Position numbers and translations under genes: made by a program
Source: Ischnura elegans
Lineage: Eukaryota; Arthropoda; Insecta; Odonata; Coenagrionidae
Reading direction: 5' to 3'
DNA length: 64,000 nucleotides
Assembly (NCBI RefSeq): GCF_921293095.1
Contig: NC_060247.1
Span: forward strand, 53,789,111-53,853,110
The notes under the pieces: model-generated
Databases searched by the model: none
Seen by the model: the letters and a program-made list of their open reading frames with translations, nothing else
Told to the model about the DNA's origin: nothing
Shown: one piece after another, positions 1 through 64,000 of the stretch
Layout: each line of letters opens with the position of its first letter
How positions within the stretch are numbered: position 1 is the first letter of the stretch

Positions 1-1570
1 AGGATATGTAGTGTCTTTACGTATGTGTAGTTTCTTTATGTATACGTAGTTAATAAAGCATCAGGATTTTAGGGGTAGTAGTATCGCCAGGGTAAGTACC
101 GAATTGCTGAATTGTCTTTAAGTACCGAATTGCAGAATTGCTGAAAATTGCTGAATTTTCTGTTCTGATCTACTTCCTGTATTCTCATTACTTTTGCTGA
201 TTAAATTTTCAACGGCAAAGTGCTAGTTTAGAAACAGAAACTAAAACTATTGATAAATATGGCGATTGATGAGTTAATAAGATATCAATTTCAATTACGT
301 TTGTGTATAAATGATGTATATCCAAGTTCTTATTTCGTCATTAGTATTTGTATCTATTTTCACCGTGGCTCAGGCATCTAGTTAGCCTCATTCTTATTCA
401 TAATATCAATTTTGCCGACTCTATTGAACGTTTAAGTCATAGGTAATTTTGGATTATAAAAGTTGGTCGCTAAGTATTTGATAGGAATGAAATTTATCGC
501 ACTGTCTCACACTTGCTTTAGAAACCTTAAATACCTTTATGTAGGATGTGAGTCTTGACAATTTTTCACAAAATAGTCACACTTTTCCTGCATGTGTAAT
601 CTACTGCTTGAGGTTGGGTACCAGGTATATACTCTATTCATCACACTCAATGACATTAATGTATTCATATTCTCCAATATTAATTCATGTATCTCTCTTT
701 ATGTTAAAATAAACCCTAAATCCCTTGATCAAATATGCATAGTCTCTCCTTAGCTCTACGATTTTCGGCCACCATCCAATTCATAATTCCAGTCATAATT
801 CTTTCGTCCTCTCCTGTTTGGGTGGTAAAAACGAGTTTTTTTTATCTGAATAAATGTCCTGAACGAATGCCCTGGTGCATTAGTTCAAGTACATGCAGTT
901 TTTTATGCGGGAAATGACTTTTTATCTCTAGGAGTTACGATTTTCCTCCATACATTCATCGTTTCCTTATATATTTTTTATCACATTGCATTCCCATCCA
1001 TTTTCGTAATGCTTCCTTTGGCGGAGTGAAATTACTTGAGCGTATATGAATTACTGTAGGATATTAGGTATTGCTGCCAATGCCTGAATATGGGTGAACG
1101 TTAATGCCATTCTATTAAGTTGTAAAAGGTTCAAAGTTTGACTTAATCTTCTTCGCCACCGTTGTTTCATGGAATTGGAAGATATTTTAAACGTAAGATC
1201 ACCGCTGGTTGGTATTTTAATGGATACTGTCAATCCTACGAATTGATTTGTGACCCTTAGAGTGATTTTTCCGAGAACGATCCGGTATTATGAGTTCCAT
1301 ATTGATTGCGTCAGTAAATTTTAAAATGCAGTGCAATGTGAGGCAGCGACCAACTTAGAGCAAGGTGCCAAGCACTGACTTGACCTTTGGAGTTGTCACT
1401 TTTAAATGATCTGTACTATTAACGTATATGGTGCACCTATTAAGCCCACGTGCCAAGTTCCACCATGTTGGATTAAATTATTTATTTTGAAAGATGTTAT
1501 ATTTCCAAAATATCTCGCTGACAGACTCATATACATCGCTGTAACGCAGATACGTACTTAACTCTGTATA
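1..1570. other. AT-rich non-coding DNA
   Basis: No gene is supported. A short tandem duplication built on AGTACCGAATTGC and GCTGAATT lies at about 95-155. ORFs here are short, lack recognisable domains and occur on both strands as expected by chance. Confidence 0.6.
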
Positions 1571-1787
1571 ACTCAATGTTGCTTCTAAGGAACATCAAAA
1601 ATGTTTAAACTTTCAGCTCTACTTAGAAAGTATCCAAACAACCCATTATTTTGTAGAGTAAATTTTAATGACGAAATATTTAGCTTCCACGATTTTTATA
1701 ATTGAGTGTTATATTTTTGAGTTTTCAAAATGAAAAATCTTCAAATTTGATTTCTCCCATAGTCAGTTCTGGGTTAGAAAGGGTTAA
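1571..1787 (+). mobile_element. piggyBac-like MITE, copy 1 of 3 (diverged)
   Basis: This ~217-bp block shares its layout with 18889-19106 and 47731-47959. It starts with a CAATGTT(G/A)CTT block, has ACATCAA soon after, TTTCAGCTC about 40 bp in, and ends with GGGTTAGAAAGGGTTAA. The right end is a TTAA next to GGG, and the better-preserved copies start with CCC. TTAA target sites with CCC/GGG termini are characteristic of piggyBac-type elements. It has no coding capacity. The class assignment is inference; the three-copy homology is seen directly. Confidence 0.6.
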
Positions 1788-3754
1788 AAACCGCAATATA
1801 TTTGCATTCACTTACCAATTATTTTCCATGCATCAGATCCACCATACATATATTTTTTACTCTTTTGCGAAAATTTAAATCTATAATTCGAAGCGCAGCG
1901 GCCTAAATACAGGTTGAGCATGAAACGAGGAAAAACTATTCAATTTCAATCTCATTTTAGGACTGAGTGCAATATACTTGAGAGGGAGAGAGAGATGAAA
2001 AAATCCGATTACTCGCCGGGGAACGCCGGGAGTGATTTAAATCGGTCGGTTTCACTCCGTGTGGGAGTTTCTATCAATCACATTAACCGAGAAGTAGAAC
2101 ACTAGTCAATTGATCGATCTAAATTTCACGCTCTACCCCTCCACACACCTACCCCCTTCACACCAATATATGGCATATGTGCGTCTGCCCCTACTCTATC
2201 GGCGTGTCCTCAACCCTCACCTCCCCGTCTCCTCTCACGCCTATTCCCGCCCAACAGTCTTCACCGCCCGGACTTCTCCCCGCCAACCTCCCCGGTCACG
2301 TATAACCGCATTCCTCTGGCGAGCGAGACGGGCGGGGACCGCGCCAAGGATCTGAACTCGGGACACCTGGTTCCCTTCTCCGCTCTCCTCCCTTCATTTG
2401 TTCCCGCCCACCGTCTTCTTCCTCCAGACATACCCCTCCCTCTTCACCCTTCGCTGCGGCCTTTCTTCCCTCTGTCTGGCCTCCTCTTTTTTTTTCTCGC
2501 ACAGCCTCATCCATTCCGAATGCATTCACGGAATGCCGCGCCGCCCGTAGGGGCTGGTGGGAGAGCATGGGGACTGCGCCGTGACGATGGGAAAATTTTT
2601 TGGGAGTTTCCAGAGCGTGGATTTTTGCATATTTGAATTGGAATGCCCGAGCGATGAAATTCTATTTTTGAAAAACTCAAGGTCGCGTGATGATTTTCTT
2701 TTCAATGTTGGCTTGCATCGCAGACTGTACAAGTCAGCTCTACAAAAATGTGCTGTCCCATCCTCACTTTTCATTTGTCCTGCGCTTGTATCTATTCGTT
2801 GAGATTTTTTTTAAATATCTAAACTTAAATTACAAAACTTGCGGCTGACAAAGCATCATTGGCTTAATTATTTCGAGAGGACACGAATACGAGAATGTTT
2901 CTCTGCAAACTTTATTTGTTCTGGAAAAGTAAGCAAAGGAACGGCACATAAACCAACGAGGTGTCTGGCCTTGACAGCATAAATTTTCGAGGCAATTTAA
3001 GAGGGATTTCTTGCGAATTGAATTATCGATTTTGGTTGGTTGAGCTTATGGGAGTGTTGCAGGAGGGCGGTATGTGGAATCGTATTGTCTCCAGTTTTTT
3101 CGTATAACTGTGAACTGATACCCCTCGGTGCAATATTTTTAACATATTTACCATGCATGAAATAGTTAAACTAGGCGACGTGGAAAAGTTTTCATGTTTT
3201 TTAATATAATTTACCGGAAAAAAAACTTCTGATAAAACGCTGGAATCAACTACAGTCATCAGGAATCTTTCCTTACATTTAACGATACGAATAATAACGA
3301 TTCGATCAAAGAGTAATCGTTGGTCACTTGTAAAATGAAATCGGCTTATTGCTGGAACACACATTAATTTATGCCTACCACTTAAGCACTGCAGCATTAC
3401 AGCCCTTACGAATAGAATCTTACTATACTCATGTGGTGATGTGCTGAACAGCGACACAGATGCTTTCGTTACTTTCTGTACTTTTTCCTTCCTGTCTCCT
3501 TCAGCTTTCAGCATTCTTATCCTTGAATTCCCGCTAGTAGTGATGGCACGCCATTAAGATTTGTTTATATTTCTCGGCTTTAATTCCTATTTTCTCTAAG
3601 TGCTTGGGAAAATAGAGTTGGAAATGTATTGCCTTCTCTGCTTTGAATGCTTAAATATACTCGAATCTGCACCTTAGCTATTAAGTGGCACCCATTTTCA
3701 CCCACTGCCTGCAATTTTATTACATTCACTATATCACTTAAAGAATGGATATGA
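1788..3754. other. Non-coding DNA with a pyrimidine-rich island
   Basis: Mostly unremarkable AT-rich DNA. From about 2125 to 2520 the plus strand becomes C/T-rich with several CpGs, which generates overlapping spurious ORFs on both strands. The 163-residue minus-strand ORF at 3023-3514 shows no domain I recognise and has AT-biased, gene-unlike composition, so I do not call it a gene. Confidence 0.5.
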
Positions 3755-5080
3755 TTATTCAATTTTCCAACGATTCGTCTCGCTTAAAACATTAAAATAG
3801 GGGTTTATGTGCATAAAAACTCTTCAAACATGTTATACATAGATACATATATTACTCTATATGATACTGTTTATTTTGTAGGTATGATACTATAACTATG
3901 AAGGTCTATTAAATAACATTTAACTAATACTAAGAATTTTCACCACGTCGTGCCGCATATTATGCACGTTAAAAAATATCATTTTCTACCTCCTGTGGAA
4001 TGCTGAAGTACATTTAATTCGTTTTTGATTGAACGACGAGACGAATGTTGCGGAAGCACGCGTCAGCCGTTTCCTTTTGAGTTCCGCGGCCTGCCCGCTG
4101 TCCCCTTGGGGCGAAATATTTGTGGCACGCGGTGTGGGTGGGAGCTGTTTAGTGTAAATATGGAGCTTAAGACAGCTTTGCCAATTCCTCAGATACCTCT
4201 CAAACTCTGGGTTATCTGCCCCAGCTAGCACTCCCCTCCTTTCTATTTCTGTAACTGTGACGCCGAGAAAGCTTCCGCTGGCCTAAATCTTGATGTAGTG
4301 ACCTCAGTTTTAATCTATAAGAGAAGTCGGGGATCGCCATCGGCTCGGGAAATATAATATATCCCGGGATTCATTCTAGCGTGGATTGATCCGAGCCGGT
4401 AACGCTTCACGCTTCCTCTCAAATTTGCGCGAGTGCGAGTGCGCGAAAATATTGAGGTGGTGGTGGTGGTTGAGTTGTCGAGCAGGTGTGAGCAGCCTCC
4501 CGCTCTTTTTGGGGTCCGTATGACGGTTGCGGCCACCGAAGTCAGGTGTGTGACTTAAGATATATACCATCGCCATTAAAATTTCAACTGCCGTGCTCCG
4601 AGTCCACCATCGTTTATGTTCATGTGCCCCTGTTTTAAAATGCGGTCATTCACAATCCGAACACAGCTTCAGCGATCGATTTTGTGAGCAATCAACAATA
4701 TATGTATACAATATAATTAAAGGGAAGTTTCTCCAACTTTTGACAACGTAGCATGTGTGACACCATACAACCTCAGTAACCTACCATACAACAATAAATG
4801 ATATTTTTTGTAACGAAAACGCTGCGCTGGTTGTTTTTATGATGATTTATATGAAAATGATTTTTTTTAACGTGTATAATATGCGGCACGACGTGGTAAA
4901 AATTCTTAGTATTAGTTAAATATTATTTAATAGACCTTCATAGTTACAGTATCATACCTACAAAATTAATAGTATCATACAGAGTAATACATGTACCTAA
5001 AACCTTTTTGAAGAGTTTTTATGTACATAAACCCCTATTTTAATGTTTTAAGCGAGATGAATCGTTGGAAAATTGAATAA
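3755..5080. mobile_element. 1.3-kb element with ~230-bp terminal inverted repeats
   Basis: The left arm (about 3755-3986) reappears in reverse complement at about 4853-5080, with roughly 90% identity by eye over almost its whole length, including TTATTCAATTTTCCAACGAT at one end and GCGGCACGACGTGG in the other arm. The ~866-bp interior (3987-4852) is more G+C-rich and has no recognised protein. No clear target-site duplication is visible. It could be a long-TIR DNA transposon, a foldback element, or a local inverted duplication. Confidence 0.7.
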
Positions 5081-7098
5081 CTACACCGTACACGATACAA
5101 CCTTTTGACAATCTTTGCTGTCGAAAAAAGTCATTTTGAAAATTAAAACGCATTTTGAAATTGGAGTAAAAATTTTATAAATATATAAATATTTTTATAT
5201 TTCGGAAGCCGTATTTCCAAATAACCTGTGTAACCAAGATTAACCTATTTATCAAAGTTGTCATTCTGTGGTCTTAAAATAGCCTCTCGTTAGGGGTAAA
5301 TAGCCTTTCACATTCTGAAAATTTGTCATGCAGTTAATACACACGGGCGCGATTTAAATTTTTGGTCTTACAATCTGACACTTGTAATGTACAGTATAAA
5401 TGAATAATAATGTTTATTATATTCAGGATTTTCTTTGACACCATGCTTATTCAAAATTGCTCGTTTATGTTTCCTTATCTAAAAATGCCTCCTTTCATCG
5501 GCCGCATGTTAAAAAATAAGTGCCATATAACAGTCGTTTTCTAGGCTCGATTTCTCGATTTTCTCTCTTTTCATATGTTTACAAGCGTAGTTAAAGCACC
5601 CGAAGTGAAATATTTCTGTCTAGATTCATTTTTACGCGTCAGGGGAGTCTAAACTGTGATGCAATCATCGTCGGTTATTATTATATCATATCGTAAACTT
5701 TAATTGCATCCAGGCTCGCATATTTTCAGATTTCTTTAAGGTGCTTTAATAATATTACTTAAGGAGATAGAAATATATCTATGTGAAATATATATGCGCA
5801 ATGGAATGTATGATAAACATTATAACTGACAAGTTATTTCGGTATTCTTGAGCTGTAATATTGATCAGAAAGTCGTAGAGTAATACGACTGGGCTTTGAT
5901 TATAAAAAAAATCATCTTGGCCTTATGATAATTATTTTACTCCTATGAAGCACTTGAACTGAAAAGTATCGAAAGCGAACATCCAAAAATTTAGGTTCTC
6001 TCCCTAAAGCTGGTTGTTTTTCTAAAGCTTTATTTTAATACTCCTCAATGTATCTGCTTCAGATTTGTATATTAATTTGATTCTCGTCTACTGATTAAAA
6101 TAGCGTTTTTGAACTCATGTATTTGATGGATAATTAATTTTATTCGGGATTCAAATCAGCCATATGCCGATGGAGGACCTTGATACCGTAATTAACTGCA
6201 ATTTCACATTAGATATTTATGGTTTAATCAATCTTTGAGGAGGTATATCTTCAAACGATTCCTCTTTTTTCTTTCAAATTACTGACACTTTCACTTCAAT
6301 AAATCGGTTGTCCAACATTTTGTTGTCAGTCGCCTCAGTTGCTTTTTTGAAAACTCTTCTTTGTTAAATTCTTTGCTCGTTTAATTTTCATTTTTAAGTA
6401 CATAAAATTTATTTTCACCTGGGTGCAGTGTTGGCTCTGACTGTAAAAATTATATAATTATATAAATATTTTTATATTTCGACAACCTTGTTTCTAAATA
6501 AAGAAACTCTTTATTTATATTTATATATCTTTTATCTTTTTAAATACGCACAACAAAACACCTACTTCTTCAAAGGTTTTCCATCTCCCGTATAGCTCAT
6601 TAAGTGGCTCATAATTATTTTTCGCAATAAATCTTATCAAACTCACACCTTCAGGTTGACACTCTGCGAAATCGTGTTTTCAGAGAAAACTCATATTATA
6701 TAATAGGATAGAAATGGAAGTAGGTAATTTACCTGAGGATGAAAGATTTATTTCATTTAAGCCTAGAAAATAGTAAATTATCACCTTTCGGGAAAACTAT
6801 TCAATGAGAATAAATTCATTCGGGTGCTAATGGGATGAAAATTTTTTTCTGCTCTGTGTATGCGATTAAAGTTTTTATGGATGCATGCCGTCAAAATTGA
6901 GAAGCTGTGATAGGATAAAATGAAAATTAACAAGGAATTGTGAGGAGAGGAAGCGTTATCTGTTTCCCTTCATTCTAGGGGAATTTAGAAGAGACAGATG
7001 GTGTAGATGAAGTGAATACTAAGCTGATGTGAGAGGGGATGCCGAAAACCAGTGAGAGGGAAGGAACTTGGTTTGGTGAGGGAGGGGAGAGACGACAC
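5081..7098. other. AT-rich non-coding DNA with a small dispersed repeat
   Basis: Two copies of a ~60-bp motif with core ATATAAATATTTTTATATTTC occur at about 5165-5228 and 6441-6502, the second more diverged at its edges. Nothing else is recognisable and there are no ORFs longer than 60 codons. Confidence 0.5.
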
Positions 7099-7101
7099 TA
7101 A

Positions 7102-7521
7102 TGCCTCATTCACATTACGATTGTTCCAGCGATTGTCGGAACTATCGTGCATTCACACGACGATGGTTAAAGCCTGCGCTGCCCTCTATTGCTGACATCT
7201 AAAGTGAACGGGAAATTGACGGTTAGCAAAGCTGTTGAGGTATGCAGGGACAAGATATTGCTGTGTTCAACGTGTATTTACCGAATAATTTTTCCTCCGC
7301 CCATATTCTTCATTCCCAGGACAAATCCATGAAAAAATAGAGCTTCACGAGCTTTTCGTCTTTCTCTTGTCACTTCCTTTTCCGATCTCTCAGCGCCTAA
7401 CCATCGTAAAGTGGCAACGTTTGGAACTACGTCAACTATTGTCAGGACTTGCATTCACACGGCAAGTTCGGCCAACTATCGTTAGGACGATCGCTTGGAC
7501 AATCGTAATGTGAACGAGGCA
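7102..7521. mobile_element. Harbinger-like MITE with TAA target duplication
   Basis: This is a 420-bp non-coding element. Its ends, TGCCTCATTCACATTACGAT and the reverse complement of a near-identical sequence at 7500-7521, form imperfect inverted repeats of about 40 bp. TAA flanks both sides (7099-7101 and 7522-7524). Subterminal CATTCACACG motifs recur inside in inverted order. A 3-bp TWA duplication suits PIF/Harbinger elements, but the superfamily is inferred because no transposase is present. Confidence 0.75.
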
Positions 7522-7524
7522 TAA

Positions 7525-10388
7525 GCACTTAAATAGAGCAAAAGGAATTGCGAATATCAGAAGGGACTTCCAAATTGGATGGCCCTGATAGGTTGATTAG
7601 TAAATATTCCATGCAAACCTGCCTCTGCCTGTTAGAATACTTTAATTTACTTACATTAATATAGGTTTATTACTTCAAGGAGAACCTGGTGCTTTCACGG
7701 GAAATGTATTGGACAAAGTTCTCTGGGATTTCCAGCTAGGTGAAAGAATATATCTGGTCCATCGGAAGAGGTCGGACCCCAAGGAAGAGGAACCTGATCG
7801 AAACGTTGTACAAGATGGATTCTTTTACCCAGCTGAAAGCGCGAGAGACTTCATCCGTCTAATGCTTCCTTATAGTTTACCTTAAAAATCTACAAATTTC
7901 ATTTCTTTATACGTAGATAAGCATAAATATTCTTTCATTCATAGCTGACTTTCGTTTTTCATTCATCACCGTTCATTTTCATTCATCACTAGTTCATTTA
8001 TTTTGTTTCCTCGAAAGAGATATTCCTTATAGGGAAAGCACCTATCTGATCACGTATCGTGTGCACAAGGCGAAGGAAGATCCTAGCAGATTCATCCAAA
8101 TCACCTTAATATTGGACGCCGTTATTTGCTTTGGGTAAAAATATACAATAATAAGCAGCGAAATCAAAGAATACTGAGCGCATGACCAACGACTTGGTTC
8201 ATTTTCACCTAATGATTACCACTCTAATTTATGCGTAATTAAAACTGTGGTTTTATGCTATTTGCTCGACCCATAAGTCTCAATTACATTCCTTCTAGTT
8301 GCTAGTTATTTTGCCAGAATTATATTTAAGTATAATTTAGTATGTGAATGCAGCTATTCTTTTGTCCATTTTTTCCAGTATGGTCAGAAATCTTTTCTCG
8401 TGTCGTTCTTCTTTTACCACTTAATTTGTCCAATTTTGATTTCTTCCTCATTCTTTTAAGCCATATCTCACCGAAGGTCTAATCACCTTCTTAGTGTCAA
8501 TAATGGCGTCTTATTTGAAAATTTTGGATTTAATATCTTTCATTGGTATCCATTTTTTCGGTTGTAATTTTTAACTTTCTGTAAAGCATATTTATTTTTC
8601 TGAGAAGAGGAATGTTTAAGTTTCGAGTCTGATCGGAAGATCTCATGTTTAAACCCCTGGTGAAACCATGGGATATCCCCGACAGTCCTGGATGTGCGAG
8701 GTGACACACATAATGGAAGTGTACCGTTACCATGAATCCGTGAAATTCGCTCGTTCACCAACTTTTTGTCCCTGCTTATTGCGATAGAGTTTTAAAAAAT
8801 TATGAAACCTTTATTTTACGCTTTTCAATCCGGGTCTTAGCCTGGAAAGGGTGAGCTCTACCCTCACACAATGAACGAGTGACTGATGAGGAATGCGTGT
8901 GTACCAGTTCGCTCCAAATATGGGTGCTAACTTCTTTCGTGCGAGTATTCTCGTTAGTGCCTCGAAGTAGGCGTGGTCCGTTGTAGCAATGGAAGAATCG
9001 ATATCCATAAAATCCGAAATTGAATTTATGGATTTTTTTGGAAGAGATGGGTGCTACATATTTGAACACAGGAGAGGAGGAAGATATTACTTCTGGCGGT
9101 TTAAAAATAAATACAATAGTTGTACAAACAAATTTGAATTTTTCTATGACTTTAATACATGAATCACTGAACTAAGACACAGAAATTCCACTAATCTACC
9201 TCCTTACATACATTGTTTAATCAAATTAGATACATCATTAATGGTAAATGACCATTTTCGTACACTTTTACGATAATTATATTCATCATTTGCATTAAAT
9301 ATGCATTTAGGCAACGCACAATTCATTTTTCGTCCCAGGAATTTTAAACTTTGTTTGAAGAGTTTTATTCTAAATCTGAGTACATCTACAATACGATAAT
9401 AATGGAGGTCATGCACTCTTGTTGCATGCACATATCTTCGATTTAAGGTCAAAATTCGATTTTTTCAACCACGATCTTGACCATTTCATTTGATCTCAGC
9501 AGCGTCACTCTCGGTCTATGATGGCATCATTCGTCTCAAGTGATAGACTAATATCCGACCGGTAAAATTTGAGAGACATGCCCACGATCATCAAGAAAGC
9601 ATTTTACTCAGTTAATGTCTTAAAAATTTCAGCGAAGGCGATTGGTTCTAAGCGGTGATCCCAAACTTTAATGTGCAAATATTTACAAATTTTTACCTAT
9701 AATTAAAATAATATATGAATTTTTAATAATAATCCAAGAAGATTTTTGTGTAGATTTTTGGGATTTTTTCTACCGCTCAAATATGTGTAGAGCGTACGCA
9801 TATAAGTAATGTGATATGTTCATTTAGAATATATTGAGTGTTTTTCGAATGAATAAGAAATATGTTTTTGTACAAAATACATTTTTTTTAAATCCGTCGA
9901 ATTTTTCGACGTATCTATCTTTTGGCTCTAATTTCGATTATCGTTGAAAAGTCGAGCTTTTCATGTTGATCACAATTCTATTGCTCGATAAATCGATTCA
10001 GACCGACATTTTTGCATCCCTAGCCAGTTGCTGTCTGGTCAAAACAGGGAGATCCGCACAGAATGGTTGCACATAACGAATGTCCAACCCAGTAAAAAAA
10101 TAAAGCCAGCTACGGACGTGGAATTGCATGGTGGTTCACTATCGTACAGTTCGCTCGTTACTTTACATTCCAATTATTCCTCCCTCTCCATGCGCCTCTC
10201 TCACTTCCTCATTACTTCTCCCCGTTTTCTCACGACCGCCCATTCACGCTGGGCTCTCGATAGTCGGGATGACAGCGGCCGATCGCTACTCACGCTTACT
10301 CCGGTGGAATCCCTTCTAATTCGTCCAAACTTATAATTCACGAAAAGAAAATCCCAAACTGCTAATTCTATGTCCCTCTGATTACCAC
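7525..10388. other. AT-rich non-coding DNA
   Basis: No gene, RNA or confident repeat. Several 60-90 codon ORFs around 8530-9450 on the minus strand overlap one another in different frames and show no motif. A short C/T-rich patch occurs at about 10150-10330, partly CpG-containing. Confidence 0.5.
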
Positions 10389-10686
10389 CGTGGACGTACC
10401 GAGAGGGGGTAGGAGAGGGTAACCGGCCCCCTATTGAAGCGAAAATGAATTCAGTTCAAAACGAAAGTGTTGAACAAATTTTCTTTTGAAGAAAAATTAT
10501 ATTAGTTGTAGACATGGAACTAAAATACACATTTTTTTTCAAATAAATGATTTTTTAAAGTAATAAAGCGCTGTCATAATTTTCTTAAAATATTGGTTTC
10601 ATTTACCTTTTCTGTGCTAAAATGTTACAATTTGAACGACCAGGGCTTGCACCCCTCCTCTAGTTTTGATCCTGGGTACGCCCATG
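10389..10686 (+). mobile_element. GGGCGTACCCA-ended MITE, copy 1 of 3
   Basis: A ~298-bp non-coding element. The right end is CCTGGGTACGCCCATG and the left end is a mutated counterpart starting CGTGGACGTACC. The interior shares GAAGCGAAAAT, TAATAAAGCGCTGT, ATAATTTTCTTAAA and GCTAAAATGT with the copies at 34081-34386 (opposite orientation) and/or 42662-43044. The putative 8-bp target duplication is weak here. It is probably a hAT-type non-autonomous element, judged from copy 2. Confidence 0.75.
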
Positions 10687-10879
10687 TTAACCGAAACGCG
10701 AGGCTCGCATTCTTCAACTGCCGGCTATAGACTGTCAGTTCGAATGAAGTGATCCACGGAATTCTCGAGGCCTGAAGACCATTTTCCTTTATCTACTTTC
10801 CCCCTCACGGTATATTATCGCTCGTAGTTCTGCTCCGATCCTAATCATGCTGCTTGGAGATCACTGTGGTCGACATTAT

Positions 10880-11275
10880 GCATACCTACTTAATCCGCAC
10901 ACTGAATAAAATTCAAAGGAAGACTGCGCGGTTCGTCAAAAACTGCTACTGGCGTACAGACAGCGTTAAACAGATGTTAAGCTAATTATGGCTGGGAGCC
11001 GCTGGAAACTCAGAGGCCGCGCGCAAGGCATAGATTGCTTGAACAATTGAGAATGGATATCTTTAAGAGCGACACGGAGAACATAACATTACAGCCCGGC
11101 TATATTTCTGGGTCCGACAGAAGCGATAAATTAAGAAAGATGTTTTGCCGAACGGATAGATATGGGAATTCGTATTATTCCCGAACCATCCTTTTACTTA
11201 TAAACGGCTGGTGTCCTACCCCCTCCCCCCTACCACACGCCTTTTAGGCGGCTTGCGGGGTATTATGTGTATGTA
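10880..11275 (+). pseudogene. Decayed 3' end of a non-LTR retrotransposon (RT C-terminal region)
   Basis: Plus-strand translation gives the conserved region that follows the RT fingers and palm in CR1/Jockey-like LINEs: NKIQRKTARFVKN, then after a frameshift WEPLETQ, RLLEQLRMDIF and, near the end, FCRTDRYGNSYYSRTI. At least one frameshift and a stop interrupt it. It ends in GGCGGCTTGCGGGGTATTAT followed by a degenerate ATGTAG-type tail. That 3' terminus recurs at 29385-29470 (+) and, inverted, at 33060-33140 and 54808-54880. Non-functional; the clade is only approximate. Confidence 0.8.
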
Positions 11276-11352
11276 GATGCGTCTCAGACCAACTACTGTC
11301 TACCGTCTAATGACTAACCGTACCTTACCGTACCGTAACCGTACCGTAACTA
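11276..11352. repeat. Short tandem repeat based on ACCGTA
   Basis: A run of slightly varied units (TACCGTC, CCGTACCTTA, CCGTACCGTAA) lies between two LINE relics. It is probably a slippage-expanded tail or junction. Confidence 0.6.
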
Positions 11353-11394
11353 ATGACTACCGTCGTCTCACATACTGAAAGAGATTCTACATCA

Positions 11395-12010
11395 TCGTTA
11401 TCACTGGTAAACGATCCTAAGATTGGTTTGACGCAGCTCTCCGCTCAATTCTCCCATCAGCTAATCTTTTCACACCTAAGTATTTCTTATCTTTCACATT
11501 TTTCTTTACCTGTTCCACATATTTTGCACGAGGTCCTCATTTTCCGTTCTTGCCATCCACTTGTCCCTCGACAATTGTCTTCATCAGGCCATCATGTGTC
11601 AAAAAGTGACCCATGAGGTTGTTTCATCTCCTGATTTTCATGAGGATTCTCTTCAATCCTACTCGTCTCAGTACTTCTTCATTACTAACTCGGTCGATCC
11701 ATTTGATCCTCACCATTCTTCTGAAGCACCACATTTCGAAGGCCTCAATCCTTGCCTTCTTCGCTGTAATTACTGTCCATGCTTCACTTATATATAGGAG
11801 CATACTCCAAAAGTAGGTTCTTATAAATAGTTTCTTTACTTCTATACTTAAGTTTCCCGCGGTAAGTAGGTTTCTCATATGGTTAAAAGCTCTCTTCGCT
11901 TGGGCTATTCTGCTGATAATTTCTTTCTTGCTTCTCCCTTCACTCGTTATCCTGCTGAAACAGAATTCATTACTCATCTCGTATATTTCATCTCTACCCG
12001 TTTTTTCTTC
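11395..12010 (-). pseudogene. RTE-like LINE 3' end, copy 1 of 4 (decayed RT C-terminus)
   Basis: Minus-strand translation shows the end of an endonuclease-RT polyprotein: the region beginning KKEIISRIAQAKRAF, then LLYISEAWT, IEAFEMWCFRRMVRIKW and RVSNEEVLRRV. This pattern is typical of the LINE ORFs often mislabelled craniofacial-development-protein-like in arthropod genomes. In-frame stops follow at the NNLMGH block and near DGKNGK. The 3' end lies at about 11395, with GATGAT-like repeats beyond it. The same family occurs, always on the minus strand, at 14450-14610, 44714-45145 and 57860-58160. Confidence 0.85.
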
Positions 12011-12229
12011 TCTTTTTTAATGTTAGTCTTGACTTTCTTCAAGAAGATTATGAAATCAATAATGGTAATGGAAATAATAATGACCTTGTCTATGCGTGCT
12101 AATTTAGGACTTCGTTCCCATTTCACCTGACATGAAGGAAAGTCACAAACATCCCTGCTATGGAAGGTGAAAACCCCATTCAGGTGGAATTTGTACTGAT
12201 CATCTGCGGTATATCAGGGTATAACTTAA

Positions 12230-12480
12230 CTCCACTGCCGGAGTTATTGTTGGTTTTTTATCCCGTTGATTCGAGTTCGAATCCCGGTGATGAAAGAGAA
12301 TTTTCAGAGGTTTTAATCATCTCCGTCGGAGTTCCGTGAGGAGGTATCTTCAAGCAGAGTACTCCGTGCGTCTGATCAGACGTGTCCTAGGCGGTTTTCG
12401 TCTTGCTGCAGTCGCGAGGTTTTTCCCCACAGTTTTTCTACCACTCTCACACCGGAAATGACCTTACTTTGCCGCTTCCT
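12230..12480 (+). mobile_element. tRNA-derived SINE, diverged
   Basis: GAGTTCGAATCCCGG at about 12278-12292 matches the B box of a tRNA promoter. It is followed by AGAGAATTTTCAGAG, GTGAGGAG, TTCAAG and ACTCCGT, in the same order as in the SINE at 33950-34560. The A box is not clear. The body past 12370 is diverged and the exact end is uncertain. Confidence 0.55.
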
Positions 12481-14445
12481 CCAAATATCAACGGTAATTA
12501 ACTAAGCCGCCACAGAACTATTTTTCTATGAGCTTAGATGGAAGGTGAATGTATACCACCGAGAATTTAGTTCAGTGAGTATTTTAAAAATATTTTTGTG
12601 CGTTTCTGGCCAACCTGGGATATTTTTAGTTCGAAAGTTATACAGTTCACCTTCGGCACCGAAGATAGCGGGTAATCCCGCTGAAACGTCTGTCAGTTAT
12701 TGTGAGTGTCTCTTTATAATGTGTTTCTGTGTTTTTTATAGTAAATTTTGTCCGTTCTTTTCGATCGGTTATATACATTATCGGGTAGTGCGCTTTCCTT
12801 GAGATTTAATTTATATAAATGTATGGATTTAATTTAGGACGTCGTGTGATTGAGACCAACTTCATAGTTACTGTTTTTTAGTAAATTTCGTGAAAAAACC
12901 ATGTTTATATGGTAGACGTCGTACTCATGCTCATCTTTAACCGCAATTTACCCCATTTTCCGCTCAATTGGTCATCATGTAGCTCGGTATAGATCCTTGT
13001 GCTCCACATTCTACTTTCAATTCCTCTTCTCTCTATTCTATCTTCCATTCACCATTACTACACCTCTCTTTCTCAGCCCTCTGAAACCTGTCACACATAA
13101 TTTACCCGGAAATGCGTCAATATTAAATCTGACTTATGTGTTAATGATGTTATTTCCGGATTTTGTAAGTAGGATGATCGTTAAGGTAAGAAACCGCGTA
13201 TGTGTTTACCTAAATGCGACTTATGTAATAATCAGTGAATGCTATTGAAAATGAAGGTGTCATTACAACCCCTTCTTCTATAAAAACTTCCAACAATCAT
13301 AAAAAGTGTATTAATAGATTTTATGACTCACAACTATGTCGCAAGTAGCCAGCTTGATTATTTTCTATCCAGTTTTCGTTATTTCCATCAGTAATTGAGT
13401 GCGAGTCACGAAAATGTGGATGTAATTAATTTCTTGAATGAAAACTTCGCGTCAGCTGAAATTCTCATCTCTTCGTGGTTACTCTTTAATAGTTATGCAA
13501 GAATATTTGCCCCAGACCCGGAATAGACGATCAAGCAATCTAAAAATGAAGACCGCGGCGTTAAAGAAAGTAAACGAGAAATAAAAAGGCAGTAATCTCT
13601 GAGTCATTCCTCTCCGCTGCGAGGAAAGTCATGAAGAATAAGTCGGTCGTGTTAGGATAGAATAAAGAAAATGAATCTTCGGTCTTCTCATGTCATTTAT
13701 CTTAAAAAATTTACGACGCTTTAGAATGAAAAATTCTCCCCTAACCTGCTTCTCCGTGAGTGTTTATAAAGGCTAAACGTCTTCTTCCTCGAAAAGGAAT
13801 GAGAGCAGTTTGTGGCAGCATCTGCATCTTGATCGGCGCCATAACTCACGAGCTTTAAGCCATAGGAGTTGCGAGGCATGTTACAAATGTTGAATTTCGT
13901 CGTTGCTTGTACTTCGTGTCGACCTGATTCGCGTCATTCCTCGCATGCTCGAAAGCATAACATTCATTACCGTTGACAAGGATTGTTTTTACTTTTCTGA
14001 ACTTCTTTTGTTTTAGTTTCTTTTACTGGGATCTTGACAGCATACCTACATGGGAGGACTTGTTTTCTCTAATCTTAAAATTCTCGATATATAATAATAT
14101 ATCGAGAATGTATAATCGATACTATTTAATCATATCATTACTTATAATTACTTTAATCTGCTAAATAATATGTACTTACCCTGTTATTTTTCCTACACAT
14201 TGAACATTTCAGATTATATTTTCCTGCCATGATTCTTAACTAAATGTTTTCCTTCGGTAAGGAGGGTTTAATTTGAAACATTAAAGCTATCTGGAGCGTC
14301 TCTCATATTTATTTTTTGTTAACATAAAATTAAGTCGCCCAATTATAATATACTAGTTGTAAGTATTGCTATTAATAATGGTGAACTGCTATTCACACTC
14401 TACAACAGACTATAAATCATAATTTTCTGATGATACTAACTTTTC
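12481..14445. other. AT-rich non-coding DNA with a perfect small palindrome
   Basis: No gene is seen. At 14080-14109 a 13-bp arm (ATTCTCGATATAT) is perfectly repeated in reverse complement around a 4-nt loop, a strong potential cruciform. Otherwise featureless. Confidence 0.5.
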
Positions 14446-14449
14446 ATTC

Positions 14450-14610
14450 ATCACCATCACAGGTAAACAATCCTAAGATTCGATTGACTGGGCTCTCCAC
14501 TCAAATCCTATTTTTTTAAATTAGCTAATCTTTTCACATACACTTATTTCTTCTCTTATACATACGTCTTTACCTGTTCCATGTATTTACATATTTTTCA
14601 ACTAACCTCT
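14450..14610 (-). mobile_element. RTE-like LINE 3' end, copy 2 of 4 (short fragment)
   Basis: Only the last ~150 bp of the family is present. CAATCCTAAGATT, TTAGCTAATCTTTTCACA and TTTACCTGTTCCA match the corresponding parts of the copy at 11395-12010. CATCACCATCAC just outside the 3' end is consistent with a short triplet-repeat tail. Confidence 0.75.
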
Positions 14611-15644
14611 CATTACTCCAACATAATTTTCAAAAGTATTTGCTCATAGTTTGATCTATGTCATGGAACATATATCTTTTCGTTCTCCAAAATGCGATTA
14701 GTGTGCGGTAACATAAAAAAACCGTCTGACGATAGTCATTCCCCGAAACATTTTGGGTTGTGATGGCCATTCACATAACCCCACTAATTAATTAAATATC
14801 AGTGGAAATTTCATTGATCCAAATACTTTATTTTTTTCATATTTTACAAATCGCGGTTAATTTACTTTTAACAATTAAACACCTTTGATTCAGCTCTCTC
14901 GGGAAATAATGTTTAAAAAAGGCTACTAATAATTGCGCCAATGATCATATTTTACATTTTTTTCACGACCACAACACGAAAAGCGATGCTTCTCTCGACT
15001 TCGCCTTGGGACTAGGCTGACTTTGAATCTAGCTCACGGTCTGAAGGGGAAGCAAGGGCTTTTACACCGGAAACTTTGAATGGGCGATGCTATTATTGGA
15101 GGATTTCCGTACCATTCCTCCTCCCGCTCCTCCATCCCCGCCCTTGCTACCCCCTCCCCCCCCCCCAAGTACAGACCCCATCGTGTACGCAGCTGTGCAG
15201 AAAACTAGTGTGCGTTTCCCAACGCATACCCTCAACTCTCTCTCTCTCTCTTTTCACCTTCCCTTCCAACATTTTCATCTCTCGATTTCCTCCCCTTTTC
15301 TCTCTCCGTACCCTTTTCCCACCTTCCCAGAATTTCCTCCCTCACCCCTCCCCCCTTTTTCCGCCCTTCTCCCCCTCCTCCTTTTGGCACGTAACTAACC
15401 TTACACAACGTCTCTCTCTCTCATTTCGTGACTCTGTTAACGCCGGGCACATGCACACACAGCGAGCGCCCCCTTTGCATGCAGGCCCACATGTGCAAGC
15501 TACCACTCTACCCACTGCACAATCTCCCCTTCTCTCCTGCCAGGGTCTCCTCTTCCTCTTTCCCGACCCTCTCTAAAAAAAAATAAAAATAAAAAAAATC
15601 ATCCCCTGTTCCACCTCCGGTTAAGGGAACTTTCTTTTTTTTTT
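14611..15644. other. Non-coding DNA with strong C/T-rich island
   Basis: AT-rich until about 15100. From 15110 to 15560 the plus strand is almost entirely pyrimidine, with C runs, (TC)n at 15235-15250, then an A-rich stretch and a T18 run near 15631. The two overlapping ORFs here (proline, serine and leucine rich) are low-complexity artefacts. Confidence 0.6.
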
Positions 15645-15750
15645 TTTTTTTTAAAGGTAGGTAGGTGTAGGACGCTGGCAGCCGGGGCTCGATCCCCGCC
15701 ACTCGAAGTACACGCTCCTTACCATACGTGGTGCGTACCTACTACACCCT
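15645..15750 (-). mobile_element. Possible tRNA-like SINE head
   Basis: On the minus strand GTAGTAGGTACGCACC (A-box-like) is followed about 40 nt later by GGGGATCGAGCCCC (B-box-like), and a long A tract follows. It cannot fold as a functional tRNA by inspection, so a SINE relic is more likely. Confidence 0.35.
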
Positions 15751-17894
15751 CTAATCCCTCGCGTCCAGGTTTCAATGCTTCTCCGAGTATAACTTCCACT
15801 TCAGCCCTTTCGCCATTTCTCTCCCCCAAGCCAGCGTTGCCTCCAAGGGGTAGGAGATGTTGGAACATGCGCCATACCAATTACGCGGCCTTTTGGAATT
15901 CTGGCCACGGGAAAATGCTTGAAAACTTTGCGTTTAATTGCGCTTGATCTCGTCCGAAAGTTGGCGAAGTCTTAGGTTCATGGGTGCTCTTTTCTTCACG
16001 GGTAAAAAATACACGCGATCGATGATTAATGGTACTCAATACGGTCTTTCGTGCAAATCTCGAATTTCCCTCATTTATTTTCCTTCTGACGGATTTTTGT
16101 TCCTGTCTGTCTGACAAGTCTGCCAGTCCGTCTCATCTGCCTATCAAGTCTTACAACAACGCTAGATTTAAATTTGGTAAAGCACTTTTAATGTGAAAGC
16201 CGTTTCACACTCGATTAATAGTAGAAAATGACCCATGTTCTTCGCTCTTAATTGGAAATATAGTTTAGTACATACTAGGTATATGGACTTTTATGAATGA
16301 TAATATGGACTAGATTATTTAGACTTTTGGAAGACCTATATCGATAATCGTAATATCGATTTGAAGTTAACCGGCTATTAATAAGGCTATTTGTTTAATT
16401 TAGCGAGCCTACACTGATTACAATACTTAATTTTATTTATTGACTTAGCTTGGTGATAAATTTTTCCTGTTGTTTGGTTTTGGCTTTCGAATTCAATTAA
16501 AGGCTATTTAAATTGGTATAAATAAATGATATTACGGTTAATCTTCCTAGAGGTGTGACTCTAAAAAAATACGGCATCATATTCCGAAGGCATTGTGTTT
16601 CATTCCAACCTGATTTTGTCTAAAGATAATAGCTATAGGTTTATCTAAGATATCTATTTCATATTTTCTCTCTACTTATTTTATACCGGTGTTACTGCTA
16701 GGTTTTTGGCATTTTCCCATACATTGTGTTACATAAATATATATAAAATAAATGAAACTTATTCGTATCCAGGTAAGATCTTCGTTTTTCTCAAGGAATC
16801 TAATATAGACCCCCAACATATCACCGTCATCGTGGTAGATACGTAATAGCTACCTCGAATTGATTTTTGGAACTAATTCTGAGTGTAATGCAACGAAAAT
16901 TCGTGGATAAAATTGACAAACTCGCGAGTTATTTTGAAATTAGATTCTTTTAATTCACGCCGAGTGGTTGGCAGTGCCGTTCGCTACCTACCCTGTCTCC
17001 ACCTCCCGCCACCGTGCATCCTCATCCTCCCACTCTCCTTCCCCCTCTCTCTCCCCACCCCCACCGATTTCCCCTCCCAGAAACTCCTTCGCGCCCCGCC
17101 TAGGTTGGGCTCTGCCCTGACGTGGTACACGTGCTGATGCGTGTTGATGCGGTCGTGCGAAATCCCGCGAGTCTTCGGTTTCGTCTAGCACCTTTTTCCT
17201 TGCGATGAGATTACGTTGACGAGCTTGAGAGAGTTGATTATTATCGTGGGCGAGAAAATCCTACACCGTTACTTGTCCGAAATATACGGGTTACTTTGCG
17301 AGTGTGGAGGGACAGAGTTGAATGACCACAAGGGGTTAAATGTTGGTGCTACTTTCAGACAAATTACCCAGGCGTTACAACCTCACGTTGGCTCCTGGGA
17401 TTCGGCTTCGGAGTAGGTGTTACATTTTAATGACCATGGGTTCTAGTTGCGTTTCTTCTTTTCATTCATTAAAGACTGAAAAAGTAAATATTTAATGAAA
17501 TGTATGGAATAAGAAAAGTGATTTGGATTTTTTGTTTTGCTATTTATGTACCTAGCTGAAAACAAAAATAAATTTATCGGTAAAAATCTGACACCGGTTA
17601 TACTTACACTTACTAATTGTTAGCAGGAATGCTGACTTAAAATATATTTACAACGATAACTATGTTTCGTCTAAGCTCTAGTCAACGTTTTGTCATTGAA
17701 TCCCAGCTTTTAATTCCGCTCTCACCTAATCTCAGTAAATGTATCACCCTTATTTCGGTAAGAAATGTTACTTTTCTTTTAAAAAACTTTAGTCAAAATA
17801 TGTTTAACATAGGCGGAAAATGAGCCGCATTCCTCCTAATCAGGATCACTCAGCGACCCCTGCTTCTGTTACTGGCGTCCAATGCCATCCGACA
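15751..17894. other. Non-coding DNA with a C/T-rich patch
   Basis: Mostly AT-rich. GCCGAGTGGTTGGCAGTG at about 16959-16976 resembles a tRNA A box and may be the start of a broken SINE. It runs directly into a C/T-rich tract (16990-17110). No gene supported. Confidence 0.45.
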
Positions 17895-17990
17895 CTCGCT
17901 CCACCGCGTTGATCGAACCCACGACCTTCCCCAACGAACGAGACAACCTCGATTGCGTCACGCGGGCGCCCTTCGTCTAACGGCCGCCGC
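17895..17990 (-). mobile_element. tRNA-derived SINE head
   Basis: The minus strand has GGGCGCCCGCGTGACGCAAT, then about 40 nt later GTGGGTTCGATCAACG, a good B box. The homologous body would extend leftward to about 17820. It has SINE-like spacing but no intact tRNA acceptor or anticodon arm. Confidence 0.45.
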
Positions 17991-18500
17991 CTGCAGCCAT
18001 TGGCCGTGCGATTTTTCTGCTGCACCGCGGTGAGAGAGAGAAGGAGAAAAGCATTTCAGGGCGGGCGGGGTAGAATAGTCTGGGCGGAAACGGTCGAGGG
18101 GGCCCCGTGAGTGCGCCGAGGGTGGCTGTGCCGTGCTGTGGTGTAGGCAGTCGCGAACCATTGGGATAGGGCAGTGCTCTCCTCCGCACGCGAAGCGGCT
18201 AAAGGTGGCGTGGGAGGAGTATGCAGTCCTGTGTTGGGGGGCCGTTGGCTGGGGGGGAATAGAGGCCTCTCCTCCCCTCTTGCTGCGCCCCTTGCGTATA
18301 CCTACTCGAGGCCTCTCGAGGTTGCTCTCGAAGCAGTACCATCTGTTGGTGGGACTTGGGAGTAAAAACTGTCCCAAGCGAATGGGGGAAGGTTTATGGT
18401 TGTAGGGCAATATCTTTTTGTCCTTTCCCCTTCAAGAGTGCTTCCTTGATGGTGCTCTCACGGGGGGGAAGGATGTGTGTCAGAGATTGTGGCGACGATT
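17991..18500. promoter_or_regulatory. CpG-rich island
   Basis: About 500 bp with high G+C and many CpGs, contrasting with AT-rich flanks. The four overlapping ORFs on both strands are composition artefacts. In arthropods such islands can mark promoters or first exons, but no TATA box, Inr or splice signal is convincing here. Confidence 0.3.
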
Positions 18501-18650
18501 CTTAGCGACGGACGGTAAATTTGGATGAGTGGAGTCTTTCCAACTGTATTCCCAGAGGTCTGCTTGTGTTTACCATCGTGTAGCTGCATTCAATAATTAA
18601 CGTTTGGTTCAGCGGAGTGGGTGCATTTAAGGCATCGATGTGTTTATTTG

Positions 18651-18795
18651 AATCTAAGAGCGTGACTAAGCGAAGAACTTACATCGTGTCGTTGAAATTG
18701 GCCAATTGGGAAGATAATTCTTCAAGGCTTGGCAATGAGAAAGAGATAAATATACGAGGTACAATGCCAAGAATATCAAAGGGATCGACTTCTGC
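18651..18795. repeat. 145-bp direct duplication, unit 1
   Basis: Matches 19336-19480 over exactly 145 bp with five substitutions that I can count (~97% identity) and no gaps. The two units are in the same orientation, 685 bp apart. Both edges are abrupt. No family is recognised. Confidence 0.85.
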
Positions 18796-18888
18796 TGGCG
18801 AGCCGTAACTCCTAAGGGATTGTTTCGTGAAGCGGTCTTGTAAAAATCTATACGTTAATGAATTATGTTCGTGAGTTCATATTTATAT

Positions 18889-19106
18889 CCCAATGTTGCT
18901 TTTGAGTAACATCAATAATATATACATTTTCAGCTCTATTCAGGAAGATTTTTTAACTACGTGCTCTTTTGTGCTGTACAGTCTAATGGCGGATATATGT
19001 CGCTGCCATAATAATTATGATTTGGTGGAAAATTATCACGTTTTTAAAATGATAAGTCTTGAAATTAAATTTCTCCCTAAAGCAGCTCTAGGTTAGAAAG
19101 GGTTAA
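18889..19106 (+). mobile_element. piggyBac-like MITE, copy 2 of 3
   Basis: Starts CCCAATGTTGCTT and ends AGGTTAGAAAGGGTTAA. It shares TTTCAGCTCTATTCAG and AATGGCGGAT with the copy at 47731-47959. It lies between the two units of the 145-bp duplication. Non-coding; TTAA at the right end. Confidence 0.7.
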
Positions 19107-19335
19107 TTAATGAGTTGTATTGAATTTCATTGGCTCAACTCTAATTATAAATACTGGGAAGGGCACTATTAGTCCAGGCAGGCATCACTTTTGAAAGACA
19201 TAGGTGGCTGCGATCTGTTTGATGAATCCGAGGGAATCCCTTCCGAAGGAATAGCACTTAATTATTGCCATTTCTCGGTTATGTCCGGCTTGAAAATATT
19301 CATAATTGGGGTAACAAAACACATGTAAAATATTT

Positions 19336-19480
19336 AATCTAAGAGCGTGGCTAAGCGAAGAAGTTGCATCGTGTCGTTGAAATTGGCCAATTGGGAAGAT
19401 AATTCTTCAAGGCTTGGCAGTGAGAAAGAGATAAATATACGAGGTACAATGCCAAGAATATAAAAGGGATCGACTTCTGC
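19336..19480. repeat. 145-bp direct duplication, unit 2
   Basis: Second copy of the 18651-18795 unit. The intervening DNA includes a piggyBac-like MITE. The origin (recent segmental duplication or dispersed repeat) cannot be told from one window. Confidence 0.85.
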
Positions 19481-20157
19481 ATGCAACCATTTAAAAATGC
19501 AGTGATCAGCTATTTTGACAGGCTTTTTAATTTTTAGAGAGAATTCAGTTGAAATTCTGAATCGTATTCAGATTCGGCAGTCTTAGGCACAATTAAGCTG
19601 TCGTTCGAGATTTTCATAATTTTCAATCTATTTTATCGTGGATTGGTAGTAGAATTTTTGTTGTTAATAAAAGACAAATTAATTGATAAAGGACAAAATT
19701 CTTGCATAAAATTTTTTCCGGTTAAGTGAGACACTATTGTGTTTTTATGCTGATGCACCATCAAGCGCACATCGTTGTCAAAAAAAGTATCACTTTAGTT
19801 CTATGGAATCGAAAAAAATATGCGGGAATGCTCTTCACAGAATTTCGCAGTGAATTGCAGCGTATGTCCATTACAATGTACAGAATGGTCTGAAAAGGTT
19901 AAATGGTGGGTTCTTCACCTTGATTTGCTCCGCATGAAATCTATTCTCCAGACATGGGAATTCCGCTTTTGAGAAGTCATTGGTCGATCTAGGTCCGCAT
20001 GATATTATACGAAAATGATTCAGAAATCATGTGGAAAGCTACGTTTTGAGCATAGCACTGTGTTCGCTTCCATTTGCCATTATTTGCGGTACGATTTTCA
20101 CACGGTCTTACCCTAATATTTCTTTAAAAAAAGTTATTGTATGTTTCTCTTGGAAAA

Positions 20158-20262
20158 ATAAAGTAAACATTGCCTTTAATTGCCTAATTTAATTGCCTAA
20201 TTTAATTTAATTGCCTATTGCCTTTAATTTAATTGCCTAATTGCCAATAAAGTAAGCATTGC
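20158..20262. repeat. AATTGCC tandem repeat
   Basis: Irregular tandem units AATTGCCTAATTT and CCTTTAATTT fill the interval. It is bracketed by near-identical ATAAAGTAA(A/G)CATTGC blocks at both ends, so the array itself is a small duplication. It abuts the hammerhead-like motif at 20266. Confidence 0.8.
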
Positions 20263-20265
20263 AAA

Positions 20266-20345
20266 CTGATGACGATAGAAAAGGATTCTATCGAAACGTC
20301 GGCAGCGATGGAGATGGAGCTCACCCGGATGGAAACCCGAGAAGA
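20266..20345 (+). ncRNA. Hammerhead-like motif A (canonical core letters)
   Basis: CTGATGA (20266-20272) is followed by one C, then GATAGAA pairing perfectly with TTCTATC (7 bp, 5-nt loop), then GAAA (20293-20296), then palindromic ACGT and C at 20300. This is the order of the hammerhead core, with C17 as the predicted cleavage-site base. Stem I is not convincing because the 5' flank is the AATTGCC repeat. ACCCGGATGGAAACCCGA about 20 nt downstream resembles ACCCGGTGGTACACCCGA after the motif at 46886. Activity is untested. Confidence 0.5.
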
Positions 20346-21231
20346 ATTCACCGCCTAAACATTGCCAGATTGATTTTATTCACACCCATTAAATCAAATG
20401 GGGTTATATTCAAGCAGTTTTCTTTGATGGTTAAAGAACAGTCCTTACCACCAACTTTATGTCGTGAATGCTGGCAAGATGTCTATTCCCTCTCTTTTCT
20501 TTTTTCTCTACTGTTTAAGAACCACAGAGACTGCCTCTGAACTGCGTCGCACGACATTTGCAACTTGCTAGAGGCCTCAGTTGATAGTTTGAGGCGGCGA
20601 GGCGTCTTTGCCATCAAGGCCTCCCGCTTTGGGTTTGACGCTTGACTGCTTATTTAATTGCCAGACGCTTGCGTCGCGGTCGAGTAAATATTATTGCCAT
20701 CGGATGTCGTTGTTTTTTCTTCTATTCAACTGATTAATTTACGATAGTATCCTGTATACCTATTGATCGGAGTAGCGGCGTGCCTAAATTATCGTTACAG
20801 CTTTTTGGTATAATAAAACCCTGGGAAACTCCAGTATATTAAACATGAAATAGAACACATCAAATCATAAGCGAGAATTATGACGTTTGCATCATAACTT
20901 TGATCACAACTCAATGATAGTCAATACCTTTTATGGCCTTATTTCCCATTTATCTCCTTGATGGTATAGCAACAGCAAATACAGCGATGGATGTATAGGA
21001 AAGAAAAATTTTGTTGCTTAATTATGTAAAAGTCATTAATTTTCCCCACATTTAAACATAAATACTTGCTTAGCTACAAGCCCTTGAAAATCAATTGCAA
21101 AATTCGGTTATGACCTCTCTTAAGGAAACAAAATTATCAAGCAAAATATCTTTTATAAACTTATGTCAGTTGTAACTTAAAAATTTCTATAAAATTCGAA
21201 GAATCAAGCGAGATGGAGTGGAATTGATTCA
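20346..21231. other. Non-coding DNA
   Basis: No supported gene. The 93-codon ORF beginning at 20259 runs through the ribozyme-like motif and its flank and has no domain. Confidence 0.5.
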
Positions 21232-21279
21232 TAATGAAACACTGACTTGCAATTTTCCACAAAAATAAAATTTAATTCG

Positions 21280-21321
21280 ACTCGAGTTTCGATGTTACTA
21301 CATCATTTTCAAGGAACAACT
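21280..21321 (-). ncRNA. Hammerhead-like motif B, left arm
   Basis: Exact mirror of the right-arm motif described at 21337-21380. Confidence 0.4.
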
Positions 21322-21336
21322 CCTACAGGAACAACA

Positions 21337-21380
21337 GTTGTTCCTTGAAAATGATGTAGTAACATCGAAACTCGAGTCGA
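21337..21380 (+). ncRNA. Hammerhead-like motif B, right arm (U3/A8 variant)
   Basis: UUGAAAA (21345-21351), one U, stem II GAUGU/ACAUC with loop AGUA, GAAA (21367-21370), palindromic ACUCGAGU (21370-21377) and C at 21378. Compared with CUGANGA, the C3 and G8 equivalents are U and A. Probably inactive or weak as a ribozyme, but the fold is preserved. Confidence 0.4.
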
Positions 21381-21425
21381 ATTAAATTTTATTTTTGTGG
21401 AAAATTGCAAGTCAGTGTTTCATTA

Positions 21426-23435
21426 AAAATTTCTAGCCTGAATTGGCTAAAATAAGCCTGTATGAGGCCTGAATCAACTCTCTTATCTTCATCATTTCAA
21501 CATCCAAAAATGGGCAATTTTTATCCCTCAGTATTAAATCTGCATTTAAATGTAACATGCTCGTATAGTGAAGTCAGTGGATTCGTCTGAGGTTCTACCT
21601 CATTCATTCATCCTCAGGAATTTCCTTCAGATCCTACACTTCGCTCAGTGTTTTATAAGGAAAATAATCATGGCAATCCTACTGGTTATAAGAGCAAGAC
21701 ATAGTACGAGGTCATTTGAATGAAGGCACAGTATAATAAAGAAGAAAACAATCTCTAATCGCTTTGAAAAAATTATACTTTTAAGTTTTGTATTATATAT
21801 CATACTTCTTACACGTTGTATTACTTGTACATATCTTACGCCTGGTTCTGGACTCACAGGGAAGTAATATGATTATAATAACTACTGTGTAATATCCATC
21901 CACAAAAGATAATGTTCTGATTAAACTTCAGTGCATAGAAACCTTACCAAGTATCACAGGCTTAATTTTTCTAAAAGTCATATGATTTAGAACAACATAA
22001 AATATCATATTTACTACTTCCATTGGTAATTTAGTATTTTGCTGGTATCAATTGTAATTTGATGCCATCCGCACTGACATAGTGCTTTTCCCATTACTGA
22101 CTGAACGTTGTATCAGCTATAGAGTATGTTACCACTTACAATTAGCTCAAGTGATTATTTTTTGATTATGCTGCTCAATTGGTTCTTTCAACAACTTAAT
22201 TCTTGGTGAAAAAATTATTAATATTTTGGCATAAATTATTATTCTCAATTGTACGGCATAGATGTATCTGCCTGCAACTTGCTTAAAGAAATAGGCACCC
22301 GGAAGGATGGAATCAATGTGATGAATCATTAGCATCAAATTAATAGGTAAAGTGAGGTAAATTCTACATCTGGTCGTTTAAAAGCTTTTTACTCTCTTAT
22401 GTCACGATTCTGTCCTTTTCATAAATTCCTCCTTTGCACATCCATTTCTTGATATTAATTTCCCTAGCAGTGTCCATTGACCTCAATGCTTGTTGCTGTT
22501 GTTGCAAAGTAGTTTTTTCAGTAAATTTATTTCCAATATGAAACAATAATTGACATTTAAGAGGTTATTTTTGTCAATTAGTAACACTTACCGAATATGA
22601 AATCGTATTTGAACTAGTCTTGGACTTATATTTAAAAGTAGTAAACCGAATTGCCTGCAACCATGTATAAATATCAAAGTTCCATGAAAAATCATTCGTT
22701 ATGTTAAAAGTATTGGTTAAAAATAATATTTCCGCAAATTAATTGTGTTTGCAGGAAGACTCCAAAATTTCTGATTTAAAAAAATCAACTAAAATGATTT
22801 TTTATGATGATAAAAAATGATTTTAATACGATTTTTTCAACCGTATCCAGAATGTTTTCAAGTATTTTAAATATTATTTTTTCTCGGTCGTATTTTCAGT
22901 AAATAGCAGTCACTTTTTATTTTTAATGCACATTCTATGAGAAATCTTTTATTAGGAAAGTAAAGGAGCGGCGTGATTCAAGTACAAAACTAGTTTCTGT
23001 TATATTTGAATCACGTCGTAGAACTAATTGCATACAAATACTTGTATTAATCAATTAAAAAGTAGAATAAATGAGGGGCATAGCATGTTTTAGAATTATG
23101 ATATATTTCTATGTTGCATATGAAACTAATTATCTCATTTTCTTTTTCCAGGTAAGTGAAATACTCTTCTCAGCGTCCCTGTTTAATCTATGGATAATAT
23201 GTAAGTCTTAAATGTAGGTAGTGGGTGAATAACTTTTCGTATTTCTATTTTTCACTGTGAGCTGGATGCTTGAATTCTTATTTTCATATTTCATATCACA
23301 ATTAAAGTTCATGAAAGGATTTTTTATAATGTTTAATTCTTGTTCTAAAGTATGGAGGCTTTTGCAGCGAGAAAAATTGATACCATATTTCATTAACTCA
23401 TTCTTAACTTGTGGTATTCTATTATAAGTTTTTTT
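21426..23435. other. AT-rich non-coding DNA
   Basis: No gene, structural RNA or repeat identified. ORFs are short and AT-biased. Confidence 0.5.
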
Positions 23436-23474
23436 TTGTCATTTAACTTTGACTTATACCACTAATTTTTTACA

Positions 23475-23520
23475 TAAAGCGACCCGGGTTTCGATGATTA
23501 ATGATCACCATCAGGTATAA
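23475..23520 (-). ncRNA. Hammerhead-like motif C, left arm
   Basis: Read on the minus strand: CUGAUGG (23514 to 23508), a short imperfect stem II, GAAA (23492 to 23489), fully palindromic ACCCGGGU, then C. The last core base differs from CUGAUGA. Confidence 0.4.
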
Positions 23521-23554
23521 ATAATTTATTATTCATTAATAATTTTCAATAATT

Positions 23555-23600
23555 TATTCCTGATGATGATGATTTTTCATTGAAACCCCGGTCGATTTTA
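23555..23600 (+). ncRNA. Hammerhead-like motif C, right arm (intact core)
   Basis: CUGAUGA (23560-23566), one U, stem II GAUGA/UCAUU with a UUUU loop, GAAA (23582-23585), ACCCCGGU as an almost self-complementary stem III, then C at 23593. All invariant core bases are present; stem I is only 2-3 pairs. With motif A it is one of the two best candidates in the window for retained self-cleavage. Confidence 0.5.
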
Positions 23601-23639
23601 CAAAAAAACTAGTAGTATAAGTAAAAGTTAACTACTAGC

Positions 23640-26550
23640 CAAGAAATCTAATACCTACAATATTTACCTACGTATTTACACTGAGAAAATACATATACTT
23701 CACTTCTACCGTTTCAAATAATTACCCACCTCACAAGATTGTCATCGTTATTGCGCACGCCCTTCTACCTGCCGTTACGCCTGAGTGTTGTTTGTCTCCC
23801 GCTGTAAGCCGGCTCGCTTCAACTGTCATTCCAACGCTAATGCTAGACAAGAGCTCGAAACACCGACGCAGTTGACGGCTCAACCGCGCTGTGATTCACT
23901 TCACGAGCGACTGCGCAGATAGCATGCCCTCTTGGCACGTTTTCGTGCGAAGGGAGGAAAAAAAAAGACTCCCGTTAAAATTCCAATAGCTGTTAGGCTA
24001 AACTTTCTTATGAACTCAATGCCAACTTCATTTCATATCGTTGGTAAGTGCGCTAGCTGCGGCAGTTTGTTACGCGTATTTATCAATAAATGCATCGGCT
24101 ACGTTTCATGCACTTGCTCCATTTTGCTACCTCGTATTCGTATCAGTAGTGGTCGTATTGGACATGAAGAAAGAGAGGGAAGTATAAGGTAGAGTGAAGC
24201 TCGGCTTGGGAAAATTATAATTTAGATTCTACAAAAACACAGACTATATTTACTAAAATCTTCAAAACCTGCGAGTCCAAGTGCCTTTCCCGAAAGTACA
24301 TTTGGTATTTGTTCTCAAGATTATTTTATTCTCTCTAATCGAGTGAATCAAAAAGTTACGCTGATGACATGTACCTTTTTCTTCAACGACTCACTAGTGG
24401 TAACATCTTCCAGAATCCACAAGCCTTTCCCAACGTTTTTAGTATTGAGGCATAAATCCAACTATGTTCATTTACGCCAGAAAAGCAAGGTCCACAAAGT
24501 CGACCAGGGAAGAATATTTGGAAAGAAATAAATAGATGAAAACCGGTGTCTATGCATGAAATATTTAGCCACATGACTCGTAGAATTCCATGATTTTAGT
24601 CCACTCACGGCGGATAGAGTAACGCCGAAGGGCTTTCTGCTACAAAAATATTGGCATAAAAAATAAATTATTATAACCTCTAAAAATGCAAGTAAGCAGT
24701 CTTTTCATCATAGCTAAGTAATGGTAAATTATCGTAATTACACGTCATTACCCCAACAAAAGTCACGAGCAAAGATTCCCATGCATATTTTTTCATCAAT
24801 CATTAATGCTTACAATTTCGGACGCAATTGAAGATTTTTTACGTAAATTTTGAACTTTCCATTCCTTACTAAAATCAATTTTAACTCGATTCATGATAAG
24901 ATATTCTTTAAGCTTTAAGTAGCTTATAGCTTTAACTTATCCTTCCGACAATTATCTCCATTTTGTGGATTGGGAATGCGATGCAATCCTGTTCTTGCTT
25001 GGACGAATTTTTTTTGCGGCAAGGAAGGCCGAGTCAGGAAGCGACTGCGTGAGATGAGGAAAATGATGAGAACATTTAGGCGAGGCGTGAGTCATGGTCT
25101 GGAGGGATCGTCCACCTCGCCCTCCTCGGCCACCCAGTCTCCCCTTCACAGCTTCCCTTCCCCCCCCCCCCCCCCCCCCAGCCTCTCCACCGCCTCCACC
25201 GCCTCAGCAGCATCGCCCATGCCTCGCGTCATCCCCAGACCTAGTCTCGCGAGCCCTCTAAATTTTTCTCCCTCCTTCCCCACTAACAGAGGACCACCAC
25301 CTAAGGTCATGCGGAAAAAGTGGAGGGGGATGTGAAATGAGCCGAAAAACCCTCCTCATCTCGCCCCGGACCCAAGGCTAATCCTCCACCGGCGAGCTCG
25401 TGCGCGAGCCTGGACGGGCATCGTCCGTCTTTTGTTTCACAATCGGCCCGCGTCTCGGGAGATGAGCCTTGAGGAAAAATGCATGCCTCCCCTTTTTACT
25501 TCCCCACGCATTCGTAAGTCAAGGACCGAGGGGGAAGGGGGATGAGGGGAGGGGTAGCTCCGGAAAGAAAGAAGAGTTCAATGGTCCCACCTCTCTCCTT
25601 CATCTTACGTGCCATCCCCTCCACCCCCCTCCTTCCCTCCTCCTCCTCAGTCTTATCTTCGAAGCAACCCACTCCTCTCTCTCCAGTGTACTCATCTCTC
25701 GAGGTCCTCCCAACTTCTCTAGCGTCCTACGTAAGCGCGCTTTGCATGATTGCTCGCATTAAGATTCAAAGCCCTCCGCAAGCAATTCGTGCGTCACGCC
25801 CATCTAAGCTCTGTATCCCTCGCGACGGCATACCTTCCTTCTAAGGCTATAAATGGAAACTTGCTGTGTGTCGGCCTTCCTCGGAATTGAGGGCCTGCGT
25901 GTCTTTGAAACGATGAAATAATAGGTTAAGGAAAGACATTTAAATCACATAATAACAATCCTCTATTAATTAACTGATTCCGTGCGATGATTTATAATAT
26001 TTAGCGCGAATTATCTGTTTCGCCTATAGCCAGCTGTGACATAAGAAATATTGTGTTAAATTTTTTGCTGCAATAAACCCCTAGTGAAGTTGTCAAATTC
26101 GATATATAAGTGCTTCATACAAATTTTTCTTCTCACAGAATTTCTCCAAACATCATTCCTGCTTCGCTTTGCATAACCTATCATAACCCTCACAGGTATT
26201 ACATACATGAATTAATAAATTTAATAATAATGACAACAATTACAGTTAACATAGCTTTTCAACCAATCTATGGTAAATAGGTAAACTCTATTTACTTTTA
26301 TTTTAACCATTTATTGACACGTTAATCTTGGAAATCCTATGGAAATGTTTTGCCTGAACCATTTATTATGTATTCCTGATCTTATGCTTTATAGGGATTC
26401 TTAATGAATCCTCATTGATGTTGCTTTCCATTTCCCACTAAAATTTTGTTCATGTCATGTATGCGTTGTGAGGTTTTTTTTTCGATTCCAGGCGTTAGAC
26501 TGAAAAATAGCCCTTTGAGGATAGATAATGGAAAATAGTATATTGCTCGA
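23640..26550. other. Non-coding DNA with a CpG/pyrimidine-rich island
   Basis: 23740-23940 is moderately CpG-rich. 24960-25850 is a larger island with a C18 run near 25160 and long C/T tracts on the plus strand. Overlapping ORFs on both strands here are low-complexity. I see no domain, splice structure or repeat family. Confidence 0.5.
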
Positions 26551-26552
26551 AA

Positions 26553-26734
26553 CATAATAAAAGGCATACTGAGTTGTATGTTCCACAAAAGTTAAATTGG
26601 CCGACCCAGGTTTCGACATGTAGGAGCTGTACATATGTACACCTATAATTATACACCTTTGAAAATGACATTGAAATCTGGGTCGGTCAATTAAATTTTT
26701 GTGGGACATACAACTCAGTGTATCTTTTATCATG
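26553..26734. repeat. Foldback locus D with decayed hammerhead-like motifs
   Basis: Arms 26553-26620 and 26669-26734 are imperfect inverted repeats, sharing for example ACTGAGTTGTATGTTCCACA. The plus motif has UUGAAAA (26659-26665) and GAAA (26673-26676) but has lost stem II. The minus motif keeps GAAACCUGGGUC but has lost its 5' core. The DNA 3' of the right motif (to about 26785, including TTCCACCAAATATCGCC) is homologous to the flank of motif F at 28655-28730. Confidence 0.75.
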
Positions 26735-26799
26735 CTCCCTGTCTCCAAATTCCACCAAATATCGCCATCCAGCCTTAAGTTGGTATTTTACTCCTTATA

Positions 26800-27125
26800 C
26801 TCGTCCCGCTTGTACGATGCCACTGCCTCCCATTTTTCGTCCCCCTCCAGCCAATTGCATCCACTTGCGAGCTTCTTTTAATGGCCAGGGGGGCCTCGAG
26901 GACCTCCCCACCCTCTCGACCTCCTTACCCCTTCATGCCCCGACCGCATCTTCCGCCTCCTTACATCGGTGCCTCTGCCCGGTCCCGATCTGGCGTATGC
27001 TGTCTATTGTTGACCCTGGTCCCGGGCCACGTGACTTAGATGACGACTCCGTGCAGCTCTTGCTTGACGAAGCAGCGGTCTTGATGGGCGAGGGAGTGGG
27101 TGAAGCAGGGGGGAGAAGGTTATGA
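26800..27125. other. C/T-rich, CpG-containing patch
   Basis: High G+C with long pyrimidine runs. The 135-codon ORF at 26718-27125 starts inside the foldback flank and then runs through this low-complexity DNA, so I do not accept it as a gene. Confidence 0.45.
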
Positions 27126-27255
27126 GAGGAGGGGTTGAGATAAAGATGAATGAGAGTTCTTGATCATCTCTACAGTCTCCGGATCAACTTTGAAGAAGTT
27201 CATTATAACAAATAAAAGGATTAACTGTGTATTTATCCACCAATTTATTCTCGCG

Positions 27256-27295
27256 GTACAACTAGTTTCGACGCAGCGTCGTCATTATCAGGTGC
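27256..27295 (-). ncRNA. Hammerhead-like motif E, left arm
   Basis: Minus strand: stem I GCAC, CUGAUAA (27291 to 27285; G8 equivalent is A), stem II with GACG/CGUC, GAAA (27269 to 27266), palindromic ACUAGU, U, then stem I GUAC. The stem I halves pair except for one position. Confidence 0.45.
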
Positions 27296-27450
27296 AAGGG
27301 TAACAAACATAAAATACGTCCTTATACATAAACAAATTATGCGATTTCAGTGGGGGAGGATGAAGGTAGGTGGAAGTTGGGTCTTCCTCCCCCACTGAAA
27401 TCACATCATTTTCATGATATATAAGGACGTATTTTATGCTTGTATCCCTT

Positions 27451-27490
27451 GTACCTAATGATGACGCCGCAGCGTCGAAACCGGTTGTAC
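27451..27490 (+). ncRNA. Hammerhead-like motif E, right arm (all three stems)
   Basis: Stem I 5' GUAC (27451-27454), CUAAUGA (27455-27461), U, stem II GACGC-CGCA-GCGUC (27463-27476), GAAA (27477-27480), palindromic ACCGGU (27480-27485), U17 and stem I 3' GUAC (27487-27490). The geometry is complete, but G5 is replaced by A, which should inactivate a hammerhead. Confidence 0.5.
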
Positions 27491-27670
27491 CTCGAGAGTA
27501 AATTGGTGCATAAATGCATAGTTTTTCCTTTCATTGATTATGAGGGAGAGGTCTAAGGGAGAAATTAATGGCCGAAGAACTTAATCATTTACGTACTTCT
27601 GATGTTGATTTAGCATAATCGTAGTTAGCGTTGGTGAGGCTTTAAAATAAGAGATGGTTTATTTTTTCTA

Positions 27671-27820
27671 TGTCAGTGGTTATCTCTGGTACTCTGATGG
27701 TAACTGCTGTCTACGAAAAATTTAATTTTTATGCTGTCTCCAGCTTAATAATTCCAATATTTTTTTCTTACTTCTAATGAATCTGATGCAAACGAATGCA
27801 GTGCAAAGGCAACCTTTCTT
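27671..27820. repeat. Dispersed ~150-bp repeat, copy 1
   Basis: Shares TGTCAGTGGTT, TACTCTGATGGTAACTGC and ATGCAGTGC..GGCAAC in the same order with 28329-28485; roughly 65-75% identical by eye. Unclassified. Confidence 0.65.
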
Positions 27821-28153
27821 GCAGTTATACTTGCAGCATGACGTCGTAGTGTCAGCTGATAAGTACAATAAAATTAATTAACGAGCGTTTTTGTGTCATA
27901 AACTGTGACCGAAGTAAAAATTGAAGCATTGGAATTTGTTAAAGGGAGATTTCGTGAACAATAGCACCAAAGATCGGTCTGGCACATATCGGACAGGACT
28001 TTTCATAGTCACTTTAAAAAAATACAATGTAAAGGGTGTTATTTTACCAAGTTTCCCATTTAATATGGCCGAATGTACTTTAATTAAAGGTAATTTAATA
28101 ATAAATAACTCAAGTTGGGCAAAATTGGGTAACTTTGGTAAGGTTGCATAGTA

Positions 28154-28253
28154 CATGAGAGTAAATTTTTTAAATATATATTTTATATTAAATATTAAAT
28201 ACATTTTTAAATATTAAATTTATATATAAAAATAAATTTTACTTTATTCTCAT
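28154..28253. repeat. AT-rich imperfect inverted repeat
   Basis: CATGAGAGTAAATTT at the left returns as AAATTTTACTTTATTCTCATG at the right. The interior is nearly pure A/T with TATATA steps. It could extrude as a hairpin or be a small MITE. Confidence 0.6.
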
Positions 28254-28328
28254 GGATATAAAACATTTCCACCAGATATCGCCGGACACTGTGAACTATG
28301 TTACAGAGTACGTTATGGTATTTTTCAA

Positions 28329-28485
28329 TGTCAGTGGTTTTTTACGTTACTCTGATGGTAACTGCCATCGAGGAAAAATATAACATAGCATATAACAAAG
28401 CTTTCTCCACTTTTTCAATACAAATATTTCCCTATTTTTATAAATCTGACGCGAATATATGCAGTGCCTTGGCAACTTTTCTTCC
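28329..28485. repeat. Dispersed ~150-bp repeat, copy 2
   Basis: Second copy of the 27671-27820 repeat in the same orientation. It is preceded at 28270 by TTCCACCAGATATCGCC, which also occurs beside foldback D, so the repeat may belong to the ribozyme-like element family. Confidence 0.65.
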
Positions 28486-28654
28486 GGATCCTCCCTTGGA
28501 ATGCATCTCACATCGTTGAAATCGTTCTTATTGCCTCATCAAAACACAGAAACGTTCAAGTCACCAAATCACATTGAGAACACCGCTTCAAAGTGTTTTT
28601 TTATAGATGTATTCGTTAATATCTATTCCGATAGTGAGAGACAACATTATGATT

Positions 28655-28800
28655 CTTATCAACTTAAGGGTGGATGGCAATACTTGGTGGAACTTGGTGA
28701 TAGGAAACATAACAAAAGATACACTGTTGCACGTTTCACATAAGTTTTTATAACCGACCCAGGTTTCGACATTACGCCATGTCATTTTCAAGGTGAATGT
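28655..28800 (-). ncRNA. Hammerhead-like motif F (single) with family 3' flank
   Basis: Minus strand: CACC, UUGAAAA (28791 to 28785), U, stem II GACAU/AUGUC with a 6-nt loop, GAAA (28767 to 28764), self-complementary ACCUGGGU, C, then GGU pairing with ACC as stem I. The 3' flank (28655-28740) is homologous to 26714-26785 beside locus D. This is the U3/A8 variant, with no partner arm visible. Confidence 0.5.
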
Positions 28801-29384
28801 ACACAAATTGAAGAGCTTATATATTTTCTTTTACCTATGATTCTTCTGCATATTTTTTAAGTGATTTTATAATATGAGTATTAATGGTCAAGTGAGGCTG
28901 AATTTAAGATTATCATTTGAAAATTGCCAGAAAATAGTACTGTAAGAGTGTACTTACTTTGCTCGGAGTTTCCCTCTCCGTGTGAGGAAAAACCCTTTGC
29001 CAAGTAAGCGCTTGTATTTACTCGTACCTAAATGTACCGAATTTCCATTTTAACGTTAATAAAAGTTAGACTACTTTGGAATTAAATATGGGAGTGAAAT
29101 CTAAAATTTATTTGAAATCAGTGCATCACATATTTCTTTTGCATTGACGTACATTTGCGTTTTTAAGTAATTTTTCTTATAAAATTTTATGTCCTTTTCG
29201 AATATAAAGTGAAAGATATGTGTTGAAAATTAATTAAAATAATGCTCTCTGTTCTTTTATCATATTGTGTCATTTATATAGCTCACATGAATTTGTGCGA
29301 CCATGGGTAAGGGAAGTCATACCATTGCTAATTTTTATTCATGAAGTAGGGTCAATGTAATAAGTTGCTCCATTTATAGTGTGC
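28801..29384. other. AT-rich non-coding DNA
   Basis: Nothing recognised. Confidence 0.5.
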
Positions 29385-29470
29385 ATATGGGATCCTCTTG
29401 AATGCTGCACGCCGATGATTCGTCATCTCCTGTTACCGCCCGCAGGGTATTATGTAGATATATAATCATT
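29385..29470 (+). mobile_element. Non-LTR retrotransposon 3' terminus (fragment)
   Basis: Ends CCGCCCGCAGGGTATTATGT followed by AGATATATA, matching the terminus of the LINE relic at 10880-11275. Only the last ~85 bp are present. Confidence 0.6.
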
Positions 29471-30325
29471 TCAAGGCTAGGAAGCGGCATTAGTTACCAC
29501 GTACAAACCATTTCAAGATTTATGAACACAATTGAGGTGCTGAGGTGACTATATCTGCCAAAGTAATGATAAATATGTGAATTATAAATCAAATACCTGC
29601 ATAAATGTTTTTGCAAATTTGGCATATTATTCTGGTAACTAATAAGGCCTCAATAGGTACCTTGGTGAATCAATGAAATCGAATCCAAATGTATCTTTTG
29701 GAACTGTTTACATTCACATACGAACCCCATACTGTTTCGAATCCATTCTCTCCTATAATTGCTTACCCTTGAAAATTAAAATTCACGCTTCAGATGGCCT
29801 TTCATTAATCCACCGCTAATTAACCTCGCACAGAAATGCCAACATGATTCAGCGTCTTGAATCGCGTCCCTTTCCGAGACTTTGTTATTCCGAGGAAAAA
29901 CACGAACTAATTCCTCCCGGTCTCGTCGCAACCCACTTGTCTTCTTTTCCGCGCGCACATCCCTTGTTATTTCGTCACAGAGGCTGTTAACCCCGGAAAG
30001 CCACGTCACCCGAGACCTCTCCAATCTCTGGAGTCCCTTTCCCCAACCACCCTCATCGCCCCTCTTCGCTCACTCCCCAATTTTTTTTACCCTCCCCTCC
30101 GCAAACTCCGCGTCTTCCTCCATGTTTCTCGTGGCCAACTAACTAATTGTGAGACGATTTTCCTGCCGGCTGAAAGGAGAAAAGATGGTGGACACGTTGG
30201 CGCATGATTCGAAAGCGGGAGGATTAGGGAAGAAAGGGAGGTAGGAATCGTAAGGAACGGTGACGATGGAAACAGGGGATTGTTCGTTGCCTCTTGCGTA
30301 CCTTCATGGAATCTATTTAACATTA
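29471..30325. other. Non-coding DNA with a C/T-rich patch
   Basis: A pyrimidine-rich, moderately CpG-containing patch lies at about 29880-30130. ORFs on both strands overlap it. No gene supported. Confidence 0.5.
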
Positions 30326-30571
30326 TGTCACCTTAAATGTAAAACCTCATCAATCAAAAATTTCATAAAAATTTTATGTTTATGCTATTAATTGTAAAAC
30401 CTCGTATTTCATGTAATACAGCTGAAAATATAATTCTATTTAAAGTTGGAGTTGATGAATTTAAAAAAGCAAAACAGTTATTTAAATGTTTCATGCCAAT
30501 AGAAATAATGTTTTTTGTTCACCCTGTTATTTTGATATTTTTGATTAGGGAGGTTTTACATTTAAGGTGAC
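30326..30571. mobile_element. 246-bp MITE-like element with ~36-bp inverted termini
   Basis: The left end TGTCACCTTAAATGTAAAAC is mirrored at 30536-30571 by GTTTTACATTTAAGGTGAC with few differences. TGTAAAACCTC also recurs internally near 30394. Non-coding; superfamily unknown. Confidence 0.75.
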
Positions 30572-30578
30572 GATTGTG

Positions 30579-30715
30579 AAATGTAATAACTTTGTAATTC
30601 CACAAAAATTAAATTCTGTAAAATTAAATACGTGGTACGTCATCATCTGCTGAAGACTTACCCCGTCGAATCCCAGGAGGAATAATTTTTGTGGAGTTAC
30701 AAAGTTTATACATTT
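30579..30715. repeat. Foldback locus G with a decayed hammerhead-like centre
   Basis: AACTTTGTAATTCCACAAAA on the left is mirrored by TTTTGTGGAGTTACAAAGTT on the right. The TTCCACAAAAATTAAA flank is shared with loci B and D. On the plus strand CUGAAGA and GUCGAAUCC remain inside, with GAC/GUC able to pair. Confidence 0.65.
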
Positions 30716-31025
30716 AATTGTATACAGAGGATTTTTATTTGGCGTTATATACACTTCATTAGATTCCTCATCATTCAGTTTGGATTTTCGAGCTGTGAAA
30801 ATAAAAAAAATGGATTTTTGTGTTTCAAAATTTTGTACCAAAAATATATAGTATTTATGACCTCGGGGATATTCATTACTGAATTATTTGCCAGATCTTC
30901 TGAACTCAGAACTCACAAGTTAAGTTCAGAATTAGTGTTCATAGCCAAAAATTCCCCTTTTGCTATGGATAGATTTGATACTTTATTAATGAAAATAATA
31001 TAAAATTATCAATGAAATTGCCTGA
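30716..31025. other. AT-rich non-coding DNA
   Basis: No gene or repeat identified. The 104-codon ORF at 30689-31003 starts within foldback G and shows no domain. Confidence 0.5.
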
Positions 31026-31772
31026 TATATATATGGGAATGAATAGCTATTGTTACTTCAAATCATCGAACCCATTTTTAAGTAAGGAAATTCTTCCGCT
31101 AGTAATTTTGGATCTTTTCACTGTTTACAGATTTTTGCAAAGCTAAATACTGCCTCGATTAGATGAAAGATTGGAGACGGCTTTTCGTAGTTATTGGGCA
31201 CTGATAGCCATTGTTACTTCATATCATCAAAATCATTTTTAAGTAAGGAAATTCTTCCGGTTGTAATTTTCGATTTTTTTCTCCGATTGCAGATTCTAAA
31301 CGCTGAAAATTACTTCGATTACATGAAAGATTGGGAACGGCTATGCATATTTAATTAACAATCTTGATGGATTCATATAGATTGGATAGGAATGGGGAGT
31401 TATTGTTACTTCATATCAACAAAATCATTTTGAAGTAAGGTAATCCTTCCGCATGTAATTTTGGATCCTCTCACCGTTTGCAGGTACTAGCAACAATGAA
31501 AACTATCTCGATTCGATGAAAGATTGGGGGTGGCTTTGCATAGTTAGCTAAAAATCTGAATGGGCTCATATAGATAGGATAGGAATAGATAGTTATTGTC
31601 ACTTCATATCATCAAAATAATTTTTTAATGAGGAAATGCTTCCACAATGTAATTTCGGATCTTTTCACCGTTCGCAGATTCTAGCAACTCTGAAAAACTG
31701 CCTCAATTAGATGAAAGATTAGGGATGGCTATGCATAGTTAGTTAACAATCTGGATGGACTCGAATAGATAA
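31026..31772. repeat. Four-unit tandem repeat (161-193 bp units)
   Basis: The landmark TTGTTACTTCATATCATCAA or a variant recurs at 31050, 31211, 31403 and 31596, giving spacings of 161, 192 and 193 bp. Each unit also carries AGTAAGGAAATTCTTCC, TTTTGGATC, TCACCGTTTGCAG and GATGAAAGATT in fixed order. Units differ by about 15-25%. The first unit lacks ~30 bp. This is satellite-like monomer length. Confidence 0.9.
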
Positions 31773-31779
31773 GTCACAA

Positions 31780-33055
31780 CATTGGTTTGCGACTAAGCAG
31801 CTTATCTCTAAAGGGGAGCCTGCATCGAGTCTCACCTTGCCATTCTAGCTCCCCCTCCCCTCCATCCAACCGTCACCTCTCCTCCTCCATCCCCCTCCAC
31901 CCATTTCCCCTCCATCGCGTTCCAGCATCTGAGCCACCACCTTGCTTGCCATCTCCCTCGGCCCTTATCGCGTCATTTATTGAGCTGAAGACTAATGTTT
32001 TTCGTCGTCTTTCAGCGGGCACTGTGACTAATACCCCCTTCCCTCGATTCTTTGTGGGGCGAGTCCGTTGACCTCGTTGGCTGGAATAAAAGCCTTAGTA
32101 CTTGAGGTGGTGAGGTAGGGGTAGGGGGCTCTGGAAGTGGAGGGTGGGAGGGACAGACGAGCACTGAAGGGGGGCCTGAGGGGGTAAGGTCTTTGTGAAG
32201 ATGAGAGCCTCTCGCCTGGCCCTGGGTGAAAAAAATGGAGAATCTCTCCGTGCGACCTTTGACCTTGGCAATTGCCGAGCTTCATCACCTCCTGCTGTCG
32301 CCAGGAGGTGTCTTTTGGAACCGAAGAGAATTGATTTTGGATGTGGGAAACAATTTTTACTTGGTTTCGGTTCATTGAGTTACGTTTTATGGAACTCTAG
32401 CTCGTTAAAGTGAAAAAAGAAAGCACTGGAATATTTTCAAATGTTATCAAACTGGAGTAATGACTTCGAAGTTTATTGTGGTCTGTCAGACTCATCTATA
32501 TATATATTATTCAATTAATTTCGATTTTACATTCAATTTCAAATTATAGAGGAATAATTTGTTGTTTTGATATGATTGATGAGATATTGGACCATAAACC
32601 TTTTCTATCACTAATTATTCCCATTATTTGTTGAAATGAAGGAGGCAGTCTGCACCATGGCCATTTCTCTTAACTTAGATCCACCGAAACTTACGTAATG
32701 TGATCTCGTAATTGTGGTTTAATAATTAAGTTAGACTATTCCGTTAGGTGTCACGGTTTCCTCAGATGTCTTTCTCTGTATTTATTAATGAGGCTTAGAT
32801 GCATGTAATTGAAATAAAATCGAGTAATAAATTATGACATTCAATAAGAGCACGCTCAATGGCCGTGTTTTATCGTTGGCATGAATTAAGAGGCTCAGAT
32901 TTTAAAGCAGATTTCTTGGCGTGATCACCCTCGGCCACCTTTAAGGTTAATGGTATTTTGGTATTTAATGGCAGGAATTTTGGTATACTCAGTCTTGCAA
33001 ACCTACGATTGTCTGAATACAGCCCTCACATCTATTTACTGGTTCACCACTAATT
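31780..33055. other. Non-coding DNA with C/T-rich island
   Basis: 31840-32320 is G+C-rich, switching from pyrimidine-rich to purine-rich on the plus strand. The overlapping ORFs are compositional. The rest is AT-rich with nothing recognised. Confidence 0.5.
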
Positions 33056-33059
33056 TAGT

Positions 33060-33140
33060 TATCTACATCTACAAAATACCCTGCGAGCCACCTACAGGGT
33101 GTTTAGCATGGGATGGTCAATCATCAGCATACAGCATGCA
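33060..33140 (-). mobile_element. Non-LTR retrotransposon 3' terminus (fragment)
   Basis: On the minus strand it ends GGTGGCTCGCAGGGTATTTT then GTAGATGTAGAT, the same terminus as at 10880-11275. Upstream, GATTGACCATCCCATGC is shared with 54808-54880. Confidence 0.7.
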
Positions 33141-33744
33141 ATTAGATTCCTACATGCGTACCACACGGTCCAAAAAACGTTACGCATGATAACAAATTAT
33201 ACCACCACATGCTGTTAGAAATAATAATAAAATTCAGAAACAGTCATTATGCTATACATAAGTTAGTAGACTACACTACAAGTCACCCAAAGCTATCTTT
33301 CTCACTGCTTTGTACAACAGTCAGTTTATCGGGTATAATTATATAATTGCTTCCCATTAATATGCTCTTAACAAATTATTCGTAGATTAAATATTTCCTT
33401 GTGCTCAAAACTACTACATTTGTACGCTGATTTTTCTCATAATTGAGCAGATCTCTTTTACCGGATACATGAAGCTAGATAATTTTGACGTTTGACGTTG
33501 AATTTTTTGCCTGACATACCCTTGTTTAAAGGTGGCACTCGAGCGCCTTCTAGAACTCAAGATTTACCACCAGAAATGAGTCGATGTTCTTCCGCCGCAT
33601 GAAGTGGTGCTATAATTAAATCGCGCAAGGGTCTCGTTTACCATTTTTCTGTTTTCCGACCCTTCGCCTGCATTACGAACTATTAGCGACGAAATATCGA
33701 CTAGCCACAACTTTCCTAGGATACCAGTTTCGCTGAACAGTTAA

Positions 33745-33752
33745 TGACGTCA
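33745..33752. promoter_or_regulatory. CRE-like palindrome TGACGTCA
   Basis: Perfect 8-bp CREB/ATF-type site in context TTAATGACGTCAC. An identical 13-nt context recurs at 33902-33914. Confidence 0.35.
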
Positions 33753-33905
33753 CAGACTCTTGCCGTGCGGCTCACCGCTTCTCCGTTACTTCTCGGCCTC
33801 GCGCATGCCTTTCATGCATGATTCGTTGTCATAAAAACTCTAATGAGCGATTATTTCCGTCAAAAATTGGATCCTTCCTAACGACTTCATGAATTAGAAC
33901 TTTAA

Positions 33906-33913
33906 TGACGTCA
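33906..33913. promoter_or_regulatory. CRE-like palindrome TGACGTCA
   Basis: Second perfect site, 161 bp from the first, again within TTAATGACGTCAC. No associated promoter is evident. Confidence 0.35.
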
Positions 33914-33949
33914 CTAAATCATGAAAAGTGAGCGGCAACTATCGTTGGA

Positions 33950-34560
33950 ACCCCGTGGATCGGGTTGACGTGAAGGCTAGATTGTTGGCTTCCCACCCCG
34001 TGAACTCGGCTTCGGATCCCGTCATTGACAGAGAATTTTCAGAGACTGACCGATCCCTGCTTGGATGTTGTGAGGAGAACCACGGGTGTACCCAGAATCA
34101 AAACTGGGGGAGATGGGGCAAAAATAGCTGTGGTCGTCGCAAGTTGTGACTTTTTTGCACAGAAAAGATTAATGAAACCAAAATTTTAAGGAAATTATAA
34201 ACAGTAATTTATTAGTTTTTATAATTATTTTCTTGAAAAAATAATTATTTTAAATTCAGTTCCATGTCTTATACTAGTATCATTTTTCATGAAAAAGAAG
34301 ATTTGTTCATAAAACTGTTGTTTTGAACTAAATTTATTTTCGCTTCCAGGGGGGGGGGGGCAGTTTTCCCGCTGGGTACACCCATGTGTAGATCATTTCA
34401 AGAGTAACACTCCGTCCGTCGGATGGGACGTTAAACCGTGGTCCCCTTGGTGACTTTCGTAAAGAGCAGGCTTATTCCGATGTCGGGTTTCTCTCCATTC
34501 TACCTTTCATACCCATAGCTCATGGCACAAATTATCAAAGCTATCAATACCACACCATAA
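33950..34560 (+). mobile_element. tRNA-derived SINE split by a MITE
   Basis: The tRNA-like head has GGCTTCGGATCCCG as B box, followed by AGAGAATTTTCAGAG and GTGAGGAG. The body resumes after the insertion with TTTCAAGAGTAACACTCCGT, CGGATGGGACGTTAAACCGT and TCGGGTTTCTCTCC. The segment order matches the SINE at 12230-12480. A MITE at 34081-34386 interrupts it, so the SINE is older. The 3' end is approximate. Confidence 0.7.
34081..34386 (-). mobile_element. GGGCGTACCCA-ended MITE, copy 3 of 3 (reverse orientation)
   Basis: 306 bp. Ends CACGGGTGTACCCA and TGGGTACACCCATG are inverted repeats. The reverse complement shares GAAGCGAAAAT, AGTTCAAAAC and ACATGGAACT with copy 1. It includes a G12 run at 34350. 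It sits inside a SINE; the flanking 8-mers match at only 5 of 8 positions. Confidence 0.8.
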
Positions 34561-37150
34561 TTTTGCATCTTTTTCAAGGAAATGGTTGAATGGCTGAAGA
34601 AAACTATTTCTTTGTCATAAATTATATTTCATCCACCGAATAGGGTGGTTTCCTATTATTTTTTCATTGCCTAAATCGAAAGATTATTGCTCCTGGAGTG
34701 CGAATTTCACGCTCTTAGATTTTCGAATGACGATATCTATTTTTCGCGATTAAATGAAAAGTGAAAACTTTCAAGGGCGCGAAAACGCAACGGCTAAGTA
34801 TGAATGCCAGGAAAACTCCGCGTGACGTCGTTTTGGTTCCCGCTGCCGCAAGTGAGGTGACCTTTGGGCGAGGCTTGAGCGCTGAGACGACGCAGGCTGC
34901 TAGCAGGTAGCTGAGTACCCTGCTAGCAGGTAGCGCTTTGCTTAAATAAGGATTATTATTCCCCTATCAAGCGAAGGAAACTTTCCGAACTCAGGTAATT
35001 TTAATGTGTGATTATTAAGAGATGTTTCCCTGAGCTCTGCGCCTTATGCATGCATTGGTAACCTCAGACGATGTATAACTCCTATCCTCTCGTGTAGAAA
35101 CTAGGTCCCTGTGACGTCACGTGGAGTGGAATCGCATGGGCGCCAATCTGGCCTTTTTCAAATGAGGATAAAATTTGACCCTTGCCATTCGTCTAAACTG
35201 GGATTTCTAAAACCAAATAATTTGTATATTATGAATACACTAATGGTGGGTAAGGAATTGCAAACAATTCATTTCGTTTTCTTTGATGAAGGAAACTACA
35301 CTACCATATTATTAAATTGCTCTCATGGGAATGTGTGAACGACCCTATCCGATGCATCGGTATGAAGACATGTTTGAACGGGAGGGATTGCGGCGCGCAG
35401 AAAACTTGTCGAACCCGAAGACGACGGGTTTGACCCGCGGGCCGAGGCGTTGCGGTTCCGTGCGGGAGGGGAGGCGGGGATGAGGGGCGGGGGTAGGGGT
35501 GGAGTGCAGCATCCTGTTGCGAGACCGTTGACGCCATCCGGGTATCCGATCAGTGGCACTGACTCTCCCGCCTTGCCATAAAACCTCGCTCAGACACCTC
35601 CGTGAAGCCGATGGATCACGCTTCTGAGGCTCCTGGTGTTACTAAGCCAACCTCACACCGCTGCTTCCTTCGGCTGGGTTTGACGTCCTCCTTGGTGAAG
35701 GGAGTATTGGCAGATATTTCATACTTCGGCTCTTCCTTTTTCCAAGCTAGAAAAATAAAAAATAAACTTTGCTTCATGCACAATAAATTATATTGTCCAT
35801 TCGTTTCGTTCCACTATATCATCATCATGACTAAATACGAACGGTGCGTTTGGAAAGTTAGTTCTGTTTTTATTATTCTGCGCTGCGATCGTAGTTCCGC
35901 GCATGAGAGGCTGTTACTATGTGTCAAGGAGAACGCTACAGTGAATATGCTACAGTGAATCGAAACTTGTCGACGATAGAAGTTACTTTGTAGGAAGCAA
36001 ATTTTTATTTTCCTAATTTAAAATCGTGTTTTACGATGTAAAGCCTCAACCATTTAGTGATCCCTTTATCCACTTTAAACTCTGAGGAGATCTCGCTCGA
36101 GCACTGTGAAATTTGGCGTACTTTCATCTGCTAAGAATTTACAATCCGCAAAAACCTGTAAAATACGCTCGGATTTAACCGTTGGCAATTTTATTGCAAA
36201 TGAACTTATTTCCTCTGTTGTGAAATTTTGTATAGGATTGCTTATTTTAAGTTCGTTCCATACCATCTCTATCAAAAGTGCATGTGTACGTCTATTTGGA
36301 GACAAATGAACTTGAGCATAAACAAAAATATATTATAAAAAAACCAATTCCGGTCTCTTAATATTTGAGTTATAACATTAGTCATGGTGACTTTACATCG
36401 TAAAAAATTCAACGTTAATATTAAAAATTTTCTACTCAGAATTACCCTCTTTATCCTGAAATGTAGACTAGCATCTTTGAATCATTGTTTTAGAGGATGG
36501 TCCTCGCTACATTGCTCACGCCTTACCCTCGAGTCCTGCTTTCCCATGCAATCATATGCATTACTTTGCAAATGCTACTTAAATGTGGAGTAATCAGTAT
36601 TTTAAGTCAGCAAATAACCACTCTCCAATATTGATAGATATTACTATTTCCAGATTTTTATGCAATGGCATCAACGTTTGAAATCTATAGAATTTCAAAC
36701 GCATTCCTATGGACATAAAAAGTTTTAATGCAATAATTTAAAATATTATAAATCACTGAAGGTATAGATGATGGATCGCAGTTATTTTCACCTGAAAACG
36801 GAAATCACATAAAATTAGTTTGCAATGCATTTATAAAAACAAGAATATTTTTAGGGTTAAGGTTGATGCTGAATGTAAAATTTATTTCCATCATATACCC
36901 TCCCCTGGAGAGATAATAAATAATGTTAGCTCTTTTAATTTGTGAGGTTTTTTTATTTTTTTTTAAGATATTCATTTTCCCGAATATTATCCTATTATTT
37001 TGCCATGGGCTAACAGAAACAGTTTAAATAGAGATAGAATAAAAGTTAATTATAATTTTAATTTTTAAGCTCATAATTTACGACACTTTGGTTTTCCAGA
37101 AAAAAATTCAAATTTATTCGTAATTAATTTCATTTTTCATAGGCACTTAC
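34561..37150. other. Non-coding DNA with a small CpG-rich patch
   Basis: CTGCTAGCAGGTAGC is repeated at 34897-34911 and 34920-34934. A third perfect TGACGTCA lies at 35112-35119. 35360-35720 is CpG-rich with purine/pyrimidine asymmetry. A 10-bp perfect hairpin (CGTTTGAAAT arms) lies at 36675-36701. No gene supported. Confidence 0.5.
35112..35119. promoter_or_regulatory. CRE-like palindrome next to an E-box
   Basis: TGACGTCACGTG combines a perfect CRE with an overlapping CACGTG E-box. Regulatory use is inference only. Confidence 0.35.
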
Positions 37151-37163
37151 TAATACATAGCTA
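37151..37163. repeat. Target-site duplication, left
   Basis: TAATACATAGCTA is identical to 39560-39572 and marks the 5' junction of the LINE insertion. Confidence 0.9.
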
Positions 37164-39559
37164 CCCTTACAAATCGGCCGGCGAAGATGGAATTTTCCCG
37201 GCACTTTTACAAGAGGGACAGGAGCTGGTATTACTCCCTATGGTAAGGATATTCCGCTCCTGTCTTGCATATGGGTATATCCCAAAGAAGTGGAGAGCTA
37301 CCAAAGTTGTCTTTATCCCAAAACCAGGGAAGACGGACTACACTTTGGCTAGCTCATTTAGGGGCATTAGCCTAATGTCTTTCCTGCTGAAAACGCTGGA
37401 GAAGATAGTTGACAGATATATCAGAGATGGTCCCCTTAGGGACCATCCTCTGCATCCACATCAGCACGCCTACCAGAAGGGCAGGTCTGTGGAAACTGCA
37501 CTCCACAACCTAGTCTGTAGGATAGAGAACGTACTGGAACATGGTTTGTATGGGTTTGGAGCGTTTCTAGATATAGAAGGAGCCTTCAACAATACATCCT
37601 TTGAACAAATCTGCCTGGCAGCGGACAGGCATGGAATCCATACACACATTGTGAGATGGATCAGATACATGCTTGAGCAAAGATCTGTTACCGCCCGTCT
37701 TGGAGGGAGCTCGCTGACGGTGACTGTGACAAGAGGGTGTCCACAGGGTGGGGTGTTGTCCCCATTACTGTGGAATATGGTAGTCGACAGTCTGCTGTCA
37801 AACCTCCACAATACCGGTGTATTCACACAAGGATACGCTGATGATATCGTGATCTTGGTTTCAGGCAGATTCCTAGACACAGTATGTGAGCTTTTGCAGA
37901 AAGCCCTGGACAAAACAGCCCAGTGGTGTTCCGAAACAGGACTCTCTGTTAATCCAGAGAAGACCAATCTTGTTCTCTTCACTAAGAAAAGGAAGAGAGA
38001 GGGATTCACTTCCCCCTACCTCTTGGGAAAGAGACTAACACCGTCCTCATCGGTCAAATATCTTGGAGTCACTCTAGATTCCAAGCTCAACTGGAGAGAG
38101 CACATGGATAGCAAACTCAAAAAAGCATGTGCCTCATTATGGACATGTAGAAGAGCCCTTGGTAAATCATGGGGCCTTCAACCCAAAGCCATTAGTTGGC
38201 TATACAATGTAGTGGTGAAACCTAGTTTCCTCCACTGCTCAATTGTATGGTGGAAAAAGACCAAACAAATTACTGTTAGGAACAAGCTTAACCACCTACA
38301 AAGAATGGCCTGTATGGGCATTACAGGAGCAATGAGGACGACTCCAACCTTGGCGATGGAAACTCTGCTGAACCTTCCCCCACTTTATGTGGAAGTAGAG
38401 GTTCATGCAAGAGCCACGTTATACAGATTGAGAAATCTAGGTATGTGGTACGACAGAGGAAATTTCTCTGGACACAGACAACTGTGGACGGGACTGAGGG
38501 AGTCTAGCACCATTTTTGAGATGGGGTCGGATTCCATGATGGCGACGTTCAATTCTTCACCGCCTCTTTTTAAAACCCATTTCCCAAACAGGGAATGCTG
38601 GGCAAAAGAAGAGGGGAAAGCCCTTCATAATGGAGCCCAAGTGTGGTTCACCGATGGCTCCATGAAAGAAGGGAAAGCAGGGGCAGGCGTTTACAGCCAG
38701 TCCCCCCCTAGGAGCATACATGTTCCCCTAGGAAGATATGCCACAGTGTTTCAGGCAGAAAGTTTTGCTATCCTAACCTGTGTGCACGCTATTGAGGAGA
38801 CAGGTCTCTACAAGAGACCAATCCATATATGCACTGACAGTCAGGCTGCTCTAAAAGCCCTGAACTCACCTTGGTGCAGATCTAAACTATTGGCTGAATG
38901 CTACAAGGCTCTCAATATTCTGGGCAGCCGCTGCAAAATAGAACTTTTCTGGGTACCGGGACATTCAGGTATCACCGGAAACGAGAAGGCAGATGAACTG
39001 GCAAATGCCGGCGCTGAACAGAATCCAATTGGCCCAGAACCAATTGTGCCAGTTGCCCCATCAATTGGGATGGCTGCAATTAAAGTGTGGGGAGCAACCC
39101 AACACCTAAAGATCTGGCGGGAAACACCGGGTTTACGTCAGGCAAAAACCCTTATAGGAGAGATCTCTCCTAGACTCGAGAGAAGACTTCTTCTTATGAA
39201 CAGAAGTCAAGTGCGGACGGTAGTAGGCCTGCTTACGGGTCACTATCACGTAATGAGACATATGCACCTGCTGGGGATAACAGACTCAGATAGGTGTAGA
39301 TGGTGTGAGATGGAAGAAGAAACAACCACCCATCTAATATGCGAGTGCCCCGCAATCATGAGGACTCGATATAGACACCTGGGCTCACCTTTCATAGAGC
39401 CCAAGGAAGTAAGAGATCTTCCCATTGGGGACCTTTTGTCCTTCGTTAAGGACATTGGCCTCTATGGATGATCCATTATCGGTGGTTAGCACAATGGACC
39501 TATAGGTCTAAGTGCCCTGGGAGCTGATCCCCCACCGCATAAACTAATCTAATCTAATC
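37164..39559 (+). mobile_element. 5'-truncated non-LTR retrotransposon (RT + RNase H, I/LOA-like group)
   Basis: A ~2.4-kb insertion flanked by 13-bp duplications. The 5' end is truncated inside ORF2, removing ORF1, the endonuclease and the N-terminal RT. After the stop codon comes an ~88-bp 3' end ending in CTAAT/ATCTA repeats (39544-39563) rather than poly(A). 5' truncation, variable-length duplications and a microsatellite tail are hallmarks of target-primed reverse transcription. The intact reading frame and perfect duplications suggest a recent insertion. Presence of RNase H excludes the typical Jockey and RTE clades and favours the I/LOA group; that clade call is inference. Confidence 0.93.
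37165..39471 (+). CDS. Reverse transcriptase-RNase H (LINE ORF2, N-terminally truncated)
   Basis: The reading frame is open from the truncation point (coding KSAGEDGI, 37171-37194) to TGA at 39469; the first in-frame ATG is at 37240, giving 743 residues. Numbering from that Met: RT motif A FLDIEGAFN with catalytic D111, motif B GCPQGGVLSPLLW (167-179), motif C YADD at 199-202. A thumb/connector follows (about 240-460). RNase H spans about 467-592 with catalytic D472 (TDGS), E507, D533 (TDSQAA), H575 (PGHSG) and D585. A C-terminal CCHC-like C686-x2-C689-x8-H698-x4-C703 lies just before the end. It copies its own RNA onto nicked chromosomal DNA in the nucleus. The endonuclease and ORF1 are missing, so this copy cannot mobilise alone, though its protein motifs look intact. 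Antisense ORFs here are shadows. Confidence 0.95.
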   Translation, partial: PYKSAGEDGIFPALLQEGQELVLLPMVRIFRSCLAYGYIPKKWRATKVVFIPKPGKTDYTLASSFRGISLMSFLLKTLEKIVDRYIRDGPLRDHPLHPHQHAYQKGRSVETALHNLVCRIENVLEHGLYGFGAFLDIEGAFNNTSFEQICLAADRHGIHTHIVRWIRYMLEQRSVTARLGGSSLTVTVTRGCPQGGVLSPLLWNMVVDSLLSNLHNTGVFTQGYADDIVILVSGRFLDTVCELLQKALDKTAQWCSETGLSVNPEKTNLVLFTKKRKREGFTSPYLLGKRLTPSSSVKYLGVTLDSKLNWREHMDSKLKKACASLWTCRRALGKSWGLQPKAISWLYNVVVKPSFLHCSIVWWKKTKQITVRNKLNHLQRMACMGITGAMRTTPTLAMETLLNLPPLYVEVEVHARATLYRLRNLGMWYDRGNFSGHRQLWTGLRESSTIFEMGSDSMMATFNSSPPLFKTHFPNRECWAKEEGKALHNGAQVWFTDGSMKEGKAGAGVYSQSPPRSIHVPLGRYATVFQAESFAILTCVHAIEETGLYKRPIHICTDSQAALKALNSPWCRSKLLAECYKALNILGSRCKIELFWVPGHSGITGNEKADELANAGAEQNPIGPEPIVPVAPSIGMAAIKVWGATQHLKIWRETPGLRQAKTLIGEISPRLERRLLLMNRSQVRTVVGLLTGHYHVMRHMHLLGITDSDRCRWCEMEEETTTHLICECPAIMRTRYRHLGSPFIEPKEVRDLPIGDLLSFVKDIGLYG

Positions 39560-39572
39560 TAATACATAGCTA
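39560..39572. repeat. Target-site duplication, right
   Basis: TAATACATAGCTA, identical to 37151-37163. It overlaps the terminal CTAAT repeats by a few ambiguous bases. Confidence 0.9.
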
Positions 39573-41819
39573 ATTACTCTTTCGTGAAAATTGGATATAC
39601 TTTTGTTTTTCTCAGAAATATAAAATCAAAGTTATTGTACATTCTTGTACATGAACATGTATTGGACATTCTTTCTTTGTTTATGTCCACATTGAATTTA
39701 ATAAAGGTGCACCTATTCCAATGATATCAATGATATATTACCGATGAATATTCCCAAAATATCATGATTTATGTTAATCAATGAATATGGGGCGGTTATT
39801 CCGAGTTCTTCAGGGTCTATCTTGGTGTCAGAATTAAGCCTTAATTGTCAAACGGACTATTTATTACACTTGTATGTGATTTTTCGAACTGTTAATATTA
39901 TATTATTTCATATATGTTTTTATTTTTATCATACTTTTCTAAATTGGTGAATGTGCTCTCCAACATGTGTACATCCTTAATTAGTGCCAGAAATCAGAAT
40001 TTACTCCAAAAAAAGAGGTAACAATGCGTTCAGAATGTCCCTTTTGGAATATTGACCCGATAGTCCACCACAACTGTAGAAATTGAATAATATGGATTCT
40101 TGATATATTTTACACTACTTATTGACAAGCTAATGTGCTCTTTGCGATCATCATAAAAATTTTATCATACTCCTTGAAGCAGGGAGAAACTTACTCTTAC
40201 TGTCTCAATTCATTGTATACTTTTCATCAATACGATAGCCGAAATTTGATTTAACAGCAATGGGGGCTCCTTTAATTGCTGTTTGAAACATTGAGAGCAA
40301 TCATATATCGTTTAAACCCCAAATCGTGTCGTATTACGCCTTGCCTATTGGTTAACTTATTATACATATTATACTACACGTACAATTTTCAATCCCTGTT
40401 GGTTTCATACATTGTACTTAATTAACTTCACGTGAAATATTTTTTTGATTTTAAGGATGTAACCATGACGATAGTGTCATCAACCACGTTATTGACTCGT
40501 AGTTAAATAATCTGCTTTTATTTGTTGGATTTTAACTGGTGTCGTCTACTTTAAATGTCTTCAAGCTCTTTGGCAAGGGACAAGGAAGGCGAATGGCACT
40601 TTATTGAGTAAATGGAGCTAATGGATAGGGAATTGAGCCAATTCAACTTCCAGTGACACCATGTGCACTTGAGGATCTTTTATTCGACAATTACCATTGT
40701 AATGCTCTTGTTATGATGGCACGTTCTACGCGTTGCATGTGCAAATCGGTCAAGGCTACTAGAGAAATTCATTCATAGATTGTGCGTCCTTTCATAGAAT
40801 TTTTACTAGTATCCATCTAGTAGTAATAACTAGTAATTTCAACCTATAAATCATCTATTGCTTCTAAACTAACTTACCAATTTCACCGAAAAATTGCCTC
40901 AATGAAGGAGTTAATGCTTATTATTGAACGAGGGAATTTTTATAATCTTGTTAAGATCAATACAGGTTTTATAGACGCTCAAGGATTCTGAATCCTAAAA
41001 TGTTCTAGAATTTCCTAAAAATCACATCCACCCTAGATACAGCAGGGTAAGATATTGAGTTGGTTGTTGCATTGTGAGTCATACACATGAAATGATAATA
41101 TCAATATAGTAATATCCTCATTATACGTATTAGAACTCGGAACCTTTAGTCAATCAATTTTCGTCAATGAAACCCGTGATGTTGTTATTTTTTAGGGCTC
41201 GTATGATTGCGTCGTTATTGAGGCAATATAAAGTATTGAGATTGCTTTTGGCGCCAAAACTGCGGTCATACTTTGGTGACTTGAAGAATGAAATTGTTAA
41301 CTTTAATGGGATGTGTTGCGGCGGCTGCGATTCAATTGTCGCTCCACTTACCCACCAGGGATTCATGAGGATGACCTTAATGCATTCACTCAACCCTTAA
41401 AGCATTGCTAGCGGTAGAACCATCTTGGTCGATATGGTTAGCTGTCTATGTAACTTTGAATACGAATTTAACTCGCTCGATAGATAACTGGTACATGGTG
41501 GTTAGTGAATGTAGCCACAACGGTACAAATGATTATGGTGTTTGCGTTTGCTCTTTGCGTTATCATTATTTTACTTTCTCACAGGAATTCCTACGTTTGA
41601 GCAAGTGAAAGAGCGTCACTCGCTTCCCTTTCATGCTTAGCAAAGTGCCTCTTTTCTTCTTTCCTTTGCACAAGGGTACATGGACGTAAGACACACAGTT
41701 TGGAGATACATAGTTCTTTGCATATCCGCTCACTTAGCCGCCTATTCAGTGGCATTCGCGTCATTGTCGCCCTTAATGGTGGGAACCAAAGCAGAAGACT
41801 GCAACGTCGATTGTACGTG
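39573..41819. other. AT-rich non-coding DNA
   Basis: No gene, RNA or repeat recognised. The 79- and 77-codon ORFs at 41154-41400 are antisense to one another without motifs. Confidence 0.5.
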
Positions 41820-42475
41820 AGTCACTCACGCTCGCGTGCACGCACGCAACCCTCCGCGAAAAAAAAACACGCGAAACGCGAAAATGAAAAAAATAAAAAT
41901 TGAGGACGACGAAGAGCAAACAAGCCCGATGATTCCCTCGTTAACACTTTTTCGCTCAGTATGCGCGGAGCCGCGTGCATTTCGAGGGGAGGGAACACAA
42001 AAATAATAAATATGAGTGGAATAAAACGACACGGCCGCCATTGCCTCGCGGTGTTTCGCCCAAAATGCACCACCCACGCCAGCCGAGCGGCGACAAGTCG
42101 ACTGCGTTTTTGCCTTTTGCCGCTCCCGCGAGTCGGTTTAAGGGCTGTTAGGGGGGGCGGGAGGGGGAGAGGTTTTGGTGTGAGGGAGAAAGGCTTTTGC
42201 TGGGAGAATGGGGAGGCTTTCATGAGTTGGGGGTGGTTGGGAGGTGGTGTAAAACTTTGGGGGGGGGGGGGGATGGCATTGCTATGGAAACGCAGGAGGG
42301 GAAGTGACGTGAACCTTCCTACTCGCGTGTCCCCTCCCCCTCTTTTGCGGTTTCCTAGAGTCACGCTCTCACTCTCTCCCTCCCCCTACCTCCAACACAT
42401 CCACATCCTCCCAACCAGTCCCGACCCAGTCTATCCATCGGACCCAAGCTATAGCTGGTCTCGTTTTTAAGTCTC
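41820..42475. promoter_or_regulatory. CpG-rich / purine-pyrimidine asymmetric island
   Basis: High G+C with many CpGs at 41820-42140, then G-rich (including G12 at about 42261) and then C/T-rich. Long ORFs on both strands (169 and 180 codons) overlap antiparallel and are low-complexity. It could be a promoter region, but no core promoter element is clear. Confidence 0.3.
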
Positions 42476-42639
42476 CTCTTACGGCTCAAACCGTCTCCTT
42501 GTTTTCACATCTGTGATTCAATGTAGAAATGGGCATAGTTCAAATGCGGTGGCACAAAAATTGGCAATACAGCGCACTGTTTTATTGAGTATTTGGAAGT
42601 AAAAAGTAGTTTCCCATCTCCACAGTTATTTTACTACGT

Positions 42640-43075
42640 ACGGCACGTTTCGGCTTATAGACATGGGCGTACCCAGCGAGGGACGGGGGGTGGGGGTCAT
42701 CTGTCCCCCTTCTAGAAGCAAAATTCGCCTAAGTCTTTTAGCAAAATCAGTACTGAATTGAAACTAAAGTATCCAACAAATATTCTTTAAACCCACGAAT
42801 AATGATATGTATAAGATATGTAACTAAAATAAAACTATTTTTTCAAGGAAATAATCTCAGTAACTAATAAAGCGCTGTTATAATTTTCTTAAATGTTGCT
42901 TTCAACCACCTTTTCCATGCTAAAATGTCACAACCTGGCTTGCCCCCCCCTCCTAGACCATGGCTTGCCCCCCAAGACCATGGCTTGCTCCCCTAGACCA
43001 TGGCTTCCCCCCCCCCCCTAGTTATGATCCTGGGTACGCCCTTGCTCATAGAGCCAACATCTGGTCCAAGACATC
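42640..43075 (-). ncRNA. Hammerhead-like motif L split by a MITE
   Basis: Minus strand: CCAGATGTTGGCTCTATGAG lies right of the MITE and ATAAGCCGAAACGTGCC lies left of it. Removing the element and one 8-bp duplication restores GGC-loop-GCC directly before GAAACG, the same layout as the other motifs. The insertion point is thus the stem II loop. Confidence 0.5.
42662..43044 (+). mobile_element. GGGCGTACCCA-ended MITE, copy 2 of 3, with 8-bp target duplication
   Basis: 383 bp. Ends CATGGGCGTACCCA and TGGGTACGCCCTTG. Flanked by CTTATAGA (42654-42661) and CTCATAGA (43045-43052), an 8-bp duplication with one difference, which fits hAT-type transposition. Shares TAATAAAGCGCTGT, ATAATTTTCTTAAA and GCTAAAATGT with copy 1. 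The right half is expanded by three AGACCATGGCTTG(C/T)CCCC units (42955-43015). Confidence 0.85.
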
Positions 43076-43114
43076 GCAGAATATGTGAACATCACATTTA
43101 TACTATTGACATAT

Positions 43115-43210
43115 TTACCTATAAAATATGTTCCTATCCCTGTGTCTCCTAGTCTATGAATTTATTTTCATGCTTTCGTGTGAATGAATGAATGAGTAAA
43201 ATAAAATAAT
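43115..43210 (+). repeat. Copy of the locus-J flank repeat
   Basis: TATGTTCCTATCCCT, CTATGAATTTATTT and CGTGTGAATGAATGAA occur in the same order at 47018-47093. It lies ~60 bp upstream of hammerhead-like motif H, just as its counterpart abuts locus J. Confidence 0.7.
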
Positions 43211-43261
43211 GATATATAAATGTGTTATTCACGTCGCGTGAATCACGTGTACTGCAATGCC

Positions 43262-43300
43262 TTGTACCAGATGATGTCTCTGTGTGCCGAAACTCATCCT
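43262..43300 (+). ncRNA. Hammerhead-like motif H (decayed)
   Basis: CAGATGA (43268-43274), a weak stem II region, then GCCGAAACUCAUC. The core differs from CUGANGA at the second base. Identified mainly by its context and GAAAC block. Confidence 0.3.
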
Positions 43301-43339
43301 ACGATCTAAAGTAATTGTGGAAACGTTCAACTGTCTATT

Positions 43340-43365
43340 ATTTCAGTATGTCGAACTTCCACTGC
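43340..43365. repeat. 26-bp repeat shared with 50389-50412
   Basis: TATTTCAGTATGTCGAACTT plus CCAC is the reverse complement of 50389-50412 with one mismatch. Unclassified. Confidence 0.6.
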
Positions 43366-43519
43366 ATCAGGCCTGAATCAGTTAAATTTATCGAGTGGTA
43401 CCTACCTCACAATATATGCTCGAGTTGTATTCATCAATTCTCATGGAGCTAATACTCGATGCCAACGGTTTCCTCGAGAATGGACAAGTGCAACTCGGGC
43501 ATGTACACTGCTTATTGTA

Positions 43520-43665
43520 CAGGGTAGAGAAAAATTATGTAACGAAATTGTGACCCTGGATAACTGATGCCGGTAGGAACCAAAATTAACACTGATATTT
43601 AGGTAAGTAACGCAACATTTTTAATCCAGGCTTAAAATATCGTGACATCAGTTTTCTCCACCCTG
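43520..43665. mobile_element. Tc1/mariner-like MITE with TA duplication
   Basis: 146 bp. The left end CAGGGTAGAGAAAAATTATG matches the inverted right end over 29 bp with five mismatches. Flanked by TA on both sides (43518-43519, 43666-43667). Non-coding. The TA duplication suits Tc1/mariner elements. Confidence 0.75.
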
Positions 43666-43667
43666 TA

Positions 43668-44713
43668 TAGTGACTAATTCATCTCGATTAAACGGAACGC
43701 CGCAATTTTTGTGTGTATTTGACAAAGAATTTGCCTGAATGTTGGCATCGCTTTTTTAATGTTTTCCAAATAAAAGTTAAAGAATATTAATTTATTGCCA
43801 TCATCAATAAAAACAGAGTGTGCACACGGTGTTAGCATTTGATTTTAAAATTCTAATTTAGACCAATCATTTTCTTTTAAAGTCTTTCATCATTTCAAAT
43901 ATCAAAGCCGTTGGAATTTCAACCTTTTTCATTTTTACCCACTCCACCCCTGCTTCTCTTTCTCCTCCCACGACTTCTCCCCTCCGACCTCGCACTTTCT
44001 CACCTTCCCCTCTTGCCCCCCTGAGCCGCCGCTGCGGCCGGGAGGGAAGGGCGAATGGAACACGCGGTGAAGGAGGAGGAGGAGGATTGAGATAGAGGCT
44101 GCGGTGGCGACGCTGAGTGCAGGGTGAGCGGGAGGAGGGGGCCGTGGGGTGGGGGGTTGGATGTGGCGGCAGAGGATGAGAGGGTTAAGGGCGAGGGAAA
44201 TGCGCTCGGGGAGGGCGATGCGACGGAGGTTATGTGTGCGAGTTTAAGCGACCTACGACAAGACAGCCCGCGTTGCCTTCGTGAAGGAGGGAGTACGCAT
44301 GGAGAGAGAACCCGAGAAGTTGTGATGTGGGGTGGTGGTGGGCTGTGGCGTGGCTACGGTGGGGTTTTCCGGGTTAAGGCAAACCCCCTTGGGTCAATAA
44401 AACTTTTACTTCATCCAATTTATATCATCATCATTAGTCAACTCTCCATTTCTCCTTTAAAACAATAACCAACGAGTATGGATAAAAACTACTTGTAGCG
44501 ACTATATCTATATGGCATCCAAAAATTAATTAGGCATACATAATTCATATCAACCAAAAGTCTTTATCTGGCCCCAAAATGTGCTTCGTAATATTTGGCA
44601 TTTTTATTTTGCCTTTGGAAAAGGTTAATCGAGAAGGTTATTTTAGAGGTTTATCAAATTTCAGGGCATTTTCAAGGAACAAATTCACTAACTAAATAAT
44701 AGATCCATACTAA
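43668..44713. other. Non-coding DNA with a CpG-rich island
   Basis: 43930-44395 is G+C-rich, turning from C/T-rich to G-rich on the plus strand around 44040. A 114-codon ORF at 44124-44468 is glycine-rich low complexity. No gene supported. Confidence 0.45.
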
Positions 44714-45145
44714 TCATCATTATTAGTCAACAATCCTAAGAATGGTTTGACGCAGCCTTCCATTTCTCCCTCCAATCCGCTCACCTTTTCATAGAGACGT
44801 ATTTCTTCTGCTTTACATCCTTTACAACCTGTCCTATTTAACTCATTCGGGATCTTCCCTCGGCCTTTTTCCCTTCCACTTGTCCTTCAACGATTGTCTT
44901 CATCAGGCCATCATGCCTCAAAATGTATCCAACTAAGTTATCTCGTCTTCCACTTAAGGTTTTCAGGAGGCTTCTCTTTTCTCCCACTCTTCTGAGCAGA
45001 TCCTCGTACTTACACGGTCAATCCACTTTATCTTCATCATTCTTCGATAGCACCACATTTCGAATGCTTCCACTCTTGACTTCTCTACTGCTATCCACGT
45101 CCAAACCTCGCTTCCATAGAGAAAAATACTTCATATGTAGCATCT
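44714..45145 (-). pseudogene. RTE-like LINE 3' end, copy 3 of 4
   Basis: The minus strand encodes degenerate versions of GSEVWT, VEAFEMWCYRRMMKIKW and the following IGHI-type block seen in copy 1. It carries frameshifts and stops. The 3' end CAATCCTAAGAATGGTTTGA (complement) lies near 44730, with ATCATCATTATT outside. The 5' end is truncated near 45145. Confidence 0.8.
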
Positions 45146-45189
45146 GAATATTTTATTTAAATAAATACTCGTGGAAAATTACTGTTTTT

Positions 45190-45343
45190 GAGTCCTAAAA
45201 ATCACGTTCTCAGCTTCAAAAATCCCAAAATTTCCGGGATAGGACCCACATGCCCTGAGGTCCTTTCCATACACCCCGGAAGGGCCCTAAAATCTCCGGT
45301 GAACCCTCCCCCTCATTTCAAAAACCCTGGCTACGCCTCTGAT
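45190..45343. mobile_element. Fragment of an unclassified element ending in GGCTACGCCTCTG
   Basis: CCTGGCTACGCCTCTG resembles MITE termini of the GGCGTAGCC type. The interior is runs of C with CTCCGG and TTCCGGG. The opposite terminus is not identifiable. Confidence 0.4.
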
Positions 45344-46440
45344 GGTGGGTTGGAGTCAGTGTATGAGGAGGGTGCCTAAGCAGCAGGCGATATCCATCGG
45401 ATAATTAAATGAGTTTGATTTATCCAAAATACGTAGTTATTACACGATGTATAATTTGACGTTACATAGATATCCCATTTGTAACATCCACGAGAGTTGT
45501 AATACTGACGTTGTAGAGATATACCAGTTGTAATATCCGTGAAATTAAAAAATTGTTATCCCAAACAGTTTCCATAGGTATCATTGAATTTGAAGGCCTA
45601 TAGAATTGGAGAGCAAATTTTTTTGCTTGCATATCTGGCGATTACAAAAAATCATAGTAATCACACTCATTATCAGCTCATTAGCTACTGCGAACATATC
45701 TAAAAGATGTTGTAACATGGACCTTCATGTCCACTGTTGGACATTGCTGCAATGTTATTTGAATATTTGAGAGATATCCATCACACATTAATTTTATTAA
45801 CATGGATTTTGCACGGATGTAATAAACGCCAACAATGTTGCGGTATGTTTTTGGGATATTGATTGCTACTTGGGTGGGGTCGTAATGGTTTTTCCGAGAG
45901 GAATGGTGCGATGCTTGTGCAAAGCGGGGTGGTTAATGTGTCTTCATAATGGCGGCTGAGGTTTTGGAGAACGAACGCCTTTGTTCGGTCGCGGCTGCGA
46001 AAGCGTTGAGACGCGCCGTAATGGTCGTGGTTCGTCCTGGCCGAGAACATTTCTCGCTGCGCTGGGATGTCGAGGAAGTCGTCCCCATGGAATGGCGGGA
46101 TAACTCATCAGTGAAAATTGGACCACGGCAATTTTGTGTTCTGCAGCCTCCGATTATTACGTTAAACCTTCTTCGCGATCCCTTATGCGTTGGTTCGTGC
46201 CCGGTCTAGAATGTGCTGCCGTTTGAATACCCAGAATGCCGCTGAATCACCTTGAATGGCGGGTGGAGTGATGGGACTAAAATGATTTTCGTGGCTTGGA
46301 AGGGTCTTCTGGAGAAAGGTGGAGATAATTACAGTTATGATTTACATTTCAATTATGTCAGACACCATGTGGATACAGCTACGAATATTTATAAAATCGT
46401 TTCAGGCTTGACTTGGTGGAAGTACGATATATCCATATTA
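45344..46440. other. Non-coding DNA; one weak coding candidate
   Basis: At 45949 an ATG in context ATAATGGCGGCTGAGG opens an 86-codon ORF in a moderately CpG-rich stretch (45940-46200). No domain, no continuation and no convincing splice donor were found, so it is not called as a gene. The rest is AT-rich. Confidence 0.4.
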
Positions 46441-46590
46441 AAAACTATACGATAATTTTCACACTTTAATATAATATTACACTATCGACCATGGCTTCGA
46501 CATTCCATGTCATTTTCTAGGCTTGAAAATGTCTTCGAATGTCGAAACCATGATTGGCAGTGGAAAATTGGAAAGTAAAATTAGTAGTTT
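46441..46590. repeat. Foldback locus I with two outward hammerhead-like motifs
   Basis: CATGGCTTCGACATTC on the left mirrors GAATGTCGAAACCATG on the right, and the pairing extends with gaps to 46441 and 46590. The plus motif has UUGAAAA (46523-46529), GAAA (46544-46547) and ACCAUGAU plus U. The minus motif has GAAG and GCCAUGGU plus C. Both are degenerate. Confidence 0.7.
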
Positions 46591-46840
46591 TTATCTTGGA
46601 CCTACGAATACTTCACAGAGGAGCCATAGCTGCACGAGTGGATTAATTAAAAGAGGTTTATTTTATCACCTATTTCATCTAAAATAAACCTTATCTAGAT
46701 GTCCTAGTATTTATAAATAATAATTAAAAAAATAAATTCACAGGTAAGGAAAGAAAGGGATAGGAACATAAAATAGAAAAAGGATGAGGATTTCTATTAA
46801 ATGGCAGTGAAGGCTGTTCGGCTGCTCCAATTTCCTTCAT

Positions 46841-46883
46841 GGCTGCCGACGTTTCGGGGTACGAGTCGTACTACATCCTTCAG
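46841..46883 (-). ncRNA. Hammerhead-like motif J, left arm
   Basis: Minus strand: CUGAAGGA (one base longer than CUGANGA), stem II GUACGA/UCGUAC, GAAA (46855 to 46852), palindromic ACGU, C, then GGCAGCC. Confidence 0.4.
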
Positions 46884-46928
46884 CCCTGAGGATGGAGTGC
46901 CACTCGTACCCCGAAACATCTGCAGCCA
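46884..46928 (+). ncRNA. Hammerhead-like motif J, right arm
   Basis: CUGAGGA (46886-46892), U, a stem II containing GAGU/ACUC, GAAA (46913-46916), then ACAU and C. The stem III palindrome is broken (ACGU in the partner arm). Confidence 0.4.
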
Positions 46929-47056
46929 TTAGGGAGATTACCCGGTGGTACACCCGAACAGCCCTCACTACCAGTGTACGCCGGGAAAGCATCAGATCTT
47001 TTTTCATTTCTATTATATGTTCCTATCCCTTTCTTTCCTTACCTATGAATTTATTT

Positions 47057-47730
47057 GTATGTTTGCGCTTCAGGTGTCGTGTGAATGAATGAAATAATAT
47101 GTATACAAATATATTTTGATGGGATAAGATTTCATCGTCACGCCTCGGCCTCTTTCATTTGTCTCGTGATCAAAAGTAAGAAATTCATTCCGGAAAAGGG
47201 TCTCTAAACCTTTCAGTGGGCATTTCATCTCAAATGAATTTGGCGTCAACAGTCATTCTGACACGTTTGTTCAATGGAGACAATTGGACGAATCTTCAAA
47301 GATGATGTCTTAAAATACAATCATTCCACTGCGCGTGATGCCCATGTAAAACGTCTGTCAGTTCGTGGCATTTTACGATTGCTATTCGGGTCGCACCCTC
47401 ACGCAATGGGCACGCTCAGGAAATTACCTCCGCTCAAGAAAACTGAAATTATTCCTGCTCGATCAAAGCAGTCACTCCGAGTTGAGGGCGCACAAAAACT
47501 CCATGAAGAACGCCTTCCGGGCCCAAATACTTTAGCCACAAATCCGATCTTCCGACGGTCGGCCCCGCCTCCTGATTTTTATGGGTTTCATTGGCGAATC
47601 TTTTCAAAATCTCACGCGAGGGTTTCCCTTGTCACAAACGTGTAGAGAGCTTATTTACTGTGTTATAAGCGATCGCAGGGATAAGATTAGGGACATACGC
47701 TGTAGAGCCGATGGATCTCAACCATTAAAG
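47057..47730. other. Non-coding DNA
   Basis: The 123-codon ORF at 47274-47645 shows no recognisable domain, repeat or codon signature. I leave it uncalled. Nothing else found. Confidence 0.45.
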
Positions 47731-47959
47731 CCCAATGTTACTTCAAAGTGACATCAAAAATGTATAAGTACATTTTCAGCTCCATTCCAGAAAGATTTAA
47801 AATATGTCTGACGTGTTTTAAAATTTGTGCTGTAAAGTTAAATGGCGGATTATTTAGCTGTAACAATGATTTTGTTGAGAAGAAAATTTTCACATTTTTA
47901 AATGAGAGGTCCTGAAATTTAATTTCACCCAAAAGCATCTCTGGGCTAGAATGGGTTAA
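47731..47959 (+). mobile_element. piggyBac-like MITE, copy 3 of 3
   Basis: Starts CCCAATGTTACTTCAAAGTG after TTAAAG and ends CTGGGCTAGAATGGGTTAA. The interior ATTTTCAGCTCCATTC and AATGGCGGAT match copy 2. Non-coding. Confidence 0.7.
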
Positions 47960-48479
47960 GATGACGTTCTTTCTGCGAACAATAAGGGTCCATAATACCT
48001 GCGATAGTTTATCTCTAGGATGGTTTGACTCGTACTAGGTAAAATAGGCTCTGCATATACGTATAGCTAATAACTTACTGTAATTTTCAATACTTGATAT
48101 CTACATACATTTATTGGCATGTTACAACTTATTCATGAATCAGTTACTACGCTAACTTTTCGTTTTCTACTACTGACTTATTGTTTCATTTGCAAGGTAT
48201 CATGTTCGTGTTCTTCGGACTCTCCTAGTTTCTGGTCTGACCGCATCTCGTTGTTCTGTGTACTTGTCCTGTGACCGGGAAGCGAGCGCATGGCTGATTA
48301 AGGCTTGGATGTGTGCACTTCCACTAGCTGAAGCCTGAATCTGTTGAAACTCAAATCCATTTGACTTAATTGAATTAATATTACTTAGAGAATAAGTAAT
48401 ATTAATAATTGTAATAGTTAGGATTAATTAAATATTTCTCAGAAAGCCTTCAAACTCACCATTTTGAACCATTTATCGT
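47960..48479. other. AT-rich non-coding DNA
   Basis: Nothing recognised apart from a GCCTGAATC block (about 48330-48362) faintly similar to 43354-43388. Confidence 0.5.
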
Positions 48480-49390
48480 AAAATCTTTCTAGGGGAGGGT
48501 CCCCACACCTCCTGCTTCCCCTGACGGGTATTCCGTCCCCTCAAACCCCCAGTATTAGTTTCGCCTAACACTAGTTTCACGTAACTCCTAGCTGCGCGGC
48601 TACTAGAGGTGGATCGCAGGGTATTAAGTGGGTGTACATTAGAATGAATATGTGTAATTTTCGGATAGGACGGCGTGGCCTTAAAGTCGTTTAGGGGTCG
48701 GCAGAGTGATCTTGGTTCCATGGTGAGGAGGAGTTGGTTCGAGAAGGTAGCAGCTATGCGGAGGAAGGCGTGCATGGTTTCATGTGTCGACCGCTCGCAA
48801 GAAAAGAGGGATTGCGGGGGACTGCAGGAGGGGCGGGCAAGGATGGATAGAAGAGAGAGAGGGGTGTGTGGAGGGAGGAAGTGGGTGGCAGAGGTTGGTA
48901 AGAGCAGAAGCCTAAGAGACGAGCCTGGAGGGGGGTTTGGGGGGGAATGTTGGGGGGGGAGGGGGTGAAGAGTCGTGGGAGGGAGGAGGGGGAGGCGGGC
49001 GATGGAACTTGTTTCAACGGCTCCCCGCCGGAGGGCGTTGTTATTACTCGCCGTGAGGTTGGTATCCTCGTCTCCGTGTAATAGACGCTGTTGCTGCTGC
49101 TCTCAGCGGCCCAAGCGCTTGCTCCGAGAGAGAGAGAGTTCTCTTTTTCACTCCCGTCAACCGGGGCGCATCGCCTTTATTCGAGGCGAGAGCGTGACCT
49201 CCAGTTATACTGCGGACGCGAGCGACGTCCGAAGGGAAGGAGAAAAAAAAAGTGTAACCGGAGTTTCCCGGAGGAGTGAACCGTCGGTTTTGTTCCGGAG
49301 GAGGAGGATATTTTTCCGCGCGCCACGTGACCCCATCCCACACCTCGTCATCCCTCTCTTGGGATCGGATTTATTTTTAGGTGAGTGATA
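48480..49390 (+). promoter_or_regulatory. CpG-rich island ending in a consensus splice donor
   Basis: Purine-rich, then strongly CpG-rich from about 49000. It ends at 49380 in TTTTAG followed by GTGAGT, a perfect donor consensus, after which the DNA returns to AT-rich. This fits a promoter with a first, perhaps non-coding, exon of a gene extending rightward. The 137-codon ORF across the donor is arginine/serine-rich low complexity and may be chance. No downstream exon is recognised in the window. Confidence 0.35.
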
Positions 49391-50388
49391 GTCAGCCGCC
49401 GCTAAGCCATCATTACCGCTCCTACACTACAGATATATGAGAAAGACTATAGAACAGATAAATCACAACTGTGGTTTTTTCCACGATCGATAAGAGCCTA
49501 TAACGATAGCGTTATTACCTTTTATAGGTTATTTTACTTGTAGTGTAGCCTACTAACTTATGTATTCTTTACTGAATGCTTCTGAATTATCCTTGTATTT
49601 CTAAAAGCATGTTTTACATGTCCTGGCTTCATAAACAGATTGCCTTCGTGAGTAGTTGGCAAGTTTTGCCTTCGATTAAACGTGGAAATAAATTTCATTA
49701 GCATGCGTAACATTTTTAAGACCGTATGCTCATGTAGGAATCTATTGCATGCTACGTCCTGGTATTTCATCACCCACTGCCAAACACCGAAGATGTGGCT
49801 TTTAGGGAATTATTTAGGTGTATAGTGAATTAATGAGAATTTCGGGTTATCAGGAGTCATTGGCTGATGTCGAGGCGCGTGAAAATGTGTTTGTGTTTTT
49901 CCGATCGTGTGACATTTCCGTTTTCCTCACTTCTCTCCTCGCTCCTACCGACTACACAGGTGAGCACGTGATTGGAGGCGTGGAAAGTGACGCCACCACA
50001 CCCCGTGATGGAAGTGAAAAAAGGATTCCTTGGTTTTAATCGTAGCGAATCTCAGAAAGTTAGCCCTGGTGGGACGGTTAGTGTGGATGACCTTTGACGC
50101 GGTCCAGAAATCTTGTTTGGTATTGTGAGCTCTCCCGCCAAAAAATTGAGGATAAAGATTTGTCGGCAAGTTGAACAGCAATTTCCATTTCCGGATGTCG
50201 AATTTACCTACATGAATTTACATAAATTGCTACAAATACACGCATATAATCCACGCAATAGCCTTATAGATTCATGAATATACATTCTTGTTCATTCTTA
50301 ACGCCTAATGGACTATTCAATTTGATTTTACCATTGATTTTTACTTAATTATTCATTGTGTTGCAGTAAGTTCAACCGATTAAAGTGC
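49391..50388. other. Non-coding DNA
   Basis: No gene recognised. If 49380/49381 is a real splice donor, this would be intron. Confidence 0.45.
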
Positions 50389-50475
50389 GAGTGGAAGTTC
50401 GACATATTGAAATAAAAGGTAGTTGGACTTTTCTGCAATAATTGTTGAATAGTGCCACTACCTTTTACTTCAGTA
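50389..50475. repeat. Small foldback related to 43340-43365
   Basis: TATTGAAATAAAAGGTAGT at 50406 is mirrored by ACTACCTTTTACTTCAGTA (two mismatches) with a ~30-nt loop. Its left flank GTGGAAGTTCGACATA recurs inverted at 43340-43365. Confidence 0.7.
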
Positions 50476-52535
50476 TACATTACTCCATAATAACAAAAGA
50501 GAGCAATAAGCTATTGATCCTTATCGATCGCGTTTAGTCAAAATACTGCGCAAAGTTTATTGAAAAGAATACTCTCTCACTGAAATCAATAATAATAGTT
50601 ATTACCTATTTATTTTATATGCTTTACCTATTTTGTATGTCTGACCTATGTTTTACCGCACATCTTCCCGAGTTATAAATTAAATCTCATAATTGCAGTA
50701 TATACAAATATGATCAGATTTCTGAGAATATAAGTCGACTTTAAGCAGGCATGAATAGGAGCATGTGCATGGAGTAACCAAACGACTAGACCACCATGGC
50801 GGCGAGCCTTGAGGAGTTTTCTAACGAATCGTTTATCTTGGAATGATGCGTCATTAATATAAGACCGAATGAGCTCACTGCTGTGAATTCTCATGCTTGA
50901 TAAGGTGTTTCTTTCTAGATACAAACTTTAAATGAAAGCACTTTCATTTATATCTTTAATATTTAAAAGCCTAAGCCAAAATATATCGACCCGATTTTCC
51001 TCCAACATTTAGATCATCTCCCATAATTCCGCCAGTAATGTTTATTTCAATATCTATTTATATTTAACCTACATTATATAATTAGCTGTGTACTGTTCCA
51101 CCTCTTCCAGCCAGCCCGTAACTACGATGAACTGAATTACATAATTTTTCTGTCCCTTAATTTACTTCAGTACCTTTTAATTTTTAATATCGTTATAACT
51201 GAAAACGTTCTGTTAACACCTGCCAAATGGAGAGTGTGCTGGATGCATATGATACAACGCAGTGACCAAAACGAGAATTCATGTAGTCTTTGCTAGAATA
51301 TAATTCAAACGGAAATAGATAAGTAAGTGATATCAGTGCTATGATGTAATGGGTAGCATGATGCCTTGAGTAACGGACGTGATTATTGAAACTCGTTTCC
51401 TGTTGTGACGGTGGCCATTGTTCTGAGTGCTTGAAAACCGTCACATAACTGGATACACAGCCGATGTTTATTTCGCGCGGAAGTGACATAATAATTCAAA
51501 TGGTAATGGTGCTCGTTGAAAACAAGATAATACGCACGCTGTTGAGTCGAATCGAATAGTTCATATAACGACCGTCATTGACGCCCTTTTGGCGCCACAC
51601 ATGTTGGCGGTAATTCCCTTCCTTTTCCTCCTTCGGCACTCGACTCTCGCGCACGTGACTAGAGGGAAAGGAATCCAGCATAGGGAAGGAAATGGAATTT
51701 TAAGATTGTGTTGGAATAAACTCGCCATCTCCCTTTCTCTCTCTCTCTCTCTACCTCATTCTCCTTCCGTTCTTACCCATACGCACACGTACGAGTTTTC
51801 CGCAACTGGTTTTGGGCGACGGAAAGGCCTTCTTCCTCCGTAGTCACATCCATGTCGGTTAGTATCAAGTGCAGCAAGCGTAGTGCGATTTCTTGAGTGT
51901 GAGCAAGGGGACTGCATAGAGGAGGCCCAATTCCATCCCATAGATAGATGATTTCTGCTGCCATTTCTGTCGCATTTTAATCGGCTTTCGAAAAAGTCCG
52001 CTGTGATGAGTGCAATTCGATCCACTTTTTTCTTATATTTTGCATTGTAACGTTTTTAATTGCCAGGAATAGCATTAAAAAGTTATGAATTTGATAGACG
52101 TCATTATTCTGTATGTAAATTTCGGTTAATACCTATAATTATACCTTATTTCCCCGTGAAACTCGGATCAATTTGTCCGTCAGCGACGCGAGTGGAGAAT
52201 TTTGTAAGTAAGCCCATTGAAACGCGCATCGGATGACAACACATTTTGAGGATGACTTGAGGATCCTCTTTTATCATATTCGTGAGTGTGCTTTGTGTCT
52301 GCTCGGAATTACTCCCCCATTTTCTGTACAAATTACCTATCTAGATGTTTCTCTCTCGGGTTCTCCATCAGATTTATATTTCGTTTTTTCCTCTTCATAT
52401 TTATCAATTTCAACTGAGGCAGTTGAGGATCAAGAGGGTGGGAGGTCGCAGGTTTTTCAGTATGGTTCATATAACATGCAGGTTTACCGTAGTAGTCATT
52501 AGTCAATACAGATGAAATTCTTCTCCATAGATGAG
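50476..52535. other. Non-coding DNA with a small CT-rich patch
   Basis: 51590-51850 is more G+C-rich with (TC)n near 51735. No supported gene or repeat family. Confidence 0.5.
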
Positions 52536-52559
52536 ATAAAATAATGAGAATTCAAGAAT
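52536..52559. repeat. 24-bp exact direct repeat, copy 1
   Basis: Identical to 52851-52874, 315 bp away (ATAAAATAATGAGAATTCAA then GAAT). Confidence 0.85.
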
Positions 52560-52599
52560 ACATATTGAGAAATCAGAGAGGGATAATGGATTAGCCAAT

Positions 52600-52911
52600 A
52601 TCAAACTTATCCCCCTCAAAATTTTACCAAAAATTATTTTATTTTTATAAATTTAATATTTTTTGTATCCTTAAATGTGCAAAATTGTGCAATCTCGTTC
52701 GTAGTTGAGTAAAAAGAAATTTTAGAATAAAATAATAAAAATAAAATTTTAGGCTCCAAAATGCGTTATTTTTTAAATTTTGCACGGGAGAACGCCCTCT
52801 CTTCTAGTAGTATTCCATACTTCTCGGATCCACATCACGGCCCCCGTGAAATAAAATAATGAGAATTCAAGAATTCCCCCCCCCCCCAACTTTGACACTG
52901 AATCCGCCCCT
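52600..52911 (-). mobile_element. Decayed MITE of the CAGGGGCGGAT-ended type
   Basis: The right end CTGAATCCGCCCCTG is the complement of a CAGGGGCGGATTCAG terminus, close to the left end of the element at 60047. A C run (52877-52889) sits just inside. The left terminus is unclear; ATCCCCCTC near 52610 may be its remnant. Confidence 0.45.
52851..52874. repeat. 24-bp exact direct repeat, copy 2
   Basis: Second copy of 52536-52559, lying inside the decayed MITE next to its C run. Confidence 0.85.
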
Positions 52912-54558
52912 GACCAGAGGTCCTCTTTACTCTCAATACTCTTTTTTACTACCCACTGGAAAATTTGATCGACTTTCAGTAGAATTCTTCTTTCTAAGGT
53001 CATAGCTCATTGCTGAACGATAGGCGAATTCCACGGGTGTTGCTGTTTACTTGATTCACCGAACAGGCTGATACAATCATTTTTTCTGTGAGGCTCATCA
53101 AGAAAAAAAGTTAATTCTAGCTCTTTCAGGCCATCTGGCGATGCATATTGGCTACATAGAGACCAACGACTGAGTTATTTAGCTACTTCCCAATAGAGTA
53201 ACGAGAAATTAATAACTCCATCCCCGGAAGCATAACTGTCTAATACATTTACCAAGTTAGGCATTTCGTTTTAAATATCTTGGTTAAATTTATTGGTATT
53301 CAATATCATATTTCTTACCGTAAATTATACCCAAGGCATTGTAGTGTTATATAAAGTGAAATACATGTCTCGAAAGGGCTAATCCATTATCTCTTGGATA
53401 TTAATATGGATTTCTCAAAGTATAACCTTGCGTTCTCACTATTTTACCTAGTCTTTTGACAGATTGGAATTTCATCTTTATTGACTACCACGGTAAACTT
53501 TCATATAATACGAACAATACTGAAAAAATTCTTCGGCCATTATGCAATGATTCCTTCTTTTACGTAATTAAGGTTTTAACATTGAGTCATTATACATGTA
53601 TGAGGCAATATTAGAGTCCCATTTTTACTTAGCGATATGATGATTATTAATTATTTCGTAAATCAGAATGGGGGACCTCAGGGGTTCATTAAAAAATGGC
53701 TTGCCTGCTTTCAATTATTGAATTTTTATCGTAACCGTTGGTAGCTTTTTCATATGCTACCAGTGATATTCACTATCTTATGCACCAAATGTTGTATTCT
53801 ATAATGGTGTCCCTAAATTATTAATTAGTGCACTATGTTACGTACACGCAGTACCTTTTACAGCCAGTATTCTTTTAAAGATATTGATTTATAAATTGGG
53901 AAAATTTGGAACTAATGAACTCTTATTTTAACTTCCGATACAAAAGGAGTAGATTTTGATGTAAATCTCACTGATTACAATTAATTCTATGAATTTTCTC
54001 GAATATTATTATTTGGTGAGCGTGTGATGGCTAATTTGTCATTAATATTGTTCACTTTAGCATCTCCAATAGCTACATTGATGCCTTAATTATATCGTAT
54101 CACGAAAATTTTCTACGTAACTTCTTCCGCCATTTTTGACGCTGCTTTCAATTTTAATAACTCTGACTGCTTTTATAGGCCACGTCATCACCGCTTACTT
54201 CATTTTTGGTTTTAATGGGTGACACTTGGGTTGAGAAAGAGTCATCCTAGGGTGACGCACACTGAGTAAGAAGGAAAGTCGCAGTTAAAATCCGTATGGT
54301 CTGTTGAGTTGTATCTCCATACATAATGCTGCGGAAAGTAAACCTTTTTGGGGTTTAAATTTCTGAAATATTAATTATAGCGCTAATATACAAAATTTTG
54401 TGAAAGATACCAAAACAAATGGCAATTCCTGTCAACTTATTACTTAAAATTAATGACCGTCTCTTAATACACTATGGTAGGTGTATATCATTCTGTTTTT
54501 TGATTCTGACTTAAGAATTTTCTAGTATCAGGTGCATTTCATAATTTCTTCATTTTCC
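52912..54558. other. AT-rich non-coding DNA
   Basis: Nothing recognised; no ORF of note. Confidence 0.5.
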
Positions 54559-54749
54559 GGCCTCTGCGGCGGCGGGGTAACGTCCTTACCTGTCAAGCAA
54601 AAGGTTCGATTCCCGCCTGGGGAGGTTTCCACTGTCCAAGGCGTGCTTGTTCGTGTACGTTTACTTGTTGAATTTGTTGGATACTCCGACGTAAAATGGC
54701 CAATATGAGCTGTATTCGGTGGTTTGAGAATAAATTAAAATAAAATAAC
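54559..54749 (+). mobile_element. tRNA-derived SINE (~190 bp)
   Basis: The head has GCGGCGGGGTAACGTCC near the A-box position and AGGTTCGATTCCCGCC as a strong B box (54602-54617). It is followed by a tRNA-unrelated body containing ATACTCCGACGTAAAATGGC and GAGCTGTATTCGGTGGTTTG, and ends in an A-rich (TAAAA)n tail. The order and tail are typical of SINEs; it is not a tRNA gene. Confidence 0.7.
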
Positions 54750-54807
54750 AATATTATTTAAAGTATCAGTTTATTAGGGAGGCATAAAATTTGAATGTCT
54801 AATCCAT

Positions 54808-54880
54808 ATGTACACAACATCCTGCGAGAAACCTCTAGGAATTTTGGCATGGGGTGTTCAATCACCAGCATTTCTTCCAA
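54808..54880 (-). mobile_element. Non-LTR retrotransposon 3' terminus (fragment)
   Basis: The minus strand shares GATTGA(A/C)CA..CCATGC and CTCGCAGG with 33060-33140. It lies downstream, on the same strand, of the SGNH-like relic at 55150-55575, but no link between them is shown. Confidence 0.6.
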
Positions 54881-55149
54881 CAACCAACTTTCACTTCCTA
54901 TCTTTATAACAGCTTCTGTTTTTAGAATTAGACAGTAGAGATTAGCGGCTTTTAATGTTTAACGACATTTTACAACTACGACCAATAAGGTTTCTCTCAT
55001 ACGCGGCTTTTTAAACGTTTCTGAATTGAATTTTGTCTTATTGGGGCATTCTATACATCTGATTTTAAAAAATATACTATTACTATTTTCACAAGGGCAT
55101 TTTCCGCGTATAAAGCTCTTTTTTTGTATTTTGAACGGAAACTCTGACC

Positions 55150-55575
55150 CCATGATTTACTATCCACATATCAACCCTGCACTCTGCCCAACTCTCTGAC
55201 CTAAAAAAGGCTCGAATGCGATAATGCTCTAAGATTTTACTCTCTTCACACCTAGCTGACTCGGGCGTGTAATGAACATTAGAACGGTCCAGAGTGTTCC
55301 GACACAATCGGATTGCCGGCTCCAGATCAACGAAGGAGGGTGGGATATCCTCGAGGAACTGACGTAGCCTCTGATTTATACCCTCTACTCGGCTTCAAAT
55401 CAGGATGCATCGATCGATCTTCGGAATTAGATTAAAGATCTAAAGCTCCATGCCGACACCCGTGATCCCAACCAATCGATTCACTTTGGTATTCAGATCC
55501 GCGAGAGGATATACAATTTTCTGAGATCCACAGAAGGTGGCATCGTTGACGCCGACATGCCGACAGTATACCCGA
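55150..55575 (-). pseudogene. Decayed SGNH-hydrolase-like domain, probably transposon-borne
   Basis: One minus-strand frame reads HVGVND at 55559-55542 (SGNH block III, GxND-like), then about 40 residues, a stop, IPKIDRCILI, a second stop, SRVEGINQRLRQFLED, FVDLEP and finally DRSNVHYTPESA at about 55289-55254 (block V, catalytic D and H). Two in-frame stops and no visible block I serine mean it is dead. SGNH esterase domains occur in ORF1 of CR1-like LINEs and in other arthropod elements, so a mobile-element origin is likely. The frame continues open to about 55100 with no domain known to me. Confidence 0.6.
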
Positions 55576-57859
55576 ACTAGCCATGGTGATAACTTTAGAG
55601 AATCACCCGCAATGCTCTAATTTTGCGAAAATTCCGAAGAGAAAATAATCATTCGCCTTGACAGGGAACTTAAATTAATCAAGAGCAAACACCTCCAGCG
55701 TTTAAAGTTCTGACAGCCCAGCGCACTGGACTGCTGACGAAGGTATGTGACTGCTAGTCGTGTAATATGGTCTGCATTGAAGACCATCTTGTCCGGTATA
55801 GGCCACGAATTTCCATCTCGGTCAAGGTGAATGATTTTTTTCTCCGCGGAATTTGCACACAGTCCCAGTACACTTAAATTGCTCTTAACATTTTCTCATC
55901 ATTCAAAAAATGGCGCATTAGGTAATTAATTCTGTCATTCTGATTTTATTACTCGGCAATGCGAATGTAATGTGGTTGAATCTTGGTTAGCATTTTGATA
56001 CTTGGAAGTATAGGCATTGTTTTTACCGTGCAGGCCGAAAATATTGGAAAATTAGCGTAAGGGCATTTCTATCTAGTGGCTACTTAGGGTGAACGATAAT
56101 TTACATATTGAAATAATTTATTTTCTCTATAAATTGTTTATCATTCTCGAGAGTTCATTTACTGAGGATAGTTTCCAACGGTATTCCATCTTTTTATTAG
56201 ACCGCACCGCTTGTCCTACTCAATTCTGACTATATGCATTGGAACGAACCAGGTCATATCTGAAGGATACTTTGAAGTTGAGGGATGATTATTACATATT
56301 TATCTCCCGATGCACTTATTTGCATGGTTTACACTTTGTTCACATCGTTGGGACTAAAGCGTAGACGTATGTTTCCCCGTAAACCATGTTCAGCAGCATG
56401 TACAACCAGCCAGTTAAAAATACAACAATTATTGGGCGCATTTGTCTATGTTGTGTGAGTATTGCGTAGTTTACGTTAGATTTGCGGTAGCAGGAAACTT
56501 AAAATTAGGACTTGGAACAAGAAATAGAACGACTTTCATGACAATATATGAAAGTAATAAAAATGAATCAAATATTTCCATCTTTTACTATTTGCACTGC
56601 GCATTTATTTTTCAACTATTTCTATTTTTCTCTCCTTTTATATTGGCAGCAGCATCTTTTTTAATTTATTATTTATGTTTTCCTTATTTATTTCTTTGTG
56701 TTTTGCACATAATATTCCTACCATAAACATTTTTAATAATTGAGCATTTAAAAACTACCACAAGGAAAGGCGTAGACTTGCCAAGTCAGCATTCCCATAA
56801 AACAGTGTCGCATTCATTATTTTACTACCGCAACACCGCATTTCTATAGTTAGAAACACTAGGCTTCCCTTCACTGTTCGGGGAAAAAATTAACATCGCG
56901 ACGTGAGGCCGCTGAGAGAGATAGCAGTCGTTCCATTGCAACGCGCCGTTATCCAAGAAATATCCTCCTAGCCTAACTTCCTCACTTGGTCGCGACGCTC
57001 ATTATTCTCCCGAGGCCGTTAATATTCATTCGCGGTCATCTTCGAGCGTGCAACTACATGGTGCGACAATTGCGTGGTACTCGTTCATATATTCTTTCCC
57101 TCCCCCCCTTGCGAGTCTATCCGTCGTCGCCTCGGTTTTCTCCTGCGTGCTATCTCACTGGCCTGACCCTTCCCTCACTTTTACCCTCCCATTCCCCCAT
57201 CTCAGTGCTCTATCACTTCCTCCCTCCCTTAATCCCCCGCTCGGCATGCATACTTTTCTATTTATGTCACGGGGTACGCTCGGGAACCTTGCCTTATGCT
57301 GAGATAGTTCTCGGAAAAAATTGCTCGCGACCTTAACATTCGCCAGTGTGCAATTCAAAGATGCGAATGTACGCAGTTGGCACGCCGGTCTCAGCAATCC
57401 CGGAGCGAATGGCGAAGTCATAATTTTATTTCTCAGTAAGCGTCTATTTCTGTTGCGTATTTCAAATATATATCTCAGTATTTCGGTGGTTAAAATGTTT
57501 TCAGAATCATTTTTAATGTGATCATACCGCTCAAATGTAAAGAATAGATATTTCTAATCTATTTTGGACAATATGGTCCGTTTGAGAAAAATTTTATTGC
57601 TCCACGCAGTTGGCTGTGAAAAAGGAAAAGTTCTGAAGCTGCATTTCCTTAGTCTACTTACTGTGTGAGTTATCCAACCCTTTACGGGCAAGAGACGTGG
57701 AAGGTAACATTACTTGTTTTCGTCTCATCATTGTGGGCACCGCTAAGGTATCTCCTTCCATCACCTACCTTTCTTCTACTCACACGTATGCAACACGTTT
57801 TGTTATTCCTTTTTGCCACTGATTGTAAGCGATCCCATTGCCAGTTATGACTTCCAGCT
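55576..57859. other. Non-coding DNA with a moderate CpG patch
   Basis: 56890-57440 has raised G+C and CpG and a C/T-rich tract, giving low-complexity ORFs on both strands. Remaining DNA is AT-rich with nothing recognised. Confidence 0.45.
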
Positions 57860-58160
57860 CATCGTCTATGTTCAGCAATCCTAAGATAGGTTTGACACCG
57901 CTCCCCACTCAATTCTCCTATCAGCTAATCTTTGCACACCTACGTATTTATTTTCTTTCACATCTTTATTTACCTGTTCCATTATTTTGTTCGAGATCTA
58001 CCTTTTCCGTTCTTGCCATCCACTTGTCCCTCGACGATTGTCTTAATCAGACCATCATGTCTCAAGATGTGGCCTATAAGGTTGTTCCGTCTTCTTATTA
58101 TGGTTTTTATGAGGCTTCTCTTCTCTCCTACTCTTCTTAGGACTTCCTCATTACTAACTC
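57860..58160 (-). pseudogene. RTE-like LINE 3' end, copy 4 of 4
   Basis: The minus strand encodes VSNEEVLRRVGEKRSLIK, RRRNNLIGHILRHDGLIKT and VEGQVDGKNGKGRSRTK without a stop in this block, the best-preserved copy of the C-terminal segment. It then decays toward its 3' end at about 57870. The 5' end is truncated at about 58160. Confidence 0.85.
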
Positions 58161-60038
58161 CACGTACGGTGTAAAAATCCGGGTATTTGGGAGTTAGATT
58201 TTTTCCCGGGTTACTACCCAGATTTCTTACCTGAAATGGAAACACTGTTAATTTAAATCACTATTACTCTACTATTACGTCACTAACAGGGGAGCTTGAT
58301 AATTTGCTCTCGTTATCATGCAAGATATTGTAGATTTCCATTTTTATGATGGGTCACTGGATTACATTAATTAAATTTAACATTTTACTTTATATAATAC
58401 TTGTGGACTTGGTTCATCTTTGAAACGTCTAGTTTGAGTGTCTTATTTCAATTTTCCTATTGCTTTTAAAATTTCCTCGTTTTCTATTCCAAACTGAATG
58501 ACTCCAAACTGAGCTTGTATTTTTAAGCAGAGTTGAATACGTTACGGACTTATTAACAAATGATAAAGATTATATAAAGATCCACCATTGTATTTTTAGC
58601 TCTCACTCACTTTTGAATGCATATATTATAAACTAAAAAGATTTCCAGCTTCAAAGGCTCGAACAAAACAGAAAACACCGAATAATTTAAACATTTTTGA
58701 ACGTCGATTTATATATTTCATCTCTTTGTAATTTAGTTTGCGATCCGAATTTCCGCCTTTATCTTTTGGTTAAACATTTTGTGCTAGGGACTTATTCACG
58801 TGTGAAATCCCTTTATGTTATGCCATGCCATCTTCATGAATTTATTTTATCAATGATCATGCACCATAGTATTCATGAATATAACCCGGTAATGAGTCCA
58901 TATTATGAGCTATGTAACTAATTGCATCCTCTTAATTTCTATTTTATCCTCAATTTTTTCGAGGTTTACGGTACATGCCATCGTTACATGACGGCCATTG
59001 AATAAAAGCTCCATATTTTATTGGAAAATTTTCTTTCCTTTTTTGAATGTTACAATATTTTTTCACGCTTTTTTGTTATTGTTTTATTTTGAAGTTAAAG
59101 AAACAGTTTTTTTCTATTGCCAAAAGCTTTAAAGTGACCATGAATCAGAAGAAGAGATTATGGTTTCCAATAATAATGATTCAATGAGCGAGTGACCTTT
59201 CTCTTCTCATAATAGTTTTTCTGTAAGTAATTAGTAATATAACAAGTGCATATTTTTATCCACCTTGCATGAATGTCGTGTATTTTCTTAGATATTTGTC
59301 GGTGAAACATTTTGGAGCCCTGGTCTGTAAACATCTAATGGCATTCTTGCTATTTAAATGCTTAGCCATTTTTGTACAACAATTAATATCACCAGTAATA
59401 TTTTCTCTGTTCGCATTAAATATTCTAATCTGCCTTCCAATGCTCAAAGGCATCCCGATGATGGAGAACAATATATATTTATCTCACTGAAATGACCTGA
59501 GGGCGTTATTAATATGAACAGACGTTTTTACATTCACTGTACACATTGAATGTTACTTCCAATTCCAATGATAGAAAATAATTTGAAAGGTCAGTTATAA
59601 TTCCGTTTCTACAATTATATTATGAAAAATAACATATACGGTACCTGTATTAACCGTTTTAGATCAGTTTTAGTTTGATTAAAGCGTCTATTTCGACTAA
59701 ATTTTATGAACTACTCTCCCGTTTAAAAATTTAAATGAATTAAATTTTATTCACTATCGTTCGAGAAAAGAAAAATGCACCAAACAGGCTTGGGAAATGC
59801 GTAATTTCTAATGCTAGCCTGATCTAAAAATATTGCTTATTCATAAAAAAAAAAATATTTACCTACTAATCTGCCACGGAAGAGCGAAACTTTATTTGCC
59901 ACTGAATTTTTAAAATTATTTTTATACGATTCTCTCCCTATTAATCGTCCTTTATTGCGGCATATTTGGAATCTTATTTTCAACTAATATTTCACCATCG
60001 TGTAGACTGAGGGTGTCTCCTTGTACTCCATTCAAGTA
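58161..60038. other. AT-rich non-coding DNA
   Basis: No gene or repeat recognised. Confidence 0.5.
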
Positions 60039-60046
60039 GCTGGCAC

Positions 60047-60304
60047 CAGGGGCGGATCCAGGATTTTTTCTGGGGGGCGCAAGGGTCTTACTGCTCTTCT
60101 AATATTTGAGATTAAAAACAAAATGCAACAATTACTGTAGATGATTTCCTCTTTATTTTGATATGAAAGTTTTTAACATAAAATTAAATGATGGAGGCTC
60201 CGTACTACACAAAATAAAGCAAATTTAATGATAATCGTACCTACTAAAAATCTTTTCTGGGTTTGAAGCGTCTGGGGGCATGTGCCCCTGTAAATCCGCC
60301 TATG
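60047..60304 (+). mobile_element. hAT-like MITE with exact 8-bp target duplication
   Basis: 258 bp. CAGGGGCGGATCCAGG at the left is partly mirrored by AAATCCGCCTATG at the right. GCTGGCAC flanks it exactly on both sides (60039-60046 and 60305-60312). Non-coding. The 8-bp duplication fits hAT superfamily transposition. Confidence 0.85.
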
Positions 60305-60312
60305 GCTGGCAC

Positions 60313-60612
60313 GTTCGAATTCCCGTGTCACTCAGATGAAGCTTAATTGTGCGCTGAAAGTTTTATAGGAGCTGTGCAGATTTTCTCTGTATTTAATTTC
60401 TCTTTTAATAATATACTGTGATGCTGGTTCTTGCAATGGCTGATGAAGCTGGCTTTCAATGAATGATGTGACACCGCCTACTTCATTCTTTTCTGCATTT
60501 TTATTATTATTTCTTCCAATCTAATGGAAGTCCAATCGATTGTCAACGAGTTTACTTTGTAGAAATTCATGGTAAGAAGATAGAAAAGCTTTTAATAATT
60601 CTCCACCCTACT
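60313..60612. other. AT-rich non-coding DNA
   Basis: Nothing recognised. Confidence 0.5.
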
Positions 60613-60614
60613 TC

Positions 60615-60665
60615 ATTTCCCTCAACCGGTTTCAACGTATACACGCGTCATTTTCAAGAGGTCTG
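60615..60665 (-). ncRNA. Hammerhead-like motif K (U3/A8 variant, stem I intact)
   Basis: Minus strand: CCUC, UUGAAAA (60657 to 60651), a U, stem II with ACG/CGU, GAAA (60633 to 60630), palindromic ACCGGU, U, then GAGG pairing perfectly with CCUC. All three helices are formable. Single copy without a mirrored arm. Confidence 0.45.
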
Positions 60666-61439
60666 AGTCTTCTTCTTGTCCTAAATGTAACCCCGCCTAT
60701 CCCTCTCAGCAATATATACACCAAGCTAGGTGCTCGCTAATCAGACAGCTTTTGAAAACGACGTGTAAATGAACGTTGAATCTGGTTGATTGGTTGACGT
60801 TTTGTACATTCATTTCTTATATAACGCACTAAGAATACGCGGAGAAGCCTGTTAGTCGGCGTGTTGTATCCAACCATGTTTCCTAATACTTTTTACCGTT
60901 TTCTAATGTTTTAATTTCTCTGCTGTTATAGTAAAGTGTTGCATTATTTTCGCCAGGCTTGCTATTTTTCAGCTACCTCCATTGATTCTCTTTGCTTTCA
61001 ATGGTTTTGAGTTCCTGTATCATCCTTGTGCTTTCCCATTTCATCGTCTCTTTCTTCTTCAACAAAAGTCTTCGTCTATTTTTCTCGGCTCATTGTTAAA
61101 GGCTGGCTAAGTAATTTATTGCATTATCACTTTTACCCGAACGGAAACGAAATCTTTTTTGCTGATTACTCTATGGTATGCTGGGCTAAATGTGACTTTT
61201 ATTCATACACTATTTCAATTATTTCAGTATTTCCTTAACCTACATTAAAAAAAAACTCTTATGTAATTCGGTAGCTTCGTTCCTGGGTCCTAACTCAATT
61301 CACATTGCAGCATTCCCATTTCGATAATTCACATGGGTGCAGAACTTTTCATTTAATATATTTTGATGAGAGTTGAATGATTTTGCAGATTATAAACAAC
61401 ACCTTACGTTGAGCTTGCATTCTTTTATAATTAATATAG
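60666..61439. other. AT-rich non-coding DNA
   Basis: Nothing recognised. Confidence 0.5.
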
Positions 61440-61945
61440 CTGTATCTAATATGGGCTGGGATTTTTGCCTTTATGTTTTTCAAAGACCATAATAAGATCC
61501 TATCCTGTTCTATGGAGCTGAATCATGTGTTATCGACAAAATTATGGAAAAGAAGTTAATTATCTTTGAAAATTAAGTGTTAAGGAAAGTTTTAGGCCCA
61601 ACAAGAGAAAATGTAACCTGGACAATAAAAACAGGGAAATCAGGGACCTTTTCAACTCGCCAGACGTAGTGGCTGAAGTTTAGAGCCGCAGATTGCAGTG
61701 AGCAGGGTGCATAATACGAAGAGAGCAAGAGGCCAAGTAGAACAAGTCTGAACAGAAAGCCCTGATGGAAGACGACCTCCAGGAAGACCGAGAAATAGAC
61801 GGAAGGATGAGGTGCTGATTGATACGGGGAAAATGGGAGTCAGCGAGGCAGAGGCAGAAGATAAAGAGTTGTAGGCAGACAGTTGGTGTGGGTCAATACC
61901 GCTTAGGATATAAATGGCCGTGGGAGTAAGTAAGTAAGTATGTTA
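61440..61945 (+). pseudogene. Decayed LINE 3' end, third family
   Basis: Read across frames on the plus strand: LRKVLGPTRENVTW, NREIRDLF, KSRRLQWAGHI-type sequence, then PDGRRPPGRPRNR and KMGVSEAEAEDKEL. This is the classic C-terminal layout of RTE/Jockey-like ORF2. Stops and frameshifts are numerous. It ends in (TAAG)n at about 61927-61940, a simple-repeat tail. It is distinct in sequence from the other two LINE families. Confidence 0.75.
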
Positions 61946-64000
61946 TCTCAAAGTCATAGACATCTGAGTGGTAATAATTTTCATCACCTCTTGTGATGTT
62001 ACTTTTTCAGTGAACAGGTTCCATGGAAAACTCGAACAAATACGTGATACTCGAGGACATGGACGATTGGGCTGAATAAATGAGTAACGTTTGCAGCAAG
62101 AAAAACAAAAAAATCAAATGTTTTAAAGTTTTTGTCTCCTTCTTCAGTATACTTCCTCTGCTTGGACACAGTAATCGTATAGAGGAAGGTATCTAAATTT
62201 TGTTGAAGCTACGGAGGTTTCTGATGGAAGAACAGAAAGAATGTTCACAGAAGTTCAACGTGATTTATTACCATGAAGCCTCAAAAAGCCATTTCTAAAT
62301 GGCTGAGGTTCTAAGAAAACGGATAGTGTAGGCTTTTCCCTTCGTTATCACATCCGGGTTGCAGTGTCAACGCAAGCTCAAGCTCGTTATCTCCTTGTGT
62401 ACACATTTATAGTCGAAGCTCACAATTCTTTCGTAATTTTTCTAGCCACTGCCACCATTAGACTTAGCATTCCAGCTACAAAGTAAGACTATCCCGAACG
62501 TTTCTTTGTAACCAACACAGTTATCTTTTAATGATAAAACCTATGGCTTATCTGGAGATAAAAATATCTAAACTGTCCCTCGGATATAACTAATGTGCCC
62601 ATAGAACGTAACTACGATTTCTATACTGGTAAATTTCTTCTTGAAATTTAGCATAAATTTTATAAATGAGGTGTTTGGAAATTTTAACAGAAGTAGCAAC
62701 AGGTGATACTCATTTTAAGTTAAGTATAATTGGAATATGTGACGGATCTTGCTGGAAGGGGAGATTTCCTTTCTCAAATCCAAAAATAAACATTTTGCGT
62801 GATAATAACATTTCAATACTTTGAACCCATGAGTCTTTTATGAATTATGCACCGATTTTACCATGAATAAGTGGCCTTTCATTACAATGTAATCATGATA
62901 TAGATTTAAAAATACAAATTTTGTTACCGTAAAAATCCGCATTACTAATTATGAATTGTCTATTACCTTATGAATTAATTATGAATTGTCTCCCTTAAGG
63001 CTATCGTCCATTCCACAAAAATTGTCTGAACCCGCCTCTAAATGAAATTTCGTAAATATACTTACATTAGAGAAATAATGACTTTTATACTTCGCTATTG
63101 CTGTAAGAAGTATTTATAATTTTTTTCCGTCGTTTGCATTCGACTTTTTCAAACCGTTCACAGTTATATTTTGGCATTTTAAATTTTAGTTCCTTCAGAT
63201 TGGAATTTAGGGTCATAGTAAAAATAATATGCTTACCTTTCCCTTGATTATCTAGCTGTATGCATACTGTCTGATAAATACCAATAAAGTTGATTTTTAT
63301 GATGCAAAGGTCATACTTTATGTTAAATAAGCAACCCTTTTCTCCATCAAAACTCTTGAAGTTTTTTTGAACCTATTGCGATGTCTAGTCTATCGTCTAG
63401 TATTGCGATGTCTAGTCTAGTCTATGTCTAGCATATCGTTTAATTACATATTTTCACCTGAAAATTTTGTTTGAAACTATTGAAGAACAATAATGCTCTG
63501 GAAATCTTTTTTCATCATCTTAGATAAGTTAGCTTCCCAATTTCTCTTTTAAATAGTCAGTCGGTAGTCACCAATGCACGCATCGGTGGCTTGAAGCTTT
63601 CTCCTCCGGATAAATATCAGGAAAATAACGCAATGGGCACTTTTATTTCTTCCATTGATATCCATATTTTTCCTACAATTTCAATTATTTGTCGCATGTC
63701 TTCTAATTCCAATATTCTTTCCTTATTTTTTTTGTCTCTGTCATTTTGGTGGTTAGTCGTTTTGATTCCTTATCCAATCTTGTTTCTCACAGTCATTTGT
63801 CAGTGTTGTCTGTTATCCAACCCTACGTTTGTGCAGGAAGTCATGGAAAATACTTTTTTATAGTAATAGTACTTGTAGTTGTATAGTATCTATTACTTTG
63901 TATCAAGTTCATAGAGTTATATTCTGTTTATACACAGGTAAATGGATCTATTAGTTAATGCATGATCACTGCTTAATTGGCATGCATACATTTTTTATCC
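61946..64000. other. AT-rich non-coding DNA with minor repeats
   Basis: TATTGCGATGTCTAGTCT is repeated at 63374-63391 and 63401-63418, and TAATTATGAATTGTCT occurs twice near 62946 and 62978. The last 90-codon ORF (63591-63863) is hydrophobic and AT-rich without a recognisable family. No gene supported. Confidence 0.5.

Follow-up and report, generated by a model that had tools for sequence, protein, structure and literature searches.

Scattered Fold-Back Loci of Ischnura elegans, Most of Them Probable Broken-Off Ends of Penelope-Like Elements with a Variant Hammerhead Motif

1. Fold-Back Loci in the Analysed Window

The window, a stretch of 64,000 nucleotides of Ischnura elegans DNA, contains twelve loci, designated A to L (Table 1), which the first-pass annotation had listed as sharing one hammerhead-like order of motifs in whole or in part. 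The outward-pointing inverted arms described there for B, C, D, E, I and J, and the inverted arms of G, were all detected by repeat search or BLAST, and in the same comparison locus D was found to be related to locus F through its arms. Six of the loci (B, D, E, F, H and I) encode an ORF-start peptide of 14-18 codons of the type present in Penelope-like elements (PLEs). A convincing target site duplication (TSD) was absent from C, D, E, G, J and K when the loci were checked for flanking repeats. The combination of a TSD, a head-to-head pair and a tail at one end was identified in full at B, and is likely for I.

Table 1: Features of the twelve loci; positions are those of the window.
Locus	Feature	Position	Strand	Remarks
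A	single PLE pseudo-LTR unit	20266-20355 within 20164..20366	+	covariance model E 1e-4; core CTGATGA-C-stem II-GAAA-CGTC; stem I lost
A	TTTAATTGCC-like filler, ~90 nt	5' of 20266-20355
A	TSD, 11-bp repeat TAAACATTGCC	20164-20174 and 20356-20366
B	head-to-head pair of pseudo-LTR units	21177..21435		repeat search, covariance model
B	TSD, 13-bp TTAAAAATTTCTA	21177-21189, 21423-21435
B	one tail	21190-21232	-	codes MNQFHSISLDSSNF
C	head-to-head pair	23383..23646		left arm reaches 23383 (tail side)
D	decayed head-to-head pair	26553..26782		no TSD found
D	right-end tail	26732-26782	+	codes MLPVSKFHQISPSSLKL
E	head-to-head pair	27159..27541		no convincing TSD
E	left-end tail	27159-27203	-	codes MNFFKVDPETVEMIK
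F	single unit and tail	28648..28845	-
F	tail	28658-28710	-	codes MFPITKFHQVLPSTLKL
F	likely TSD, 10-bp repeat TATGATTCTT	at 28648 and 28836
G	inverted arms	30579..30715		like outer parts of B and D by eye
H	decayed pseudo-LTR and ORF start	43258..43401	+	relative of PLE in L198/L206
H	ORF start MSNFHCIRPESVKFIEWY	43348-43401
I	head-to-head pair	46379..46613
I	likely TSD, 12-bp repeat, one mismatch, CTACGAATATTT/CTACGAATACTT
I	left tail	46391-46436	-	codes MDISYFHQVKPETIL
J	head-to-head pair	46730..47056		core CTGAGGA; E 0.0015; no TSD found
K	hammerhead-like unit and decayed outward partner	60614..60790		E 3e-4; no TSD found
L	weak resemblance, probably chance	42640..42740	-	H17 would be G

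2. Identification of the Motif Compared to Controls

A strict scan of the window, requiring the core, a stem II of at least 4 bp and GAAA, revealed 9 sites, compared to 2.7 expected (30 Markov shuffles gave at most 6). When a palindrome of at least 4 was required as well, 6 sites were retained versus 0.63 expected (maximum of 2). Five of these are located at B (two arms), E, F and K, and the sixth, at 5136, had not been listed before. The block following GAAA is palindromic from A15.1 onwards in 12 of the 17 motifs read; counted with one motif per locus, it is palindromic at 7 of 10 loci, where shuffling gives 1.5 on average (P = 0.0002).

A covariance model was trained exclusively on hammerhead motifs that lie next to PLE genes at other places in this 1.72-Gb genome; its training set holds no window sequence and includes copies related to A, B, C and H. 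At E<0.01, this model matched nine of the twelve loci, namely A, B, C, E, F, H, I, J and K, with both arms at B, C and E, one arm at J, and at I one arm below this threshold and the other at 0.1. Loci D, G and L were not matched at E<0.01. G, in which the hammerhead core is unrecognisable, and L were missed by both covariance models used. The order of motifs and the positions given in the first-pass annotation were right for most loci. L was not confirmed, and neither was the motif at D or at G, which are both decayed.

Chance resemblance in AT-rich DNA may account for L and for weak matches at 12649, 35788, 63448 and 44643. It has been disproved for A, B, C, E, F and H, and the shuffle controls of the strict scan and of the palindrome count, together with the identification of A, B and D as repeat families genome-wide, leave it hardly any probability as a general explanation. 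The four weak matches, none of them listed before, appeared doubtful on inspection; the one at 35788-35838 on the minus strand is a model match at E<0.01. Pattern scans of viral contigs gave 2 and at least 120 stretches, with the palindromic block in only 2 of the 132 motif instances read, and these candidates were rejected.

3. PLE Copies of the Same Families Elsewhere in the Genome

The first-pass annotation had stated that neither a Penelope reverse transcriptase nor a GIY-YIG domain is visible. This holds for the window, in which tblastn with seven PLE proteins gave no match at E<0.01. However, four of the families have PLE copies elsewhere. The family A unit adjoins a PLE ORF in the fetched loci L132 and L133, in the latter about 50 nt after the ORF. 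The GIY-YIG domain (Pfam PF01541) was identified above cut-off in L132, L133 and L159, and just below it in L161. Locus C and the PLE in L137 belong to one family (78% over 147 nt); the L137 ORF, with the family C unit, matches PLE proteins (tblastn E 1e-23) and received no GIY-YIG call from Pfam. When 30 loci were fetched with the EN protein of family B, 25 of them contained the B unit, and the ORF homologues of family B bear PF00078 and PF01541, some of them PF00078 and YRYVDD. For family H (P45), the same unit was identified on either side of an ORF with 849 open codons, with the element read at two ends (L206, C2:68125344 on, and L198, C2:68128384 on); this is the only family in which a pseudo-LTR was seen both 5' and 3' of the ORF. 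In genomic copies related to A, B, C and H, the unit lies downstream of a PLE ORF with GIY-YIG or PLE similarity. The linkage to a PLE ORF is direct for A, B, C and H, whereas D, E, F and I are linked through their ORF-start peptide alone; for J, K, G and L no such link was found in this analysis. One endonuclease query gave 13,216 first-look candidates in the genome, and a PDB sequence search with a PLE homologue gave no match.

Since ends of the same kinds adjoin PLE genes elsewhere in the genome, the fold-backs do not appear to represent a new class of mobile elements. The loci in the window are very likely 5'-truncated insertions of several EN+ PLE families, reduced to the pseudo-LTR, and the scattered fold-backs are mostly broken-off PLE ends with a variant hammerhead motif. 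A class proposed as new would thereby come down to the ends of one already known, and the many PLE pieces in this genome offer a test bed for the role of the PLE hammerhead and for the making of head-to-head insertions.

4. Head-to-Head Pairs, Target Site Duplications, and Tails

In families A and B, and in part in C and H, many insertions consist of two units set head to head. For families A and B, TSDs of 9-16 bp were identified in 28 of the 33 head-to-head pairs tested, L131 being counted three times. Exactly one tail was present in 33 of 35 pairs of these families, none in 2 and both in 0 (P = 2e-8 versus independent choice), in a count for which 36 loci were picked whose two units, judging by the preceding results, both extend to the outer end, leaving out single, cut and duplicate loci (such as L123, L126, L134, L135, L141, L145, L149, L154, L156 and L157). 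The tail has a length of 30-50 nt and codes for the start of the ORF. Any model of PLE integration has to account for this one-tail count, which constrains it directly.

Inverted arms and TSDs are also features of a DNA transposon, so that the arms might be terminal inverted repeats of MITE-like fold-backs. However, the TSDs vary in length, the tail is found at one end alone and codes for an ORF start, the inner end points differ between the arms, and the ORF-bearing relatives encode a GIY-YIG endonuclease, so that this explanation can be set aside with near certainty.

The first-pass annotation had suggested that the divergent layout may point to a little-described non-autonomous class. In such a fold-back or retrozyme class, small hammerhead RNAs would circularise and be copied in trans by PLEs, which have been proposed to mobilise metazoan retrozymes (PMC7761336, in the portion available). 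Metazoan retrozymes, as described in parts of PMC7229834, likewise have type I hammerheads and non-coding copies, and form direct tandem repeats and circRNAs of about 170-400 nt. Many of the fetched copies of A and B are devoid of an ORF, and same-direction units 116-307 nt apart were identified in a few fetched copies, with two complete units 157 nt apart in L140 and one cut unit in each of the pairs in L137, L151 and L160. In contrast to retrozymes, outward inverted pairs dominate the fetched loci, and the L140 pair is the one complete same-direction pair seen; such pairs are also expected from partial tandems of PLEs. Moreover, ORF-bearing PLEs of each such family end in the same unit, with the same tail and TSD. 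A retrozyme class is therefore very improbable, and the divergent layout itself, with head-to-head inverted pseudo-LTRs, a TSD and a tail at one end, is a PLE trait already published in the available text of PMC3846280.

5. The Hammerhead-Like Core

At the level of sequence, families A and B, and in part C and H, were shown to have a pseudo-LTR with a predicted type I hammerhead-like fold, in which stem III would close only between two copies. Fourteen motifs were compared, a set which leaves out the arms considered decayed (C_R, D, I, J, H, K_R, G and L) and P137. All 14 contain one nucleotide inserted after A9, and an insertion-free type I core (CUGANGA ... GAAA ... U-H17) was found in none of them. 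The core pair is U3-A8 in 7 of the 14, with C3-G8 as the alternative in other families. Apart from the insertion, the core letters of a type I hammerhead are present in A, P58 and others. Because of the inserted nucleotide and the U3-A8 pair, the motif is termed hammerhead-like. Its activity is uncertain, given the inserted core nucleotide and the lack of recognition by Rfam, which gave no hammerhead match for the window, neither at gathering scores nor at E<=10. A literature search for C3-G8 under that spelling gave no match.

For stem I, 47 of 56 pairs were counted in this set, compared to 32.2 after shuffling (P = 1e-4). When C_R, D_R, I_L, I_R, J_R, K_R, H and P137 were restored, giving 22 rows, the count was 64 of 88 versus 47.4. 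Stem II showed 54 of 56 pairs and stem III was palindromic in 14/14, both having been partly selected for. Covariation of the stems had been named beforehand as a test, and it supports a predicted hammerhead-like core with a dimer-type palindromic stem III.

The motif might also be kept as a hairpin in cDNA or RNA, serving in reverse transcription, translation start or protein binding, with the likeness to a hammerhead as a dead relic. The insertion in all 14 motifs compared is consistent with this, as are the change of U4 in the P45 family, with its ORF of 849 open codons, and the published finding that a PLE can insert in vitro without its hammerhead (PMC11167929). However, the unpaired core letters, the 3-8 pair and the complementarity of stem I are kept across families, none of which a plain hairpin would need, and U3-A8 hammerheads were reported to be active (PMC3088659, in the part available). 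This reading is considered unlikely.

6. Proposed Mechanism of Insertion

For the preferred assignment to truncated PLE insertions, the following steps are proposed. Transcripts of tandem elements would hold two hammerheads pairing through stem III, and these may cut after H17. The PLE protein would cut the two strands of the target with a spacing of about 13 bp, and reverse transcription would be primed on each strand, once from a distal start site, yielding the tail, and once from a proximal one. Both cDNAs would run inward, often stopping near the hammerhead, and could be joined by short complementarity, which in family A would be CATC..GATG, a strand of stem I and the core. By these steps, the short fold-back would be a by-product of insertion without a life cycle of its own. 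The one-tail rule points to an ordered two-strand insertion; which priming event comes first, and how the cDNAs are joined, is inferred from the anatomy of the products only. For Poseidon of Anolis, both-strand cutting and two reverse transcription start sites bounding the tail were reported, and according to the same study insertion does not require cleavage by the hammerhead, which cuts only with the protein present (PMC11167929).

The A9 insertion, the C3-G8/U3-A8 switch, the kept palindromic stem III, the covarying stem I and the one-tail rule are possibly new here. A more far-reaching proposal, which is tentative and somewhat doubtful, is that of a distinct PLE hammerhead subclass, with an obligatory insertion between A9 and stem II, the switch at the 3-8 pair, and a loopless palindromic stem III that would make cleavage dependent on two copies. 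In this subclass, the complementarity of stem I and core would determine the place at which the two inward cDNAs join, and the insertion would be ordered, with the distal and the proximal start site used once each.

7. Comparison to Known Systems

Hammerheads in PLE pseudo-LTRs and inverted pseudo-LTRs have both been published already. Minimal type I hammerheads of PLEs were reportedly described by Cervera and De la Pena in 2014, and small PLE hammerhead variants cleaving as dimers are, by its title, said to be the subject of an article by Lunse, Weinberg and Breaker in RNA Biol in 2017. According to the available parts of two reviews, conserved type I hammerheads of minimal form, without helix III and possibly cleaving as dimers, are present in PLE sequences (PMC6155905, PMC7761336); the likeness to the motif presented here is one to the reviews' description and not letter by letter.

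The Pen families of Adineta vaga, as described in the available text of PMC3846280, are EN+ PLEs with head-to-head pseudo-LTRs, a palindrome at the junction, and a pseudo-LTR and tail coding for the first residues of the ORF. Their TSDs have 8-10 bp, and an optional 31-bp tail is present at one inverted pseudo-LTR. In contrast, the TSDs in Ischnura mostly have 12-16 bp, many of the fetched copies are reduced to a pair of pseudo-LTRs, and the hammerhead motif is prominent, while the word hammerhead is absent from the text of PMC3846280 as far as available.

Poseidon PAc of Anolis carolinensis (PMC11167929) is a GIY-YIG PLE whose pseudo-LTR contains a hammerhead close to the start of the ORF. 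It shares the two start sites bounding the tail and the cutting and extension of both target strands, which for Ischnura would follow from the proposed steps. Unlike the Ischnura families, head-to-head dimers are not present in the main text of PMC11167929. In Poseidon PAc the ORF starts at stem II, whereas in families B and H it starts about 46-54 nt past the predicted cut.

Hammerhead-like motifs in the window

The first-pass annotation had described a hammerhead-like structural order at a series of fold-back loci (A to L), and this order is present at most of these sites. L fails as a motif, its nucleotide H17 being G, and D and G are decayed. In the window search, no Rfam hammerhead family matched at any of these sites. 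A strict motif scan of the window counted 9 sites where 2.7 were expected, and with the palindrome added it counted 6, the expectation being 0.63; per locus, a palindromic block after GAAA was identified in 7 of 10, against 1.5 in shuffles. The stem III palindromes, read from A15.1, include ACGU, ACUCGAGU, ACCCGGGU, ACCUGGGU, ACUAGU and ACCGGU, among others, and H17 is C or U in the motifs carrying them. The observation is real, is explained for most loci and belongs to a known kind; its structural regularities merit testing.

A covariance model was built from eight motifs linked to Penelope-like retrotransposons (PLEs), with the window letters excluded. Other copies of the A, B, C and H families were part of its training, and F, E, K, J and I were unrepresented. 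Its window E-values (table) are rough.

Features in the window and in two loci fetched from the same genome (E, rough value from the window search with the PLE-trained model)
Feature	Position	Strand	E	Remark
Locus B			2e-15, 1e-14	both arms
Locus C			3e-10, 6e-10	both arms
Locus F			1e-8	
Locus E			4e-7, 1e-5	both arms
Locus H			8e-7	
Locus A			1e-4	
Unlisted site	35788-35838	-	2e-4	poor stem II; doubtful
Locus K			3e-4	
Locus J			0.0015	
Locus I			0.0065, 0.1	second value, other arm
Hammerhead-like site	12649-12702	+	0.015, 0.025 (two models)	CCGAAGA-T-AGCGGG..CCCGCT-GAAA-CGTC; perhaps a missed decayed copy
Filler at locus A	20175-20265			TTTAATTGCC-like repeated words between target duplication and truncated unit
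743-aa ORF	37240-39471	+		RVT_1 (E 2e-37), RNase H (E 2e-14)
Second motif in L137	L137 5560-5610	-		TTGATAA-C-stem-GAAACGTC, between PLE ORF end and C-type motif; by eye
Two complete family A units in L140	L140 679-922			co-oriented at a spacing of 157 nt; an inverted unit next to them

Linkage of the motifs to PLEs

The window occupies C2:53789111-53853110 of a 1.72-Gb genome, and this genome was searched. For family B, the genomic relatives of locus B, the unit gave 64 scored genome matches. The ORF of the genomic locus L161 as query gave 136 scored matches from 13,216 candidates, comprising several families with open frames of up to 849 codons. Among 30 loci fetched, the B unit was found downstream of the endonuclease in 25 and was absent from L170, L187, L194, L195 and L196. 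The unit-bearing loci carry ACTCGAGT or ACTTAAGT as stem III block, a double change by which the palindrome is kept. The top-scoring named relative of a PLE protein from this analysis belongs to the damselfly Ischnura elegans, with 54% identity over 73% of the query.

The family A unit, of about 90 nt, gave 67 scored genome matches, many of them at 100% identity and many arranged as outward pairs. In L132 and L133 it lies 3' of an ORF in which Pfam calls a GIY-YIG domain (E 1e-4 and 2e-5), in L133 at a distance of about 50 nt. By eye, a TATA-like stretch and CATCGGCC precede the unit in longer copies, where CATCGGCC pairs with GGC-AG-CGATG beyond the predicted cut site; stem I is thus intact there and lost in window copy A.

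Locus C aligns at 78% over 147 nt with the 3' terminus of the L137 PLE. The ORF of this element matches PLE proteins, its endonuclease being uncalled by Pfam, and A6 and A9 are altered in its C-type motif. The L137 element may carry two hammerhead-like motifs. Locus H matches L198 and L204 (78% over 66 nt). In the two ends read for family H, the motif stands before the ORF start MSNFHQLKPESVELI in L206, and again after the endonuclease in L198. Among eight further PLE 3' regions (L198-L205), the scan found the motif in L199, L201, L202 and L203; in the other four, missed by the scan, it was recognised by eye, with a stem II of just 3 bp in L200 and L205 and with A replacing U4 in L198 and L204.

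A peptide pattern for the ORF start, composed after some of its window matches had been seen, has five six-frame matches in the window, all at loci of the series (D, E, F, H and I). Locus B codes a variant start, MNQFHSISLDSSNF, identical to the tails of its genomic copies, which continues in L151 as IRNASIAVQAKLYLKLSVKCR, matching the L206 ORF. Passages of PMC3846280 describe PLE pseudo-LTRs that also extend into the first ORF codons. Loci J, K and G were not linked to a PLE parent, a point against the PLE explanation. The 743-aa ORF of the window, which resembles none of the PLE proteins compared with the window, is part of a non-LTR-type retrotransposon.

Head-to-head pairs and their junctions

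A duplication of 9-16 bp was identified for 28 of 33 outward A and B pairs, a set which counts L131 three times and in which three of the five misses are inner mispairings; the tail at the opposite end measures 28-33 nt in family A and 36-46 nt in family B. Each family A pair is extended at one end by a 30-nt tail. Since the duplication test demanded one end near zero, tails were recounted by sequence alone in 36 hand-picked loci (14 A, 22 B). An outward pair was present in 35, of which 33 had exactly one tail, two had none and none had both. Independent choice of start sites would give one-tail pairs in at most half (P ~1e-7 with three loci dropped). L188, L189 and L191 look like copies of a single event. 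A convincing target duplication was absent at window loci C, D, E, G, J and K. The filler at locus A resembles sequence copied from the target site at the joining step. L131 contains two near-identical head-to-head pairs 1.46 kb apart, probably by local duplication after insertion.

In five family A pairs at four loci (L125, L129, L131 twice, L142) 4 nt lie between the arms. Their joint, CATC-AGGGCC-GATG or the mirror of it, is a hairpin made up of the stem I strand and the core; spacers in other pairs reach 2 kb. The joint fits snap-back self-priming, as proposed for PLE palindromes in passages of PMC3846280, as well as annealing of two inward cDNAs. Two priming events are favoured by the ability of an Anolis PLE protein to extend both strands (PMC11167929).

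Same-direction units 116-307 nt apart were found in L137, L140, L151 and L160, both being complete only in L140, where the spacing resembles that in retrozymes. These units would allow for either a retrozyme-like side branch or partial tandems of PLEs.

Covariation and the inserted nucleotide

Fourteen motifs were compared: five window arms, seven PLE-linked loci and two genome sites without ORF link, with B1/B2 and E_L/E_R as kin pairs. Stem I, which played no part in their choice, has 47 of its 56 positions paired, and redealing the 3' strands gives 32.2 (P 1e-4). With decayed rows restored, 64 of 88 were paired against 47.4 (0 of 20,000 shuffles); the eight PLE-linked rows alone gave 26 of 32 against 19.0 (P 0.005), and with each family represented once the count was 43 of 48, against 28.1. 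Stem II pairing (54/56) and the palindromic stem III (14/14) are partly due to the way in which the motifs were selected. Seven motifs have U-A as their 3-8 core pair, six have C-G and one has C-A (Fisher P 0.005, families being non-independent); the counts among 22 motifs are 11, 10 and 1, respectively. According to passages of PMC3088659, this pair covaries in natural hammerheads and its U-A form is active.

An extra nucleotide follows A9 in all 14 motifs (T 12, C 1, A 1). It was demanded in the scan of endonuclease-bearing family B loci; the scan of the eight further 3' regions permitted 0, 1 or 2 nucleotides, and all five matches had one. No mention of it was found in the passages of hammerhead and PLE literature compared, a comparison that excludes Cervera 2014 and Lunse 2017, the papers closest to the subject. 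According to PMC11167929, the ORF of the Anolis PLE opens at stem II, its start codon preceded by C3 and G8, a layout which would fit A9-U-G10.1, the identical insertion.
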